The position numbers were made by a program, and so were the translations under genes. Below are positions 1 to 54,250 of a stretch of 54,250 nt of DNA, piece by piece (within the stretch, counting starts at the first letter, position 1; the number at the start of each line of letters is the position of its first letter). This DNA is from a virus: positions 1 to 54,250 of the IMG/VR virus record IMGVR_UViG_3300027589_000005; one strand, given 5' to 3'. The notes under the pieces are model-generated. The model was not told the origin of the DNA and did no database searches. It worked only from the letters and a program-made list of their open reading frames with translations.

Positions 1-2238
1 CAGGTTCCCAGCCACACGATCAACAGCGGTGTAGCTGATTCTGCAAGCAGAACCCCTGCTGTAGCCGCGGTTTGTCATCTCCCTGCAGAACTGGTCAAGC
101 TGAGCCTGGAAAGACATCAGCACTGCGTTAGTGAAGGACTGGCCCTGGTAAGGACGTCCAATCTCACGGATACCCTGCATGTGGAAGTTGACACAACGAA
201 TGGTGGAAAGACGAGTATAATCGGAAGAAGGATGCGCGGCGGTCTTGCAAACACCGAAGGTTCTACGGCCAGGAGTTCCTTCCTGGGGCTTCACAAAGAC
301 GATACGAGCATCAGCAAGCTCGGCCTGAATAGCTACCGGGATTAGGATGTTTCTAAAGTCCACAGTCTCAGGAAGCATACCATTCTCGCCGATGGCCTCC
401 ACGTTGGGAGCAAGGGAGAAAACCTTCGCCATGAAGTAACGCGAAGCAGGAGCCTTGTAACCGGTGCCGCCATTCCAACCACTGACGGTCGTACCCCAAG
501 AGCAGTTAACAAAGATGTGCTTGCCAATATCAACTGGCTTCCTACGGGCATCGAGAGCTTCGTCAGCATCAGAGATACCATAAACGTACTTGCCGGCGTT
601 AGGAAGACTTAGGCCCTTGGTAAGGATGAGGCCGCCATAAGCTAGACCATCGTTCGAACCAGGATCCGTCAGCAAGTGGTTACGGTAACCACGACCGGAG
701 ATAGCCTTACCGGAGATCAGCTTGTGACCCAGGACACCAGTGCCGTTGTCGCTTAGAGCGTCAACGAACTTCTCTACACCAGAGATGGTGTACTCGGGAG
801 CACTGCCAAGGTACCTGCGGATAGCCGAAGCGCTGTAGTTGGTGGGCTCCTTGAAGTCGATGATGCCAAGGCAATCCTGCCAACGAACAGACGCTAGGTA
901 GGCAGCAGAAGCAAGCTGGTGAGCAAAGTTAACCTCGCGCAGCTGGACATCGGTAGCAGCATCGAACTTGTCGGACACCACTTCGGGAACAGCATCGCCA
1001 GTCAGATCCTCATGCGTGAGGACATGGCCACCAGCTCCACCAGTCAGGTGAGTGCGGCTGAGCGCAGTCACGACAGTCGTACCGCTACCAGAAACAGAAG
1101 ACTCTAGAAGGGTGTCTGCCGCGACACCATTAGCTAGCGTGAATGCAGCTAGAGCATCATTGATTGCGGCCACTACATCAGTAGCAGTCGAAGTACCAAC
1201 CACACACTCTACGTAGACAAGAAGACCAAAATCAGTCTCGCTAACAGTAACGTCGATCGCAGCACCGTTCACTACTTGAAGCTCACAAGCGTTGCCGCCG
1301 ATACCGTCCTTAAGGGCAGAAACAACAACTGCACCATGAGTGATAGAAGCATTATCAGGCTCAGCCAAAGTCGTAAAGTAATCGTTGGTGTCTGTAAAGT
1401 AAGTGTAGCACTCACCCTGATACACGTACTGCCATACATACCCAAGCTTGTCATTAGCTTCGCCAGCAACGGGCAAACCCTTCCAGAACGCGCCGTAGTC
1501 CAACTCGGTGTCAGCGACGTTAGCGTCATCGATATGTACACCAACGGGGATTAGACCAGCAGCGTCACGATAGGAAAGATTTAGGTAGGCAGTATTGAGC
1601 GCGGCATACTTCTCTACAAGAGAAGCAGAAGAGCCGTCATCACCAGCTACACCAGCAAGGACAGTGACACCATCAGCAAATGGATCCCCATCAGTAATCA
1701 TATCTGCGACATTCACAGCAGTAGAGGGGGAATCAAAATCGTTAGCAGTAAGAGCCACGGAGAACTCTTCCAGGCCAACTACATCGAAACCACTATTGTC
1801 GGTAGTTAGTAGCTCGGAGCTATCGAACACCCACTCTTCCTCGACAGTGTCGTAAATAGCGAGGCGGTTCAAACCACCCGAGTTCTCTACGAACAGAGCG
1901 TAGCGAGAAAGAATGTCACCATCACGAAGAGAAGGAGTGATCGAGATCACTTCATCGCCGTTAGTGATAGTAATGAGACCAGCACGCCCGCCAGTACGCA
2001 TGAGAGCAATGTTGTCTGCTCCACCGGCAACCAATTCATAGGCCGCCTGCATGAGCGTAGAGGTAACACCGAACTTGTTCTCAGCAAGAGACAAGTTGCT
2101 TACCTGGTAGATAGAGCCGGTCGGTCCCTCGGAAGCCGGTCCAAGAACCAGAATGCGGCTCTGAGTAGCAGTACGGGTAGCACCAAAGCTTTCCGTGTAA
2201 GCTGCCACAACTCCGCCGAGTGAATCAAAAGTTGACAT
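1..2238 (-). CDS. Tail sheath protein (3' end off window)
   Basis: At least 746 aa, starting at ATG 2238-2236 after an AGGAG site; the C-terminus lies outside the window. The N-terminus has the usual sheath pattern: a short strand with RTATQSRILVLGPASEGP, then ENKFG and a segment ending in GGADNIALMRTGG. The C-terminal part has YKAPASRYFMAKV, like the sheath APASG region, then DYTRLSTIRCVNFHMQGI, like the C-terminal subdomain that joins neighbouring rings. The long middle insertion is variable in sheaths. It forms the contractile outer tail tube and is the main evidence for a myovirus. It is last in the visible head-to-tail run of minus-strand genes. Family call is by motif order, not alignment. 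Confidence 0.85.
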   Translation of the reverse strand, partial: MSTFDSLGGVVAAYTESFGATRTATQSRILVLGPASEGPTGSIYQVSNLSLAENKFGVTSTLMQAAYELVAGGADNIALMRTGGRAGLITITNGDEVISITPSLRDGDILSRYALFVENSGGLNRLAIYDTVEEEWVFDSSELLTTDNSGFDVVGLEEFSVALTANDFDSPSTAVNVADMITDGDPFADGVTVLAGVAGDDGSSASLVEKYAALNTAYLNLSYRDAAGLIPVGVHIDDANVADTELDYGAFWKGLPVAGEANDKLGYVWQYVYQGECYTYFTDTNDYFTTLAEPDNASITHGAVVVSALKDGIGGNACELQVVNGAAIDVTVSETDFGLLVYVECVVGTSTATDVVAAINDALAAFTLANGVAADTLLESSVSGSGTTVVTALSRTHLTGGAGGHVLTHEDLTGDAVPEVVSDKFDAATDVQLREVNFAHQLASAAYLASVRWQDCLGIIDFKEPTNYSASAIRRYLGSAPEYTISGVEKFVDALSDNGTGVLGHKLISGKAISGRGYRNHLLTDPGSNDGLAYGGLILTKGLSLPNAGKYVYGISDADEALDARRKPVDIGKHIFVNCSWGTTVSGWNGGTGYKAPASRYFMAKVFSLAPNVEAIGENGMLPETVDFRNILIPVAIQAELADARIVFVKPQEGTPGRRTFGVCKTAAHPSSDYTRLSTIRCVNFHMQGIREIGRPYQGQSFTNAVLMSFQAQLDQFCREMTNRGYSRGSACRISYTAVDRVAGNL

Positions 2239-2249
2239 ATTAAGACTCC

Positions 2250-2999
2250 TTATTCGTTAACATTATTGTAGATTCCGCCAGTAGCGAAGATGTTCTTAAT
2301 CTCAGGTTCGATATCAATCTGAACTTCTGTCAAACGAACAAAGAACCTCAAGCATCGTTCATATACTGGCTGCCCTGCTGTAGTACGATAATTATCTGCA
2401 CTTCTATACTCAAAGTAGAAACGCTCTACACCCGCTACCTTGAAGACCCAAGCGTAGTTGACGAACAACCGCTCAAGCCATAAGGCTCTCTCACTTGCCA
2501 CACTGGCAATTCTAGAATAGCAAGTGAATTCCACTACATGGTCAATGGGACGGGTTTTAATTGAAAGAACTTTGTTCGGGAACTGTGGTGATCTGACTTC
2601 TCTGTGGAACATGCTTTCTCTTTGAGGTCTGCCTGTTCCGTTAGAGTCCATTTTCCCTGGTTCGCGTCTTACTAGCTTATGTGTGATCACTTCACCATCG
2701 AAATGAGCGAAGTCAGTATCTACGTAATCGCCAACCATCTTTACGTATTTACTTGAGTCGTTTGAGCTTAGGCTTTGTCCGAACTCAATCAACTCTTCTG
2801 CTACTTCAAAGAACTTCTCTAGACTACATACCCCCTGTGGAGCGTAGTCTTTAGGATCAAATCCTTTTGGGCCGTTAAGGAAGACAGCGTTCTCGAGAGA
2901 GTTGACGCTCTTCCCTCCATCTACCAATGTTCCAATTACTACATCTCCTGCTAGGAGTGCAGCTTTTAGATTGGTTAGGGTTTTGGCTACTTCACTCAT
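2250..2999 (-). CDS. Putative neck/tail-completion protein
   Basis: 249 aa, starting MSEVAKTLTN and overlapping the upstream gene by 8 nt. I do not recognise the family. It is a soluble alpha/beta-looking protein with no membrane segment, with a basic centre (KLVRREPGKMDSN) and a C-terminal stretch reading CLRFFVRLTEVQIDIEPEI. Its place directly before the sheath gene, after a zinc-motif protein, is where contractile-tail phages usually encode tail terminator or neck proteins, so that role is inferred from order only. Confidence 0.45.
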   Translation of the reverse strand: MSEVAKTLTNLKAALLAGDVVIGTLVDGGKSVNSLENAVFLNGPKGFDPKDYAPQGVCSLEKFFEVAEELIEFGQSLSSNDSSKYVKMVGDYVDTDFAHFDGEVITHKLVRREPGKMDSNGTGRPQRESMFHREVRSPQFPNKVLSIKTRPIDHVVEFTCYSRIASVASERALWLERLFVNYAWVFKVAGVERFYFEYRSADNYRTTAGQPVYERCLRFFVRLTEVQIDIEPEIKNIFATGGIYNNVNE

Positions 3000-3597
3000 T
3001 TGGGTTTGTATTCCTTATTGCATCTTCGGCTCTACAGTAGACAGCGTAGTATTCTAGTCTGCCATTGTCTGAGCGCATCTCAGCAATCGTTTGAGGCTTA
3101 TGTACCTCTTTTCTAATGAAAGAATTCTTGGTGGATGATAACTGAACTTTTCCTTCTTCATCAAGACGAACCTCTACAATTTTGTCCCCATACTTGATTC
3201 CAACATCATATCTGAGGAAGAAGAGCTTGTAGTTTCCTTTGATGTTACCAGATGGCATCCGGACATATGTGTCAGACTTCCCACCCTCGGATGAAGTGTA
3301 CATTGCGTAGCCAATGTGCCATTCTTCATCCCAAAGAAATCCTTCTCCCTGACAATATACACAATCTCTTTTCCCTTGTCTGTGCGGATCGTTAACTGAG
3401 CACGTACAAAATACAGGTTCTCCGTTTTCTTGTCGGCGCATCCTACGAAGAATCATTGGATGCCCGTGACGAATCTTTTCTCCAATACCAAGAATGAGTT
3501 TATCAAACTCTTCTCTTAGATCGATTTCTCCAGTGAATGTTTTGGGATCGATTGTTTTAGCGCCAGCCTTCTTAGGTAGGAGCGAAGGATGCTTCAT
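2992..3597 (-). CDS. Putative head-tail joining protein with a four-cysteine zinc motif
   Basis: 201 aa. A compact zinc-knuckle-like motif has C64-x-C66 and C79-x2-C82 (FCTCSVNDP ... RDCVYCQGEGF). A CxxCxGxG-type knuckle of this kind is seen in some head-closure/neck proteins of large myoviruses. It is preceded by a basic stretch MILRRMRRQ. The start follows AGGAG with 6 nt spacing and overlaps the upstream stop (ATGA type). It sits between two structural proteins in the neck region. The function is inferred from context; zinc binding is inferred from the cysteines. Confidence 0.45.
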   Translation of the reverse strand: MKHPSLLPKKAGAKTIDPKTFTGEIDLREEFDKLILGIGEKIRHGHPMILRRMRRQENGEPVFCTCSVNDPHRQGKRDCVYCQGEGFLWDEEWHIGYAMYTSSEGGKSDTYVRMPSGNIKGNYKLFFLRYDVGIKYGDKIVEVRLDEEGKVQLSSTKNSFIRKEVHKPQTIAEMRSDNGRLEYYAVYCRAEDAIRNTNPNE

Positions 3598-4679
3598 CTC
3601 CTTCTCCTAGGGGCAAACGGATACTCGTAAAGCCCATTATAGTTTAGGCGCTCTCTCATTCGTTCTCGTCCGTACTGATCGTAGGATGTGCCTCTCCCAT
3701 TGACTGTTGGTAGCCCGTAGGGATCAAATGCTGGGTTCTCCCACAACCGTCCAATCGCAATCCTGTCTGGAGATTCTTCGCCGGGCTTTGCTGTAACAGG
3801 CCCCAACCCTTCACCAGGTACGATATTGCCACCTGCGTTAACCACTCTCCACCACTCGCGCCTCTGGCTTCTGAGCCATTCCAAAGTATCCTTATCGACA
3901 GCAGCAGTATTAAGCCCCCGCTTATCAATAACCAAATCCCCCAAAGCTTTCTTCCCAAGGCCGACAGTTTCAAGAGCATTGAGTAGGCCTCCTCCTGGCA
4001 TTACAGCCAAGCGCAGGGCTGTATCGTAGATACAGAATTTGGTTCTTGCCATTGAGAAATGGGCGTCTTTATAAGCATTACCTTTGCTGATGAAGTCACA
4101 TTCTTTAGATGACCAGTGAAGCATTAGAGCGATTGTGTCGTCGGGAAAAGATTCAATCCATCGCCCAAGCTCCAACCTAACTAGGTTAGGAGAACAATAG
4201 AGCGGGGAGTAGTTCGTAGTGAAGTACAGCTGCACGTCTTCTTGTAGTACGTGCTCTGTAACAAGAGCCGTGATCTCTTTAGCCAGTTCAACAACGATCA
4301 TCGTATTGTTGCCAATGTTTTGATTGTCAGCGTCTAGCCCAGCATTCACTTTGAACTGCAAAAGCTCGAATGTATGTACTGAGTCAACCGTACACACCCA
4401 AACATCAAACCAAGTACCTTCAGCTGTTCCAGAGGGTACTTCATATTCAAGTTTATAGTAGCCGGTAGAGATACGAGTGGCAGCGAATGAAGAAGCCGCG
4501 CCCGAATAATCTTCCTCGCTAACGGCCAACTCAACTTCTTCATACAGAGCTTCTGGATCATACAAGTAAACATCTGGAAGACCATCAGGATCTTTCAGAG
4601 CCCCAGCATCATCCGTAAAAACAGCATAAAGAGTAATGGTGTCTCCAGCAGAACCTCCGGTTTGTCTATTGTAGAACAT
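3594..4679 (-). CDS. Virion structural protein, unknown (neck region)
   Basis: 361 aa. Of two possible starts, GTG at 4682 lies too close to the AAGGAGG site, so ATG 4679 is chosen. The first 110 residues look like a beta-sandwich (GDTITLYAVFTDDAG ... YYKLEYEVPSG ... TWFDVWVC), resembling an Ig-like fold. The rest is helical and ends in an RRRR tail. No family is recognised. The Ig-like start and the neighbours suggest a neck or baseplate-attached protein. Confidence 0.45.
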   Translation of the reverse strand: MFYNRQTGGSAGDTITLYAVFTDDAGALKDPDGLPDVYLYDPEALYEEVELAVSEEDYSGAASSFAATRISTGYYKLEYEVPSGTAEGTWFDVWVCTVDSVHTFELLQFKVNAGLDADNQNIGNNTMIVVELAKEITALVTEHVLQEDVQLYFTTNYSPLYCSPNLVRLELGRWIESFPDDTIALMLHWSSKECDFISKGNAYKDAHFSMARTKFCIYDTALRLAVMPGGGLLNALETVGLGKKALGDLVIDKRGLNTAAVDKDTLEWLRSQRREWWRVVNAGGNIVPGEGLGPVTAKPGEESPDRIAIGRLWENPAFDPYGLPTVNGRGTSYDQYGRERMRERLNYNGLYEYPFAPRRRR

Positions 4680-4688
4680 CACACCTCC

Positions 4689-5795
4689 TTAGAATTTGAG
4701 GATGAGCATATTACCATCCACTTCATATTCGTACCTTAACTGTTTAGGTTCGTATGTATTTTGGTAGTGCCCGTCTACGTGAGCCTTCCAGAGCTTCACT
4801 GTTTCTTCAGTGATTGTTTCTGGATCGATGTCTTCAGAGAAGTAAATCTTGATAATCCTTAGCCCGTTACGCACGTTGTAAGACGTATGCTCGGGATCCA
4901 TTTCTAATACCTCCAGGTAGGTTGCCTCTGTCTCTAGGATCGTTTCTGGGACCGTAGAAGCGGGCACAGAGGGTTCCGTGGGTGCGGTGGTCCAACTCCC
5001 ATCGTTAGTTGTGAAGCCGATAGAGAAGGAACCGGCCATTCTCTCCTTCTCATGGACGAAGAAAGTATACTCGTCATCTTCTACAAAGGAGGAGCCGCCA
5101 AACCTAACTTGGATCCCATCTACTAAATTCCTATATCTACGGGCAGTCATATTACCTGTACGAGCAGTACCAACTCCCCTAGACTCATACCACCACTTGT
5201 AAGTAGCTGTGCCTGGGTTACCATCTGTAGTCATCTTGATATGTAGAGTATCACTCCCTGTACCACTCCAAGTACCAGCTACATGGACTCTGCCATCTGT
5301 AGAGGCATTACTTGGATTTGGAACCACATCGTAAAGTGTGCGCGCCGACACACCAACTAGCCCAGTAGACTCAGTATCCCCATTAATATACAGGGTATAA
5401 ACCATCTCCGGAGCCAAGGCACCACCTTCAGGTACGATACTGACCAACGAACCAAGCCGAGCAATATCTTCCCCAGCTCTATCAACTACAGAAGTATCTA
5501 CAGGAGTGCGAGTCGCATCTTCAGTATCGTACATCTGGAATGTAAACTTCAGTGGCACAGTGCCACTGAATCCAGGAGACTTCATAAAGTACTTGCCATC
5601 GCCCAACACAGGAGCCGTTAGAGTAGATATGGCGGCGCCAACTACTCGATCGCGCACCTTACCAACCAAGATAACTGAAGATTTAAGACGCTCGGGATCT
5701 ACCAAGTTAGAGAACGCAAGAACGATAGCTTCTCCTACCGGCACGTTGCTGTCTCCGTCTGATGGAAAATTGTAAAGTAGTTCAGGTACAGCCAT
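4689..5795 (-). CDS. Virion protein with bacterial Ig-like domain
   Basis: 368 aa. The N-terminus PSDGDSNVPVGEAIVLAFSN followed by LVDPERLKSSVILVG matches the Big_5/SbsA-type Ig-like pattern (Fs..vdp.tl...). A second copy seems to lie near the C-terminus (LRIIKIYFSEDIDPETITEETVKLW), so the protein probably has Ig-like domains at both ends with a beta-rich centre. Such domains decorate capsids, necks and tails and may bind host surface glycans. The start overlaps the stop of the small upstream gene as TAATG, which implies translational coupling. Confidence 0.55.
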   Translation of the reverse strand: MAVPELLYNFPSDGDSNVPVGEAIVLAFSNLVDPERLKSSVILVGKVRDRVVGAAISTLTAPVLGDGKYFMKSPGFSGTVPLKFTFQMYDTEDATRTPVDTSVVDRAGEDIARLGSLVSIVPEGGALAPEMVYTLYINGDTESTGLVGVSARTLYDVVPNPSNASTDGRVHVAGTWSGTGSDTLHIKMTTDGNPGTATYKWWYESRGVGTARTGNMTARRYRNLVDGIQVRFGGSSFVEDDEYTFFVHEKERMAGSFSIGFTTNDGSWTTAPTEPSVPASTVPETILETEATYLEVLEMDPEHTSYNVRNGLRIIKIYFSEDIDPETITEETVKLWKAHVDGHYQNTYEPKQLRYEYEVDGNMLILKF

Positions 5796-5980
5796 TAGAT
5801 CTTACCCCTCAAGTCAATACGAAGAACCTCGGTCTCTTCATCAATGACTTCTGAAATGCTAATTCCTTTAGCAATAGCCTTCTCTTGACGTTCAATCTGT
5901 TTCCCTTTTTCCACCAAGCGCATAATATAAGCAACCATCTCTTGATCGATTTTATCTTTGTCTTTGGCGTCAGAACTCAT
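5795..5980 (-). CDS. Small acidic/basic helical protein
   Basis: 61 aa, starting MSSDAKDKDK. The start is ATG 5980, just after CAGGAG; a longer reading from an upstream TTG would place the Shine-Dalgarno inside the gene. Charged and predicted helical (MRLVEKGKQIERQEKAIAKG). It lies between the capsid terminator and the Ig-like gene, so it heads a separate neck operon. No family recognised. Confidence 0.55.
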   Translation of the reverse strand: MSSDAKDKDKIDQEMVAYIMRLVEKGKQIERQEKAIAKGISISEVIDEETEVLRIDLRGKI

Positions 5981-5998
5981 TGATATCTCCTGCAAATA

Positions 5999-6020
5999 GA
6001 AAAAGGGGGACGAATCCCCC
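5999..6020 (-). terminator. Intrinsic terminator after the major capsid gene
   Basis: Read on the minus strand: stem GGGGGA, tetraloop TTCG, stem TCCCCC, then TTTTTCT. It lies between the capsid stop and the next gene, so capsid mRNA can be made independently of the neck genes. Confidence 0.9.
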
Positions 6021-6053
6021 TTAGTCTACAGTCTAGTTAGACTATCGTCTAGC

Positions 6054-7346
6054 TTAGACTACAGGAGTGGTGCTGGAGATCTCGCTAACCGAGACAGCCT
6101 CAGTGTGCACCGCACCATCCCAGTAGTTACGTACCGTGACAGCGTTCTTGATGACACCAACACCCAGACCCTCAACAGCCAGAGCAAAGCCGTAGCGCTC
6201 GCGCAGGCGGACGTTGATGATGTCGCGCTCGTAGTCGAACCACTCAGCCTTGGTCTCGCCCTCGTCCTCTAGCAGGAAGCCAACGTTGCCGCTGGAGACC
6301 AGGTAGATGTCAGAGAGACCAGTGGTGGAGTCGTAAGGAACCTCGGGGCAAGGAACAATCCTCAAGCCCTTGGGACCATAACCGGGGAGCACGGGAGCAG
6401 AGTTAGCCGCCCAAGCGATCGAGTTGAAGTCGCCACTCGGATCAGCGCCGCTCGCAGCACCAATAGGAGTAACAAGACGACCACGAGCAGGACCCATAGC
6501 GCCCCAACCCCAGGGATCAAGAGGACCCGGGTTACCAGTCTTCTGACCGAAGTAAGAGCCACCAGTCCCGTTCAGGAACAGGTTGCGCATGACGGGATCA
6601 TGCTCCCACATCATGTAGGTCATGGGGTGAACAAGAGCTACGTCATAGATATAGCCCTGCTCAGCGGAGTGACCGAGAGCCTTGAAGAGGTCGTCCATGA
6701 CACAAGCGCCGTTCGCGGCCATATCCAACCCACGACCGCTTAGGACACCAAACAGCGAGGAGGTAGGATCAGCGTTGTCGAACAGAGGAACACCCAGGCT
6801 ACGAAGGAACGCAATAGCCTTACGCTCCTTGTGGCGCTTGAGGGCCTGGCTCATCATGCGCAGGTTGATACCCATCAGGTCCCAAGTAGAGTAGCGAAGA
6901 GCTTCCTCGGTGAAGGAGGCCTCAATACCGGACTTGCCGATAACGGCAGTCTGCATACCGCCACCCAGAGTGAACATCGCCTTGGGGTAGGTACCGCGCT
7001 CACCGACATCCGCAGCGTGGAATGCACCACCCAGCGCACCAGCGAGAACCTGAGTCGTCATGCCCTTAGCAGCGACGCGGTTGAACATACCAGCAACCAT
7101 CATCATCGGCTCTACGGGCTCACGCATCATGATCTCAATAGAAGAAGAGAGCAGAGGACGAATGTTAGAGCTGGAAACGGTGTCACGAAGGGTAGTGACT
7201 AGAGAGCCCCAATCAAGAGGAGTCTCCTCACCAGCCACGCGACCAGAGTTAGTAAAAGCATCGTATAGCTTCTTCGCATCTTCCTGGCTGTCCTCGTTAA
7301 AGGGCATGTCGCCAGCGTTGTCTCGAAGCTTAAGGTTGAAAGCCAT
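6054..7346 (-). CDS. Major capsid protein
   Basis: 430 aa, start ATG with AGGAG 7 nt upstream. The N-terminal third has the composition of HK97-fold capsids of large myoviruses: a helical arm (residues 20-60), then EIMMREPVEPMMMVAGMFN, the ASFTEEALRYSTWDLMGINL segment and a long spine-like helix (RMMSQALKRHKERKAIAFL). The C-terminus has P-loop-like beta segments (VRLRERYGFALAVEGLGV). It lies directly downstream of protease/scaffold and portal, the canonical order, and ends at a strong terminator, as expected for the most abundant virion protein. Identification is by position and pattern. Confidence 0.75.
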   Translation of the reverse strand: MAFNLKLRDNAGDMPFNEDSQEDAKKLYDAFTNSGRVAGEETPLDWGSLVTTLRDTVSSSNIRPLLSSSIEIMMREPVEPMMMVAGMFNRVAAKGMTTQVLAGALGGAFHAADVGERGTYPKAMFTLGGGMQTAVIGKSGIEASFTEEALRYSTWDLMGINLRMMSQALKRHKERKAIAFLRSLGVPLFDNADPTSSLFGVLSGRGLDMAANGACVMDDLFKALGHSAEQGYIYDVALVHPMTYMMWEHDPVMRNLFLNGTGGSYFGQKTGNPGPLDPWGWGAMGPARGRLVTPIGAASGADPSGDFNSIAWAANSAPVLPGYGPKGLRIVPCPEVPYDSTTGLSDIYLVSSGNVGFLLEDEGETKAEWFDYERDIINVRLRERYGFALAVEGLGVGVIKNAVTVRNYWDGAVHTEAVSVSEISSTTPVV

Positions 7347-7376
7347 GGTTAATCTCCTAAACTTTATTGATATTGA

Positions 7377-8714
7377 TTAGAGGAAACGCAGGGTCAGGAT
7401 GGCGTGGCGATCAGCAACGGTCGACTCAGCCTTCATGATACCATCGGAGAAGCCCTTGGTAGCGGTTCCTGGCATACGGGCGGTGGCGGGAATGGACTGG
7501 GTGCGGGGCTCAGTAGCACTCTTCACCTTGTCCATCAACGCGTAGGGCTCGTACTCAGCAAAGTTCAGGAAGCCGAAGTTCGCAACACCACTGAAGATAT
7601 CGCTAGCAGAACCGGACTTAACGAAGTTGCCCTTCTTGTCGATACCGATACGTGCGCCGGGCTGGGCGACACCCTCGAAGTAAACGTAACGCTGGGAACT
7701 AGCAGCAGTACCCAAGGCGTAAACGTAGAAGCTCACGTTGAACACAGTGCTGTCGGCCACAAGAGTGTCCCAGACATCGGAGTGAATGAAGAGCACGCCC
7801 TGCTCAAAGTCGATGTAGTAGTCGCCCTCAGAGCGGATAGCTGCAGGAGAGGTCTTTGCCTTCACAAGCACAGAGGCGTCATCACAAGAGAACGTGGTCC
7901 GCTCCGTAACGTGAGCCACTTCACCTTGAGATAGCTTCAGACCAACAACGGGTTTGGAAGCAGTGACGCCCATAAGGGAGTAACGGGTTAGCGAGGCGAG
8001 AGCCGTAGCATTCCAGACCTCGCCAGCAGCCATTACAACACCGGCAGCGGCAGCAGAGCTGGTGACGGTGGTAGCGCCAGAGTCAGCATCGAACTCATCA
8101 GTGACAAGCGAGGCACCAATCCGGTGAGGAAGGTCGAGCATCATCTCAGTGATGAACTGAACGTTGGACTGCTTCAGGTAGTTGGTGAAAGCCTGATCGC
8201 CGTTTTCAGCCTTGCCGCCATACTTGAAGTAATCATAGGGGGCCAGACCGACAGGCAAAGACACGAAAGCAGCGAAGACAGCCTTGCAAGTAGCGAGGTT
8301 GCTAACTGCAGCCAAGCTAGAGGGGACCAAACCACGCTCTCTCAGAGCCTTCGCAACCACTTCGGCGGTGTAGCTTACTGCCGCAGCAACAGGAAGACCG
8401 GTAACTAGATCCTGTACCTTCCAGGTCACGTCAGTGGCCGTGTAGGTAAGGCAAGTCTCGCTCGTGGCAGCAACAGTGCTGACGAAGTAGTAGAACGAGG
8501 AAGGAATCAGGTCACCCTGGCTGTCAAAGGAAACAGGCTTGCCCTTGGAGATAACAAAGGCGTCCGAACCCGCATCACGATTGGTGTCAACCCACACAAC
8601 GGGCAGCCACTTGGCAGGAATGTAAGTACCCTGGGGCAGGATAACGTTCTCATTCCGGAAGTTCTCAGGGGTGATATCTCCAAAGAAGTCATCCCTACGT
8701 AGAAAGTCACTCAT
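7377..8714 (-). CDS. Virion structural protein (possible head decoration)
   Basis: 445 aa, between the protease and the capsid gene. Rich in Ala, Thr, Ser and Val, largely beta, with no membrane helix. It ends TVADRHAILTLRFL. The start has TAAGGAG at proper spacing. I recognise no domain. Its position inside the capsid cassette and its codon use, like that of the capsid gene, suggest a second abundant head protein, for example a capsid decoration or vertex protein. A scaffold role is less likely because the upstream gene already has a scaffold-like tail. Confidence 0.5.
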   Translation of the reverse strand: MSDFLRRDDFFGDITPENFRNENVILPQGTYIPAKWLPVVWVDTNRDAGSDAFVISKGKPVSFDSQGDLIPSSFYYFVSTVAATSETCLTYTATDVTWKVQDLVTGLPVAAAVSYTAEVVAKALRERGLVPSSLAAVSNLATCKAVFAAFVSLPVGLAPYDYFKYGGKAENGDQAFTNYLKQSNVQFITEMMLDLPHRIGASLVTDEFDADSGATTVTSSAAAAGVVMAAGEVWNATALASLTRYSLMGVTASKPVVGLKLSQGEVAHVTERTTFSCDDASVLVKAKTSPAAIRSEGDYYIDFEQGVLFIHSDVWDTLVADSTVFNVSFYVYALGTAASSQRYVYFEGVAQPGARIGIDKKGNFVKSGSASDIFSGVANFGFLNFAEYEPYALMDKVKSATEPRTQSIPATARMPGTATKGFSDGIMKAESTVADRHAILTLRFL

Positions 8715-8733
8715 TTTGTTTACTCCTTAAATC

Positions 8734-10275
8734 TTAGATGTAAAGACTGGGGTCAAAGTTTGTCGGCACATATCCAGCAGCCTTGATGCTTAGAAGGTAA
8801 GAGCCTGCAGCTCGACCTCCTTTAGTCTTCAAGATATTCTGGTACTTCCCAACATAGTATTCAAAGCGCGAATCCTTGAGGGTCGTTTTACCAGCATCGC
8901 TTGTGTTCAAGCCAGGGGTACCGCTCTCACTAGGATTTTCAACAGTTTCTTGTTCTTTAACATTCTCGGTAGAAGTGTCTTTTGCGTCAAGTCCTTCCGC
9001 ATCAGAAACCGAGTTTTTTTCCTCTTTTGTATCTTCCACTTCTTTCTTGGAGTCAGAAAGCAAACGCGCATAATCTTGCTTGATTGCTTCTAGCTGATCC
9101 TTCAAAGACTGGATCTCTGCCTTAAGGGCCTCATCCGATACAACCTTGGTAAAATACTCTTCGGCCTTGGCTAGAGAATCACTCAGAGCCTCACGTTCAA
9201 CCTTACAGTCAAACAGATCAAGCATCTCCTTGACTCCCTCAAGGTCTTCTACACAATAGACCATGAGCTCTTCAGAGTCTGCTACCAAAGCAAAGCCCGT
9301 AGAAGTAGCATCCTTGGTGGTCTTGAATCTCTTTTGATACGCCGTGTCAAGCTTGCTAAACGAAGGCTTGGCAGCCTCCTGCGCAGTCTCAACGGGCTTA
9401 GCCATACGGGCAGCTACTTTCTCTACAATAGAGTTGAGCGCCTCTTCGCTAATGTCCATGATTTCATCTCCTGGTAGTTCGTTATAGGTAGCTTCGTAAG
9501 AAATATCTTCCAAGTCAAAGAAATTCACTTCTTCGACTTCTCCGTTCTCACTATCTTCAAATGAAATGTTGAAAACAACAGAGGTGTCATTCCCAGGAGT
9601 ATTTACTGTGGAGACTTCTTTTCCATAAAGATTCCCGCAGATCATTACAGGGATGTTACCTTTCTTGTCCTTCATACCATGTTTGTGTTGGCATTTCTGT
9701 CCCTGCATTCTGTCAGCGCCACACTCTCCACAAGCGTATGAGTCTGTATCTGAAGATTGCGAGAAGGTCAGGTAACGCTCATCTAGAATCTTTTCTGCAG
9801 CATTACGGTCCTTGATGTCTAGAGTGGCCACAAGGTCACCTAGCCCCGGCCAACTCCTGTCATTGAGAAGCCGATAACGGTTCATAATCTGCTGTACTTC
9901 TTTAGGAGTACCGTTGTTCACTACATGAACAAACTCTTTATACTCTTTGTCTGTAGTGAAGAACTTCTTTGCCGCTGGGTTCGCCTTCCATTCCACCGAT
10001 CGGATTCTGCCAATAGGCTCCGAGTTCTCATTGTGGTTGATTAGGATTGGCTTTTTGTAGGGTTTAGTCCAAGAATCGATACCGCCAATATGGCCGCTAG
10101 GACGATAAATGCGCTTGTTAATCATCTTGGCTGAAGTAGATAGGACGATATCTACCGACAAACCCTTCTTACTTCCGCGGGCTTCATCAAATAGGAAATC
10201 TAGGATTTCCCCGGTATCCTTATCTGCTAGCTCAGGGAACCGAGCAGATACAACATCAATAAGGTTACTCTTCAT
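8734..10275 (-). CDS. Prohead protease fused to scaffold-like tail
   Basis: 513 aa. The start is ATG 10275 (MKSNLIDVV) after GGAGG; a longer reading to 10323 runs inside the portal gene. Residues 40-200 resemble the serine protease family that matures capsids: VDIVLSTSAKMINKRIYR, catalytic-type His in LINHNENSEPIGRI (H81) and LTFSQSSDTD (around S172-S175). A Cys/His cluster C182-x2-C185...C195-x-H197 follows, seen in jumbo-phage prohead proteases. Residues 290-460 are acidic and coiled-coil-like (SLKDQLEAIKQDYARLLSD), as expected for an internal scaffold. It overlaps the portal stop by 11 nt. Confidence 0.75.
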   Translation of the reverse strand: MKSNLIDVVSARFPELADKDTGEILDFLFDEARGSKKGLSVDIVLSTSAKMINKRIYRPSGHIGGIDSWTKPYKKPILINHNENSEPIGRIRSVEWKANPAAKKFFTTDKEYKEFVHVVNNGTPKEVQQIMNRYRLLNDRSWPGLGDLVATLDIKDRNAAEKILDERYLTFSQSSDTDSYACGECGADRMQGQKCQHKHGMKDKKGNIPVMICGNLYGKEVSTVNTPGNDTSVVFNISFEDSENGEVEEVNFFDLEDISYEATYNELPGDEIMDISEEALNSIVEKVAARMAKPVETAQEAAKPSFSKLDTAYQKRFKTTKDATSTGFALVADSEELMVYCVEDLEGVKEMLDLFDCKVEREALSDSLAKAEEYFTKVVSDEALKAEIQSLKDQLEAIKQDYARLLSDSKKEVEDTKEEKNSVSDAEGLDAKDTSTENVKEQETVENPSESGTPGLNTSDAGKTTLKDSRFEYYVGKYQNILKTKGGRAAGSYLLSIKAAGYVPTNFDPSLYI

Positions 10276-12040
10276 CTTGAATCCTCCAAAGCATGCTATC
10301 TGCGATTGCTTGCAAGTCGTCATAAGTGTCTTTCATTAACTGGTACCTATTCCAAACCATATCTTTCCAAGCTTGGAATTCTGGCTTTTGAGTTAAATCA
10401 TCACTTACGATTATACGTTGTTCGCTTGGGAATTCTACATCTCGTGTTGTTTTAGCTGCGGCTCTAGATCCATACTGGTTAGCAGGGCGAGTCTTATTGG
10501 CGTTAGTCTTGCTTTTCTTTGTGGCCGGTCTTCCTGACTTCGCTTTGGCGGCAGCAGTCTTAGCTTTGGCTGCTGTCTGAGCTGCCTGCTTCTGGATCTT
10601 TAGCTCTTCTTCACCACGCTTCTCTTCTTTCTTAACGGCCTGAGGGGTTAGATTAGACGCAGGAGCATTGGCCAAAGCCTCTCCAGCAGCAAAGGGAATC
10701 GTCGCGCTCTTAAGTAGAGCAGCTGGTTCACCAAACAGAGCATGATGCGTACGCTTCAAATCCTCTTCAGAGAATGGCCTATCGCCAAGAGCAATCTTAG
10801 CTTCTTCGACTGTCATAAGATTGGCTACCCATTTCTGGATAATCTGGTTTTCATCAGCTCGACGTTCTTCCTTATCAATGACGCCAAACTTGATGCTGAC
10901 TTTCTCTTCTTCTTCGAAGATGTCATATCCACCTTCAAGTAGGATTTCGTCGATCACGTAAGCGTTGAATTGGATAGCGTACTCGATAGCAAGCGCCTCG
11001 ATATCTAGCAGCATGCCCTTAGAAAGAGTAGAGGCCGTAGACCTATTAGCAGAGTCTCCTTCTCCCATATCAAGTGCAGACGTACCTAGAGAGGCAAATG
11101 CGCGGCTTTTAAAATGATCGATATAGTAGTCAATCCGCAGAGACCTGCCTTCACTACCAATAGCCTGGATCTTGTGCCTATGGTCTGTAACCAACACACC
11201 TCCTGGAGGCATGTGCTTTACCTTATGGGCCACCTTAGAAGTCTCTTTAATACCATCAGGAGAGACACGCTCAGGCATCTCGTCAGTACCAACAGTATAG
11301 TGGAATACAGGGAAGAGGTTTGTTTCAATCAAATCCTGGATGTTTTCTTCGACACGACGCAAGATTTGGATATCATCAATAGCTGGAATTAGCTCAGGCG
11401 TACCTAGAAAGAAGCCGGGACTCCTATTCGTACAGAAATGCACAATGTCTTTAGCTGGAAAGATCTTTTCGTTGCCCGTAGGCATAAGCTGCTTTACTTC
11501 GATCAGCTCACCATTTGGTTTGGCTCTGAACCTCAGAGTCTCAATTGGCAGAACATGATAACCAGCTACCGGTTGCATCTCTGCGCCACTAGGTAACTTT
11601 CTTGGTTTTGCTGAGCTTTTGTTCTCACTACGAGTTTTGACTACAATACAGTTGTTGTATCGCGCCAAGTCAAATAAATGAGAATAAACCATCATTGAAG
11701 TAGGGATGTTAGTGGCTCCAGCAATCTCACGCAGACGCATCTTAACGTAGTCTGCCTTTTCTGAATCCTTGGAGCTAATGGTAAAGCCGGCCACCATTAG
11801 CCTGTTTACCTTTTTGCGAATAGACCTAGAGAAATAGCCATCAGAATGTTGGGCTACTTGAATCTCTCTAAAGTCATACTCTGCACTGAAGAACTGTTCC
11901 TTTGCATACTTCTCTGTATATGAGAAAGGCTTAGGCTTAACACTACCGAGGACCTGAAAAGATTCCGCGTCAGAGAGATAGCCATCGTCTTCTCTACGGG
12001 CAGCAAAGTTTCTAATTGCTAGGGCTACAGAAGGTTTCAT
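10265..12040 (-). CDS. Portal protein
   Basis: 591 aa. It has the portal pattern: YFSRSIRKKVNRLMVAGF, then a middle part with PIETLRF, IFPAKDIVHFCTNRSPGFFLG and a long helix (ILRRVEENIQDLIETNLFP), then ALDMGEGDSANRSTASTLSKG. The C-terminus, from about residue 470, is Lys/Ala-rich and disordered (AAKAKTAAAKAKSGRPATKK). It forms the dodecameric DNA channel at the packaging vertex. Followed by protease and capsid, as usual. Start after CGGAG. Confidence 0.85.
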   Translation of the reverse strand: MKPSVALAIRNFAARREDDGYLSDAESFQVLGSVKPKPFSYTEKYAKEQFFSAEYDFREIQVAQHSDGYFSRSIRKKVNRLMVAGFTISSKDSEKADYVKMRLREIAGATNIPTSMMVYSHLFDLARYNNCIVVKTRSENKSSAKPRKLPSGAEMQPVAGYHVLPIETLRFRAKPNGELIEVKQLMPTGNEKIFPAKDIVHFCTNRSPGFFLGTPELIPAIDDIQILRRVEENIQDLIETNLFPVFHYTVGTDEMPERVSPDGIKETSKVAHKVKHMPPGGVLVTDHRHKIQAIGSEGRSLRIDYYIDHFKSRAFASLGTSALDMGEGDSANRSTASTLSKGMLLDIEALAIEYAIQFNAYVIDEILLEGGYDIFEEEEKVSIKFGVIDKEERRADENQIIQKWVANLMTVEEAKIALGDRPFSEEDLKRTHHALFGEPAALLKSATIPFAAGEALANAPASNLTPQAVKKEEKRGEEELKIQKQAAQTAAKAKTAAAKAKSGRPATKKSKTNANKTRPANQYGSRAAAKTTRDVEFPSEQRIIVSDDLTQKPEFQAWKDMVWNRYQLMKDTYDDLQAIADSMLWRIQDEE

Positions 12041-13614
12041 GTTCTATTCTCCGTTAGTTCGGAAATCCATTTGCTAAGCATAACAGACTCTTGTGGATCT
12101 CGACTACTAATGCATGCCGATAGGGGAAGTGTATGGCCGCTTACGGTCACTGTGCCTTCCTTGGCGCTGGAAGTCGGATCAACAAAACGCTTTAGAGCGT
12201 CTTCAAGCTTATCTGGGTGCTCTTCTACGAACTGACACCAATCCGTAACGTCTTTGTTCTCTTTAATCAAGTTGATAATCATAATTACCAATCTGATGAT
12301 GCTGAGGATCAAAAGCATAAAGCCGTACGCTTCTAGCTGCACACTCAGCCCACCAGCCACCAATCCTTTGATGCTTGTTAGTGAAAGCAGAATCTCATTG
12401 AAGAAGTTACTTACGTTATCTTTCGCCTCAGCGATCGCCGATACAAACTTATTGAAGAACAAATCGTCCGTAGCTGGTTTCTCAATTGCTTCTTTCATAG
12501 TTCTAGCAGTAGTGAACTCCGCTCCAGACACAAATTGAGCCCATGGATTGATGTTCTTCACTCCATCTGGGAGCCCAGTCATTTTCTTCCCGTCGATTAG
12601 CTGATCAGATCTTACAAACTTCTTCTTTACGGGGTCCCAATATAGGCCCGTAAAGACAAGAGAAGCCTCGGCGTTAGGAATGATTTCGCCACCCTTAATC
12701 TCTTTTAGGCGGTCTAAGAATTCTTCCTTAGCGGCCTTCATGGTAGCGTAAGTATCCTTGGCTTGGTATTCCACTGTAGCCAAGGTCATAAAGATTCCTT
12801 CCAAGCAGTCAAGGGGGTTTAGCACGACACCCGCGATTTGCTGGATCAAACTAGAAAGTGCATCCACAATAAAGTTGATAATTGGTCCTAATAGCACTGT
12901 CCAATCTAACTTTGCCGACAGAGCAAACGTCAGATACTTTGTGAATAGCATCTTAAGGGCCATTAGCAAAGCAATCCAATCAGCAGGGCACACTAGACTA
13001 AACCAGTTCATCCAACGACAAAAGTTACGTAGGAAGTTAACTGGGTTAGTTAGATCTTCGAGTTTCTCCAAAATATTGTTGATATCGTTTAGTAGACTAA
13101 AGATCGGACCCAACAGATCTACTAATGGAATCTGCCAGTTGAATGTAATTCGCGTATTACAGTTCCAACATTCGGCCATATAGGCTTCGAACTTAGCTGC
13201 GTCTGCTGGTGACATGCCAAGTAGTTTACCGTAATCCGTTTCGAGGCTGAGAGAGCCACCACCAATCTCTAATGAGGGGGTTGGGAGGCCGCCATTGTCG
13301 CTAAGAACTAGGCCTTCGTTCTCTCCAGGTACGTAATCGATTGTTAGTCCAGCTTCCGTCGTAACGTCTTGTGAGCCCGTAGGAGAGGGAACGCTACTCT
13401 TGGAGCTGTATCCAGGAGGCGTGCCAATCTTCTTCATACGATTGAGAGACTCGTCTGCTCCCTGCAGAATAGTTTTAAAGCCCTCAATAGGGCCTTGCAT
13501 AGACATGATGATGCCTTCCCTTGTTTCTGACTCAAGGGCCGCTGTCTCAAACGCATCAATCAACAACACAATGTTGTTGTATGTCTCTTGATCATATAGG
13601 TCTGCAGTAATCAT
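12037..13614 (-). CDS. Unknown virion-region protein with C-terminal membrane segment
   Basis: 525 aa. The start codon overlaps the upstream stop as TAATG. Hydrophobic segments occur around residues 215-275 (WIALLMALKMLFTKYLTFAL) and near 440-460 (FMLLILSIIRLVIMIINLI). Three or more cysteines cluster at CWNCNTRI and CRWMNW...VCPADW. It lies between the terminase-linked genes and the portal. No family recognised. It may be an internal or ejected virion protein that contacts the membrane; that is inference. Confidence 0.45.
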   Translation of the reverse strand: MITADLYDQETYNNIVLLIDAFETAALESETREGIIMSMQGPIEGFKTILQGADESLNRMKKIGTPPGYSSKSSVPSPTGSQDVTTEAGLTIDYVPGENEGLVLSDNGGLPTPSLEIGGGSLSLETDYGKLLGMSPADAAKFEAYMAECWNCNTRITFNWQIPLVDLLGPIFSLLNDINNILEKLEDLTNPVNFLRNFCRWMNWFSLVCPADWIALLMALKMLFTKYLTFALSAKLDWTVLLGPIINFIVDALSSLIQQIAGVVLNPLDCLEGIFMTLATVEYQAKDTYATMKAAKEEFLDRLKEIKGGEIIPNAEASLVFTGLYWDPVKKKFVRSDQLIDGKKMTGLPDGVKNINPWAQFVSGAEFTTARTMKEAIEKPATDDLFFNKFVSAIAEAKDNVSNFFNEILLSLTSIKGLVAGGLSVQLEAYGFMLLILSIIRLVIMIINLIKENKDVTDWCQFVEEHPDKLEDALKRFVDPTSSAKEGTVTVSGHTLPLSACISSRDPQESVMLSKWISELTENRT

Positions 13615-13907
13615 TAGTCGTCGTCCATTTTGATTAGGTCTTCGCGGATCATCTTTCCGCCCTGCCCACGTTCTACAAGGTCAGCGTACGTGTGAGCCAG
13701 AGCTCTAGCTTCTCCATCATAACGAAAATCTGTAATTGGTGCAGAGACGCCCAATTCCTGAGCAAAACTTCTTAGGATTGCTTCCAAATCAGCTCGAGTA
13801 ACAAAATCCCTCCCAATCTTAGGGAACAGGATCTTGTAACCTTCTTCTCTGTACTTGTTAGCAGAAAAACCATCCTCGTTACGGGCAGCCTTACTTAGAA
13901 AGCTCAT
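13614..13907 (-). CDS. Small protein, unknown
   Basis: 97 aa. ATG 13907 (MSFLSKAARNEDG) follows GGGGGA by 4 nt and overlaps the upstream stop as ATGA; a TTG further upstream is rejected because it overlaps that purine run. Mixed alpha/beta with DFVTRADLEAILRSFAQELG. Part of a run of overlapping genes between terminase and portal. No family recognised. Confidence 0.55.
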   Translation of the reverse strand: MSFLSKAARNEDGFSANKYREEGYKILFPKIGRDFVTRADLEAILRSFAQELGVSAPITDFRYDGEARALAHTYADLVERGQGGKMIREDLIKMDDD

Positions 13908-14383
13908 GTATTCCCCCAATCGCCTTTCACATACTCTTCAGTACTCTCTTTATCTAGCTTAGCTTTTAATGCTTTTAGCTCTTTGTACATCTGATACGTG
14001 ATAGCGTCTTTGGCTTCACCATATAGTTGTCTTGTCGCTGTCCTGAGGTTTCTGCGTTTAGAGATATTTAGTTTGTAGCCGATCTTGTTTTGTTCAGATA
14101 GCTGTAGGTCTAGGCCGTTAGAGAAAGAAGTGAGGCGCTCCATAGTCTGCCTTACTTGCATTTTGGCGTCGTCGATTAGCTTTGCTTGTTCGATTGATTC
14201 TTCTAAGGACAACGCTTTAATTGGCCCCGCCTTTTCAGTCGAAGCTTCCTCCAAACGCTTATTGAGCTTTGCGGCGACATCTTCTCCGCTCGCCTTGCTT
14301 CCCCTAACGGCCTCATTCAAACTACCAAAATCAGGCTGTAAATCAGGAGGATTGAACCCTTTGAAGATCTTTTCAAACGACAT
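13904..14383 (-). CDS. Coiled-coil protein, unknown
   Basis: 159 aa. Charged and helical almost throughout (LNKRLEEASTEKAGPIK; ELKALKAKLDKESTEEY). The start overlaps the upstream stop as TGATG. No cysteine motif or membrane segment. It could be an internal head or assembly protein; no family recognised. Confidence 0.5.
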   Translation of the reverse strand: MSFEKIFKGFNPPDLQPDFGSLNEAVRGSKASGEDVAAKLNKRLEEASTEKAGPIKALSLEESIEQAKLIDDAKMQVRQTMERLTSFSNGLDLQLSEQNKIGYKLNISKRRNLRTATRQLYGEAKDAITYQMYKELKALKAKLDKESTEEYVKGDWGNT

Positions 14384-14820
14384 CAGCTACCTACTACTTT
14401 CTCTTGTGCGGAAAGAGTAAGTACATAGTTATTCCGATACTGAGCTGGAGTGCGACCAGGCACAAAAACCCTAAGCCAAACTGAAAGCAAAGTAGTAGTG
14501 TCTCCAGCATCTGTATCTCCTAAGGACCCAAGAACAACTGGCGCCATATTGGTTGCGGCGTCCCATTCTTTTTCAGTAGGTCTACGTGAACCAGGAATCA
14601 ACTTAAACGACCAACCACTAGTCCCATACTCTCCAGTGACATCATAAGATCCTGAAGATGTAAGTTGAACTTGAATCTGCTGGTAGTAGTGGTTCGCGCT
14701 ATCATTCCTAACAAAGAATTGAACTTCAGAAGCATCTCCATAGTATCCATTATGGGCAGTCCACAAAGGATTGCTACTAGAGAGCTCATCAAAATTGGTA
14801 TCGAAGAATTTAAGACTCAT
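14383..14820 (-). CDS. Beta-rich virion-like protein, unknown
   Basis: 145 aa starting MSLKFFDTNFDELSS. Beta-rich with SGSYDVTGEYGTSGWSFKL and a C-terminal LRVFVPGRTPAQYRNNYVL, which reads like a small jelly-roll or Ig-like virion domain. TAATG overlap with the preceding gene. Function unknown; structural role inferred from its neighbours. Confidence 0.5.
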   Translation of the reverse strand: MSLKFFDTNFDELSSSNPLWTAHNGYYGDASEVQFFVRNDSANHYYQQIQVQLTSSGSYDVTGEYGTSGWSFKLIPGSRRPTEKEWDAATNMAPVVLGSLGDTDAGDTTTLLSVWLRVFVPGRTPAQYRNNYVLTLSAQEKVVGS

Positions 14821-15926
14821 TATCCACCAAACCTATTGCCTCTAGTAGAGTTGAGGCCCTGAGCACGGTTTCTGTTTGTACCAAACATACCACCACCAAG
14901 CATAGCACCAGTAGCAAAGAGAGCAGCTCTAGCTTCGGCGCTTTCAATGCCACGAGCTGTTTGCACAGCCTTACCTGCAAACTCAGTACCAAAGTCGAAG
15001 TTCTTGCTTACAGCTTGTCCCCATTCAGCGACGCCACTAATCATTCCTCTACTAGCAACTCCGGATACCACAGCACCACCAGCGGCACCAAAAGTAGCTC
15101 CTTTAGCAAAGGTCCATACTCCACGGTTCTCTTCAGTAGAGCCAATCCAAGCGGTACCACCACCAACAAGAGCCCCACCAACTACAGCGTTAGCGGAACC
15201 AAAGCCCATAGCGGGAGTATAAGTATCTGGTACTGGATCTGACGGCCTTATCGGCATTGGAGCAGGCTTTTTTGTAGAGTATTTGCCTTTTGAACGCACC
15301 AAGTCGAAATTGCTAACTGTTCCGCTTGCCACTCTTCCTAGATAAGAGGTTTTTTGAGGTTTTGGCGCTCTCTTCCTTTTGTAATCTGTTTTAAACTCTC
15401 CAGGTGCATCCAGATAAGAATCGTCATAAGACTCTGGAGTCTCTTTAGGAGGAGTTTTACTGAGTGGGGCCGGACGATTTGCAGCTGGCTTTTTTTGAGC
15501 GTAGTTGCCTCTGAGGAGACTAACGTTTCTGTTTGCAACTTCTCCGCTTGCCACTCTTCCTAGATAAGAGGTTTTTTGAGGTTTTGGCGCTCTTTTTCTT
15601 TTGTAGTCTGTCCTAAATTCTCCAGGTGCATCTAAGTAAGAGTCGTCATACGAACCTGGCGTAGGACGATTAAGACGGCTCATTTCACTAGAATCCAAAT
15701 ATTTTGGTGTATCATAGCCAAGTTGTTTCATTGTTGGCGAGAACGGCGCATCTAAGTAGGAGTCATCGTATGGTTTTAGAACTTCTTGTGGTTCCATATC
15801 ATAACGCATTCTCGTAGAAGGCACAAAATCTGGAGCAGGCCTAGGGACTGGCACCGCATTTGGTCCGCCAAGTTTTGGTGCGGCAGCATCGAACAGACCT
15901 GCCAATCCTGTCCATTTACCTTTCAT
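14820..15926 (-). CDS. Repeat-containing basic protein with glycine-rich hydrophobic C-terminus
   Basis: 368 aa. It has three copies of YDDSYLDAP. Two of them sit in near-identical long repeats containing YKRKRAPKPQKTSYLGRVAS, about 74 residues apart. The last 130 residues are Gly/Ala-rich and hydrophobic (VVGGALVGGGTAWIG; GAAGGAVVSGVA), like glycine-zipper membrane segments. The gene follows terminase with TAATG overlap and GGAGG. A repeat half that is basic and probably disordered plus a zipper half suggests an ejected or membrane-inserted virion protein (inference). Confidence 0.5.
   Translation of the reverse strand: MKGKWTGLAGLFDAAAPKLGGPNAVPVPRPAPDFVPSTRMRYDMEPQEVLKPYDDSYLDAPFSPTMKQLGYDTPKYLDSSEMSRLNRPTPGSYDDSYLDAPGEFRTDYKRKRAPKPQKTSYLGRVASGEVANRNVSLLRGNYAQKKPAANRPAPLSKTPPKETPESYDDSYLDAPGEFKTDYKRKRAPKPQKTSYLGRVASGTVSNFDLVRSKGKYSTKKPAPMPIRPSDPVPDTYTPAMGFGSANAVVGGALVGGGTAWIGSTEENRGVWTFAKGATFGAAGGAVVSGVASRGMISGVAEWGQAVSKNFDFGTEFAGKAVQTARGIESAEARAALFATGAMLGGGMFGTNRNRAQGLNSTRGNRFGG
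15321..15371 (-). repeat. Intragenic direct repeat, copy 1
   Basis: A 51-nt stretch is repeated exactly at 15543-15593, inside the repeat-containing protein gene. It encodes the APKPQKTSYLGRVAS part of the peptide repeat. Exact nucleotide identity points to recent duplication or recombination. Confidence 0.85.
15543..15593 (-). repeat. Intragenic direct repeat, copy 2
   Basis: Exact second copy of 15321-15371, 222 nt away. Confidence 0.85.
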
Positions 15927-18115
15927 TATCTCCTCCCTAGAGGCTTACCGCCCCTGCGTGGTACAGCGTAAATATCGTTATCATCATTAAATGAATCACT
16001 ATCTGGATCGTAACCTTTTGGTAAATTCTTATAGTACTCAGCTACTGTTTTTGGTGCGTTGTTTCTACGAGAAATACCTTGTTTCTTACTACCTTCATAG
16101 TCCAATTCATTCAACAGTGTACCATTGCCACCATAGATATTCAGGCCCGTAATAGAGACGCCTGCCTTTGCTACATCTCTAATGAATTCTGCAGTACCGC
16201 TTAGGTCAGATTCGTTTTCCTTTCCTCTTTTCTCCAGTGTCTTGTCATCCACTACAGAGACGTTGCCATCTCCATACATGTTTGGTGAGTACTCCGATAG
16301 CTCAATGAACAACCCTCCAAGGGCCAACATCCAAGCATCTAGTCTATGGTCTCCGACCGTAGCGTTTTCGGGCCCGTAGATAGGACGATTGGTTTGTGGG
16401 TTACGCCTTACGATGATGTAGTTTCCAAGTTCGTTTTTTAGTTGCTCATCATCTTTAGGGAATACAAACTTTTCATCTTCAAAGATACGCATTGCGTTTT
16501 CTACAAGGAAGTCTTTCGCGGTCTTTTGGATTTCGCGGCCGTCTACTGGCGACCTCAGAGTTACCTTCGAAGAGAAGTTGAACGACTTGATGATGTCTAC
16601 GATTCGAGCTGCGGACTTTTCTCTTTCTGTTTTCTTTTCTTTTTCTCTCATAGCGAGAGAGTAAACTTGCAAGTCCTCAATAATTGTGTGGCCGTACCCG
16701 TCGTCTGCATAGATATAGTCCAGGTTCCACTTATGAGTGAGGCGAATTACTTCTTCTTTCCACTTAATAGAAGAGAATTCTGACTGGGAGATGTTGATTG
16801 CTTCGAGTCCAATCCACCTATGCCCGTCTGCATCATAGCCAGCCACATAGAACTCAGTACCCGCATTCTTGTTCCAGTCAATGCCCATACACTTGATGAG
16901 CTTCTCGGGTCGCGCCACCCCTAATTTAGTACGCAAAGTATGATTACTAATGGTTTCATAATACGTGTACTCTCTAAGGGCACTCATAATCCAAGAAGGA
17001 CGGAATACAGAAGAGCCACCATCAATAAACTCGGCCATAAACTCAGACATGATAGAGTCTTTGCTCTTGCCCTTGGTAAGAAGGTCTTTAGTTTCGTCCC
17101 ATTGAGGTAGAACTGTAGTTGGGATGTGATCTTCTTTGAATGAGGCATCTTGCATGCACCATTTATAGAAGGCGGCGCGCTTACCAATAGGAGTAGAAGT
17201 AGCAATGATTCGAGTGTTCTTACGAGTAGCCATAATAGGAATAATGGCATCATCAAGAATCTTCTCTGGAATCATATCCATTTCGTCTAGATAGATGATG
17301 TCGGCAGACTGTCCACGCATGGTACCACCAGAAGAGCCGTCTTGCTTGACGCCAACGCCTGAAACGAATCCTTTGATCACGCCACCATTCTTGAACTCCA
17401 TACGTAAAGGAGGAGTTTTAGCATACAAGGAGCCGCTGGCTCCTGTAGTGACTTGGGCAGCTAGCTCGGGACAACGAAGAAGCAAATCTTCCATTTCCTG
17501 AAAGATCGCGTTAATCTGAGCTTGGTAAGGAGTAACGATCATGATCTGAGGGCCGGCGTAAACATTCTGCCCGTTTGATTTACCCTTAGGAATCTTTACA
17601 GTCTCAACAGCATGTAGCAACTTAAGAGCAATGGCAAACGTTTTCCCTGAACGCCGTCCTTCTCTAAGGGCAATTCTTCTCGAAGTACAGCGAATCTGCT
17701 CCTTCTGATAGGGTCTAAGGTACCACTCGTTATCAGTATCCTTAGTAGAATCATCAAAACCAAACATAAGCTCACACCAAGCAACAGGATCTTGTGTGGC
17801 CCGTAGTACTAAAGTGGCGCGCTCACGAGAAATGCCATCTTTGATCATCATCTGATCTACAATTTCAGCAGATCCAGGAGGCAGAGAGTTCTTGATCCCA
17901 CTGCAAGGAATATTGTTCTCACCATACTTAATGTGTTGGCGCGCAATACAAGCAACACAGGTACGATGCCATTCAGGATTGATATCGAACTTCTTCCTAA
18001 GCCAAATGATTTCCGCTTCTGTTAGCTTAACGTAAGGGTCCTGATATTTAACCTTGTATTCATTCTCTGTGTAGAGCCTGTTTCTGATCCAATCTAACGT
18101 AATCTGCTCAGCCAT
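15926..18115 (-). CDS. terL: Terminase large subunit
   Basis: 729 aa. ATPase half: Walker A GRRSGKT at residues 153-159, Walker B ADIIYLDEMD at 271-280, and coupling motif ATSTPIG at about 305-311. Nuclease half: GIDWNKNAGTEFYVAGYDADG with the first catalytic Asp, then YADDGYG and DHRLDAWMLALGG as further acidic sites. It packages DNA into the prohead through the portal. An N-terminal cysteine group (C53-x2-C56...C71) is not a standard part of the enzyme. The last 90 residues are a disordered basic tail. Start after AGGAA, overlapping the upstream gene. Confidence 0.97.
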   Translation of the reverse strand: MAEQITLDWIRNRLYTENEYKVKYQDPYVKLTEAEIIWLRKKFDINPEWHRTCVACIARQHIKYGENNIPCSGIKNSLPPGSAEIVDQMMIKDGISRERATLVLRATQDPVAWCELMFGFDDSTKDTDNEWYLRPYQKEQIRCTSRRIALREGRRSGKTFAIALKLLHAVETVKIPKGKSNGQNVYAGPQIMIVTPYQAQINAIFQEMEDLLLRCPELAAQVTTGASGSLYAKTPPLRMEFKNGGVIKGFVSGVGVKQDGSSGGTMRGQSADIIYLDEMDMIPEKILDDAIIPIMATRKNTRIIATSTPIGKRAAFYKWCMQDASFKEDHIPTTVLPQWDETKDLLTKGKSKDSIMSEFMAEFIDGGSSVFRPSWIMSALREYTYYETISNHTLRTKLGVARPEKLIKCMGIDWNKNAGTEFYVAGYDADGHRWIGLEAINISQSEFSSIKWKEEVIRLTHKWNLDYIYADDGYGHTIIEDLQVYSLAMREKEKKTEREKSAARIVDIIKSFNFSSKVTLRSPVDGREIQKTAKDFLVENAMRIFEDEKFVFPKDDEQLKNELGNYIIVRRNPQTNRPIYGPENATVGDHRLDAWMLALGGLFIELSEYSPNMYGDGNVSVVDDKTLEKRGKENESDLSGTAEFIRDVAKAGVSITGLNIYGGNGTLLNELDYEGSKKQGISRRNNAPKTVAEYYKNLPKGYDPDSDSFNDDNDIYAVPRRGGKPLGRR

Positions 18116-18533
18116 TGATGATATTCCTGTTGATAGGCACTAGGTATTCTTTTGCCTCAAACAATTGGTGGAGTTCTGTTTCGTAAACACTCCAAACTAG
18201 AGTGTTGCTCTCAATTTCGTAGGTCATGACTTTCCCTACAATAATTGGTGACATGATATGTCTTTCCAAAACAAGATTTACGTGGTCGCTGTCGCCCAAA
18301 TCATAGATCTCAATTCTGAAGTCATCAAATGTTGCAGTCCAGGCGTTCTTGTAAGACTTAACTACTGGCTTCTTCTCCAAGAACTGCGTCGATGCCATGA
18401 TAAAAGGCGCAATTTCTTCATACAGCATTCCAGCAGTAAATAGAATTAACGTCTTTTTTTGAGACAGAGAGTTAGAGATATCATTCCAAATAGTCATCTT
18501 GCTGGAGAAAGTAAGCATCATGTGTAGGGTCAC
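18108..18533 (-). CDS. Small protein, unknown
   Basis: 141 aa from a GTG start overlapping the upstream stop. ATG codons a few residues in (MMLTFSSKM) are alternatives because the purine run sits very close to the GTG. Mixed alpha/beta, with FDDFRIEIYDLGDSDHVNLV. It lies directly upstream of terminase in the operon. No family recognised. Confidence 0.5.
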   Translation of the reverse strand: MTLHMMLTFSSKMTIWNDISNSLSQKKTLILFTAGMLYEEIAPFIMASTQFLEKKPVVKSYKNAWTATFDDFRIEIYDLGDSDHVNLVLERHIMSPIIVGKVMTYEIESNTLVWSVYETELHQLFEAKEYLVPINRNIING

Positions 18534-19513
18534 ATCCTATAGCTAGAGTGGTAGTTCTTGGATGGGTAGTGCATGAAGTTAGCCTCCCTTCCAAGGGCCG
18601 ATCTGGCATTCATGTGAGATCTCTGAATAGCCTGAACAGCACGGGAGCGCATAGTAGTGGCCCCTTCAGTCATAAAGGCTGCCAAAGAACCATCTGTTTG
18701 TATAGACTTACGCATCTTCTGGTGAGAATTTGCCATTCGAATCACTTCAGAAGCCCCACGTCCAATTGTACTAATAGCGGCACCACCCATCATTGCAGTG
18801 CCTGCAGCAGCGAACATAAGAGGGTGGCGCGCAATATTTCTCAAAGGGGCACCACCAACCATACCACCCATCAAGGTACCAATGGTCTCAAACCCAGGAA
18901 TACCTGAAGCACCACCTAGAGCTGCACCAATTGAAGCACCGATACCTGCGCCAATGCCTCGCCCTGCCATTCTAAGACCACCAGTATTCACCATACGCTG
19001 AACGATACCGGATCCAGCTTCACCATGTGTTCGTAGAGCGGCGCCCCTAACACCACTCCACATACCTGCATTAAGGGCCAAGTCATAAATGGCAGCATCC
19101 TTAGCACCTTGAATACCATTCTCTGAATACCCAGAAGCAATAAAGTACATAGAAGAAGCAATACCGATGCCTGGTCCAAGAAAAGAGGCCTTCCCTTTAT
19201 GGCTAAGCTTAGTCATGGTCCTAAGATCAGGATAACCGCTCATCAACGCACCACCAAGGGCACCACCTACTCCCATAGCAGAAGCAGAGTAATCGTCCCC
19301 AGTAAGCACAGAGAGACCAATTGAAGCAGCCACGCCAGCAGCACCACCAGCTAATGCTTTGGAGATAGCTCTCTGAGGGTTAATCTTTACGCTTGTACGT
19401 AGCTTACCAAACTCGAAGAAGTCTTCGCCGTTCGCACCACGACCAGAAGCCTCGAAGCCAAAGACTCCAAACATACCCTTATTCAAAGAACCTGAGAATG
19501 AATTTAGGCTCAT
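18530..19513 (-). CDS. Glycine/alanine-rich hydrophobic protein (possible ejected virion protein)
   Basis: 327 aa. Many small-residue hydrophobic blocks such as GGAAGVAASIGLSVLTG, GIGAGIGASIGAALGGASG and AAAGTAMMGGAAIS give long glycine-zipper stretches. The C-terminus is basic. The same style appears in the C-terminal half of the gene at 14820-15926 and in the middle of the nuclease-domain protein next door. I infer a family of membrane-active or internal virion proteins. No enzymatic motif seen. Confidence 0.5.
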   Translation of the reverse strand: MSLNSFSGSLNKGMFGVFGFEASGRGANGEDFFEFGKLRTSVKINPQRAISKALAGGAAGVAASIGLSVLTGDDYSASAMGVGGALGGALMSGYPDLRTMTKLSHKGKASFLGPGIGIASSMYFIASGYSENGIQGAKDAAIYDLALNAGMWSGVRGAALRTHGEAGSGIVQRMVNTGGLRMAGRGIGAGIGASIGAALGGASGIPGFETIGTLMGGMVGGAPLRNIARHPLMFAAAGTAMMGGAAISTIGRGASEVIRMANSHQKMRKSIQTDGSLAAFMTEGATTMRSRAVQAIQRSHMNARSALGREANFMHYPSKNYHSSYRM

Positions 19514-19515
19514 AA

Positions 19516-22500
19516 TTACATCCTATGGTGGTTGATCGGAGAATCTCCGAATTTGGAGTTAATATGTCGCTGCATGGCGGCCATTCTTTCCTTTTGCTCA
19601 CGTTTCCGAGCTTTATCAGCACCGTAAATCTTATATGCTTCAAGAGAACGTTTTGAATAGACAGAGTTAGTTGTTCCTAACGAGTCAACGGCCAGATAAC
19701 TATTCAATTCGTTAAGGTTGCTAGCGGAGTTCTTGTTGGCATTGGTACCAGTACCTTTTGTCTGAACAAAGTTCGTGTTGTCCTGCATTAGGTTACCAAT
19801 GTAAGTCCTGTAGTTTGCAGCAGTGTTACCTTCCATTCTATAGGGCTTTACATTGTCACCGAATTTGTCCCACTTCTGTCCAATGTGTCGCGCAGTCTCT
19901 TCTGCCACACTGGCAGACATACCTCCTGACTGAGCTTGCTCCATAACAGAGATCAACTTCATAGTTTGATAGTTTTCAGCCATCTTGCTAGGCCGAGCAA
20001 ATGTGTTAAAGGTGATCTGAGTACCAGCAGATTCAGAGAAAGCTCTATAGGTCTGAGCCCAAGGCGTAGCCCAAAGACCGCGGCGAGCCTCTACTGCCTT
20101 TTGTTCTGCATGTCTAAGGGCATCCCAATCAGCATGAGCATCCATGTAACTACCGTAGGGTAGATGGGCAGCTAAACCACGCTCTACAGCTTGCTGGTTT
20201 ACGTTACGGCCGTCTGCAAACACAGTACCGACAGCACGTCCGTACGTAGCATCCTTCGGGTCATAAGCGATTTTAAGCTTCCCTGAGGACATTAGCTGTT
20301 TCATGCCTGCAATAGCTTCTGTAGCTCCAGGCTGTGGAGTGTGCCAGGACTTGTCGAACATGCCGTGGGAGATTTCTGTTGAGTCGATACCTTCAAGACG
20401 GAAGGTATGCGACCCTCCTAGTCCGAAAAACCTCTGTACCCCACCAAAAAAGCCCCTTTTCTTCAGCATTACGGTGTCGACGTCTTCAACTTCCATTTCC
20501 CAGTTGGAGTCTACGTCGATTACCCTCATATTCTCTGTATTTCTTAGATTTCCTAGTTCTCCCTCACCGGCAGCCCTACCTTGCAAGGCAGTTGACTTCT
20601 TAAAGGGGCTGCGAAATGGCCAGAACAACCCCGAGCTAGTGTCGTGATGGACTGCGTTGTACTTCATTCTGTTGTACTTTTCGCGTTCTTCAAGCAAATC
20701 TTGATGCACTAGAACATCAAAAGACGTAGCTGGACCACGGTACGGAGAACCGAAGTCGGTATTCATGCTACGTGTGGCCTTTGCCATACCTGTTTCAGCA
20801 AAACCATCGGATTGCTTTCTTAATAGTTCGTATTCTTTGTAGTCCATCGTTAGGACAGAGCGGCTGTTGTCGTAGTCTTCTACGCGACTTTCTTGGGACA
20901 TTGAGTGTCCGATTAGTCCTAGGGCACCAACAGCCACCGCGGCCATACCAGCGCGAGGCACGTTATTGATGATTGTAGTGCCTACTTTGGAAGCTCTGCC
21001 TGCGGCATTACCTACGAAGTTACCTAATCCCATAGGAGCCCATCTGGAGCTCAGCCTTCCAGCAAGTCTCCTACCATCGTAGTTCAGCATCCTACGGGCA
21101 TTTGCACTGAAGTAGCTGTCTAGAGCAGTGCCAGTTTCTTCTTCTACGTGTACGTTTGCTAACTCTTTCCTAGACTGGAAAGGTAGTCCTTCTCTATTTC
21201 TTCTTTCAGTTTCGCTTTGGATAAAATTCTGCATTTTATCCCATTCTTTTCGCTGGTCTAAGCCGTACTGTGAGAAGTCGTTTCTTTTGATTACTTCCTC
21301 GTAGTAATCCTCTTCTGTAGTACTGAATTTTTGGGCGAAGTCAGCTCTAAAAACGTCTTTTGGCTTCCCAGAAGGAGTCGCCTGTCTCATTGCAATTACT
21401 CTGTCGATGCCATCAGTATGGGTAGCATACTTTTTGGTCTCGATGTCGCCGATTCCTCTTTCGTACTGCTGTAGCAAGTGTCGTCTTCTCAAGACATGTA
21501 CGGAGTCGTTGTACATTTCAAAGTACTTCAGAACTCCAGCGAGAGGACCTTGTCCCTTTCTTGCTTCCTCAATCGCCAATCTTCCTTCTTCTTTCCCTCC
21601 TTCTAGCAGATCGAAAGCCCTTAGGCTTTCGATCTTTCTTTGTAGAACGTATGCTTCGCTCTTCGCTGCGTCTTCTGCTGCTCTGTGGGCTTCTGATCCA
21701 AGCAAGCCTTGCTCTGCTTTCTTTCCTGTTTCAAAGGCTGCCCTTAAGAGACGCTCTTGGTAGTCGATACCTACACCAGCCATCTGCTTAGTGTTTACAT
21801 CGATTAGTCCGTACGTCTTACCGTAAGAAAGAAGTGCGCGCGTTAAATCCTGAACGTCTCTGACTGCTACTTCTCCTGCTTTTGGAGTGAATTCTTTATA
21901 TGCTTTCCACACGCCAATCCAGTTGCCGGTCATTTGAGCGTTGGTTCTTGCTTTGCTTACTTCACTTCCCGTTACGTAGAATGGTTCAGGGAATGTTGAG
22001 CGTGTTTCGAACACGCTCTTCCATTGGTCCACAGAAGCTTTGTTGGATTGGGCCATTGCTCCGAGTGTCGCGCCAAATTGCTTAGCTTCGAATACTGCGT
22101 TAGCGATCCAGACAGTGCTTCCTTTTGTAGGGTCTTGGGCTCTTGTAATAGCTTGTCTTAGTGGCCCTTGCATCCCCATGATGTCTTCCATAGGGATATT
22201 CGCGCCGCCCAGCTCATATTTGATGCCAGCAGCCCTGAACTCTGCTTCTCTAAGGGCGATCTCTCCTGGTGTAGGATAGTTCCCTAGCAGATGTGGATGG
22301 GCGTTCTTTTCTTTAAGCTGCTTCCACAGGAAGGTGTTCGTTGTTTCTAGCGCTTTTAAGATTTCATCAGCGTTCGTTAGTCTAGCTGCGTCGAGCTTGT
22401 ACTCTCTGACAAGCATAGAGACCAGTGCGTCTTTCCATGTGAGGAAGTTCTTTGCGGTATATCTACTACCGCGGAAGGACCTCATATTCGCTTCGTCTTG

Positions 22501-22674
22501 GAAAGCGCCTGTTTCGATGTTTACTTCTTGGGGTCGCGGCAAAAACTCAGTAACTTTGTTTTCAGCAAAGTTATAGTACGCAATTTCAGTGAATCCCGAG
22601 CCAGCCTCTCTTGAGAGAGTCTCAGTATCGAGCACGCCTGAGTTAATCAGGTATTGCCTTGTCCAATCGTCCAT
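19516..22674 (-). CDS. Large protein with staphylococcal nuclease-like domain
   Basis: 1052 aa, start ATG after GAGGT. Residues about 735-875 form a staphylococcal-nuclease domain: HTFRLEGIDSTE with R759, D764 and E767 at the same spacing as R35/D40/E43 of the model enzyme, and YGRAVGTVFADG with R813 matching R87. The active site thus looks intact. Residues 1-560 are helical and charged; 572-592 is a glycine-zipper hydrophobic segment (AGMAAVAVGALGLIGH). The last 170 residues are Asn/Ser-rich. It lies between the putative small terminase and large terminase. It may be an injected nuclease that attacks host DNA or RNA (inference). Confidence 0.75.
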   Translation of the reverse strand: MDDWTRQYLINSGVLDTETLSREAGSGFTEIAYYNFAENKVTEFLPRPQEVNIETGAFQDEANMRSFRGSRYTAKNFLTWKDALVSMLVREYKLDAARLTNADEILKALETTNTFLWKQLKEKNAHPHLLGNYPTPGEIALREAEFRAAGIKYELGGANIPMEDIMGMQGPLRQAITRAQDPTKGSTVWIANAVFEAKQFGATLGAMAQSNKASVDQWKSVFETRSTFPEPFYVTGSEVSKARTNAQMTGNWIGVWKAYKEFTPKAGEVAVRDVQDLTRALLSYGKTYGLIDVNTKQMAGVGIDYQERLLRAAFETGKKAEQGLLGSEAHRAAEDAAKSEAYVLQRKIESLRAFDLLEGGKEEGRLAIEEARKGQGPLAGVLKYFEMYNDSVHVLRRRHLLQQYERGIGDIETKKYATHTDGIDRVIAMRQATPSGKPKDVFRADFAQKFSTTEEDYYEEVIKRNDFSQYGLDQRKEWDKMQNFIQSETERRNREGLPFQSRKELANVHVEEETGTALDSYFSANARRMLNYDGRRLAGRLSSRWAPMGLGNFVGNAAGRASKVGTTIINNVPRAGMAAVAVGALGLIGHSMSQESRVEDYDNSRSVLTMDYKEYELLRKQSDGFAETGMAKATRSMNTDFGSPYRGPATSFDVLVHQDLLEEREKYNRMKYNAVHHDTSSGLFWPFRSPFKKSTALQGRAAGEGELGNLRNTENMRVIDVDSNWEMEVEDVDTVMLKKRGFFGGVQRFFGLGGSHTFRLEGIDSTEISHGMFDKSWHTPQPGATEAIAGMKQLMSSGKLKIAYDPKDATYGRAVGTVFADGRNVNQQAVERGLAAHLPYGSYMDAHADWDALRHAEQKAVEARRGLWATPWAQTYRAFSESAGTQITFNTFARPSKMAENYQTMKLISVMEQAQSGGMSASVAEETARHIGQKWDKFGDNVKPYRMEGNTAANYRTYIGNLMQDNTNFVQTKGTGTNANKNSASNLNELNSYLAVDSLGTTNSVYSKRSLEAYKIYGADKARKREQKERMAAMQRHINSKFGDSPINHHRM

Positions 22675-22685
22675 GTAGTTACCTC

Positions 22686-22714
22686 AAAAATATAAGGCCC
22701 TTACGGGCCTTATA
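22686..22714 (-). terminator. Intrinsic terminator
   Basis: Minus-strand perfect stem TATAAGGCCC / GGGCCTTATA with a GTAA loop, then TTTTTG. It separates the putative small-terminase gene from the nuclease-domain gene. Confidence 0.85.
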
Positions 22715-22729
22715 CATTAAACTAGTTGG

Positions 22730-23533
22730 TTAGTCATCGTCGATTGGAATGGCTTCTCTCACTTTCTCCTTACTATCTAGCACAATTGTCTCTTTTGCTC
22801 CTTTCTCTAGCAGTTTGCGGATCATTTCTAGTTCTGTCTTCAGAGTAGAGCCGTTAGAAGTGTCACCTAGTTTGCTAGCAACATCATGTTTAGCTTTACG
22901 AGTCTCCATCAAACTCTCTAGTAGTTTAATGCGCCTCGATTCTTGAGTGTTCATAAGAGCGATTACAGGATGTAGCTGTGTGGTTTTCTTTAGAATCACA
23001 CCATGCTCTCCCTGAATCTCTTCCAAATCTTGCTTCAAGAAGTTGCGGCCATCTCCATCATTGTCCCCATTAGCAAGAACTAGCATAGCTCTTTGCTTGT
23101 ACAGGTCAATAACAGCCAATTCGTTAACAATCGCCATTTCGATAGGATTGCTTGGATCTACTTGTAGGTGAAGCAGGTAGTCTACAGTTTTCTGCTGTAA
23201 GAAAGTCATTTCGAACACGCAAGGCCGGTAGAGAGGATAATCCTCGTCGTTGCCAGGTAATGGGCGCCCACTTTCGTCACGTTCAGGGATTGGACAAGAG
23301 TTAAAAAATGGACATTTCGTAGGTCCAGCACAAGAAATTGGCGCGACCGTGTGCATACCATGCTTACGTCTAAGTAGCGAGTTCTCAATTCTTGTTCTTT
23401 TAGCTGGGTCTAAGTTATCCAAGTAATTTTCGTAGTTATCATCTCCGTAAGACAAAGCATTAATGGCGTCTTCTTGACGCCTAGCTAAATCAGTCTCTCC
23501 GGGAAGAGAGATAAGTTTACGCCTGCTCCCCAT
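22730..23533 (-). CDS. Putative terminase small subunit with four-cysteine motif
   Basis: 267 aa. Start ATG 23533 (MGSRRKLISL) after AAGGAG; an ATG 7 codons upstream lacks a site. Four cysteines, C68, C74, C80 and C105, in ISCAGPTKCPFFNSC...PCVFEM suggest a zinc or iron-sulfur site. The second half has LHPVIALMNTQESRRIKLLESLM followed by TRKAKHDVASKLG, which resembles the helical oligomerisation part of large-myovirus small terminases. It lies upstream of large terminase, separated by two genes. The role is inferred; the cysteine site is unusual for a small terminase. Confidence 0.45.
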   Translation of the reverse strand: MGSRRKLISLPGETDLARRQEDAINALSYGDDNYENYLDNLDPAKRTRIENSLLRRKHGMHTVAPISCAGPTKCPFFNSCPIPERDESGRPLPGNDEDYPLYRPCVFEMTFLQQKTVDYLLHLQVDPSNPIEMAIVNELAVIDLYKQRAMLVLANGDNDGDGRNFLKQDLEEIQGEHGVILKKTTQLHPVIALMNTQESRRIKLLESLMETRKAKHDVASKLGDTSNGSTLKTELEMIRKLLEKGAKETIVLDSKEKVREAIPIDDD

Positions 23534-23729
23534 TCGGGATCTCCTTAACGTCACGAACTACGAAATGAGAAGTCCATTCATCCCGCGGCTCCTCAATTTC
23601 CTCTGCAACAGGGACAGGTTCCTCAGAAGTCATATCAATAGCAAAGGCAGTAATCGGCGCAACCGTCAATTTCTCCTTTACGGGCACGGCTACAATCTTG
23701 TTTTCTTTGTTCCTAGTCATCAGTACCAT
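23517..23729 (-). CDS. Small acidic protein, unknown
   Basis: 70 aa, start ATG 23729 after GGAGG with 7 nt spacing. Acidic middle (TSEEPVPVAEEIEEPRDEW). It overlaps the next gene by 17 nt. No family recognised. Confidence 0.55.
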   Translation of the reverse strand: MVLMTRNKENKIVAVPVKEKLTVAPITAFAIDMTSEEPVPVAEEIEEPRDEWTSHFVVRDVKEIPNGEQA

Positions 23730-23791
23730 TTGTACACCTCCATAACAACTTCACCAGTAATACCATCTACAATCTCAAAATACTCTTCCAT
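23720..23791 (-). CDS. Possible tiny peptide gene
   Basis: 23 codons (MEEYFEIVDGITGEVVMEVY...) between two real genes, overlapping the downstream start and beginning 2 nt after the upstream stop. No clear ribosome site, so it would depend on coupling. The alternative is that this is only the leader carrying the GGAGG of the next gene. Confidence 0.3.
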   Translation of the reverse strand: MEEYFEIVDGITGEVVMEVYKWY

Positions 23792-23792
23792 T

Positions 23793-24038
23793 TCATACAG
23801 AACGTAGTTCTTGCTCCAATAAGTCACACTCACTCCTAATATCATTAAGTAGCTTCAACAAAGCATCCTTCTCATTCTCACTCTTAAACAATTCAAGAGA
23901 CTTCTTAGCGTACCTACACTCAATACCAAGATCAGAATTCTTAACAAAGAAGAAGTACCTATAAGCATGGAATGATTCAAGTTTGCCAACAAGCTCTTTT
24001 AGAGCTTTGAGTTTACCACTAAACTTATAGAATTGCAC
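23793..24038 (-). CDS. First leftward gene, small helical protein
   Basis: 81 aa from a GTG start that directly follows GGAGGAATT. Charged and helical (LKALKELVGKLESFHAYRYFF; LLKLLNDIRSECDLLEQEL). It is the promoter-proximal gene of the whole leftward morphogenesis block. No family recognised. Confidence 0.6.
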   Translation of the reverse strand: MQFYKFSGKLKALKELVGKLESFHAYRYFFFVKNSDLGIECRYAKKSLELFKSENEKDALLKLLNDIRSECDLLEQELRSV

Positions 24039-24402
24039 AATTCCTCCAAACGCGGGGACTTTTGATGCTGTACTTATTGAATACCAAGTGGCCCTTAGAG
24101 ATGTAAAGATGGCCGCCCCTATAGAGCAAAAAATGTGCTGAAAATTATATGAAAAAGGGGCTTGTTCCTGATTCTGGGGAAAATCGAGGGAAAAGGCTGG
24201 GAAATTGTTTTTGAAAGAGAATTAAAATTGCTTATTGGAAATTGAAAATATGGTAAGTTAGTACCTGGTATTGATAGGAAGCTATTTACTGCCCTGTGGA
24301 CTTGCGAGCCCACCCGGGTAAAGTAAAATGCTTCTATTGAACACATCCTTGCGAAGGGGTGCGGCCAATCATTCTCTCTATGGGCAATACATGCCTTTTT
24401 TT
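24039..24402. promoter_or_regulatory. Divergent intergenic region, AT-rich
   Basis: No gene of credible length. It separates the leftward virion block from the rightward small genes and must hold promoters for at least one of them. It contains the dyad half-element at 24088-24120 (GTGGCCCTTAG...AAGATGGCCGCC), preceded by TTATTGAATA, then about 150 nt of A/G-rich sequence (24125-24275) unlike any other part of the window. No convincing TTGACA/TATAAT pair was found. An origin of replication is possible. Confidence 0.55.
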
Positions 24403-24498
24403 CTATGGATCTAACCCATCCAGAATCCGAAAGGATGCAGCTATACATTCGTGTATGGCGGGCATATGAGGAAGTGATGGGTAGACCTTGGAGGACAC
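24403..24498 (+). promoter_or_regulatory. Structured 5' leader, class I, copy 1
   Basis: From CTATGG to the ribosome site. ACCCATC (24414-24420) pairs with GATGGGT (24476-24482), enclosing an AAAGG segment, a hairpin around ATAC/GTAT and GCATATGAGG. The arrangement is shared with 24837-24932, 28881-28974 and 29836-29929. Confidence 0.65.
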
Positions 24499-24732
24499 AT
24501 GTCCAACAACACCACCAGCCTCACCCTGATCCTGGCCACCCTCGTGGTGGCCAGCCTCATGGCGGCCCACCACCACTTCCGCGAGGAAGTGGCGGTGGCG
24601 GAGCGGATCGAGGCGGGCGCTCACGCGCGTGCCTCGGCCGTCCAGGCCCAGCATCGCGTGCTGGAGTGTGTGAAGATGCCGGCCCACTACCACTCTCGAG
24701 AGTGGTGCATCCTCTTCCGCACTCCAAACTAG
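24499..24732 (+). CDS. Small single-pass membrane protein, paralog A1
   Basis: 77 aa, start ATG after GGAGGACAC. Residues 6-23 are a membrane helix (SLTLILATLVVASLMAA), followed by an alpha-helical Ala/Arg/Glu-rich part. The C-terminal REWCILFRTPN is shared exactly with the next gene, along with VQAQHR.LECV.MP. The two genes arose by tandem duplication. It has its own leader and terminator. Function unknown. Confidence 0.75.
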   Translation: MSNNTTSLTLILATLVVASLMAAHHHFREEVAVAERIEAGAHARASAVQAQHRVLECVKMPAHYHSREWCILFRTPN

Positions 24733-24739
24733 GCCCACT

Positions 24740-24778
24740 GGCCCCCACTACCTACGGGTAGTGGGGGCCCTTCTTTTT
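24740..24778 (+). terminator. Intrinsic terminator
   Basis: Stem GGCCCCCACTACC / GGTAGTGGGGGCC with TACG loop, then TTCTTTTT. Confidence 0.9.
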
Positions 24779-24836
24779 ACTATCTACTATAGTGTAGTAC
24801 ACATAGGTGTATTCAGTATGACATACGCCTTTTTTA

Positions 24837-24932
24837 TTCTATGGATCTAACCCATCCGAAACCAAAAGGGCTTAACTGTACGCGGAGTACAGTGGGAGCA
24901 TGAGGTAGATGGGTAGATTCACGGAGGATATC
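24837..24932 (+). promoter_or_regulatory. Structured 5' leader, class I, copy 2
   Basis: ACCCATC (24850-24856) pairs with GATGGGT (24908-24914). Inside are ACCAAAAGGG and the hairpin ACTGTAC/GTACAGT (24875-24893). The hairpin sequence differs from copy 1 but keeps pairing. Confidence 0.7.
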
Positions 24933-25169
24933 ATGTCTAACGTTACCAGCGCCGTTGCAGCCGCCCTGCTCGTCATCCTCACCACCGCGACCTTGGTCGC
25001 GGTGGATGTTCGTCTCCGTAAGGAGATGAAAGAGGCTACACGGGTGGAGGCCGCGGCGGATGCGCGTGCGCGGGCCGTCCAGGCCCAGCACCGCATGCTG
25101 GAGTGCGTCCGTATGCCCCTGCACAGCGATGCGCGAGAGTGGTGCATTCTCTTCCGCACTCCAAACTAG
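24933..25169 (+). CDS. Small single-pass membrane protein, paralog A2
   Basis: 78 aa. ATG 24933 after GGAGGATATC is preferred over an in-frame ATG at 24909. Membrane helix at residues 4-25 (VTSAVAAALLVILTTATLVAV), then a charged Ala-rich helix. The last 35 residues closely match the upstream paralog and end in the same REWCILFRTPN. Confidence 0.75.
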   Translation: MSNVTSAVAAALLVILTTATLVAVDVRLRKEMKEATRVEAAADARARAVQAQHRMLECVRMPLHSDAREWCILFRTPN

Positions 25170-25175
25170 GCACTA

Positions 25176-25210
25176 GGCCCCCTACCTACGGGTAGGGGGC
25201 CTTTCTTTTA
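25176..25210 (+). terminator. Intrinsic terminator
   Basis: Stem GGCCCCCTACC / GGTAGGGGGCC, TACG loop, then TTTCTTTTA. Confidence 0.9.
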
Positions 25211-25286
25211 ATCACTACTATGGTACTAACGCCTATGTACATGGGGTACGTATGGTGTAGTACAGGCTAGTAGCACGAGGTGACGC

Positions 25287-25466
25287 ATGTTCATGCGTAT
25301 GGCCGTGCTCAGGCTCTCCAAGCGGGGCTTCGCAGCCCTGCTTGCCAGGCACCTGCCCAAGGGTGCCCGGGTGTCCCACTTGTGGGACACGGGTCGGCTA
25401 TCGATGTGGAGGCTAGAAATGGCCTCTGCTCAGGTAGCCGTTGTCGAGGTCTGCCTCGACACCTGA
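25287..25466 (+). CDS. Small basic protein, unknown
   Basis: 59 aa starting MFMRMAVLRLSKRGF after GAGGTGACGC. Its length just misses common ORF cut-offs. Basic, amphipathic N-terminal half, then WRLEMASAQVAVVEVCLDT. It has a leader of the same general kind as its neighbours and a 3'-UTR pseudoknot (25473-25507) and terminator, which supports it being expressed. Confidence 0.65.
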   Translation: MFMRMAVLRLSKRGFAALLARHLPKGARVSHLWDTGRLSMWRLEMASAQVAVVEVCLDT

Positions 25467-25472
25467 GCGTTA

Positions 25473-25507
25473 TCTCCCCCACCTACGGGAGAAGTAAAGA
25501 TAGTAGG
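25473..25507 (+). other. 3'-UTR H-type pseudoknot
   Basis: Stem 1 TCTCCC (25473-25478) / GGGAGA (25487-25492). Loop CCTAC (25482-25486) pairs with GTAGG (25503-25507) across a 10-nt A-rich linker. It sits between the stop codon and the terminator. Confidence 0.65.
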
Positions 25508-25517
25508 GATGGATCTG

Positions 25518-25540
25518 GGGGCTTCGGCCCCTTTTTCTTT
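25518..25540 (+). terminator. Intrinsic terminator
   Basis: GGGGC TTCG GCCCC followed by TTTTTCTTTT. Confidence 0.9.
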
Positions 25541-25591
25541 TATGGCATCTAATGCATACATTCCGTATGTCACAGATGCTAAGGAGCTCGA

Positions 25592-25780
25592 ATGAGCAGC
25601 AAGGTGGTTGATAGCGCTGGCCGAGAAATCGGCCAGCGTGAGGTTTTCCACTTCGTCGGCCGAAAGGCCGGCGAAGTGGTGGCGGAGCGGGTTGTCACGA
25701 CTAATCGCGGCTGGGCTTTGGCCCGCCGCGACTTCAAGGCACAGCACAACCTCAAGGACGAGGAGGTGGAAACCCTCTGA
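25592..25780 (+). CDS. Small basic protein, unknown
   Basis: 62 aa after AAGGAGCTCGA. It starts MSSKVVDSAGREIGQREVFH and is positively charged, with a central VVAERVVTTNRGWALARRDF. Its leader holds GCATCT/AGATGC closing a CATAC/GTATG hairpin, a shorter form of the class I leader. Followed by the terminator CTACC GAAA GGTAG (about 25788-25825). Confidence 0.65.
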   Translation: MSSKVVDSAGREIGQREVFHFVGRKAGEVVAERVVTTNRGWALARRDFKAQHNLKDEEVETL

Positions 25781-25787
25781 ACTCTTA

Positions 25788-25825
25788 GGCCCTGCTACCG
25801 AAAGGTAGTGGGGCCTTTCTTTTTC
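25788..25825 (+). terminator. Intrinsic terminator
   Basis: GGCCC..CTACC / GGTAG..GGGCC with GAAA loop, then TTTCTTTTT. Confidence 0.85.
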
Positions 25826-25841
25826 TTCTATGGAGGTGAGC

Positions 25842-25985
25842 ATGGCTGATGAACAGCTAAAGCTCCCTCAGTTCAAGGAGCCGTTGGGGATTAAAGCCCC
25901 GGCTCCTGTGGAGTCTGGGTGGAAACCCCCGGCTCCACCAAAGCGGAAGAAGGCCAAGCAGGAGCCTCTCTTCCGCAAGGACTGA
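25842..25985 (+). CDS. Small proline/lysine-rich protein
   Basis: 47 aa (MADEQLKLPQFKEPLG...), start ATG after GGAGGTGAGC. Disordered composition with KPPAPPKRKKAKQ, which resembles a nucleic-acid-binding tail. It has the standard spacing and terminator of this region. No family recognised. Confidence 0.65.
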   Translation: MADEQLKLPQFKEPLGIKAPAPVESGWKPPAPPKRKKAKQEPLFRKD

Positions 25986-25990
25986 GGGCA

Positions 25991-26047
25991 CAAGGTGTTG
26001 CCCTGGTTTGACAGATGGTCTGTTGGACTAGGGCACACCCCTTTTTT
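25991..26047 (+). terminator. Long-stem terminator
   Basis: GGTGTTGCCCT pairs with AGGGCACACC (one bulge) around an inner CAGA/TCTG hairpin, followed by CCTTTTTT. Confidence 0.7.
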
Positions 26048-26102
26048 AATTCTCCATTTCATGTGTGCTTATGTGGATGAGGCCCCAACCATTGGAGGTT
26101 CA

Positions 26103-26564
26103 GTGGGCAAAGAGAACCGAAAGGCCAACAAGGCCGAAAAGCGGCTTGCTAAGGCCGCCAGGGTGAAAGTCCCTGAGACCACCACGGTCGAGTTGGAGAC
26201 CCGCATCCAGCTCGACCGCCACCTGGAGGCTGATCGCCCAGGTGGCGACAAGGGAGCGGGGGAACTTACCCACCTCGAGTACCGGCTTGTTGGACGGCTC
26301 GGAGTGGCGGTCGACCGGGCCTCGGCTTTGGCCGAGGCATTGTATAGAGAGATCGTAAAGAACGCGCCGAGCCGGCTTGTGGGGCGTAAGCAGGGCGGAA
26401 CTGCCCGCCTCACCCTCAGCTGCCCCGGTTGCGGGGCAGCTGTCCTCTGGTTCGCCGGAGGAAAGGTGATCTTCCGCACCTGGTTTCCGGCCGGGTGCGA
26501 AGAGGAGACTCTCCCGCTTCCGTGGGAGGTGGACCTTGGTTCTGTACTGAAGAACTTCATTTAG
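26103..26564 (+). CDS. Protein with half zinc-ribbon, unknown
   Basis: 153 aa. The GTG at 26103 directly follows GGAGGTTCA and is chosen over an upstream in-frame ATG whose mRNA would hide that site. Lys/Ala/Arg-rich helical N-terminus, central helical part (YRLVGRLGVAVDRASALAEAL), then a C-terminal segment with CPGCGAAVLW and a lone later Cys (FPAGCEEE). This may be a degenerate zinc site. No family recognised. Confidence 0.65.
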   Translation: MGKENRKANKAEKRLAKAARVKVPETTTVELETRIQLDRHLEADRPGGDKGAGELTHLEYRLVGRLGVAVDRASALAEALYREIVKNAPSRLVGRKQGGTARLTLSCPGCGAAVLWFAGGKVIFRTWFPAGCEEETLPLPWEVDLGSVLKNFI

Positions 26565-26568
26565 TACA

Positions 26569-26590
26569 GGGGGGCTTGCCCCCTTTTATT
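26569..26590 (+). terminator. Intrinsic terminator
   Basis: GGGGGGC TT GCCCCC followed by TTTTATTTC. Confidence 0.8.
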
Positions 26591-26624
26591 TCTATGGGCA
26601 ATTAGGCCCGTAAGAGGAAGCGTC

Positions 26625-26849
26625 ATGTTGATTGATGATCTGCTTGCCACCATCAAGCCGTCCTCCCAGGTCTCCGAAGAAGAAATCGAGCAGGATTGGT
26701 TCCTTGCGTTATTGAAGGTGGAAGTTTCGCTCAAGAAACACAAGCGACTTGTGGCTAAACCAAAGTTCGGCCTCCCCCCTCTGACTATGAGGGAGGAGCA
26801 GGACCTGCTCCTCCCTGGAGCGGTGTACAAACGTCGTTCGCTTTTCTAG
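26625..26849 (+). CDS. Small protein, unknown
   Basis: 74 aa, ATG after AAGAGGAAGCGTC. Acidic helical N-terminus (SQVSEEEIEQDWFLALLKVE), basic C-terminus. Its 3' UTR has a clear pseudoknot (26857-26885) and the terminator CTCGGC TTCG GCCGAG. Function unknown. Confidence 0.7.
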   Translation: MLIDDLLATIKPSSQVSEEEIEQDWFLALLKVEVSLKKHKRLVAKPKFGLPPLTMREEQDLLLPGAVYKRRSLF

Positions 26850-26856
26850 AGTCCAC

Positions 26857-26885
26857 CGTCTAACCTAAAGACGCTAAACAAAGGT
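26857..26885 (+). other. 3'-UTR H-type pseudoknot
   Basis: Stem 1 CGTCT / AGACG (26857-26861 / 26869-26873). Loop ACCT (26863-26866) pairs with AGGT (26882-26885) across CTAAACAA. The closest relative is at 30212-30240, where stem 1 is CGCCT / AGGCG, a compensatory T-A to C-G change. Confidence 0.75.
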
Positions 26886-26886
26886 A

Positions 26887-26920
26887 GGGACTCGGCTTCG
26901 GCCGAGCCCTTTTTCTTTCT
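26887..26920 (+). terminator. Intrinsic terminator
   Basis: CTCGGC TTCG GCCGAG inside a GGG/CCC stem, then TTTTTCTTTC. Confidence 0.9.
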
Positions 26921-26940
26921 TACGGGCCCATAGATACTAA

Positions 26941-27044
26941 ATGACTCTATGGTATTACCCATGTTCCCCCAACACGAGTTAGCTAGCTTGACTAGACTGA
27001 CTAATGAAAGTACATCCGTGTGCTGGGGGACCCGGCCCTTTTTA
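26941..27044 (+). ncRNA. Candidate small RNA
   Basis: About 100 nt with no ORF between two terminators. TTCCCCCAACACG near its start pairs with CGTGTGCTGGGGGA near its end (two extra bases bulged), then CCCTTTTTATTTC. The enclosed 45 nt are AT-rich. It could be a small RNA or a decayed gene. Confidence 0.45.
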
Positions 27045-27177
27045 TTTCTCTATTCTATGGAGCTAATCTTAGCTGTATGACTCAAAAGTCTGGGGTGTGA
27101 CAATGGCGTCACATGTCCAGTGAGAGCAACAGCGCCCATGCGGAAAATGGGTAGAAGACAGCTCTATGGAGGACATC
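27045..27177 (+). promoter_or_regulatory. Structured 5' leader, class I, divergent copy
   Basis: Begins CTATGGAGC and has CTCAAAAG, hairpin TGTGAC/GTCACA and GGAGGACATC. The outer pairing is less clear than in the other copies. Confidence 0.45.
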
Positions 27178-27789
27178 ATGTCCAACAACACCAACAACCC
27201 CGTCGTCGCCCCCATCCCCGCCGCGCTGGCCCTCATCGCCGCCGCCAACCAGCGGCAGGCCGCGGCCAAGCGCCAGGAGGCCGAGAGCGCGCTGGCGAAG
27301 GTGACGGCCCTTTGGGGCCGGATGACCGTCAGCGAGATTCAAGAGGCCCTGAAGGTCAACCTGCGCATCATGAACAAGGAGGAGGGCGACGCGCTCAAAG
27401 CGATGGCCGATGAGGCCATCGCGACGCTTCAGATGGCTGATCAGGCCCTCAAGGAGCACCGCGACGCCATCCGGCTCTCCACGCCGGAGGGCGTGGAGGA
27501 CACGATGGCCAGCATCATCTCGCAGCAGACCCTGGACAAGGGGGCGGCCGAGATCGCCAAGATCAACAAAGCCCGGGAGGCCGCCAATGCGGCCAAGAAG
27601 GCCAAGATCAACAAGGTGATCGCCGACTACGGCGACGCCCTGACCGACAACCAGCGTCGTGCGATGACCGCGTTCCTGAGCAGTCCGGATTGCAAGTGGA
27701 CCTACCAGCCCACCAAAGAGGGGCGAGAGGCCCTGCTGCGCGCCGTCGCTCGGGCCGCCCGAGCTGTTCGGGAGCAGAGCAAGAAGTAG
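27178..27789 (+). CDS. Ala/Lys-rich helical protein, unknown
   Basis: 203 aa, ATG 27178 after GGAGGACATC. Helical, with coiled-coil-like charge pattern (ANQRQAAAKRQEAESALAK; NKAREAANAAKKAKINKVI) and no cysteine cluster apart from one. GC-rich, with strong G/C at third positions. Probably an oligomeric or nucleic-acid-associated protein; no family recognised. Confidence 0.75.
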   Translation: MSNNTNNPVVAPIPAALALIAAANQRQAAAKRQEAESALAKVTALWGRMTVSEIQEALKVNLRIMNKEEGDALKAMADEAIATLQMADQALKEHRDAIRLSTPEGVEDTMASIISQQTLDKGAAEIAKINKAREAANAAKKAKINKVIADYGDALTDNQRRAMTAFLSSPDCKWTYQPTKEGREALLRAVARAARAVREQSKK

Positions 27790-27829
27790 CCCCCTCGGGC
27801 TACTGGAAACCCAGTCCTGGTGACTGGTA

Positions 27830-27861
27830 GGACACACGCATTAGCGTGTGTCCTTTTTATT
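27830..27861 (+). terminator. Intrinsic terminator
   Basis: Perfect stem GGACACACGC / GCGTGTGTCC, ATTA loop, TTTTTATTTC. Confidence 0.95.
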
Positions 27862-27889
27862 TCTTCCTTTCTTATTCTTTATTCTTCTT

Positions 27890-28104
27890 TTCTATGGGCA
27901 CTTAACCCAACGTACTCTAAAGCCTGGTATCTTCGGATACCCGCTCAGAGACGTGCAAGCCACCAAGGAGGAAACTCTTGCGGTGGCAGGTATGGAGCAC
28001 ACGAAAGTGTCCTTGGTTGCCAGTGGGCGATTGAGAAAGGCTCCATAGTATCTCACTACACCTCGCAAGGGTCCTGTGAGATGGTTCTCTACTTAACGAG
28101 AACA
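27890..28104 (+). other. Gene-poor stretch with leader-like hairpin
   Basis: Begins CTATGGGC like other leaders in this region, with the perfect hairpin GGTATC TTCG GATACC and AAGGAGG (about 27964). Only very short frames follow (an 18-codon TTG frame), so it is either a tiny peptide gene or an untranslated RNA. Nothing more can be supported. Confidence 0.35.
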
Positions 28105-28168
28105 GTGGCCCTTAGTGTGAAGGAAAGATGGGTGGCGCCACCCATTGAGTACCGATCCTAAGGGCCAC
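28105..28168. promoter_or_regulatory. 64-bp dyad-symmetric element (best copy)
   Basis: Exactly centred inverted repeat: GTGGCCCTTAG at 28105-28115 and CTAAGGGCCAC at 28158-28168, equally far from a perfect 18-bp palindrome ATGGGTGGCGCCACCCAT at 28128-28145. It is the clearest member of a family found in at least ten intergenic gaps from 24.1 to 42.8 kb. Interpreted as a DNA-level protein-binding or promoter element. Confidence 0.8.
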
Positions 28169-28440
28169 ACCACCCCACCCTAGCTACAGGAGAGTAGCCA
28201 TGTTCACGGAACAGATGTCTGTATGTGTTACTGGTCAAACCACACACGGACACTAAACTCCCGACAGACCAAGTGGATAACTGAGGTTATCCCGTCAAGG
28301 TACTTAGAAGCCTTGACACCAAACTCCTACACCAATCTCTGGGAGTATAATTAAGAGGTTGGCGCCTGCCAGAGCGTGTTATGGCCCCGGGGGAGCGATT
28401 CCCCAACTATTCGGGTAGAAATACCCGCTGGGAGGTTCTC
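28169..28440 (+). promoter_or_regulatory. Long structured leader
   Basis: No credible gene. It contains an 18-codon frame after AGGAG (28201), hairpin GTCAAGG/CCTTGAC (about 28295-28320) and, just before the next ribosome site, CGGGTA GAAA TACCCG. Likely a regulated 5' UTR of the following gene. Confidence 0.45.
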
Positions 28441-28800
28441 ATGAACCACATCCAGATGTCCTTTATTGCGGCGGAGTTCCCCGTCGCCCTGGAGGCCGCC
28501 GTTGAGGCGGCGGCCTCCCTCCCAGCCCCGAACCCGATGGAGGCGGCTTGGGTCGCGGCCTCCATCTCGCCTCTTGCCGAGGGTCGCGTCATTCGCGCCC
28601 CTCGGCGCCCCGTGGCCCGCACCGCGCGAGCGGTGCGGAAGTTCATCGCCCCCCGTATGGCCGCTGCCGCCGTCCTTGTGGCGGCGGTGTCTTTGCTGGG
28701 CCTAACGGCCCTGGTCCCTGCCACCTTCGCCGGCGTCCTGGGCCTCACCGCCCTGACGATCGGCACGCCCTCCTGGGTTGCCCTGGCCACTACCAAGTAG
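28441..28800 (+). CDS. Small membrane protein, unknown
   Basis: 119 aa, ATG 28441 after GGGAGGTTCTC; an upstream in-frame ATG at 28381 lies within the leader hairpins. Ala/Pro-rich N-terminal half, basic linker (RRPVARTARAVRKF), then a C-terminal hydrophobic hairpin (residues about 74-112: AAAAVLVAAVSLLGLTALV and FAGVLGLTALTIG). Two membrane helices predicted by eye. Followed by a pseudoknot and terminator. Confidence 0.7.
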   Translation: MNHIQMSFIAAEFPVALEAAVEAAASLPAPNPMEAAWVAASISPLAEGRVIRAPRRPVARTARAVRKFIAPRMAAAAVLVAAVSLLGLTALVPATFAGVLGLTALTIGTPSWVALATTK

Positions 28801-28805
28801 TGGCC

Positions 28806-28835
28806 CCCGGTTAGCGTTCCGGGCGTCAAAAACGC
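28806..28835 (+). other. 3'-UTR H-type pseudoknot
   Basis: Stem 1 CCCGG / CCGGG (28806-28810 / 28819-28823). Loop GCGTT (28814-28818) pairs with AACGC (28831-28835) across CGTCAAA. Confidence 0.65.
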
Positions 28836-28844
28836 ATGGTCATA

Positions 28845-28880
28845 GGTCGCCCCCTTAGGAGGGGCGACCTTTTTCTTTCT
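28845..28880 (+). terminator. Intrinsic terminator
   Basis: GGTCGCCCC / GGGGCGACC then TTTTTCTTTC. Confidence 0.95.
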
Positions 28881-28974
28881 ATGGTACTCATATCTATTGA
28901 AGCCAAAAGGAGGCAGTCATACAATTTAGTATGATGGGCTTATGAGGTATTAGGTATTGTACCTTGGAGGACAC
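28881..28974 (+). promoter_or_regulatory. Structured 5' leader, class I, copy 3
   Basis: CTATGG, GCCAAAAGGAGG, hairpin GTCATAC/GTATGAT, GGGCTTATGAGG, ending GGAGGACAC. The outer stem is weaker (ATATCT/AGGTAT). Confidence 0.6.
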
Positions 28975-29241
28975 ATGTTCACCGTCACCATTAGCGCGCC
29001 CGTCGCGCTCGCGCTCGCCGTGGCCCTCGCCGCCCACCTGGGCGGCATCCTGGCCGCCATCGCGATCCTCGGCTTCGTCGCGATGCAGTACCGCGCCAAG
29101 CGGGCCGAGGCCCAGATCGACCCCTACGAGGGGTACGAACCCAGCCAAGAGGAGCTCGAGGTGATGACCGAGCTCAACTGCCCGTGGGGCTGTGGAGAGT
29201 GCTATTACTGCAAACTAGGGAGGGAGCCCGACCAGGGCTGA
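28975..29241 (+). CDS. Membrane-anchored zinc-knuckle protein
   Basis: 88 aa, ATG 28975 after GGAGGACAC. Residues 4-38 are one long or two short membrane helices (VALALAVALAAHLGGILAA), then a polar stretch and a C-terminal CPWGCGECYYC cluster. The gene at 29930 has a related CGNDCGECRIC cluster and the same leader type, so the two are probably related. Function unknown. Confidence 0.7.
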   Translation: MFTVTISAPVALALAVALAAHLGGILAAIAILGFVAMQYRAKRAEAQIDPYEGYEPSQEELEVMTELNCPWGCGECYYCKLGREPDQG

Positions 29242-29253
29242 TCCTCTCCTCCT

Positions 29254-29287
29254 GCGCCTAGCTAGGGCGCGTGGTAAATACTAGCTA
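29254..29287 (+). other. 3'-UTR H-type pseudoknot
   Basis: Stem 1 GCGCC / GGCGC (29254-29258 / 29266-29270). Loop TAGCTAG (29259-29265) is complementary to CTAGCTA (29281-29287) across a 10-nt linker. Confidence 0.65.
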
Positions 29288-29315
29288 GGGGCCCTCAATG
29301 GGCCCCTTTTGTTTC
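29288..29315 (+). terminator. Intrinsic terminator
   Basis: GGGGCCC / GGGCCCC, loop TCAAT, TTTTGTTTC. Confidence 0.85.
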
Positions 29316-29382
29316 TATGGGTTTCGTATCACAATCCAGTGGTATGATAAGTTTCAACTCTTCAATGTCCTTAGGAGGGACT

Positions 29383-29508
29383 ATGAAGAATCACCTCGAG
29401 ACGGCCGCCGCCGTCTTCGGGATGGGCGTGGTTATGCACGCCGTCCTGAAGACGGTGGTTCCCTTCTCTGGCTGGTTCTGGACCGCTCTGGTCCAGTTCA
29501 ACAGCTAG
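29383..29508 (+). CDS. 41-aa membrane peptide, paralog B1
   Basis: ATG after GGAGGGACT. Short hydrophobic protein (LETAAAVFGMGVVMHAVLK...GWFWTALVQFNS). The next gene has the same length and shares LETAAAV, SGWFW and VQ.NS, so the pair arose by duplication. One membrane helix. Function unknown; small hydrophobic phage peptides often act on host membranes, but nothing here proves it. Confidence 0.65.
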   Translation: MKNHLETAAAVFGMGVVMHAVLKTVVPFSGWFWTALVQFNS

Positions 29509-29554
29509 GGAAGGGCCCAGTTTCCTGTCCGGGTTAACAAAACAAGAAAGAACT

Positions 29555-29586
29555 GGCTCGTGCTTCGGCGCGGGCCTTTTCTTTTC
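29555..29586 (+). terminator. Intrinsic terminator
   Basis: GGCTCGTGC TTCG GCGCGGGCC then TTTTCTTTTC. Confidence 0.85.
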
Positions 29587-29645
29587 TACGGGCATGTAGA
29601 ATCACCTACATTGTCTAACTCAACCTCTTATTCGTGGAGAATACC

Positions 29646-29771
29646 ATGACTAAGCTTGAGACGGCGGCTGCCGTCGCCTTCACCGCCGTGTTTTTGCACG
29701 GGGGCCTGAAGGCGACGTTCCTCCCCTACTCGGGTTGGTTCTGGGCCATTGTGGTCCAAGCCAACTCGTAG
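29646..29771 (+). CDS. 41-aa membrane peptide, paralog B2
   Basis: Start ATG after GGAGAATACC. MTKLETAAAVAFTAVFLHGG with SGWFWAIVVQANS at the end, matching paralog B1 in length and ends. The 3' UTRs of both also share GGGTTAACAAAA. Confidence 0.65.
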   Translation: MTKLETAAAVAFTAVFLHGGLKATFLPYSGWFWAIVVQANS

Positions 29772-29777
29772 TAGAGG

Positions 29778-29807
29778 CCCAGTTAGGCTTCTGGGTTAAC
29801 AAAAAGC
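29778..29807 (+). other. 3'-UTR H-type pseudoknot
   Basis: Stem 1 CCCAG / CTGGG (29778-29782 / 29791-29795). Loop GCTT pairs with AAGC (29804-29807) across TTAACAAA. The upstream paralog has a weaker equivalent at 29516-29549. Confidence 0.5.
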
Positions 29808-29808
29808 T

Positions 29809-29835
29809 GGGGCCTTCGGGCCCCCTTTTTATTCT
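29809..29835 (+). terminator. Intrinsic terminator
   Basis: GGGGCC TTCG GGCCCC, C, TTTTTATTC. Confidence 0.95.
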
Positions 29836-29929
29836 ATGGGCATTAGCTCTCTAGAAATCAAAAGGACACAACTGTGCATGTTCGCATAGTGGGTGTATGA
29901 GATATGAGAGATATTCCCTTGGGGGACAC
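29836..29929 (+). promoter_or_regulatory. Structured 5' leader, class I, copy 4
   Basis: CTATGGGC, ATCAAAAGGAC, hairpin ACTGTGC/GCATAGT, GGGTGTATGAG, ending GGGGGACAC. CTCTC/GAGAG may form the outer stem. Confidence 0.6.
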
Positions 29930-30205
29930 ATGTCCAGCAACAGCAAGATTGTCATCATCGACAACCGCCTCGCCTGGAAGGGGTGCGGCAACGACTGCGG
30001 CGAGTGCCGCATCTGTCTGATGGAAGACGAAAGTATCAACGTTCTCTTCCAAGAAATATGGGAGATCAAGATCCAGCTCCGGAAGGAGCGCCGGCGCAAA
30101 GCCGAGGAGGTGGAGAAAGTTCGGGTCTGGGTCCTTGGGGCCCTGAGCCCCCAAGACTTTATTCATTACGAAGACGCCGAGGACTTCGACGACGTCCCGT
30201 TCTAG
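29930..30205 (+). CDS. Small zinc-knuckle protein with SSB-like acidic tail
   Basis: 91 aa, ATG 29930 after GGGGGACAC. An N-terminal cysteine cluster CGNDCGECRIC (residues about 19-29), a basic helix (IQLRKERRRKAEEVEKVR) and an acidic C-terminus ending DFDDVPF. The last residues resemble the DDIPF tail by which single-strand-binding proteins recruit partners, although no OB fold is visible. It may compete for SSB partners (inference). Confidence 0.65.
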   Translation: MSSNSKIVIIDNRLAWKGCGNDCGECRICLMEDESINVLFQEIWEIKIQLRKERRRKAEEVEKVRVWVLGALSPQDFIHYEDAEDFDDVPF

Positions 30206-30211
30206 TCTTCG

Positions 30212-30240
30212 CGCCTAACCTTAAGGCGTAAAACAAAGGT
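30212..30240 (+). other. 3'-UTR H-type pseudoknot
   Basis: Stem 1 CGCCT / AGGCG (30212-30216 / 30224-30228). Loop ACCTT (30218-30222) pairs with AAGGT (30236-30240). Covaries with 26857-26885. Confidence 0.75.
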
Positions 30241-30408
30241 AGGGACCCGGATAGCCGGGCCCTTTTTCTTTCTATTCTTCACGTCAAGTAAGCGTTTGAC
30301 TTGCAACGTGTATGACTTGAGCCCTTTTTATTTCTATGGGCCCATAGATAGAGAAGCATAATAGTGTGCTTTGATATTCAGAGGCTCAATTGCTTTCAGA
30401 GGAGTATT

Positions 30409-31110
30409 ATGAAAGCACACAAGCCCACCGAACAGGTGGTGGTTTACGGACAACCTATGTCCGTCAAACGGGTATCCAAGCCCGTTATGGCCGAGGCATT
30501 GAATGATGCCGCTAAGGCCATTGAGCGCCAGCGGGCGCAACTTGCTCGTAAGGAGCAAGAGCTCGCCGAGCGCGAGAAGCAGTTGGTTGAAGCCACTGCA
30601 CAGGCCCTTGTGGCCAAAAACGAAGCCACCCAGCTCGCCCATGAGGTGACTGATTTGCGTGGCGGTCGCGATCGCTCAAACGAATTCGCGGCATTCCAAG
30701 GTCATCTTGCTGCCTATAAGAAGACCAACGAAGACCACCCCACTGTTGGGGAAATGGTCGATTTGGTCATCCAGTGGAAGCGGATGATCGAGCGGTTTGC
30801 TATCGTGGATTACGACTTCGTGGCCAAGCCATTGAAGTTCCGCGGACAACTGCTCAATATCACCTTCGCTCAAGGTGAAGGAACTAAGAAGCTCAGTTAT
30901 GCTGGGTCTTCTAACCAGCCGGAACGCTGGGCGTTCTATCTCGGGTTGCTGGTGATGAACCGCACCCGGTGGAGCACTCTTCGAGTGCTGGTCGAGCCGC
31001 AGAATGGGAGAAAGTTCGTCTCCCATGTCGCGTGCACGTTAAGGTCCGGATCTGAGCCTGTGGTCGTCACGCAGGCTCCCCGCGACTTTGTTCTAGCTCT
31101 TCGGAGCTAG
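30409..31110 (+). CDS. Coiled-coil protein upstream of the polymerase
   Basis: 233 aa, ATG 30409 after AGAGGAGTATT. Residues 25-85 form a strong coiled coil (AIERQRAQLARKEQELAEREKQ). The C-terminal half is globular alpha/beta (WAFYLGLLVMNRTRWSTLRVLV). It immediately precedes the 1430-aa polymerase-like gene but is separated by a terminator. A nucleic-acid or accessory role is possible; no family recognised. Confidence 0.7.
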   Translation: MKAHKPTEQVVVYGQPMSVKRVSKPVMAEALNDAAKAIERQRAQLARKEQELAEREKQLVEATAQALVAKNEATQLAHEVTDLRGGRDRSNEFAAFQGHLAAYKKTNEDHPTVGEMVDLVIQWKRMIERFAIVDYDFVAKPLKFRGQLLNITFAQGEGTKKLSYAGSSNQPERWAFYLGLLVMNRTRWSTLRVLVEPQNGRKFVSHVACTLRSGSEPVVVTQAPRDFVLALRS

Positions 31111-31116
31111 ATAACT

Positions 31117-31147
31117 GGGGGCGAGTTTTCTCGCCCCCTTTTATTTC
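31117..31147 (+). terminator. Intrinsic terminator
   Basis: Perfect stem GGGGGCGAG / CTCGCCCCC with TTTT loop, then TTTTATTTC. Confidence 0.95.
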
Positions 31148-31258
31148 TTTTCTCTTTTATGGCAAGACCGGGCCCCCTTCGGGGGGTGTGTTCTTTGTCA
31201 CGAGGAAATCCGCAATCCCGCGGGAAGTACTCACAACCTCTGTTCCATAAGGAGTTAT

Positions 31259-34200
31259 ATGGAACCAGAAGTTGCGACCGAGATGGTCGCTTCGGTGCCG
31301 AGTGCACCGCCTCGAGCGGCTTTGCCCGCTATTTTGCGGCTTGATACCAAGGCCGCCGCCTTCGTCAAGGCGAAGCTGCAGAAGGAGATCTGCAAAGCCC
31401 GTCCCGAGCTCAAGCGCGTGGACTGGGAAGAGTTCTCCCTGGAGCACATTCTGGACGGTCTCATTCCTGGGGTGAACCGGGAAAAGTTCCTTCCTTGGAA
31501 GGACGTCGTCCTTAAGACGCTTATCGCGTCATACCAAGCGTCTCTGCAGCACAAGCAGAGCGCATTTGTTCAGCAGGCTAACAACGCCTCGCTGTACGTG
31601 CCGGCTGTAGTGATTCGTTGCAAGACGAAGACCTCCAGCAAGCGTGAGCAGAAGAAGAACGGCTCCGGCTGGATCTCCGAGCTTATGCTGCGCCGGCTCA
31701 TTTCCAAGCTCCTCGGCAAGCGTGCCGAGCGTGGAACGGAATGGATCACGTCCATCGTCAACGCAGCGAGCGATAAGCACCTCATTGGTGTTGAGGCAGA
31801 ACGCGGTCTTCAGGCTCCTGGCCTGTTGCACGCCGTTGCCCGGTTCGAAGGCGAGTACAATGCGGCTTCCCCGCCCGTCGCGTCCTTCGAGAACCAAGCT
31901 CTGACTCCTTCTGGCTTCGTCAAGAAGTCCCAGGATGTCATCTTGGCTGGTGGCTACATCCCGGTTGAAGGCCGTAAAGGCTTTGAGCTCGCCGGGATTA
32001 ATGGCAAGCCCTCGTGGTATTTTGATGGTCTCGTGCGTACCTTCGGGGATGCCGTGGCCTTCATGAGCTACGTGCTGAGCTTGACCAGCCCCATTTTGCC
32101 CAACGGCTTCGTTCCTAACCTGGACATTACGTTCAAGGAAAAGGTTCTCGAATTGCCGGACGGCGTTTCCCTGCCTGCGGGTGTTGATGGCTCTGGTACC
32201 TACCATCCTCACACACCTGAGCTCCAGGCATTTCTAGCGTCCAACATGGCGCTCATCGGTGGTGGCCGCAAGACCTATCCCGTTATCCAGATTCGGGTTT
32301 GGAACCCCGGATGCACGGAGACGGAGGGTCTATTTGCTAAGGGCCTGCTCGTTCCCGACATGAAATCCTTCGATGATCAGGGTAACCCTGGCATCGTTCT
32401 GGGCTTGAACCAGATTAAGGGTGTCATGAAGGAAAACGTGGAGGTCAAGCAAGCGCTGGCCACTAATGGCAGTGTGGTCCTCAAGGGCCACATGGGCTGC
32501 ATGAAGGTGTGGCGAGAGCAGAGCACGCTGAAAAGCTGCTTTGAGCTCCTGCAGCTCGTGGAGTCCACGCCTGAGACCGAAGCCGCCGTCGAGGCGCTCG
32601 TCGTGGCTACCTTCGACTCCATGCGGAAGAAGGGTCCACGCGCACTCGTCAACGTCTCGTCTGGTGGCAACACCACGCTCGAGCGTTTGATTGAGCTTGT
32701 GCTCAAGGCTGAGGAGATGGGTGTTCTTATCCCTGATCCGAAGACCGCCGAGCTCCGACCTGTCCAGATGATGGACATCAAGGCCGTTAGGACCATGGCA
32801 ATGGATAAGCTCCGTCGCCGCCTGTACAACGCAGCGAATGGTACTGGCTTTGAGGGGAACCAGGTCGTGATCATCATGGACGCGTCTGTCAAGCGCGGCC
32901 ATGTGGTGATTGGCAGTACCACTGTGGAGACACCCCCTGTGGGCGAACCCGTTGGTACTTGGCGATTCCCCGCCATTCTGGCTCAGAGCCTCAAAACTCT
33001 GATTGTCCAGGAGCCTTCCGAGCACATGCTCATCGTGGATGCCAACGGCGAAAGCTGCTTGGTTCCTTACTCAGCGTTCATGAACCCTGCGGACGTGACA
33101 GACCTGCAGGGCGACGACGATGGCGACATCGCGGCGTGGACGACCAACCCCGACGTCTTGACGCTCGCTTCGAATCTTGTGGATACCCGCAAGTATCGGA
33201 TTGAGCCGGATGGCGAGAAGGTTAAGATCACCAGTGAAAACTTGGGTGATTATGCTGAGTACCTGTCCACGGATCCCATGGGTCCTGTGGGTCAGGCGAC
33301 TGTGGCTCAGGCTCGGTTCTATGAGCTCGCAGCCATCAGCCGTTCCCTCTACGCAGCTTACCGCAAGATGGCTGCAGCAAACGCGAAGGCGAGCAAGGGT
33401 GCGAAAGCATCTGAGAACGACAAGCGTATGCCTGAGGGCTCGGAGGCCTGGGGTCTCGAACAGTGGGAAGTTTATTGCCGCGAGGCGATTGACTCCCTGT
33501 CCGAAGAGCATCTGGCTGCCTTCGATGTGGGCTGGTTGGCCTACCGGGCAAAGGCCTATAACTGGGCCCGCGCCTTTGGCGTCTTCATCCAGGAGTGCAT
33601 CGATCGCGCCAAGCGGTTCGTGCGCTGGACTGATATCCCGAAGCTCGCTAGCATGGGCGACGAGGGTTGGGCCACCATTGGTGACAGCCAAGAGCTGTAT
33701 TGCCATTGGTCCTGGGACGCTGAAGGGCGTCGTTATCCCTGGAAGCATCCGGGGCTGGCTGGTTCGCGCACCAGTCACTACCTCCCGTTGTCGGAGAGCC
33801 AGCTGCGTACCAAGCAGCCGCTTGAGCTCCTTGAGGAGTTCACCAAAGCTGCGAAGAAGTCGCTTGGTTACGACCAGGTGAACGACGCAGTTCGTTGGCG
33901 CCGTAACGTGACTGTTAAGGGCGAGATGCTTCAGAAGCGGATCGACCCTGACAACTTCCACCCGCAGAGCAAACGCCCGGGGTTGGTTGAGGTAGCGTTT
34001 AGCGCAACTCAGAAGGCGTGGGAGCTGTTGAAGGGCCACTTCAACATCCCCAACGAGGGAGCCGATTTGTCGGACCTCGTGGAGCGTATGCTTGACCGGC
34101 AGGAAGAAGCTGGCAAGGCTCCCGCTCGCCTGACCATCGGCAACAACAAGGTGTCGTGGGCGGATTTCATCCGTGCCATGAAACTGCAGGCCCGTGAGGA

Positions 34201-35551
34201 CAAATACGCGCAGCAATTCGCGTACTCCCGTGTCATGTGGTCTACGCCTGAAGGTGAGCCTGATGCGAAGGCTTGGCAATGGGTCTCGCAAGAGAACCTG
34301 CGCCTCATCAAGGAAGGGAAGGGTGGCCTCCTCCTTCCGAAAGTGGCCGATTGGCTGCCTCAAGCGTATCTTGATTACCGTATCAGGAACGCTATGGTCC
34401 TGGGTTTCAACAAGAACGACCAACGTGTCGACTTGGCCCTTGGTCATAACGAGAGCGAGGATGATAACCCGGGCAACAACCCGCGCATCCAAGCAATCGA
34501 GGAGGCCTACCGGCTGTTCAACCGCTGCATGACGGATAGTGCAGTGGACCAGGGCGACAGCGCCGTTCTGTGGCTTCTTAGGCGTTATGCCTTTGAGTCT
34601 GCGAACGTGGATCTGCTCGTGCGCAAGGATCCCGAAAGGGATGCGAAGGGTGGCGTCGCGTCATACAAGCTGGATCTCCAGCGTGGCGTGAAGGATCCCC
34701 TCGCGGCTACCAAGAAGTTCCCGGTCGCTAAGACCGAGCGTGCTCTTGATATCCTCTTGTACGAGGGCAGCCCGGTTGCTGAACACTTCCAACTGGGAGT
34801 GGCAGAGCGGTGCGTGTTTGAAGAGCTGCCGAAGTTGCGCAAGGCGGCTCGTGTTATCTGTGAGGCTGCCGACGCCCGGCAGATGGAGGGCTACACTGTA
34901 GAGCAGAAGCGAGTAGAAATGCTTGCCGAAGCTATCTTCAGTCAAAGCTACCTCTCCATTGACATGGCGGATTACCCCCACATGTCTCCTCAACAGGTCA
35001 ATCACCTGTCGGAAATTCACGTCTACTCTGGCAAGGGTCCGCTCCACCAGTGTGAAAGCTGTATGGCGGCCCTGAAGAAGGAGATCGTGAATGAGAACCG
35101 GTATGGGAAGCTGGGCGGTCGAAAGATCGCAGATCGTCTGACGGAGCTTGCGGGCAAAATCCAAGAGCACCTCAAGTCGGACGTCCAGTTTGCCTTCGAA
35201 ACGCATGTGGAACATCTCCGTATCGAGATGCTGAAGCACGCGGTTCGTGGCGATCCCGGACTGGTCACCGATCTGGTGATGGCACTCAAGGACCAAGCGT
35301 CGTTCCGTCTCAAGGTCTGGGACGTGGTTGCCGACGAGTTGGCTGGGTTGCCTAACACACAAGCCGAGACTGGGGATCATGTGGTCTCCAACCGGGCCCG
35401 AGTTGCTTTCAAGAATAGCGCAGCAATGAGCTATCTGAGCATCTATGGGTTCCAAGGTCTCGAGCGGTACTTCGATCGGGAGATTCCCTCCATCGATCCT
35501 CGTAGTGACGAGGAAGTACTCGCTTGTGTTAGCGGCGAACAGGAAATCTAA
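31259..35551 (+). CDS. Putative single-chain DPBB RNA polymerase (DxDGD motif)
   Basis: 1430 aa, ATG after AAGGAGTTAT. The key signature is DLQGDDDGDIAAW with D619, D621 and D623, matching the metal-binding DbDGD loop of the YonO/crAss-phage/eukaryotic RdRp branch of two-barrel polymerases. About 60 residues earlier, VGTWRFPAILAQSLKTL fits the R-x-P segment that precedes that loop, and a region with QIKGV (K387) and VVLKGHMGCMKVW (K409) may be the first barrel with its conserved lysine. The rest is helical. Its leader has the UUCG hairpin cassette. It may transcribe phage genes. Other DGD-containing nucleic-acid enzymes remain possible. Confidence 0.6.
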   Translation: MEPEVATEMVASVPSAPPRAALPAILRLDTKAAAFVKAKLQKEICKARPELKRVDWEEFSLEHILDGLIPGVNREKFLPWKDVVLKTLIASYQASLQHKQSAFVQQANNASLYVPAVVIRCKTKTSSKREQKKNGSGWISELMLRRLISKLLGKRAERGTEWITSIVNAASDKHLIGVEAERGLQAPGLLHAVARFEGEYNAASPPVASFENQALTPSGFVKKSQDVILAGGYIPVEGRKGFELAGINGKPSWYFDGLVRTFGDAVAFMSYVLSLTSPILPNGFVPNLDITFKEKVLELPDGVSLPAGVDGSGTYHPHTPELQAFLASNMALIGGGRKTYPVIQIRVWNPGCTETEGLFAKGLLVPDMKSFDDQGNPGIVLGLNQIKGVMKENVEVKQALATNGSVVLKGHMGCMKVWREQSTLKSCFELLQLVESTPETEAAVEALVVATFDSMRKKGPRALVNVSSGGNTTLERLIELVLKAEEMGVLIPDPKTAELRPVQMMDIKAVRTMAMDKLRRRLYNAANGTGFEGNQVVIIMDASVKRGHVVIGSTTVETPPVGEPVGTWRFPAILAQSLKTLIVQEPSEHMLIVDANGESCLVPYSAFMNPADVTDLQGDDDGDIAAWTTNPDVLTLASNLVDTRKYRIEPDGEKVKITSENLGDYAEYLSTDPMGPVGQATVAQARFYELAAISRSLYAAYRKMAAANAKASKGAKASENDKRMPEGSEAWGLEQWEVYCREAIDSLSEEHLAAFDVGWLAYRAKAYNWARAFGVFIQECIDRAKRFVRWTDIPKLASMGDEGWATIGDSQELYCHWSWDAEGRRYPWKHPGLAGSRTSHYLPLSESQLRTKQPLELLEEFTKAAKKSLGYDQVNDAVRWRRNVTVKGEMLQKRIDPDNFHPQSKRPGLVEVAFSATQKAWELLKGHFNIPNEGADLSDLVERMLDRQEEAGKAPARLTIGNNKVSWADFIRAMKLQAREDKYAQQFAYSRVMWSTPEGEPDAKAWQWVSQENLRLIKEGKGGLLLPKVADWLPQAYLDYRIRNAMVLGFNKNDQRVDLALGHNESEDDNPGNNPRIQAIEEAYRLFNRCMTDSAVDQGDSAVLWLLRRYAFESANVDLLVRKDPERDAKGGVASYKLDLQRGVKDPLAATKKFPVAKTERALDILLYEGSPVAEHFQLGVAERCVFEELPKLRKAARVICEAADARQMEGYTVEQKRVEMLAEAIFSQSYLSIDMADYPHMSPQQVNHLSEIHVYSGKGPLHQCESCMAALKKEIVNENRYGKLGGRKIADRLTELAGKIQEHLKSDVQFAFETHVEHLRIEMLKHAVRGDPGLVTDLVMALKDQASFRLKVWDVVADELAGLPNTQAETGDHVVSNRARVAFKNSAAMSYLSIYGFQGLERYFDREIPSIDPRSDEEVLACVSGEQEI

Positions 35552-35561
35552 GTAGCCGCAT

Positions 35562-35603
35562 GGCAGGCCCCCGGGAAACCGGGGTGTCCTGCCTTTTTCT
35601 TTA
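35562..35603 (+). terminator. Intrinsic terminator
   Basis: GGCAGG..CCCCGG / CCGGGG..CCTGCC with GAAA loop, then TTTTTCTTT. Confidence 0.9.
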
Positions 35604-35689
35604 CTCCGCAGGGACTCCGCCCAGAGTGACCGGAACGCAACTCACATGACTCCGCTTGTCATGTTGTGGTTTGAGGTTCTTGGTTCTAA

Positions 35690-35748
35690 GTGCCGTTAGA
35701 AGGGGAAATGTGGTGGCGCCAACCCTCAATACACTCCGCTAAGGGCAA
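35690..35748. promoter_or_regulatory. Dyad-symmetric element
   Basis: GTGCCGTTAG (35690-35699), centre GGTGGCGCCAACC around 35717, and CTAAGGGCAA (35739-35748). Followed by the UUCG hairpin CCCTTCGGGG and GATTCGTTGG leading to the next gene. Confidence 0.7.
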
Positions 35749-35808
35749 GCGTTCCCTTCGGGGTTAGATTCGTTGGTTGGTTGTTATCCAGGCAACCCGT
35801 GGAGGCTC

Positions 35809-35991
35809 ATGAAGCCAATCCAGCATCCCGTCGAGTGCGTGCGGTTCAGCCCGCGCGTGCTCGACAAGGTTGCGGCCGAGGCTGCGCAGAAGCGCTACCC
35901 TCGGCCCAACACCCGTCTCCACCCGGCTTTCGCTAGCCGGGTGGAGCCCTTCCCTAACCCCCTTCGGGGGGTCGATTCGACGGAGGACTAA
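35809..35991 (+). CDS. Small basic protein, unknown
   Basis: 60 aa, ATG 35809 after GGAGGCTC. MKPIQHPVECVRFSPRVLDK, basic, Pro/Arg-rich in the second half. First gene after the polymerase and the first to carry the dyad-plus-hairpin type of promoter region. No family recognised. Confidence 0.6.
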   Translation: MKPIQHPVECVRFSPRVLDKVAAEAAQKRYPRPNTRLHPAFASRVEPFPNPLRGVDSTED

Positions 35992-36310
35992 AGTTCCTTG
36001 GCTGGTCACGCAGCCATATGTGGAGGGTGTGCAAGTACGCACGACCCGTTCCATGACGTGAACAAGGGCTCGCTGCAGTCGTTCTGCAGTGGGAGCGAGG
36101 CTCTCAAGGTTAGTGGTTCAGTCCACGTAAAAACCGAGAGGCATGTTGGGGGGACGCCCCTGCCATGTACAAACCTGGTTGCTCTTCCCCGATAGCGCTG
36201 TCCTGTGTGCGACTACAAGGTTGCACGCAGGGCTGATTGGGCTTGGTATGCTCGCCCAGTAGGGGTTAACCAGACTCTCATGCCTTCGGGTGTGGGGGTC
36301 TTTGTTTCTT
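35992..36310 (+). ncRNA. Candidate structured ncRNA
   Basis: No ORF with a ribosome site. Many strong local helices: CTGCAG/CTGCAG with TCGTT loop, CCTGTGTGC/GCACGCAGG (about 36203-36233) and GGGG/CCCC near 36150. It ends in a 13-bp terminator AGACTCTCATGCC TTCG GGTGTGGGGGTCT with TTGTTTCTT (36272-36310). It may be an independent RNA or a long 3' UTR of the preceding gene. Confidence 0.5.
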
Positions 36311-36317
36311 CATAAAT

Positions 36318-36375
36318 ATTGCCCTTAAGGAAGTATGGTGGCGCGACCCTCTTTACTCCAATCCTTATGGGCAAT
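36318..36375. promoter_or_regulatory. Dyad-symmetric element with AATA box
   Basis: CATAAATA precedes ATTGCCCTTAAGGA (36318-36331); centre GGTGGCGCGACC; mirror half TCCTTATGGGCAAT (36362-36375). Confidence 0.75.
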
Positions 36376-36409
36376 ACTAATGTTGTACGCTCCGCGGTTG
36401 GGTTCAATG

Positions 36410-36486
36410 GGACTGGCTCTTGCCGACGCTCTGAAGGGTTCAGAGTTTGTTGGGCGGAACTTGAAGCTGGTCCCACGGAGTTCATC
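36410..36486 (+). promoter_or_regulatory. GGGCGGA structured leader, copy 1
   Basis: Outer stem GGACTGGCT (36410-36418) / AGCTGGTCC (36465-36473). Hairpin CTCTGAA/TTCAGAG (36429-36445). Conserved single strands CTTGCCGAC and GTTGGGCGGAACTTG flank the hairpin. Confidence 0.75.
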
Positions 36487-36906
36487 ATGGAGCGTTCTTT
36501 TCTCAAAGGCTTGATCAACGCCTCTTCCCCTTCTGAGGTCCAGGAGCTCGTGAAGCTCCTGCCGCCGCCTTCGGGCGGCCCCCACGGGTGGATGAGGGAG
36601 TGGGCGCGCTGCGCCCGCGCCCTCCGGGACAAGGACCTCCAGGCCGCCGTCGCGGCGGCGAAGGAGGAAAAAGCGGCAGCCTCGGCGGCCGCTTTGGCCG
36701 CCAGGCAGGCGGAACCCGTTTGGGGTGTCGTCCCCGAATACGGGGCATACTCGTTTTCCAACGAGTTGTACGGCTTCAAGGCCGTTGAGGGCAAAGGTTC
36801 TCTCACTTACGAGGAGGCCGTTGTCGAAGCCGAGAAAAAGCGTTTCGCGAACTCCCGCCGCATCAAAGCGGCCGCAGAGTACTGGGACGCCTATCTCAAC
36901 GGCTGA
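36487..36906 (+). CDS. Small helical protein, unknown
   Basis: 139 aa; ATG after CGGAGTTCATC. Helical, Ala/Lys/Glu-rich centre (LQAAVAAAKEEKAAASAAAL), aromatic C-terminal half (YGAYSFSNELYGFKAVEG). It is one of three successive genes behind the same structured leader (with 37363 and 37891), so they are probably co-regulated, though their proteins are not alike. Confidence 0.7.
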   Translation: MERSFLKGLINASSPSEVQELVKLLPPPSGGPHGWMREWARCARALRDKDLQAAVAAAKEEKAAASAAALAARQAEPVWGVVPEYGAYSFSNELYGFKAVEGKGSLTYEEAVVEAEKKRFANSRRIKAAAEYWDAYLNG

Positions 36907-36910
36907 TCCC

Positions 36911-36944
36911 AAGGCCCCCACCTTCGGGTGGGGGCCTTCCCTTC
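36911..36944 (+). terminator. Intrinsic terminator (weak U tract)
   Basis: AAGGCCCCCACC TTCG GGTGGGGGCCTT, then CCCTTCCC. Confidence 0.7.
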
Positions 36945-36959
36945 CCTATACATATTGCT

Positions 36960-36990
36960 ATGCCCGTAGGGGAGGAATGGTGGCGCGACC
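36960..36990. promoter_or_regulatory. Dyad half-element
   Basis: ATGCCCGTAGGGG then ATGGTGGCGCGACC; no clear right arm. Confidence 0.6.
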
Positions 36991-37012
36991 CTTTCGAGTG
37001 TTGTTCTGCAAT

Positions 37013-37195
37013 GTCCCCCTTCGGGGGTTAGTTCTATGGAGGGGTCCCAGGTGACTACCTCCATGAGCCCTCGTCACTGCAGCAGTGATGGAAGGTCCCA
37101 CCAAACAAGCCAAGACCCTTCCCTTTGATGTCGCCGTCACGGCATCAAGGGGGAGGAAGGAAGAGCTCAGCCTGACGGGGCTGGGCTCTTCGTTT
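37013..37195 (+). ncRNA. Candidate structured ncRNA
   Basis: Starts with cassette hairpin CCCCCTTCGGGGG and GTTCTATGGAGG. The ATGGAGG is itself paired with CCTCCAT 15 nt downstream, so it would not serve ribosomes. Then TCACTG/CAGTGA and CTTTGATG/CATCAAGG hairpins, and terminator GAGCTCAGCC / GGCTGGGCTC (37163-37188). No gene with a ribosome site. Confidence 0.6.
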
Positions 37196-37222
37196 GCTAA
37201 TAAATATCCAACTCAACACAAA

Positions 37223-37254
37223 GTTGGCGCCACCGTGTTCCTTCCTAAAGGCAC
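37223..37254. promoter_or_regulatory. Dyad half-element, inverted orientation
   Basis: GTTGGCGCCACC...CCTAAAGGCAC, the reverse complement of the usual half; TAATAAATA lies about 20 nt upstream. Confidence 0.6.
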
Positions 37255-37281
37255 ATTATCTTCCGCTTCGCGGTTAGATTC

Positions 37282-37362
37282 ATTGAGAGGTAAATCCTTG
37301 CCGACACTCGTATGGTACGAGTAGTTGGGCGGAACCTGTGATTATCCTCTCTTGGAGTTCGA
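37282..37362 (+). promoter_or_regulatory. GGGCGGA structured leader, copy 2
   Basis: Outer stem GAGAGG (37285-37290) / CCTCTC (37346-37351) extended by AATC/GATT. Hairpin ACTCGT/ACGAGT (37306-37322). Conserved CTTGCCGAC and GTTGGGCGGAACCTG. Stems differ in sequence from copy 1 but keep pairing. Confidence 0.8.
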
Positions 37363-37776
37363 ATGGACCGTTTCCAGATGGCTGCCGATGAGCTCTCCCT
37401 CCTCAACCGTATTAAGGCTTTGGAGGAAGAGCTCCGTCATCTCAAAGGACAACAAATCCACGAAGGGCTCTTCGGAGCCCCCATGAAGTGGATTGAGGTC
37501 CACTCCAATCAAATGGGAGGGTATTTCCTGGTGAAGGAGAGATTCCCTCTCTACCAGACCCCGAAGGTCGTGGCGCGCGCGAGTGGTATGGATGTCGCGG
37601 TGATTCATCACCGGGAGCCAGATAGGGTGGAACAAATCCACCTGACTGCTCTAAAGGCACGGAAGGCTTATGAAGCCTTCCGTGGCGAGGGAGCCCAGCC
37701 CCTCCATGTGGCGTGGGGCGTTGCCGCCCATGCCCCGTGGACTCCCGAGCTTGAGACCATGCTTCGAGCCATCTGA
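37363..37776 (+). CDS. Small protein, unknown
   Basis: 137 aa; ATG 37363 after TTGGAGTTCGA. Short N-terminal coiled coil (LLNRIKALEEELRHLKGQQ), then alpha/beta. Second of the three genes with the GGGCGGA leader. No family recognised. Confidence 0.7.
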   Translation: MDRFQMAADELSLLNRIKALEEELRHLKGQQIHEGLFGAPMKWIEVHSNQMGGYFLVKERFPLYQTPKVVARASGMDVAVIHHREPDRVEQIHLTALKARKAYEAFRGEGAQPLHVAWGVAAHAPWTPELETMLRAI

Positions 37777-37814
37777 CCATCTGACCACTCGACCCCTCCG
37801 GGGGTCATTTCTTT

Positions 37815-37890
37815 GAGGCAAACCCTTGCTGGCTGTCTGAAGGGTTCAGATTAGCTGGGCGGACTTGCGGTTTGTCCTTTGGAGTTTGTC
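37815..37890 (+). promoter_or_regulatory. GGGCGGA structured leader, copy 3
   Basis: Outer stem CAAACC (37819-37824) / GGTTTG (37869-37874). Hairpin TCTGAA/TTCAGA (37836-37850). CTTGCTGGCT and AGCTGGGCGGACTTG keep pairing through changed bases (CCGAC/GTTGG becomes CTGGCT/AGCTGG). Confidence 0.8.
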
Positions 37891-38151
37891 GTGAGCAAGG
37901 CCAGCGTTGTCCCTGTGATTTTCTTCGACAGCTGGGGCTGGGCGTACGCCACTTGTGAGGGGTCTCACCCCGACGCGTCGGCCTTTGGGCCGACGGGCAT
38001 CGCTCGTCGAATGACCACCGAGGAGTTGTACGACATGGGGCTCTGGTCCGACATCCCGGACCTCCAGCAGTCCCCCTACAACTTCGCCTTCGAGGCAGAC
38101 CGCCTCGAGGAAAAAGAAGAGGAGGGCGACTGGTCCATCCTCAAATCTTAA
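37891..38151 (+). CDS. Small acidic protein, unknown
   Basis: 86 aa from GTG 37891, which follows GGAGTTTGTC; an in-frame TTG upstream overlaps that site. Starts MSKASVVPVIFFDSWGWAYA and ends in an acidic helix (RLEEKEEEGDWSIL). Third gene with the GGGCGGA leader. It has a 3'-UTR pseudoknot. Confidence 0.7.
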   Translation: MSKASVVPVIFFDSWGWAYATCEGSHPDASAFGPTGIARRMTTEELYDMGLWSDIPDLQQSPYNFAFEADRLEEKEEEGDWSILKS

Positions 38152-38159
38152 CCAACAAC

Positions 38160-38185
38160 CGGCTACTCGGAGCCGCAATCCGAGT
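38160..38185 (+). other. 3'-UTR H-type pseudoknot
   Basis: Stem 1 CGGCT / AGCCG (38160-38164 / 38171-38175). Loop ACTCGG (38165-38170) is fully complementary to CCGAGT (38180-38185) across CAAT. Followed by GCGGA/TCCGC and a terminator-like CAACC/GGTTG helix. Confidence 0.7.
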
Positions 38186-38266
38186 CCCAAGCGGAGGACC
38201 TTGTCCGCTATAGAAATGCCAGGAACCAGCAACCTCACTACGATAAGTGGTGGGGTTGTTTCTTTC

Positions 38267-38308
38267 TATAAATAGTTGTGCCCTTAGGGAATATTGGTGG
38301 CGCGCCAC
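38267..38308. promoter_or_regulatory. TATAAATA box and dyad element
   Basis: TATAAATAG, then GTGCCCTTAGGG (38278-38289) and the palindrome GTGGCGCGCCAC (38297-38308). The right arm is poorly kept. Confidence 0.7.
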
Positions 38309-38415
38309 TCGTTGCACATAACAAGGCCACGCCATTCTTCCTCCTTATCGGCACTTCTCTTGCCCTTTCAGGGACATGTTCCGCCCCTCGGGCTTAGGTG
38401 CTTTGGAGGTAAGCG

Positions 38416-38586
38416 ATGATCGAGTGTCCGTGGTGCAAGGGGACTGACCGGCTGTGTCAGTCCGATCCAGGCATCGTGATGTGCCTGAACTGTTCAGATT
38501 CTTTCGAGGGGAGCCTGTCCCCAGAACAGGCGTTCGTGGTCCATCCCCCGGAGACGGTCACCGAGGATGCTGACATTCCTTGGTAG
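38416..38586 (+). CDS. 56-aa zinc-ribbon protein
   Basis: ATG 38416 after GGAGGTAAGCG. CPWC near the N-terminus, a later CQ and CLNC give a four-cysteine zinc ribbon (IECPWCKGTDRLCQS...VMCLNC), then an acidic C-terminus ending DADIPW. Small ribbons like this bind nucleic acid or polymerases; the target is unknown. The hairpin cassette CCCCTCGGG precedes the ribosome site. Confidence 0.7.
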   Translation: MIECPWCKGTDRLCQSDPGIVMCLNCSDSFEGSLSPEQAFVVHPPETVTEDADIPW

Positions 38587-38593
38587 TGGCACG

Positions 38594-38815
38594 CCCCCTT
38601 CGGGGGTTTAGTTCATTGAGGGGTCCGCAGCCACCTCTCTGAAGGGCCTACAAATAGTAGGTCGCGAAGCTGCGGGTTCGGGGCACGCGCACCCGAACGT
38701 CAGGATGTGGTCGTGGCGCGACCGGCCAGGTATGTTGGTACGGGGTTCATCCTCCCGCTTTACACCAACGTATCGAAGAACTCCCCCCACGGCCGTGGGG
38801 GGAGTTTAGTTTCCC
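38594..38815 (+). ncRNA. Candidate structured ncRNA
   Basis: Cassette hairpin CCCCCTTCGGGGG and GTTCATTGAGGGG at the 5' end. CCGCAGC/GCTGCGG encloses CCTAC/GTAGG; then GTTCGGG/CCCGAAC, ATGTTGGT/ACCAACGT and terminator ACTCCCCCCAC GGCC GTGGGGGGAGT with TTTAGTTT (38780-38813). No ORF. Well-separated helices favour a stable RNA. Confidence 0.6.
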
Positions 38816-38855
38816 AATAAATAGTGACATGCCAAATCCTCTCCTCACTGGCATT

Positions 38856-39201
38856 CGCCCTTCGGGCTTGGGTTCGTTGGAGATTGAACTGGCGAGTTCA
38901 GTCTTCTGCAGAGACGCATTACCGCCTCCTCCTAAAGGAGGTAATGGTCTTAGAAGGTCGTGACACCAATCACGACTGGCGCTCTGCATAAGCACCACCT
39001 GAGGGCAACTCCCAGCCGGTGCGAACGCCTCCCTCTCCTGGCCTGGTAAGCTGGGGAAGGGTGAAATGTTCCTGGCCTGAGAAGCCAGGTCTGCAAGCCG
39101 AGCCCACTGGGTGAGGACGCTTGCATTGCCGCGCGACTGGGTGATGTTCTCTCGGTTTCGCAATCTCCAAGAGGCCCCCGCGAGGGGGCCTCTTGTTTCT
39201 T
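38856..39201 (+). ncRNA. Candidate large structured ncRNA with closing stem
   Basis: Cassette hairpin GCCCTTCGGGC, then a 10-bp closing stem TTGGAGATTG (38877-38886) / CAATCTCCAA (39161-39170). Inside, GAACT/AGTTC, and TGCAGAG/CTCTGCA (38907-38913 / 38982-38988) enclosing two hairpins (CATTACC/GGTAATG and GTCGTG/CACGAC) as a multibranch junction. Terminator GAGGCCCCC/GGGGGCCTC then TTGTTTCTT (39171-39201). No ORF with a ribosome site. Confidence 0.7.
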
Positions 39202-39270
39202 CAATAAATAGTTGCGCCAAACTTCCCCCTCTTCTAAGGGCCCAGGTTCAAGTTACCACGTCTATTCGTA
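39202..39270. promoter_or_regulatory. AATAAATA box and inverted dyad half
   Basis: AATAAATAG then TTGCGCCAAACTTCC and CTTCTAAGGGCCC, the reverse complement of the GGGCCCTTAG...GGCGC half. Confidence 0.6.
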
Positions 39271-39280
39271 GTAGTCCTTC

Positions 39281-39550
39281 ATTGGCCCTTCGGGCCGTGC
39301 GTTCTATGGAGGATGCTCAACACAGCTCCATGGCTACTTAGCCCGGGGTCCGATGTACAGCCCCATCCTTAGTGGAGCGGTGTTGTGGCGTCCCCCTTCT
39401 CCTGTGCCTCTGGTCGTAGGCCCCCGGTGTTTCCGCCACCGGGGGCCTCCCATTGAGGTACGTTGCACACTCCAGGCTCTTCTGGTTTGTTGTGCCTTGT
39501 TGTATCTCCAGGTTTGACTGGACGGGCTCCGCTTTAGGCGGGGCCCTTTA
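39281..39550 (+). ncRNA. Candidate structured ncRNA
   Basis: Cassette GGCCCTTCGGGCC and GTTCTATGGAGG, then no gene longer than 19 codons. It holds hairpin GGCCCCCGGTG/CACCGGGGGCC (about 39418-39448) and terminator GGGCTCCGC/GCGGGGCCC with TTTAT (39524-39550). Confidence 0.5.
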
Positions 39551-39570
39551 TAATCTATTGGTATGACTGG

Positions 39571-39639
39571 AGTGCCCTTAGGGGATAATGGGTGGCCGCC
39601 AAATAAATACTGAGCTCCGCCAAATCCCTTCTTATAGAC
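39571..39639. promoter_or_regulatory. Dyad-symmetric element with internal AATAAATA
   Basis: AGTGCCCTTAGGGG and GGGTGGCCGCC, then AATAAATA and a second GCTCCGCCAAATCCC...CTTATAGAC arm. Confidence 0.6.
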
Positions 39640-39676
39640 AAAATGCCCTTCGGGCCTTCATTCGCTGGAGGTCAAC

Positions 39677-40018
39677 ATGCTCGTCACTGCAACGTCAGCA
39701 AGCATCGAAGGTGTGGCTTATGGCCACCCCGGTGTCTCTGGGTTCAACTGGCCCATCACAAACCCCGATCCCAGCCACACCGGGGTGCAAGTGCGGCGCC
39801 AATGGGCGCAACAAATGTATCAAGCCATCTACGAATGGTTTGTTACCTTCGGGGACTTCAACGGGGCGCAGGGGTACCCGGAGAAAATCCGAGCCATGTG
39901 CGAGAGTCAAAGAGAGATCGTAGATCATGAGCGGGACATCCAGAGCCTGCTTAACACGATGCCCTGGATCGAGAACAATGGTCGTGGGTTCGTCCCCAAT
40001 CCCGGTTATGATTGCTAA
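39677..40018 (+). CDS. Small protein, unknown
   Basis: 113 aa; ATG after GGAGGTCAAC. MLVTATSASIEGVAYGHPGV, with an aromatic helical centre (WAQQMYQAIYEWFVTFGDF). Preceded by the dyad element and the GCCCTTCGGGC hairpin cassette; followed by a terminator. No family recognised. Confidence 0.7.
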   Translation: MLVTATSASIEGVAYGHPGVSGFNWPITNPDPSHTGVQVRRQWAQQMYQAIYEWFVTFGDFNGAQGYPEKIRAMCESQREIVDHERDIQSLLNTMPWIENNGRGFVPNPGYDC

Positions 40019-40024
40019 GTCCAC

Positions 40025-40060
40025 AGAGGGTCGTCACATAAGTGGCGGCCCTCTTTCTTT
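40025..40060 (+). terminator. Intrinsic terminator
   Basis: AGAGGG..GTCAC ATAA GTGGC..CCCTCT then TTCTTTCC. Confidence 0.85.
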
Positions 40061-40062
40061 CC

Positions 40063-40105
40063 TAATAAATATCTCATCACCCGAATCCTCTCTAGGGGCC
40101 AACAC
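40063..40105. promoter_or_regulatory. AATAAATA box and inverted dyad half
   Basis: AATAAATA, then ATCACCCGAATCCTCTCTAGGGGCCAA-type arm (inverse of TTGGCCCCTAG...). Confidence 0.5.
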
Positions 40106-40163
40106 GCTTCGCTTAGTTAGTTCTATGAACATTTATTGGGTCTATAGGCCCGTAGGAGCAAAT

Positions 40164-40505
40164 ATGAGCGCGACTTCTTTCAATGGCGGCCGTCACTTCA
40201 CCAGCGATTCGGCACGGGGCGTTGGCCTGGCCACCTGGGCTCTCCAGGGCTTCAAGGCCCACACCGCCATGTACCACGCCTCCAAGTCCAAGAGAGACTT
40301 TGAGGCCTACATGCGGCGAGTCCTGCCCCAGGGGGCGTTCTTGGTGGACGCCCGATGGAGTGAGGAGAACGAAACCTTGGGCTTCGAGCTTGAGTGTGTC
40401 TTCAAGGATGCTCGGATTTGGGCGGACTTTGGGATCCGCCCAGACGGTCGGGAGATCAAGATCACTGGCTGGGAGGGGGACTTCGATCCCAACGCCACCA
40501 AGTGA
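40164..40505 (+). CDS. Small protein, unknown
   Basis: 113 aa; ATG 40164 after TAGGAGCAAAT. MSATSFNGGRHFTSDSARGV, then SKSKRDFEAYMRRVLPQGAF and beta strands. Alpha/beta fold likely; no motif recognised. Own promoter region and terminator. Confidence 0.7.
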   Translation: MSATSFNGGRHFTSDSARGVGLATWALQGFKAHTAMYHASKSKRDFEAYMRRVLPQGAFLVDARWSEENETLGFELECVFKDARIWADFGIRPDGREIKITGWEGDFDPNATK

Positions 40506-40511
40506 TCTACG

Positions 40512-40745
40512 GCCCCCGAAAGGGGGCCTTTGTTTCGGTCCCCCTTCGGGGGTCGGTTCTATGAGAGGGCTCCTTTCTGGAGTTCTACTAAACGAGTGCA
40601 GGAGACGACCGTTGATATGACTTCGAGGCAAAGGTTCCACTCCCGCCTCGCCCAAAAGGGATAAGTGAGCTTGATCACCTCACGAGGAACGTCGATAGTC
40701 AAGGATGAAACAAAGGCTCCCGCAAGGGGGCCTCTTGTTTCATAA
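40512..40745 (+). ncRNA. Candidate structured ncRNA after a terminator
   Basis: Starts with the upstream gene's terminator (GGCCCCCGAAAGGGGGCC, TTTGTTTC, 40512-40533), then cassette CCCCCTTCGGGGG and GTTCTATGAGAGG. It holds CGAGGC/GCCTCG, GTGAG/CTCAC and terminator AGGCTCCC GCAA GGGGGCCT with CTTGTTTC (about 40711-40741). No ORF over 19 codons. Confidence 0.5.
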
Positions 40746-40785
40746 TAAATAAAGCGCCACCATATTCTTCCTTACCGGCCAATGG
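40743..40785. promoter_or_regulatory. AATAAATA box and inverted dyad half
   Basis: AATAAATAAAGCGCCACCATATTCTT-type segment ending CCTTACCGGCC: the reverse complement of GGCCGGTAAGGAAG...ATGGTGGCGC. Confidence 0.65.
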
Positions 40786-40818
40786 AGCTTCGCTCTTCTG
40801 TTCCAAGGAGGTGATTCC

Positions 40819-41127
40819 ATGAAGTTCCGGACGTCAGGTTACCCCTACCACAAGGAAGTGACTGAAGCCTTGTCCACCTTGAACGTGGATGAGCTTTGGG
40901 ACTTCTCCCAGCACGCCAAGGCGATCGTCCAAAAGATCGCCGGGGATGACTTGAACATCAAGGAGGTCTTGTTCCGCCCCTCGTTTGGCTGGGGGCGTTC
41001 CATCACCATCACGGGACATTACAAAGGTCCCGACCACCGCTTCGTCGCGCGCCTCTGGGATAACGAGGCCACCTACTTCTACGAGTACCAGCACGAAGCT
41101 GGTCTTGGTTGGCTGGGAGGAAGCTAA
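40819..41127 (+). CDS. Small protein, unknown
   Basis: 102 aa; ATG after AAGGAGGTGATTCC. MKFRTSGYPYHKEVTEALST, central helix (FSQHAKAIVQKIAG), C-terminal beta with aromatic residues. Followed 1 nt later by the next start: a two-gene operon. Confidence 0.7.
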   Translation: MKFRTSGYPYHKEVTEALSTLNVDELWDFSQHAKAIVQKIAGDDLNIKEVLFRPSFGWGRSITITGHYKGPDHRFVARLWDNEATYFYEYQHEAGLGWLGGS

Positions 41128-41128
41128 T

Positions 41129-41398
41129 ATGTTTGAGCAGTGGAAGGTAGCTTACAGGGACTTCAGTGACGAGGAGCAAGCCACTCCCAACTGGAGTGAA
41201 GAGTCTCCCGCTGAGGAGTGTGTCTTCGCACTGGGAGGACTGGAAGCTTGCAAGCTCCTTATCCCCAGGTACGTGGGAGAGTGGGCGATCTTGCGCCGGC
41301 ACGAAGGCGGCTCCTGGCAATGCATGGAGTCTGTCGGGGGCGTGGAGGAAGAACTCTACATGCTCTTGATGGAGGACATGGAGAGCTTGGAAAGCTGA
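41129..41398 (+). CDS. Small acidic protein, unknown
   Basis: 89 aa; ATG 41129 after GGAGG that lies in the end of the preceding gene. Acidic (DEEQATPNWSEESPAEE; ending MLLMEDMESLES). Acidic proteins of this size are common among phage inhibitors, but nothing specific is recognised. Confidence 0.7.
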   Translation: MFEQWKVAYRDFSDEEQATPNWSEESPAEECVFALGGLEACKLLIPRYVGEWAILRRHEGGSWQCMESVGGVEEELYMLLMEDMESLES

Positions 41399-41402
41399 CT
41401 TA

Positions 41403-41445
41403 AGGGCTGTCACCTGTAATGGGTGGCGGCCCTTATATTCCTTCT
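41403..41445 (+). terminator. Intrinsic terminator
   Basis: AGGGC.GTCACC / GGGTGGC.GCCCTT then ATATTCCTT. Confidence 0.75.
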
Positions 41446-41484
41446 ACAGTTCATTACAATCTTATTAGAGCTTACATAGAGTAA

Positions 41485-41541
41485 TAAATGAATGTGCCTA
41501 TAGAGGGAAAGTAGGCGCGCCCATACTCCCTTCTACGGGCC
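41485..41541. promoter_or_regulatory. AATAAAT box and symmetric dyad element
   Basis: GTGCCTATAGAGGG (from 41494), centre GGCGCGCC (41514-41521), mirror CCCTTCTACGGGCC to 41541. Arms are equidistant from the centre. Confidence 0.75.
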
Positions 41542-41569
41542 CTGGCGTGACTCCGCCAATATGACACTC

Positions 41570-41716
41570 CTTGGCCCTTCGGGCCTTTGTTTCTTCGGAG
41601 GATGAACTCCGCCTTCCAGACCTTCCATGAGTCGGTCCCGGGCATGTGATCCTTCCATAAGCTGAGGTCCCTTCACTCAAAAGGTGAGGGGACCTTTCAC
41701 TCTCCAGGAGCAAGCA
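41570..41716 (+). promoter_or_regulatory. Leader with hairpin cassette and terminator-like stem
   Basis: Cassette GGCCCTTCGGGCC / TTTCTTCGGAGG, then AGGTCCCTTCAC / GTGAGGGGACCT (41665-41695) followed by TTTCACT, 9 nt before the gene's own AGGAG. A possible attenuator. A 15-codon frame after the first GGAGG is too close to the site to be believed. Confidence 0.5.
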
Positions 41717-41968
41717 ATGAACGAGAACAAGAAGCTCTCTCCAGAGGAAGAAGAGCTCCGGCAAACGATCATCGAAATGAGCGCGTTTGAAATCTTCCAT
41801 CTGATCGCTCAGGTCAGCAAGTGGACTCATCTCGGGAAGAAGGAGAGAGCGCTCGATATCATCGAAATGGCAATCCGCGAACGGGCTCACATCCTGAAGG
41901 AGCGTGCCAAGGCTTCTCCTTCCGAAGAGATCCCGAAGCTTCTCCCCTTCACCTCGGAGTGGCAGTAG
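41717..41968 (+). CDS. Small helical protein, unknown
   Basis: 83 aa; ATG 41717 after CAGGAGCAAGCA. Highly charged helices (KLSPEEEELRQTIIEMSAFE; KKERALDIIEMAIRERAHIL). No family recognised. Followed by the terminator GGCCCC TTAG GGGGCC, TTTAGTTTC. Confidence 0.7.
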   Translation: MNENKKLSPEEEELRQTIIEMSAFEIFHLIAQVSKWTHLGKKERALDIIEMAIRERAHILKERAKASPSEEIPKLLPFTSEWQ

Positions 41969-41974
41969 TAAGCC

Positions 41975-42000
41975 AGGCCCCTTAGGGGGCCTTTAGTTTC
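41975..42000 (+). terminator. Intrinsic terminator
   Basis: AGGCCCC TTAG GGGGCCT then TTAGTTTC. Confidence 0.85.
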
Positions 42001-42500
42001 TCTCTATATATAGTGGCCGTTAGTAGTAGTAAGGGGTCGCGCCAAACATTCGTAAACTACGAATACTATATATAGAGAAGATGTCTTGTAATAAGTCGGC
42101 GGCAACCCAAATACCCCAAACAACATATAGAGATACATTACTCTATATAGCCAAAACACCAAATACCATATAGAGGAGAGGATTGGTTGGCTTGTGGAGT
42201 CATAGCTAATAGATAGAACACACCAAAAACCAGTGACCCCCCAGGGTCACGAGTGTGAACTACCCCTCTTGGAATGCACGGTTTGAATCCAACCCCGAGA
42301 AAAAAAAGAGTCGGTACCTCCGTACCTCGGGGGTCAGCAAAACGAGAATGACGTGATTTCGTTCCAATATATAGTCATGGCCCGTAAGAGTAGTGTGAGT
42401 TTGGCGGCAACCAATATTCATATAGACAATACATATAGAGAAGAGAACAAAGGAACCAATCCTATCCTAAGGGCAAGATACATATAGCAGCACAAGCCAA
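42001..42500. other. AT-rich non-coding region with repeated ATATAGAG motifs
   Basis: No gene. Inverted CTCTATATATAG (42002-42013) / CTATATATAGAG (42066-42077) flank a dyad half and hairpin ATTCGT/ACGAAT (42048-42064). ATATAGA-type boxes recur about ten times to 42487. A hairpin GTGACCC/GGGTCAC lies near 42230. A nested pair follows near 42290-42335: CCCCGA/TCGGGG around GGTAC/GTACC with an A8 bulge. Another dyad half is at 42365-42410. Origin or regulatory hub is possible. Confidence 0.5.
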
Positions 42501-42567
42501 CTGGTGAGAAGTGCGTGTAGCACGAGAGAGAATATGTTTATGTTTATTTATTGTTGGGATGGTACCA

Positions 42568-42630
42568 GGTATCACTACACCTCCAAGAGGTATCACTACA
42601 CCTCCAAGAGGTATCAAGCCCACTCCAAGG
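42568..42630 (+). repeat. 21-nt tandem repeat
   Basis: GGTATCACTACACCTCCAAGA twice exactly (42568-42588, 42589-42609) and a third degenerate copy. Two overlapping frames read through it but cross the following dyad element, so I treat it as non-coding. Confidence 0.75.
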
Positions 42631-42705
42631 AGTACCACTCCAGACAACTACATCCCAACTACTATACACATTCCATTGTCTCTTTGTTACTTATATGTTC
42701 TATAT

Positions 42706-42761
42706 GGTTGGCCGTTAAGGAGAAAATATGGTGCCGCCACTTGTTACAAGAGAAGGGCATT
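42706..42761. promoter_or_regulatory. Dyad-symmetric element
   Basis: TTGGCCGTTAAGG, ATATGGTGCCGCCAC, then GAAGGGCATT; immediately followed by the CCCTTCGGG hairpin cassette. Confidence 0.6.
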
Positions 42762-42811
42762 GCTGCCCTTCGGGTTCTGTTCTTTGCTACCGTACAGCCT
42801 AAGGAGGCTAC

Positions 42812-43129
42812 GTGGAAAAGTGGGAAGCACGGCAGTTCATCACTGCCATTGTCAGGGAATCTGATGACGATCAGGTAGTCGAGGATACTTACCAGGCCTT
42901 GTTGGCTGATGGAGAACCCGAAGTCATTGGTTCTCTCATTTACGAGTTGGTGTGCGCCGCTTGTTGTGCGTGGCACCAAGTTCCTAAGTGGAGGGAGCGA
43001 CTTTCCGTTTACCTTTACGGGCCTGAATGGCTCGAGTATATCGATGCTGAACTTCAGCATCAGATTGAACTCCGTAAGAAACCTACTCCCCAAGAGGTGG
43101 AGTATGGGAAAACCTTTGACTCTCCATAA
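42812..43129 (+). CDS. Small protein, unknown
   Basis: 105 aa from GTG after AAGGAGGCTAC. Helical, acidic N-terminus, with CAACCAWH in the middle and a C-terminal helix with KKPTPQEVEYGK. First gene of a long operon-like run to 45147. No family recognised. Confidence 0.65.
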   Translation: MEKWEARQFITAIVRESDDDQVVEDTYQALLADGEPEVIGSLIYELVCAACCAWHQVPKWRERLSVYLYGPEWLEYIDAELQHQIELRKKPTPQEVEYGKTFDSP

Positions 43130-43184
43130 ACGCAGTGCCCTTCGGGTTCTGTTCTCTGGTTCACCCCAACAAAGGAGCCACTAC

Positions 43185-43352
43185 ATGGACCAAACCCGAA
43201 TCCAAAGACTGAAGGCACAAGCAGACGATGACATCGACAGTGCGTTGTGCTGGACACTCGTCGTCGGGTTCGCGCTAATGCTTGCCGCCACTATCAACAA
43301 AGCATGTAGCGAAGAACCAAAGCGTCACGACACAGCATCTCACCACCAATGA
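43185..43352 (+). CDS. Small single-pass membrane protein
   Basis: 55 aa; ATG 43185 after AAAGGAGCCACTAC. Membrane helix about residues 20-39 (ALCWTLVVGFALMLAATI), polar ends. Its stop overlaps the next start as ATGA. Confidence 0.65.
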   Translation: MDQTRIQRLKAQADDDIDSALCWTLVVGFALMLAATINKACSEEPKRHDTASHHQ

Positions 43353-43441
43353 TCATGCTCTGTCGCCAGTGCTATCTCCCAGCAGTTATTAGCGTCCCTT
43401 ACATCGGCTACGTCTGTCTTTCGTGCTTCTGGAGGCAATGA
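43349..43441 (+). CDS. 30-aa zinc-knuckle peptide
   Basis: 30 codons, MIMLCRQCYLPAVISVPYIG..., ending CLSCFWRQ: CxxC...CxxC makes a minimal zinc knuckle. It is coupled by overlap at both ends (ATGA with the upstream stop; its own stop overlaps the next start) and its last codons hold the GGAGG of the next gene. Too short for most gene finders. The motif and tight overlaps support it. Confidence 0.6.
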   Translation: MIMLCRQCYLPAVISVPYIGYVCLSCFWRQ

Positions 43442-43707
43442 TGCGATACCTACAGTGTCCCAGGTGCGACGAGATCGATCTCGTCGTTGAGATGGATGGA
43501 GAAGGGACCTGCGCTGTTTGCCACACCACATTCGACGCACCCGACAATATCCCTGTCCCATGCTCATGCACAGAGTTCTGCATTTGCAATGAATGTATTG
43601 GCGCCAAACTCTACATGTATGAAAAAGGCGTCCCTCCAGAAGATATGGGTGCCCTTGATAAATGGGAAGCAGAAGAAGAACTGCGCCACATCAACAAGGA
43701 CATCTAA
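43441..43707 (+). CDS. Cysteine-rich zinc-finger protein
   Basis: 88 aa; the second of two adjacent ATGs gives the better spacing to GGAGG. YLQCPRCDEIDLVV...GTCAVCHTTF is a classic four-cysteine ribbon, followed by PCSCTEFCICNEC, a second cluster. An acidic helix ends the protein. Likely binds nucleic acid or a host transcription or replication factor; not identified. Confidence 0.7.
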   Translation: MRYLQCPRCDEIDLVVEMDGEGTCAVCHTTFDAPDNIPVPCSCTEFCICNECIGAKLYMYEKGVPPEDMGALDKWEAEEELRHINKDI

Positions 43708-43797
43708 CGTATAGCCGCATTCCGCGGCTTCTATTACCTCCTTACGGGCACACCCCCTTCGGGGGTATGTTCTTTAGCACCTAACAAAAGGGCCTCC

Positions 43798-44250
43798 ATG
43801 GAAAACCCAGCAAAGTTCCACCCCGTAATCCTATGGGGTGACATCAAAAGGGCGGAGAACAGTCTATTGCCCTTGCTTGAGCGGTATGGCAAGACAAAGC
43901 TGGTCTTCACCAGAGACCTCATAACGCTGGGCATGTACCTGAAGGCATTGGAGAAGCAAGTCGCCTATCCAAATGTCTTGGTCGTCACAGATGTGAGGAT
44001 CGAAAAGGTCGGCGCCAACATTATTGACATCTCCTCATTCCCCGTTCTTATCGGCCCACTTGCCGGTAAGGAGTACGGCTATTACGATGGTGATTGGCAC
44101 GCCTGTACAACCATCGGAGAGTTGAAAGACAAGGTACCGCGCAACGCGACTGCGCTGTGGACCCCACAAGGCACAACCTACAACTTCCCATCAGTGCTTG
44201 GTCATCACTTGTCCTGCAACGGCGAGTGTGAAGACAAATGCTGGTGGTAG
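43798..44250 (+). CDS. Alpha/beta protein, unknown
   Basis: 150 aa; ATG 43798 behind the CCCCCTTCGGGGG hairpin cassette; weak AAAGGG site. Rossmann-like alternation (KLVFTRDLITLGMYL; PNVLVVTDVRIEKVG; FPVLIGPLAGKEYG), ending in CNGECEDKCWW, a small cysteine cluster. No family recognised. Confidence 0.65.
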   Translation: MENPAKFHPVILWGDIKRAENSLLPLLERYGKTKLVFTRDLITLGMYLKALEKQVAYPNVLVVTDVRIEKVGANIIDISSFPVLIGPLAGKEYGYYDGDWHACTTIGELKDKVPRNATALWTPQGTTYNFPSVLGHHLSCNGECEDKCWW

Positions 44251-44266
44251 ACGATCAGGAGCTTAA

Positions 44267-44479
44267 ATGAACTTTGACATCTTCACGCTGCTGTTCTGCG
44301 GCGCTGTGACCGTCACAACAGGAGCGAGTCTTATGCTCCACATCAATGACCAAGCGAACCACAAAAAGGGCCTTATGCTCTTCGCGGCGTTCACGATGGC
44401 TTGGTGGAACTTCAGCCTCTCTCTCGTCAACTACACCAAGGCAACAAAAGATACCATGGCTGAAGAGTCCGCGCCATGA
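44267..44479 (+). CDS. Small two-helix membrane protein
   Basis: 70 aa; ATG after CAGGAGCTTAA. Hydrophobic segments IFTLLFCGAVTVTTGASLML and GLMLFAAFTMAWWNFSLSLV. Followed by the GGACCCC TTCG GGGGTCC stem and AGGAGG of the next gene. Confidence 0.65.
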   Translation: MNFDIFTLLFCGAVTVTTGASLMLHINDQANHKKGLMLFAAFTMAWWNFSLSLVNYTKATKDTMAEESAP

Positions 44480-44550
44480 TTGATGGCGCTGCCCACTATC
44501 AGTAATCTCCAACCGGACCCCTTCGGGGGTCCTTTCTTTAGGAGGCATTC

Positions 44551-44841
44551 ATGGAAAGCTTCAAATTCCCTATCATCACGTCAGCAATCCTTTGCCCCGT
44601 CGCGTATCTCGGAGCGGAACTGTTGGGCCACAGCCCCCTCTTCTGCTTGTTGACTACCTGCCACCTCTGGATGGGCATCTGGTCAATCCGAGTAGTCCAG
44701 GAACTGCCGCAAAAGTGGCAGTTCTGGACGCTCCTTCTCACCACCACCATCATTGGCCTGCTCCAGGGAGTGTCCGTAGAGTACGGATGGGCCGATGATA
44801 TCAACAACTACATCTCCGGCGACTACCGGAACTTCAAATAG
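44551..44841 (+). CDS. Membrane protein, unknown
   Basis: 96 aa; ATG after AGGAGGCATTC. Three hydrophobic segments (FPIITSAILCPVAYLGAELL; PLFCLLTTCHLWMGIWSI; FWTLLLTTTIIGLLQG). Probably an inner-membrane protein; next to two others, so they may act together. Confidence 0.65.
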   Translation: MESFKFPIITSAILCPVAYLGAELLGHSPLFCLLTTCHLWMGIWSIRVVQELPQKWQFWTLLLTTTIIGLLQGVSVEYGWADDINNYISGDYRNFK

Positions 44842-44850
44842 GAGGTTTCA

Positions 44851-45147
44851 ATGAACTACAAACTGGAAATCAACGCCTCGTCAGAGTTCATCGGCAAGGT
44901 AGCTGTCTTCATTTGCATGGTGGCAGTCCTCTTCGGAGGGGACCTGTACTTCTACGAGGGGTACGAAGAGATCCGGATGCTCAACGCGTCCATCGCCATC
45001 CTGACCATGATGCCTCTGATCAGCAGCTGGAGCTTCTGGTCGTGCATCGGCTTCTCGTTCATTTACACCAGTTTCTACACGGGACTGGTGTCGTTCACGA
45101 CTGAGTTTCTCTTCGCAGAGAAGTTGGTCGCCCTCTTCGGCCTCTGA
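44851..45147 (+). CDS. Membrane protein, unknown
   Basis: 98 aa; ATG after GGAGGTTTCA. Three hydrophobic segments (IGKVAVFICMVAVLFGG; SIAILTMMPLISSWSFW; GFSFIYTSFYTGLVSF). It ends the membrane-protein run before the ncRNA region at 45156. Confidence 0.65.
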   Translation: MNYKLEINASSEFIGKVAVFICMVAVLFGGDLYFYEGYEEIRMLNASIAILTMMPLISSWSFWSCIGFSFIYTSFYTGLVSFTTEFLFAEKLVALFGL

Positions 45148-45155
45148 GCCTGCTG

Positions 45156-45540
45156 GGGCCCTTCGGGCCTTCTGTTCTCTGGAGGTAAGGCTGTCCCACC
45201 GCCGATACGACGTGGCGCCCAATGTGGTAGCCTTACGCGGATCGTAGCAGGGTTCTACAGAACCGACAGCCCTACCTCCTTCCCCACAACGCCGCAGTAT
45301 CGTGCTCCGGCGAAGCCCTTGCGCTCCACGACTAACCGCGCCGACGACACATCGCCAGTGTCTCGGGCAAAGCGCTAAGCAGCGCGCCGTCAGGAGGCGG
45401 TGACCATGATGCTGTAAACGTCATGACTTACCGTGAAGACTGATTAGGATCCGCTAAGAATCGCGGTGAAACTTCGGTCTGATAGAAAGAAAACAAACAA
45501 AAGAGCCCCGTCCAGCGAAAGCTGGGCGGGGTTTCTTTAC
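45156..45540 (+). ncRNA. Candidate structured ncRNA with switch-like pairing
   Basis: Cassette GGGCCCTTCGGGCC and GTTCTCTGGAGG. GGAGGTAAGGCTGTC (45181-45195) pairs with GACAGCCCTACCTCC (45265-45279), one mismatch, hiding the GGAGG. The same strand could instead pair GTAAGGCT with AGCCTTAC (45229-45236). Internal GGTTC/GAACC hairpin. After a further 220 nt without ORF comes terminator CCCCGTCCAGC GAAA GCTGGGCGGGG, TTTCTTT (45506-45538). Could be an RNA gene or a long regulatory leader. Confidence 0.65.
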
Positions 45541-45560
45541 CCCTGGACCTCGGAGAAACA

Positions 45561-45725
45561 ATGGCAAAAGGTTGCTACATCCCCCTCTTGGCAATGGCTG
45601 CTTGTTGGCCTACTTGCGGGGCACAATGGCCGAGCTGGCAGACGATCCAGAAATATGGTCCTGTCGGTATGCCCCCTTCCAAAAACAAGAAGAAGAAGGG
45701 TAAGAGCGCCCGTAGAAGAAAATAA
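45561..45725 (+). CDS. 54-aa lysine-tailed small protein
   Basis: ATG 45561 after CGGAGAAACA; its TAA is directly followed by the ATG of the NADAR-like gene. MAKGCYIPLLAMAACWPTCG: hydrophobic N-terminal third with two of its three cysteines, then a strongly basic tail (KNKKKKGKSARRRK). It could be a small secreted or membrane-associated peptide, or a nucleic-acid binder. Its tight link to the NADAR/SLOG pair is the only hint. Confidence 0.55.
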   Translation: MAKGCYIPLLAMAACWPTCGAQWPSWQTIQKYGPVGMPPSKNKKKKGKSARRRK

Positions 45726-46199
45726 ATGACTCTACCCATTCCACTAGAAGATGGCACAACACACATCAACATTTACACACGAGGACAGACTACGCTGGGG
45801 CGTTGGCTATCAAACCTCGCCAACGTAAAGGTCACTATTAACAACGTGACCTTCCGAAGCCTGGAAAACTATTGGTTCTGGCTTCAAGCAAACGAAGAAG
45901 CCAAACCATTCCTCGTTAGCTGTCCTCCATTCGACGCCAAAAACTACTTCAAACATCATCCCGAACACAGGATCCCCCAAGATCCTTCTTTCGAGGAAAA
46001 CATCAAGCAGGCAATGAAGCACAAACTTCATCAGCATCCTGACATGGCCAAGGTGTTTGCGGCGTCCACCCTGCCATTCGCTCACTACTACCAATATGGC
46101 GGAAAACCTGTCCCCGCTGGCTACGATTGGATCGTAGAACATTGGGAGGAAACCAGGTCAAACCCAAAGTTCCAAGCATGGGTGAACTCCTACCAGTAG
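45726..46199 (+). CDS. NADAR-family-like protein
   Basis: 157 aa. GRWLSNLANVKVTINNVTF followed by RSLENYWFWLQA fits the NADAR/YbiA pattern (LSN..., then S-x-E-x-Y-W with catalytic-type Glu), and a C-terminal Lys-rich helix then HYYQYGGKPVPAG. NADAR proteins act on ADP-ribose/NAD derivatives, some removing ADP-ribose from DNA guanine. Next to a SLOG protein, which binds related nucleotides. It may counter NAD- or ADP-ribose-based host defence (inference). Confidence 0.55.
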   Translation: MTLPIPLEDGTTHINIYTRGQTTLGRWLSNLANVKVTINNVTFRSLENYWFWLQANEEAKPFLVSCPPFDAKNYFKHHPEHRIPQDPSFEENIKQAMKHKLHQHPDMAKVFAASTLPFAHYYQYGGKPVPAGYDWIVEHWEETRSNPKFQAWVNSYQ

Positions 46200-46231
46200 G
46201 CTTCGCCTCTGGTTTCCCTGGGAGGTAGGCT

Positions 46232-46780
46232 ATGAACATGACCTACGCAGGGATCGGGAGTCGTGAAACTCCACCCGAGATCCTGGAACTAATGAAAAAG
46301 CTGGCCGAGAGGCTTGGTCAGCTTGGGTTCACCCTCAGATCGGGCGGAGCCAAAGGCGCAGATACAGCCTTCGAACGTGGAGCTCTCGGGAAGCATTCCG
46401 GCGAAATCTATTACGTCGATAGCTATGGATGCTTCGTCGGGTTCGACAAAGAGATGAACACATACAAACCGGCAGCTATCAACGCTGGTATGGAGTTGTT
46501 TCGGGAATACCACCCAGCGCCCTATAGGTGTAGTGATTACGCGGCCAAACTCCACTGCCGCAACGCCTTCATCCTCTTAGGGGCAGACCTACCTAACTCC
46601 CCTGATCCGGTAGACTTCATTATCTGCTGGACCAAAGACGGAGGAGCGACTGGTGGCACCGGCCAAGCATTGCGGATTGCCAATGCGTATCACATCCCAG
46701 TATTCAACTTGTTCTTCCCAGACGCTATCACACGCCTGGGCGAGTTCTTGAAGTCCAAGAAAATCCCTGGACTCAAGTGA
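46232..46780 (+). CDS. SLOG/DprA-like nucleotide-binding protein
   Basis: 182 aa; ATG after GGGAGGTAGGCT. Rossmann-type SLOG signatures: MTYAGIGSRETPPEI at the N-terminus, LRSGGAKGADTAFERGAL (phosphate-binding GGAxGAD), and CWTKDGGATGGTGQALRIA followed by HIPVFNL at the C-terminus. This fold includes DprA, LOG and NAD-metabolite sensors. Paired with the NADAR-like gene 32 nt upstream. A phage role in NAD or cyclic-nucleotide signalling is plausible. Confidence 0.8.
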   Translation: MNMTYAGIGSRETPPEILELMKKLAERLGQLGFTLRSGGAKGADTAFERGALGKHSGEIYYVDSYGCFVGFDKEMNTYKPAAINAGMELFREYHPAPYRCSDYAAKLHCRNAFILLGADLPNSPDPVDFIICWTKDGGATGGTGQALRIANAYHIPVFNLFFPDAITRLGEFLKSKKIPGLK

Positions 46781-46824
46781 CTCTCAGGCCCCTTCGGGGG
46801 CCTTTAGTTCCTTAGGAGGTGCCT

Positions 46825-47028
46825 TTGCAGATTGACAGTCGCCGATGGGAGATCGAACTCCGCAAGTGGCATCCCCACGAAGCGGAGAAGGCCCCAGCGC
46901 TCTTAAAGACGGCCGCTCGTCTTCTTGCGGTCGCCACTACCAACCCGCGGCCAAAAACCGCCATAAGACCTTCCAGACTGTCAGAACGCATCAAACGAGC
47001 GCTCGCAGTGCTGGCCGGTAAGGAGTAG
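46825..47028 (+). CDS. Small basic protein, unknown
   Basis: 67 aa from TTG 46825 after AGGAGGTGCC; the GTG two codons earlier lies inside the ribosome site. Arg/Lys-rich (WEIELRKWHPHEAEK; RPSRLSERIKRALAV). Preceded by the GGCCCCTTCGGGGGCC stem cassette. Confidence 0.55.
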   Translation: MQIDSRRWEIELRKWHPHEAEKAPALLKTAARLLAVATTNPRPKTAIRPSRLSERIKRALAVLAGKE

Positions 47029-47030
47029 CC

Positions 47031-47330
47031 ATGATTGTGGCAAAGGGGATCCTTCGCATCCAGCACGACAATGGCTCTGGGTGCATGTTCACAAGAGTAA
47101 GCGGGGCAAAGCTACCACCAGGCGACTACCTGATCCGGCTGCTCTTACCAGAAGAAAAGGGCAACTGGTTCGGGGTGCTCGGTGACCTTCACAGCATCAA
47201 AGAATGCGTGGTAGGCACGCCCAACGACCTCCTCTGCAGCGACTGGCAGCCGACAGAGAAGAGCGAGCTCAAGCTGCTCACGAGATGGGGTGATTGGTTC
47301 GTACACCCTGTAAGCCTCAAAAAGGAGTGA
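47031..47330 (+). CDS. Small beta-rich protein, unknown
   Basis: 99 aa; ATG after AAGGAGTAGCC, 2 nt after the upstream stop. MIVAKGILRIQHDNGSGCMF; beta strands with an acidic turn. No family recognised. Confidence 0.65.
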   Translation: MIVAKGILRIQHDNGSGCMFTRVSGAKLPPGDYLIRLLLPEEKGNWFGVLGDLHSIKECVVGTPNDLLCSDWQPTEKSELKLLTRWGDWFVHPVSLKKE

Positions 47331-47332
47331 AA

Positions 47333-47596
47333 ATGCCTCGTCCACGCAATGAACAAGGTGGCTTCTTCCGCAAGAAAAACGCCATTAGCCCCGGCAAAGT
47401 CGCCGGCCATCAGTTCGGCTGGTTCGTCCGCCAGCTACGAAGAGACTGGCTGGGCTTCCAGAAGAGCAAAAAGTGGAAGAGCTTCTGCCTCTTCTCCGAG
47501 ACCAACGACATCAACTACGCTCTCGTAGAAGCCATCTACGCGGGTGGGGGTCGGCGCGCAGCCCAAGAGTTGTCCGACACCCTCCATTGGGAATAG
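47333..47596 (+). CDS. Small basic protein, unknown
   Basis: 87 aa; ATG 47333 after AAGGAGTGAA. Basic with aromatic residues (GWFVRQLRRDWLGFQKSKKW). Likely nucleic-acid-associated, but no motif recognised. Followed by GGTCCCCC GCAA GGGGGACC and the next cassette. Confidence 0.65.
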   Translation: MPRPRNEQGGFFRKKNAISPGKVAGHQFGWFVRQLRRDWLGFQKSKKWKSFCLFSETNDINYALVEAIYAGGGRRAAQELSDTLHWE

Positions 47597-47675
47597 CCAC
47601 GATTAACCACGGTCCCCCGCAAGGGGGACCTTAGTTTCCTGGCCGCTTCGCGGTTCCGTTCACAAAGGAGGTCGA

Positions 47676-47960
47676 ATGTCTGAAAAACGTGCAACCGAAG
47701 TCCGGTATTCCGCCAACGTTGAAGACGGCTATCCGGGTTTCTACCTCGTTGACGTGGTCACAGGTCAGCCAGTGACGGCTGTGGAGAACGTCAACATTGA
47801 CCGTTCGAGAGTCGTACCGGGTGGGCTGCTCACATTCAGCAGCCTCGAACGCGCCAAGGAAATCTCCGCGGTCCGAGGTAGCCAAGGCCTCGACACCCAA
47901 ACCAAGAAGCCTGATCCTCGTATCCACCCTCCGGGGTGTTACTGCCACTACTGTCTGTAG
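47676..47960 (+). CDS. Small protein with C-terminal cysteine cluster
   Basis: 94 aa; ATG after AAAGGAGGTCGA. Beta-rich N-terminus (YPGFYLVDVVTGQPVTAVEN), ending PPGCYCHYCL, a C-terminal zinc-type cluster. No family recognised. Confidence 0.65.
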   Translation: MSEKRATEVRYSANVEDGYPGFYLVDVVTGQPVTAVENVNIDRSRVVPGGLLTFSSLERAKEISAVRGSQGLDTQTKKPDPRIHPPGCYCHYCL

Positions 47961-47969
47961 GAGCCAAGA

Positions 47970-48149
47970 ATGGTGCTTCTCCTTCTTACCGGCCTCTTCT
48001 GTTGGGCCGCGTTCTTCTGGTGCAGCTTGGTCGGCTGCATCAAAAACCCCAACCTTCCCAACCTCATAGCTCTAATCGTGAGCACCATGTTCATGGTGCT
48101 CATCATGGCCGACTACTCCCCCAACGACATCTGCGAGGTGCTCAAATGA
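47970..48149 (+). CDS. Small membrane protein
   Basis: 59 aa (MVLLLLTGLFCWAAFFWCSL...); ATG 47970 after TAGGAGCCAAGA. Two hydrophobic helices separated by IKNPNLPN. Its stop overlaps the next start as ATGA. Short length explains why it is easily missed. Confidence 0.65.
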   Translation: MVLLLLTGLFCWAAFFWCSLVGCIKNPNLPNLIALIVSTMFMVLIMADYSPNDICEVLK

Positions 48150-48535
48150 GACTTACCGACCTGATGCCCATTGGAAGCAACAAGGCCGGCTGCATCTGCT
48201 TCCAGGCCAAGCACCTTGAGAAAGACGGCACGGTCCGCACCGTCTGGTGGACGGATGAATATCCCGGCTACGGCGAGATTCGCCAAGTCTATATTCATTG
48301 GATCACGGAAGAGGCGTTCAATAACCCCGACCTGCCAGAAGTCTTTACTCGAGCCCTCGCAGAGGTCCTCGAAGAGATCCTGAGCAACCCTGAGACGGCC
48401 AAAAACGTCAAAAGAAACCAGTCGGCCCAGATGATCGAACGCGGTCTCACCGCGTTCGACTTGAAAACCGCCACAACCAAAAAAGACTACGTCAAAGCCC
48501 TCCGCGCCAAAAGCCGCCTGGGGAAGTGGCTGTAG
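48146..48535 (+). CDS. Small protein, unknown
   Basis: 129 aa; ATGA overlap with the upstream membrane protein. MRLTDLMPIGSNKAGCICFQ, a beta-rich first half, then long helices (VFTRALAEVLEEILSN; KKDYVKALRAKSRLGKWL). No family recognised. Confidence 0.65.
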   Translation: MRLTDLMPIGSNKAGCICFQAKHLEKDGTVRTVWWTDEYPGYGEIRQVYIHWITEEAFNNPDLPEVFTRALAEVLEEILSNPETAKNVKRNQSAQMIERGLTAFDLKTATTKKDYVKALRAKSRLGKWL

Positions 48536-48787
48536 ATGCCCATTCAGAACAAGCTCGCAGCGTTGTCAGACGCTGTCGAGCAGGTCAGCAATCTTATTGA
48601 TGAGAACGAGGCCCTTATCAGCGAAGTCCGCGAGCTTCGTGAACGGCTCAAAGACGCAGAAAAGCGCGCCTCTTTATACGAAACAGCCTACGACTCCCTG
48701 TCAGCACGCCTGCATCGAATGCTACTCGTGCCAGGGGTCGTAGAGGCCCTCAGAGCAGCAAATGCAGGCGACAGCAATGTGTCTTGA
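48536..48787 (+). CDS. Coiled-coil protein
   Basis: 83 aa starting right after the upstream stop (TAG-ATG). Strong coiled coil in the first 60 residues (VSNLIDENEALISEVRELRE). Reminiscent of small phage lysis-spanin or adaptor coiled coils, but without signal peptide. Next gene overlaps it. Confidence 0.65.
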   Translation: MPIQNKLAALSDAVEQVSNLIDENEALISEVRELRERLKDAEKRASLYETAYDSLSARLHRMLLVPGVVEALRAANAGDSNVS

Positions 48788-48911
48788 CTCTCAGTTCAAG
48801 CAAACGCTGGCATTCCTCATTTCGGAGCCGATGGTCGGCTTCTACATCGTGGTGGCCCTTGGCTACGCGATGCTCCAGTACCTTGAACCTCAAAAGGTGA
48901 CACGCAAATGA
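48777..48911 (+). CDS. 44-aa single-pass membrane peptide
   Basis: MCLDSQFKQTLAFLISEPMV..., overlapping the upstream gene by 11 nt and the cupin start as ATGA. One hydrophobic segment (MVGFYIVVALGYAMLQYL). Overlaps at both ends support it. Confidence 0.55.
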   Translation: MCLDSQFKQTLAFLISEPMVGFYIVVALGYAMLQYLEPQKVTRK

Positions 48912-49462
48912 CCACAACTTCTCTTGGCACCGAGATCTCCACGAAACGCGAGTGGAGCAACTGGCTGTTCATTCCCGGCCTGGACGGCAACCCGTTCAAG
49001 GCCGAGTGCCGAAGAGCCGCACTCCCCGGGCAAATCGCCAAAGCCGACTGCGGCGCTGAGATCGAAGTGGTCGAGGAGAAATGCCTCAACTGGTTCGCCG
49101 ACGACCCCCGACTTGATCGGCCTCATACTCACGGGTTTCCGTTCATCTCGTTCATTCTGGCAGGCGAAATCAGCGAGAAGCGTTGGCGCCGCCAAAAATG
49201 CAACGGTGAGTACATCTACCGAGGGACCTTTACATGGAAGGCCGGGCAAGCCTATTACTGCGCAGAGGACATTGCGCACTCGGTATTTAGTGTCGCGCCT
49301 GGCACCAAGACCCACATGTTCCTCGGCAAGCATGTTGCGGGGCCCAAGGATTGGGGGCACCTGACCCTGTCCAGAAATGGGCTGACCGGCATCTACCAAC
49401 CCAATGAGGTAGATCCCGAGTTCTTGGCTCGGTTCAAGAACCTCAACCTACGACCAACGTGA
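48908..49462 (+). CDS. Cupin-fold protein
   Basis: 184 aa. Cupin motif 1: RPHTHGFPFISFILAGEI with H73 and H75 and a following Glu (E87). Motif 2: YYCAEDIAHSVFSVAPGT with H124. The metal site looks complete. The following gene is an AlkB-like oxygenase, also a double-st beta-helix iron enzyme type. Substrate unknown. Confidence 0.7.
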   Translation: MTTTSLGTEISTKREWSNWLFIPGLDGNPFKAECRRAALPGQIAKADCGAEIEVVEEKCLNWFADDPRLDRPHTHGFPFISFILAGEISEKRWRRQKCNGEYIYRGTFTWKAGQAYYCAEDIAHSVFSVAPGTKTHMFLGKHVAGPKDWGHLTLSRNGLTGIYQPNEVDPEFLARFKNLNLRPT

Positions 49463-49464
49463 CC

Positions 49465-49512
49465 ACAAGGGCGACGTCCATTAGGGCGTCGCCCTTTGTT
49501 TCCTTAGGAGGT
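49465..49512 (+). terminator. Stem-loop with U-rich tail before ribosome site
   Basis: GGGCGACGTCC / GGGCGTCGCCC, TTTGTTTCC, then TAGGAGG of the next gene. It may act as a terminator or as an RNA-processing/stability stem. Confidence 0.6.
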
Positions 49513-49516
49513 CTCT

Positions 49517-50056
49517 ATGCCAATCGATTTCGCTCAACGTAACCGCGAGAACAAGTTTCAGAAGTCTATCATGGAGATTCACCCTAACTACCTCTTCGAA
49601 GAAGAAGCCCTGCGGCTGGAAGAAGAGGCAGAGCAAATCTCCATGGCCACGGCCCCCACTTTCCTTGGGAGGTTCGGGATGGCCTGTTACGGAGAGCACT
49701 ATGGAAGGGGACGTAAACTTCCTCCCGCCCACAAAGCCATTGCCGTTAGGATGATGGCCCTGTTCCCTGAGCAACGCTTCAACTGCGCGTTCATTCAGCG
49801 GTACTGGGACCAAGACGAAGTGAAGAGTCACCGCGACCCAATGAACAACACCGGGCGGACGCTCATACTCACCTATGGGCCGTTCGAATACTACTACTTT
49901 CACTGCCTAGGCGTACGAGACGTCAAACCCAACACTCTGCTGGTGCTTCCATGCACCATGGAGTTCGAAGGCAAACTACTCCAAGGGCCGTCCCACTCAT
50001 GCTCTGCGCCTGTCGGGCGGAGATACTCCCTAATCCTCAACACCATCGAACGGTAG
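49517..50056 (+). CDS. AlkB-like 2-oxoglutarate/Fe(II) oxygenase
   Basis: 179 aa; ATG after AGGAGGTCTCT. Iron site H105-x-D107 (EVKSHRDP) and H160 (GPSHSCSAP); 2-oxoglutarate-binding Arg in GRRYSLILN (R168/R169). FNCAFIQRYWDQ matches the AlkB nucleotide-recognition lid region. Shorter than typical AlkB because the N-terminus is brief. It could demethylate or modify DNA/RNA, perhaps to undo host damage or make modified bases. Confidence 0.75.
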   Translation: MPIDFAQRNRENKFQKSIMEIHPNYLFEEEALRLEEEAEQISMATAPTFLGRFGMACYGEHYGRGRKLPPAHKAIAVRMMALFPEQRFNCAFIQRYWDQDEVKSHRDPMNNTGRTLILTYGPFEYYYFHCLGVRDVKPNTLLVLPCTMEFEGKLLQGPSHSCSAPVGRRYSLILNTIER

Positions 50057-50087
50057 AGATGCGTTGGTAGTGGGTCTCTGGGGCCCT

Positions 50088-50297
50088 TCGGGCCTTCTGT
50101 TCTTTGGGGGTTGTAGTCAATGTCGGCTGCGCCCTCAAACACCACCCAAGTGTGTTACTTGGGCTTCTAAGCTTGCGCTAATAACTCCAGTGCAAGTCAG
50201 AAGGGTTGCCGGTCCTAAACCGGATGGTGGAGGGCGGCGGCTCAAACCGTTGCCCCCAAGCCCGTGTGTCCGTGGCTTTGTTACGGCACAATCTTAT
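50088..50297 (+). ncRNA. Structured RNA segment upstream of tmRNA
   Basis: Cassette GGGCCCTTCGGGCC and GTTCTTTGGGGG, then CCCAAGT/ACTTGGG, CTTCT..GCTTGC/GCAAG..AGAAG, CCGGT/ACCGG, GGGCGGCGG/CCGTTGCCC. No gene. Probably the 5' precursor of the tmRNA transcript, or a separate RNA processed from it. Confidence 0.5.
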
Positions 50298-50695
50298 GGG
50301 GTCGAACTGGTTTAGACGCTGCAGAGTCAGGCTATGTATTGCGTGGCCCAGAGCATGTCTGGGTTATCAACATGTAACGTGAAAGTGCCAACAACACTGA
50401 TCACTTCGCTGCCGCTGCCTAAACAGTAGCTCAGCAGAACGTCCGGGTCCCACTACTGGATCCGGTGTATGGGGGACCACTTCATAGTGGTAAGGTCACC
50501 CATGCAAGTCACCACCACTCTCGCACTACGGGCATTGTCCTACCGTAGCCGTGAGTACCAAAAGACACGAATGGTTCACGAAAGAACCAATCTGCCCCTA
50601 AGAAAGCAGAACTTCGCTGGCAAGTATAGCCAGACACCCACGTAGAGATGCACATCCGTCTGTGGCGGACCCGGGTTCGACTCCCGGCGACTCCA
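50298..50695 (+). ncRNA. ssrA: Transfer-messenger RNA (tmRNA)
   Basis: 5' GGGGTCG (50298-50304) pairs with 3' CGACTCC (50688-50694), 7 bp with the G3-U70 wobble that alanyl-tRNA synthetase reads, then A73. The D-arm-like AACTGGTTTAGAC follows the 5' end. T-arm CCGGG TTCGACT CCCGG is at 50671-50687. Tag frame 50387-50422: resume codon GCC, encoding ANNTDHFAAAA then TAA. Pseudoknot-like helices (CCGGGTCC/GGATCCGG; CCACT/AGTGG) lie between. CCA is not encoded (CTC follows A73). It rescues stalled ribosomes. Phage tmRNAs are known but uncommon. Confidence 0.93.
50387..50422 (+). other. tmRNA proteolysis-tag reading frame
   Basis: GCC AAC AAC ACT GAT CAC: reads ANNTDHFAAAA before TAA at 50420-50422. 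Starts Ala-Asn like most bacterial tags but ends in four alanines in place of the common LAA. Confidence 0.9.
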
Positions 50696-50785
50696 CTCTT
50701 TCAAACGATGTTCCCAAGTGCGCATGGCAAACGCACTTTCACCGCAAGTACTTCGGGGCAAGCCAAAGCCCCTACGGAGCATAGA

Positions 50786-51610
50786 ATGACCTCGACCAAG
50801 CCCAGCACCCGTCCCTCGAAGAAGCTGGCCCTGATGGCCAACCTGACCCCGATCCTCCTCACGCTCAGCGCTCGGACGGAGCAGATCAACGGGCCCATCA
50901 AGGCGGGCAAAGCCAGCATCAACGCCGAGATCGCACACAACCGCGCCCAGATCGAGGCGGCCGAAGAGCGCCGCGCCGCGGCCAAGGAGCGCAACGACAA
51001 GGCCTTCGGCACCCTCCGGGCCGAGACCGCCTCCCTCAAGAAGAGCCTGAGCGAGGCCTCCGAGGGCCGGACCGCCGAGCAGATCGTGACGGCAAAGAGC
51101 TTCGCCGCCCAGCTCGAGGCCGTCAACAAGAAGTGGGACGATCTCGTCGCCTCCAGCCGGCAGGAGATGTTCGACATCTCCCGGAACATCCGGCACCACC
51201 ACAGCGCCATCCGGGCGCTGAACGGGCTCATGGAGGGCATCGCCTTCGGTGAGCAGTACGAAGAGGGCCCCTCCAGCGCCGCGGTCGAGATCGTCCGCAA
51301 GGCGGTGTTCGAAGCCAACGGGCGGGTGCTTCGAACCCTGACCAGCGCCTCCCACGGTGGCTGCGGCATGCCGCGGCGTGAGGACGGTACCTTCGGGGGC
51401 CTCGCGGCCTTCGTCAGCAACGGCAGCATCGTCAAGCTCGAGACCGCTGAGCGGGCCGAGCTCATGAACGTCGTCGGGACCCTCAAGGCGATCGGCTGCG
51501 TGTTCAAGGGTGAGGACCGCGCGCCCATCTGGGCCGTCCTGGAGGCTGCGTACAGCAGCGACCGGGCCACGGCGCAGGTCGAAGCCGCCGCCAACACGGT
51601 GGCCTCTTGA
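50786..51610 (+). CDS. Coiled-coil protein, GC-rich
   Basis: 274 aa; ATG 50786 after CGGAGCATAG; an in-frame start upstream runs into the tmRNA. Residues 40-150 are coiled coil (AEIAHNRAQIEAAEERRAAA; SLKKSLSEASEGRTAEQI). The C-terminal third is globular (GCGMPRREDGTFGGLAAF). Strong G/C third-position bias. No family recognised. Stop overlaps next start (TGATG). Confidence 0.7.
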   Translation: MTSTKPSTRPSKKLALMANLTPILLTLSARTEQINGPIKAGKASINAEIAHNRAQIEAAEERRAAAKERNDKAFGTLRAETASLKKSLSEASEGRTAEQIVTAKSFAAQLEAVNKKWDDLVASSRQEMFDISRNIRHHHSAIRALNGLMEGIAFGEQYEEGPSSAAVEIVRKAVFEANGRVLRTLTSASHGGCGMPRREDGTFGGLAAFVSNGSIVKLETAERAELMNVVGTLKAIGCVFKGEDRAPIWAVLEAAYSSDRATAQVEAAANTVAS

Positions 51611-51912
51611 TGAACGCCCAGAGCCTGGAGGGCGACCTTATCGCCCTCAACCCGTTCAGCTTGGCTCTGGGCAAGGTGATCGGAGGCATGGCTCTCATCG
51701 GCCTCGTCCTCTGGTTCTTCGGCGCCGAGCAGGTTGGGACGCTCTTGCTCTACATCCTCTTCCCCATCCTCATGGTGGTGGCGGGTGTCGCCCTCTTTGG
51801 GGGCGGCTCCGCTGAGATGTGGAGCATGTCGGCCCTCAGGGAAGGCTTCAAGCAAGGCGTCAAAGACGCCCGAGCAAGGCCCCAAGAGCCCAGCTACGAG
51901 TACGAGCACTGA
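51610..51912 (+). CDS. Two-helix membrane protein
   Basis: 100 aa from ATG 51610, overlapping the upstream stop. Hydrophobic helices SLALGKVIGGMALIGLVLWF and LLLYILFPILMVVAGVALFG, then a polar acidic C-terminus (SYEYEH). No family recognised. Confidence 0.65.
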   Translation: MNAQSLEGDLIALNPFSLALGKVIGGMALIGLVLWFFGAEQVGTLLLYILFPILMVVAGVALFGGGSAEMWSMSALREGFKQGVKDARARPQEPSYEYEH

Positions 51913-51919
51913 CTCCCTG

Positions 51920-51956
51920 ACGCCCCTCCACTCACAGTGGGGGGGCGTTGTTTCTG
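51920..51956 (+). terminator. Intrinsic terminator
   Basis: ACGCCCC.CCACT / AGTGG..GGGGCGT then TGTTTC; followed by another GGGGCCCTTCGGGCC cassette. Confidence 0.75.
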
Positions 51957-52052
51957 GGGCCCTTCGGGCCTTGTCTTCAGTGAGGGCATTCAGCTCTCTT
52001 GCAGCCGGTTTCGGCCAACCCAATGCGCCCCTGAGAGGGCAATGGAAAGAAG

Positions 52053-52829
52053 ATGGACGTCCTCAAGATCGCCAACCTCATCAAGAACTTCACCGTGTCC
52101 CTGGACGGCAAGCCCCACAAGCTGGGAGAGTTCGTGAGGGTCCAGGCCCCCAGCACGAACAACAACGGTCGCGGGGCCGCCTCGGCCCCCACCCTCGTGT
52201 TCGACCCCGAGGCGCTGGAGCGCATCCTGAGCCGGCCCGCTGCCGTCTCCATCCGGACCTACCTCGCCGGGTGCGTCAGCGAGGCCTGCATCGCGGCCTT
52301 CGGCCGTCGCACGTCGGAAGACGGCAAGCTGATCTTCTTCAACAGTGCCCTCGGGCGGTACATGGAGAAGGACGGCAAGATGGTCGAAGTCCGGGCCGAC
52401 GACCGAGTGCCCCCGGGCGGGGCGATGTACTACCAGCCGACCTCGAACAACCTGATCGGTTGGGTCAACGGGGCCGGCCGCACCCCCGAGGCCACCAAGG
52501 CCTTCGTCGAGGCCCTGGGGTACTACCAGAAGGAGCAGGCCGCCGCCCCCCAAGCGGCCGCCATCAAACCCGAGGCTCTCGACATCGAGGCCTTCGCCGC
52601 CTGGGCCCTGGAGCAGACCAACGAGCCGGCGGTCATTGATCTGCTCGACTCGCTCGAGAGCGCCAAGCTGACCGCGCGGATCGCCATCAAGCGGGAGATC
52701 AAGAATCCGACCAGCATCAAGAACCAGAGCAAGACCGAGACTCCGGCCGAGCCCGTGGTCGAGAAGAACGAGGTCTCCACTGCGAGCGAGCCCGCTCCGG
52801 TTCCGACCGTCGACGAAATCCCCTTCTAA
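52053..52829 (+). CDS. Protein with SSB-like acidic C-terminal tail
   Basis: 258 aa; ATG after GGAAAGAAG. Globular N-terminal 150 residues, then a low-complexity linker (NPTSIKNQSKTETPAEPVVE) and the end TVDEIPF. The layout of globular domain, disordered linker and DEIPF tip is that of single-strand DNA-binding proteins, which use the tip to recruit replication partners. I do not see a standard OB pattern, so an unusual SSB or a partner mimic are both possible. Confidence 0.5.
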   Translation: MDVLKIANLIKNFTVSLDGKPHKLGEFVRVQAPSTNNNGRGAASAPTLVFDPEALERILSRPAAVSIRTYLAGCVSEACIAAFGRRTSEDGKLIFFNSALGRYMEKDGKMVEVRADDRVPPGGAMYYQPTSNNLIGWVNGAGRTPEATKAFVEALGYYQKEQAAAPQAAAIKPEALDIEAFAAWALEQTNEPAVIDLLDSLESAKLTARIAIKREIKNPTSIKNQSKTETPAEPVVEKNEVSTASEPAPVPTVDEIPF

Positions 52830-52834
52830 GGGGT

Positions 52835-52870
52835 AGCCCCACCTACTTCACCGTAGGTGGGGCTTAGTTT
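52835..52870 (+). terminator. Intrinsic terminator
   Basis: AGCCCCACCTAC / GTAGGTGGGGCT then TAGTTTC. Confidence 0.85.
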
Positions 52871-52871
52871 C

Positions 52872-53192
52872 ATGGTCATACTCAAAGCATTCCTCGTCTT
52901 TCTCGTCTTCCTTTCAATCTTCTCCATAGTAGGAGCCGTCAAAGTCATACACTGGATCGGATACCCCCCTCCAAAGACGCAAGCCCCTAAGAAGATGGCG
53001 CCACTGTCTTTCCAACGGCCAAAACCCAAGCCACAACCAAAGCAAACTGGCATCAGGTACATACGCGTCAAACAAGAAGAGTCTCATTGGCTCAGGTTCT
53101 TCTTGCAATGCTGGGTAACAATACCAGCGTTGATAACAATCTGCCAGGTATTCTTGTACACCATATGGAGAATAGCACATGTACTGTATTGA
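52872..53192 (+). CDS. Small membrane protein
   Basis: 106 aa from ATG 52872; an upstream GTG frame start lies inside the terminator stem. N-terminal helix (MVILKAFLVFLVFLSIFSIV), Pro/Lys-rich linker (RPKPKPQPKQ), C-terminal helix (WVTIPALITICQVFLYTIW). Lower GC than the genes just upstream. Weak ribosome site. Confidence 0.55.
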   Translation: MVILKAFLVFLVFLSIFSIVGAVKVIHWIGYPPPKTQAPKKMAPLSFQRPKPKPQPKQTGIRYIRVKQEESHWLRFFLQCWVTIPALITICQVFLYTIWRIAHVLY

Positions 53193-53412
53193 AATGACAG
53201 AGGGGGTCTACCAAGGCCCAGATGATCTCTCCCAGGCAGAGTTAGACTCGCTGGGAGACGCCCTATATTACTGCACAGACCGAAATGGTCTGCCCCATGA
53301 AATCCTGAAGGTAAGCGCTACGGCAGACGTAGCCATCTCAAACTTCATGGAAAAATGGGGAGACAACCCACTCATTACGGCTGACCTAATGAGTCAGCTA
53401 TTGGCGGTGTAA
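53179..53412 (+). CDS. Small acidic protein, unknown
   Basis: 77 aa; overlaps the upstream gene by 14 nt. MYCIEMTEGVYQGPDDLSQA; acidic, alpha/beta. Followed by GGGGCC GCAA GGCCCC. No family recognised. Confidence 0.55.
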   Translation: MYCIEMTEGVYQGPDDLSQAELDSLGDALYYCTDRNGLPHEILKVSATADVAISNFMEKWGDNPLITADLMSQLLAV

Positions 53413-53522
53413 GAAAGGGGCCGCAAGGCCCCCAACACCCCACCTATTGCAAACGGGGCGCGAACAAAGCGCCAGGGAGAGAGTTTGACTAGAGGCAAAA
53501 AAGCTGCCAAAAGAGAATCATA

Positions 53523-53987
53523 TTGAGGCGCAGCTATGGCGACGACTACTATCGGTTGCCCTACCGTGAACAGCTAGCGCAAAATGGAAACAACAATCCT
53601 ATGAATTGCCTGCTCCCAGGGGCACTAATCAAACAACATACGCAAATCCCAAAATTCTATAGAGTCGTCCATAATCCAGAACCAAATAAAGTGTGGCTGG
53701 AGCTGCCTGCCAATCCATTCGTATTTCTTGCTCTTACCTCTGAAGAGCTAAGATCTTCGCAATTCTCTGTCATATCAAACAATTACCCACAAGCAGGTTG
53801 GCCTGATTCGTCAGGTGTAAACAATCGTGTGCATTACAAACGCAGATTTGAATGGGATGATGCTCATATTTGGGGCACTTCCGTAATCGTAGAAGGTACA
53901 GAGTGTCTCGTTTCATTTATGAGAGGAACAATAACTCATAAATGGCCATATAAAATGTTCCAAGAGAACTACAAACCCATTGTCTAA
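53523..53987 (+). CDS. Small protein, paralog C1
   Basis: 154 aa from a TTG start (LRRSYGDDYYRLPY); no ATG in frame nearby. Aromatic and polar; KFYRVVHNPEPNKVWLELP and RRFEWDD are matched in layout by the next gene (VFRRVTSWRED; RSFSW), so the two are probably distant paralogs. AT-rich for this part of the window. Confidence 0.5.
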   Translation: MRRSYGDDYYRLPYREQLAQNGNNNPMNCLLPGALIKQHTQIPKFYRVVHNPEPNKVWLELPANPFVFLALTSEELRSSQFSVISNNYPQAGWPDSSGVNNRVHYKRRFEWDDAHIWGTSVIVEGTECLVSFMRGTITHKWPYKMFQENYKPIV

Positions 53988-54250
53988 CAATTCAACAATA
54001 AAGCCGCTCCACAACGCCTTATTGCAATCAAAGACAGACCCATCAGTATTTCGCCGAGTAACTTCATGGCGAGAGGACTATGGAAACTATTATATCGAAG
54101 ATCCAACAGTACTAGATCTCAATGTCTCCGAAGGCATCTATCTTACCGAAATGCTACGCAAATACAAAATCCTATTCAATGGAATCAAAATAGGAGACTA
54201 CGATTCCAAAATCGTAAAAGGTGATGTATGGCAACGGTCATTCTCTTGGG
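53980..54250 (+). CDS. Small protein, paralog C2 (3' end off window)
   Basis: At least 90 codons from TTG 53980, overlapping the upstream gene by 8 nt. LSNNSTIKPLHNALLQSKTD, then VFRRVTSWREDYGNYYIEDP. Open to the window end. Resembles the preceding protein in order of aromatic blocks. Confidence 0.45.
   Translation, partial: MSNNSTIKPLHNALLQSKTDPSVFRRVTSWREDYGNYYIEDPTVLDLNVSEGIYLTEMLRKYKILFNGIKIGDYDSKIVKGDVWQRSFSW

Follow-up and report, generated by a model that had tools for sequence, protein, structure and literature searches.

The usual picture of an intrinsic terminator is a hairpin followed by a U-tract, and REP elements are stabilising 3′ hairpins of bacterial mRNAs. Frameshift pseudoknots of the luteovirus type follow a slippery site within coding sequence and have an AACAAA-type loop that spans the P1 minor groove, while flavivirus xrRNAs are 3′-UTR pseudoknots whose ring fold encloses the 5′ end. 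Small noncoding H-type pseudoknots are found in type III antitoxin RNAs (ToxI, CptI) and in pseudo-ToxI RNAs, the latter known from a phage (PMC3475682; PMC5086642). The class I preQ1 riboswitches (Tte/Bsu type) are compact H-type pseudoknots as well.

The window analyzed here (54,250 nt, IMG/VR record IMGVR_UViG_3300027589_000005) belongs to a large, uncharacterised tailed phage, in which pseudoknots sit behind many tiny genes. All elements are compact H-type pseudoknots of the classical kind, built from two helices and a first loop that pairs downstream; they follow a stop codon and precede an intrinsic terminator. P1 counts 5–6 bp, L1 is short, P2 has 4–6 bp, L2 0–2 nt, and L3 is 6–10 nt long and mostly A-rich. 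The distance from the stop codon is 4–11 nt (4–8 nt in most members), and together with its terminator the pseudoknot makes up a compact ~60-nt unit. The size of ~31–35 nt, 5-bp P1, short L1 and A-rich L3 are shared with the class I preQ1 riboswitches, and the L3 at 29516 has GUUAACAAAACAAG in common with the Tte aptamer (PMC10639078), but the phage pseudoknots are situated in 3′ UTRs past stop codons, have an L2 of 0–2 nt and no switching partner was seen. Stem lengths and the AACAAA-type loop also resemble those of luteovirus-type pseudoknots, whereas the phage elements are positioned past stop codons and have no slippery site. ToxI, CptI and pseudo-ToxI occur as repeats beside a toxin gene or as mimics of these repeats, unlike the dispersed single copies that end coding genes here. 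REP elements and terminators (PMC8406224) share the 3′-end position and are likewise generic and exchangeable between genes, but they are hairpins, whereas the phage element is a pseudoknot additional to the terminator. Finally, the xrRNAs are similar as 3′-UTR pseudoknots proposed to stop exonucleases (a putative role in the phage), but their ring fold is absent.

Enrichment behind stop codons

Of the 15 genes in the 24–36 kb block, 6 have a pseudoknot starting 0–16 nt past the stop codon; the density on the strand itself would predict 0.19 (p = 5e-8) and that within the block 0.36 (p = 2e-6). The p-value stays ≤ 2e-4 upon shifting the energy and A-content cut-offs or omitting the latter. In G001, a diverged relative whose terminase is 60% identical, 6 of 12 genes have a pseudoknot, compared to 0.08–0.26 expected. 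Roughly half of the block genes lack one; 8 of the 15 have none by strict count or a mismatched one only (29516). Dinucleotide shuffles of single UTRs gave p-values of 0.002–0.016 for most members; 26857 and its homologue in G001 score zero in this test because L2 is 2 nt long or P2′ touches the terminator. The earlier note named equally good pseudoknots in shuffled 3′ UTRs as grounds for dropping its claim; the shuffles did not refute it. Rough energies also prefer the pseudoknot over nested folds in the intact members tested.

Under lax settings, bare H-type pseudoknots are found everywhere (73 in 6.8 kb) and an energy scan has no power, so a single site says little. The seven coordinates listed at the outset are all correct, and each site can form a P1 of 5–6 bp and a loop–tail P2 of 4–6 bp. 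The observation is confirmed, with the corrections that 38160 is not above chance and that one copy (29516–29546) had been overlooked. The possible pseudoknot at 38160–38184 (plus strand) was not counted as a member: it is the only one among 22 right-arm genes (p = 0.24), has no counterpart in G001, and a nested hairpin competes with it. It is probably due to chance.

Pseudoknot families and covariation

The elements were first described as unrelated in sequence except for two covarying copies. This does not hold: 28806, 29516 and 29777 form one family (A), as comparison with G001 reveals, and 26857 and 30211 form another (B). All window features described below are on the plus strand. Family A, including the copies in G001, has a single shared register with a P1 of 5 bp, L1 UU[AGU], a P2 of 5 bp and L3 UUAACAAA. 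Two-sided changes were found in 6 of 10 pairs across both helices, with a covariation score of 0.60 versus 0.24 ± 0.07 in shuffles, and the loops pair with their own tails in 97% versus 60% after swapping. The loops (L1 UU, L3 UUAACAAA) are less variable than the stems. Compensatory changes in both helices occur in family A only; in family B they are confined to P1. These two-sided changes bear out the suggestion that shape is what is kept. The structure itself has strong support.

Member A1 (28806–28835; CCCGG/CCGGG, GCGTT/AACGC, L3 CGTCAAA) starts 5 nt past the TAG of the gene ending at 28800 and shows compensatory changes relative to G001 copies 24689 and 27955. The stem of its terminator hairpin (28844–28870) has compensatory differences between the G001 copies, too. 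The overlooked copy, A2 (29516–29546, terminator hairpin at 29555–29576), has one A·C in P1 and one C·A in P2, both of which are perfect pairs in the G001 orthologue (24079). A3 (29777–29808; GCCCAG/CTGGGT, GGCTT/AAGCT, L3 UUAACAAA in the family register) is located 4 nt past the TAG ending at 29772 (shuffle p = 0.004) and is immediately followed by its terminator hairpin (29809–29824).

Family B comprises B1 (26857–26885; CGTCT/AGACG, P2 ACCT/AGGT or CCTA/TAGG, L3 CTAAACAA), 7 nt past the TAG of the 26625–26849 gene, and B2 (30211–30240; GCGCCT/AGGCGT, ACCTT/AAGGT, A-rich L3), 5 nt past the TAG of the gene ending at 30205 (shuffle p = 0.002). Their terminator hairpins lie at 26887–26909 and approximately 30242–30263, respectively, and the B1 homologue of G001 is found at 27385 on the minus strand. 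An attenuation stem across B1 (GAGTCC/GGGACTC, ~26850–26892) was rejected, as by eye it is not preserved in the other B copies. Element C (29253–29286; TGCGCC/GGGCGC, P2 AGCTAG/CTAGCT, L3 GTGGTAAATA) starts 11 nt past the TGA of the gene ending at 29241 (shuffle p = 0.002), with its terminator hairpin at 29287–29307; it is identical in G001, where it is located behind another gene. Element D (25473–25507; TCTCCC/GGGAGA, loop CCACCTAC, CCTAC/GTAGG, L3 AGTAAAGATA), 6 nt past the TGA of the 25287–25466 gene (shuffle p = 0.002) and followed by a hairpin at 25517–25532, is a singleton with no homologue in G001.

Exchange between genomes and association with terminators

UTR islands are 72–97% identical between the genomes, and most ORFs between these islands do not align. 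Of two homologous genes (29%), the window copy ends in B and the G001 copy in C. Judging from these alignments, the pseudoknot units are shared between genomes and movable between different genes. Two further relatives (G002 and G003) are near-identical, with too few changes for pair testing. No matching phages were found in INPHARED (megablast, blastn), and the conserved modules as queries gave short, insignificant pieces only. IMG/VR, queried with the terminase and p525, returned the same phage group only, with none among the genome contigs searched. Two contigs matching the leader pattern (L031 and L032) were judged on reading to be chance hits in coding DNA. In Rfam, no pseudoknot match exceeded the gathering cut-off, the sole match in the window being a tmRNA elsewhere.

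Terminator hairpins tend to be weaker in genes with a pseudoknot (13 versus 12 genes, one-sided p = 0.0018), a post hoc comparison in which the members are not independent; a first version on the window alone was not significant (p = 0.10). Genes without a pseudoknot mostly have long terminator hairpins within ~10 nt of the stop codon. Family A combines the pseudoknot with a fairly strong terminator (−17 to −20 kcal/mol). The exchange of units between genes and the link with short terminator hairpins favour a generic 3′-end role over a gene-specific one.

Possible roles at the 3′ end

Because the fold is kept despite letter changes and is swapped between genes, the pseudoknots probably serve in a general way to finish or protect messages. 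Our preferred reading, to which we give somewhat less than even odds, is a generic, exchangeable mRNA 3′-end module that would block exonucleases and/or hold ribosomes off a short terminator. It draws on the stop-codon enrichment in two diverged phages, the shuffle tests, the covariation in family A, the sharing of units and the weaker terminators. The pseudoknot would fold while the transcript emerges from RNA polymerase, its A-rich L3 sitting in the P1 groove, and may form a stiff 3′ end together with the short terminator hairpin. The task of the pseudoknot would most likely be a mechanical one, in which exonucleases that pass this hairpin from the 3′ end are stopped before the reading frame and a terminating ribosome is kept off the terminator. 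Intrinsic terminators already protect 3′ ends, which counts against this module, as do the fairly strong terminators of family A and the approximately half of the block genes lacking a pseudoknot. In its favour, a review describes protective 3′ structures as inhibiting exonucleolytic attack in bacteria (PMC8406224). A more far-reaching version, which we consider improbable, is an xrRNA-like exonuclease-halting element in this DNA phage group, where decay-resistant pseudoknots would yield a stable pseudoknot-plus-terminator RNA for each tiny gene and be traded between cassettes as portable 3′ ends.

The weaker terminators also speak for a pseudoknot that only helps termination, shielding a short terminator from the stop-codon ribosome and from upstream mispairing with no role in RNA decay. 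The start at 4–8 nt past the stop in most members, close to the edge of a terminating ribosome, and the long hairpins within ~10 nt of the stop where the pseudoknot is absent agree with this, but family A terminators are strong and a plain spacer would do equally well, yet the fold is conserved; we regard this explanation as rather unlikely. A 3′-UTR-derived small RNA acting in trans, stabilised by a pseudoknot that withstands degradation, also when it comes from the 5′ side (RNase J), would suit the compact ~60-nt unit and the reported protection of Gram-positive 3′-UTR sRNAs by structured 5′ ends (PMC8406224), but it is decidedly improbable, with no conserved single-stranded seed apart from the A-rich linker. 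Just as doubtful is a role as binding site or decoy, whether for an RNA-binding protein of the phage or for a type III toxin of the host. Phage pseudo-ToxI RNAs are decoys for such a toxin (PMC3475682), family A loops are more constant than its stems, and size and A-rich L3 recall type III antitoxins (PMC5086642); against this stand the single copies without tandem arrays and four families with differing loops. A search of the four records found no ToxN, but the control genomes were silent in it too.

Very unlikely is a preQ1-like, ligand-sensing attenuator governing read-through to the next gene. On its side are the GUUAACAAAACAAG that the 29516 L3 shares with the Tte aptamer (PMC10639078) and a scan in which sigma-70-like promoters between genes show no excess (4 versus 2.9 expected), but Rfam gave no match (block, E up to 5; 29500–29850, E up to 10), an L2 of 0–2 nt leaves no obvious space for a ligand, and no QueC was found (controls worked). 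Pseudoknot and terminator do not overlap, thus no alternative pairing is kept among the copies. Frameshift pseudoknots have a similar geometry and 4–8 nt spacing, which speaks for a recoding signal. Both stop read-through and frameshifting were nevertheless dismissed by eye, as there is no slippery heptamer or conserved extended frame; all three stop codons are used, and the extended frames vary in length and enter the terminator, making recoding highly unlikely. Altogether, recoding, a preQ1 riboswitch and a ToxI-type function explain the observations less well than the 3′-end module. Chance complementarity in GC-rich DNA is hardly credible: lax scans do yield such pseudoknots everywhere and 38160 fits this, but enrichment in two phages and covariation oppose it, and it is already unlikely for families A–C.

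In this phage, evolution repeatedly keeps a pseudoknot after the stop codon, ahead of the terminator, and trades it among genes. If these elements protect or terminate messages, they would represent a 3′ part that is portable and has a defined register of 31 nt, and RNA decay or coupled translation would be a pressure on phage gene ends.

Phage group and small-gene block

The window, an IMG/VR record of a virus, spans 54,250 bp and is probably a fragment. The terminase (15926-18115) and portal protein (10265-12040) genes lie on the minus strand, and tiny genes on the plus strand, most of them followed by their own terminator, form a block that starts at about 24.4 kb. The DNA has no match among 50,697 phage records, and the nearest terminase is that of Moorella phage MTATph1 (30% identical). 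Two relatives (G002 and G003) are near-identical, while the 147 kb contig G001, the relative that proved informative for comparison, has the gene order and the small-gene block in common with the window, with about 60% protein identity in terminase and portal. A tmRNA gene is found on the phage contig at 50298-50698 (Rfam RF00023, 82.7 bits); it is absent from the ARAGORN output.

Pseudoknots behind stop codons

The earlier note had placed H-type pseudoknots between stop codon and terminator at seven sites, and all seven coordinates are correct. Under a lax scan, such pseudoknots occur everywhere in the GC-rich DNA of the window, so position and specificity needed testing. A strict definition was used (helix P1 of 5-6 bp, helix P2 of at least 4 bp, loop L2 of 0-1 nt, loop L3 of 4-12 nt and A-rich, plus an energy cut). 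With this definition, a pseudoknot starts at most 16 nt from the stop in six out of 15 block genes, versus 0.19 expected from strand density and 0.36 from block density. In the G001 block, 6 of 12 genes contain one (expected 0.08 and 0.26). The enrichment persists under altered cut-offs, also when the A-content requirement is dropped (p ≤ 2e-4), but since the definition was framed knowing the earlier list and both phages are related, these p-values are guides and not exact. Shuffled UTRs seldom match the real pseudoknots. In the right arm, pseudoknots behind stops are not enriched, and the seventh listed site, 38160, is best excluded as a member.

The covariation evidence is independent of these p-values. 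Family A comprises six sequences in one register (28806, 29516, and 29777 in the window; 24689, 27955, and 24079 in G001), with a P1 of 5 bp, L1 UU[AGU], a P2 of 5 bp, no L2, L3 UUAACAAA (CGTCAAA in the 28806 variant), and a 3' strand of P2 of 5 nt. Among the five sequences aligning without gaps, 96% of the cells pair (78% in shuffles) and 6 of 10 pairs have two-sided changes (two in P1, four in P2); cells are sequences and not events, some copies are close, and independent changes are fewer than the cell counts. The covariation score (0.60 versus 0.24 ± 0.07 in shuffles) supports the claim that shape is what is kept. Covariation is lost when partners are slid, and loops pair with their own tail in 97% but with tails of sister copies in 60%. 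The P1 change from CGTCT/AGACG to CGCCT/AGGCG, noticed earlier as a covarying pair, was confirmed in family B (26857, 30211, and 27385 in G001), the copies of which have a similar A-rich linker. Family C (29253) has an identical sequence in G001 and is thus conserved, yet unable to covary, and family D (25473) is a singleton. The copy at 29516-29546 carries one mismatch per helix, both absent from its G001 orthologue, and may be decaying.

Exchange between genes and possible role at the 3' end

Units of pseudoknot and terminator, often including the next leader, are 72-97% identical between the window and G001. Most ORFs between these units give no alignment, and structural genes have about 64-78% DNA identity. 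The gene at 29930 ends in a family B pseudoknot and its G001 relative (29% identical) in one of family C; the gene before the C copy of the window has only short stretches in common with the C-ending gene of G001. G001 also has three units of family A like that at 28806, and they follow three genes. With units kept, ORFs differing and units behind different genes, the pseudoknot looks like a portable 3' part. At the level of sequence comparison, its position, fold conservation and portability are established; we regard this RNA feature of an uncharacterised phage group as real and supported by evolution, and a generic role is plausible for it. Region 28192-28981 is 97% identical to G001, whereas the phages elsewhere differ by a third, and looks like a recently exchanged module; within it, some 240 nt ahead of a small gene (28200-28440) are noncoding and seem to form a structured RNA.

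The L3 strand of the 29516 copy and the Tte preQ1 riboswitch have GUUAACAAAACAAG in common (PMC10639078). A preQ1 riboswitch was nevertheless rejected, as the Rfam model does not match the block, L2 is 0-2 nt long, and a search for QueC found none, so that convergence on groove contacts more likely explains the common A-rich strand. No Rfam family matches the block. ToxI forms a repeat array, unlike the phage pseudoknots, and no recoding site was seen at the pseudoknots by eye. Searches confined to openly accessible papers turned up no description of such pseudoknots in phages.

Two observations are suggestive of mechanism. Terminator hairpins are weaker in pseudoknot genes (13 versus 12 genes, one-sided p 0.002, in a post hoc comparison of non-independent genes). 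The distance from stop to pseudoknot is 4-8 nt (11 nt in family C), roughly where a terminating ribosome would have its edge. Rough pseudoknot energies exceed those of nested alternatives for the intact members tested, with a knot penalty taken from a textbook range. Two designs occur: some genes have a long hairpin straight after the stop, others a pseudoknot and then a shorter hairpin. These are visibly two solutions to one problem, presumably that of producing a stable, cleanly terminated 3' end. Protection from decay, by itself or combined with ribosome insulation, is a possible selected property that we tentatively prefer; termination alone would be a rather improbable one.

Other structured RNAs and intergenic elements

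A second structured RNA, stronger than the pseudoknots, forms the 5' leader of small genes (24423-24474, 24858-24908, 28899-28950, and 29854-29905; in G001, L013 8807-8757 and 5167-5116, both minus strand). Its layout is GAAnCC-[A/G]AAAGG, P3, a P4 hairpin and ATGA-GG, with two-sided changes in 10 of 14 pairs and pairing in every cell. A covariance model retrieved no further convincing copy in the contigs searched, and Rfam gave no match (E up to 5).

The box TTCTATGG lies immediately 3' of terminators. The window contains it 12 times versus 1.5 expected, always on the plus strand (the copies include 24401, 24837, 25826, 26590, 27053, 27890, 28877, 29313, 29832, and 30332), and one 20-kb G001 piece contains it seven times versus 0.45. 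Sigma-70-like sites are few where it occurs, and it is possibly a promoter element.

Another recurrent noncoding element, GCCCTTAG...TGGTGGCGCG, was recognized by eye upstream of right-arm genes (36320-36370, 36960-37000, 38275-38310, 39575-39605, 42370-42420, and 42710-42740) and further at 28105-28145 and in G001; a rigid pattern failed to capture it. Also by eye, the terminator of a 51-aa ORF (25986-26046) looks bistable, with a GGGCA/TGCCC hairpin versus a long-range hairpin ending in AGGGCACACC, immediately upstream of the T-run. Region 35600-39500, with few ORFs and many hairpins over long stretches, probably encodes several noncoding RNAs, as judged by eye.
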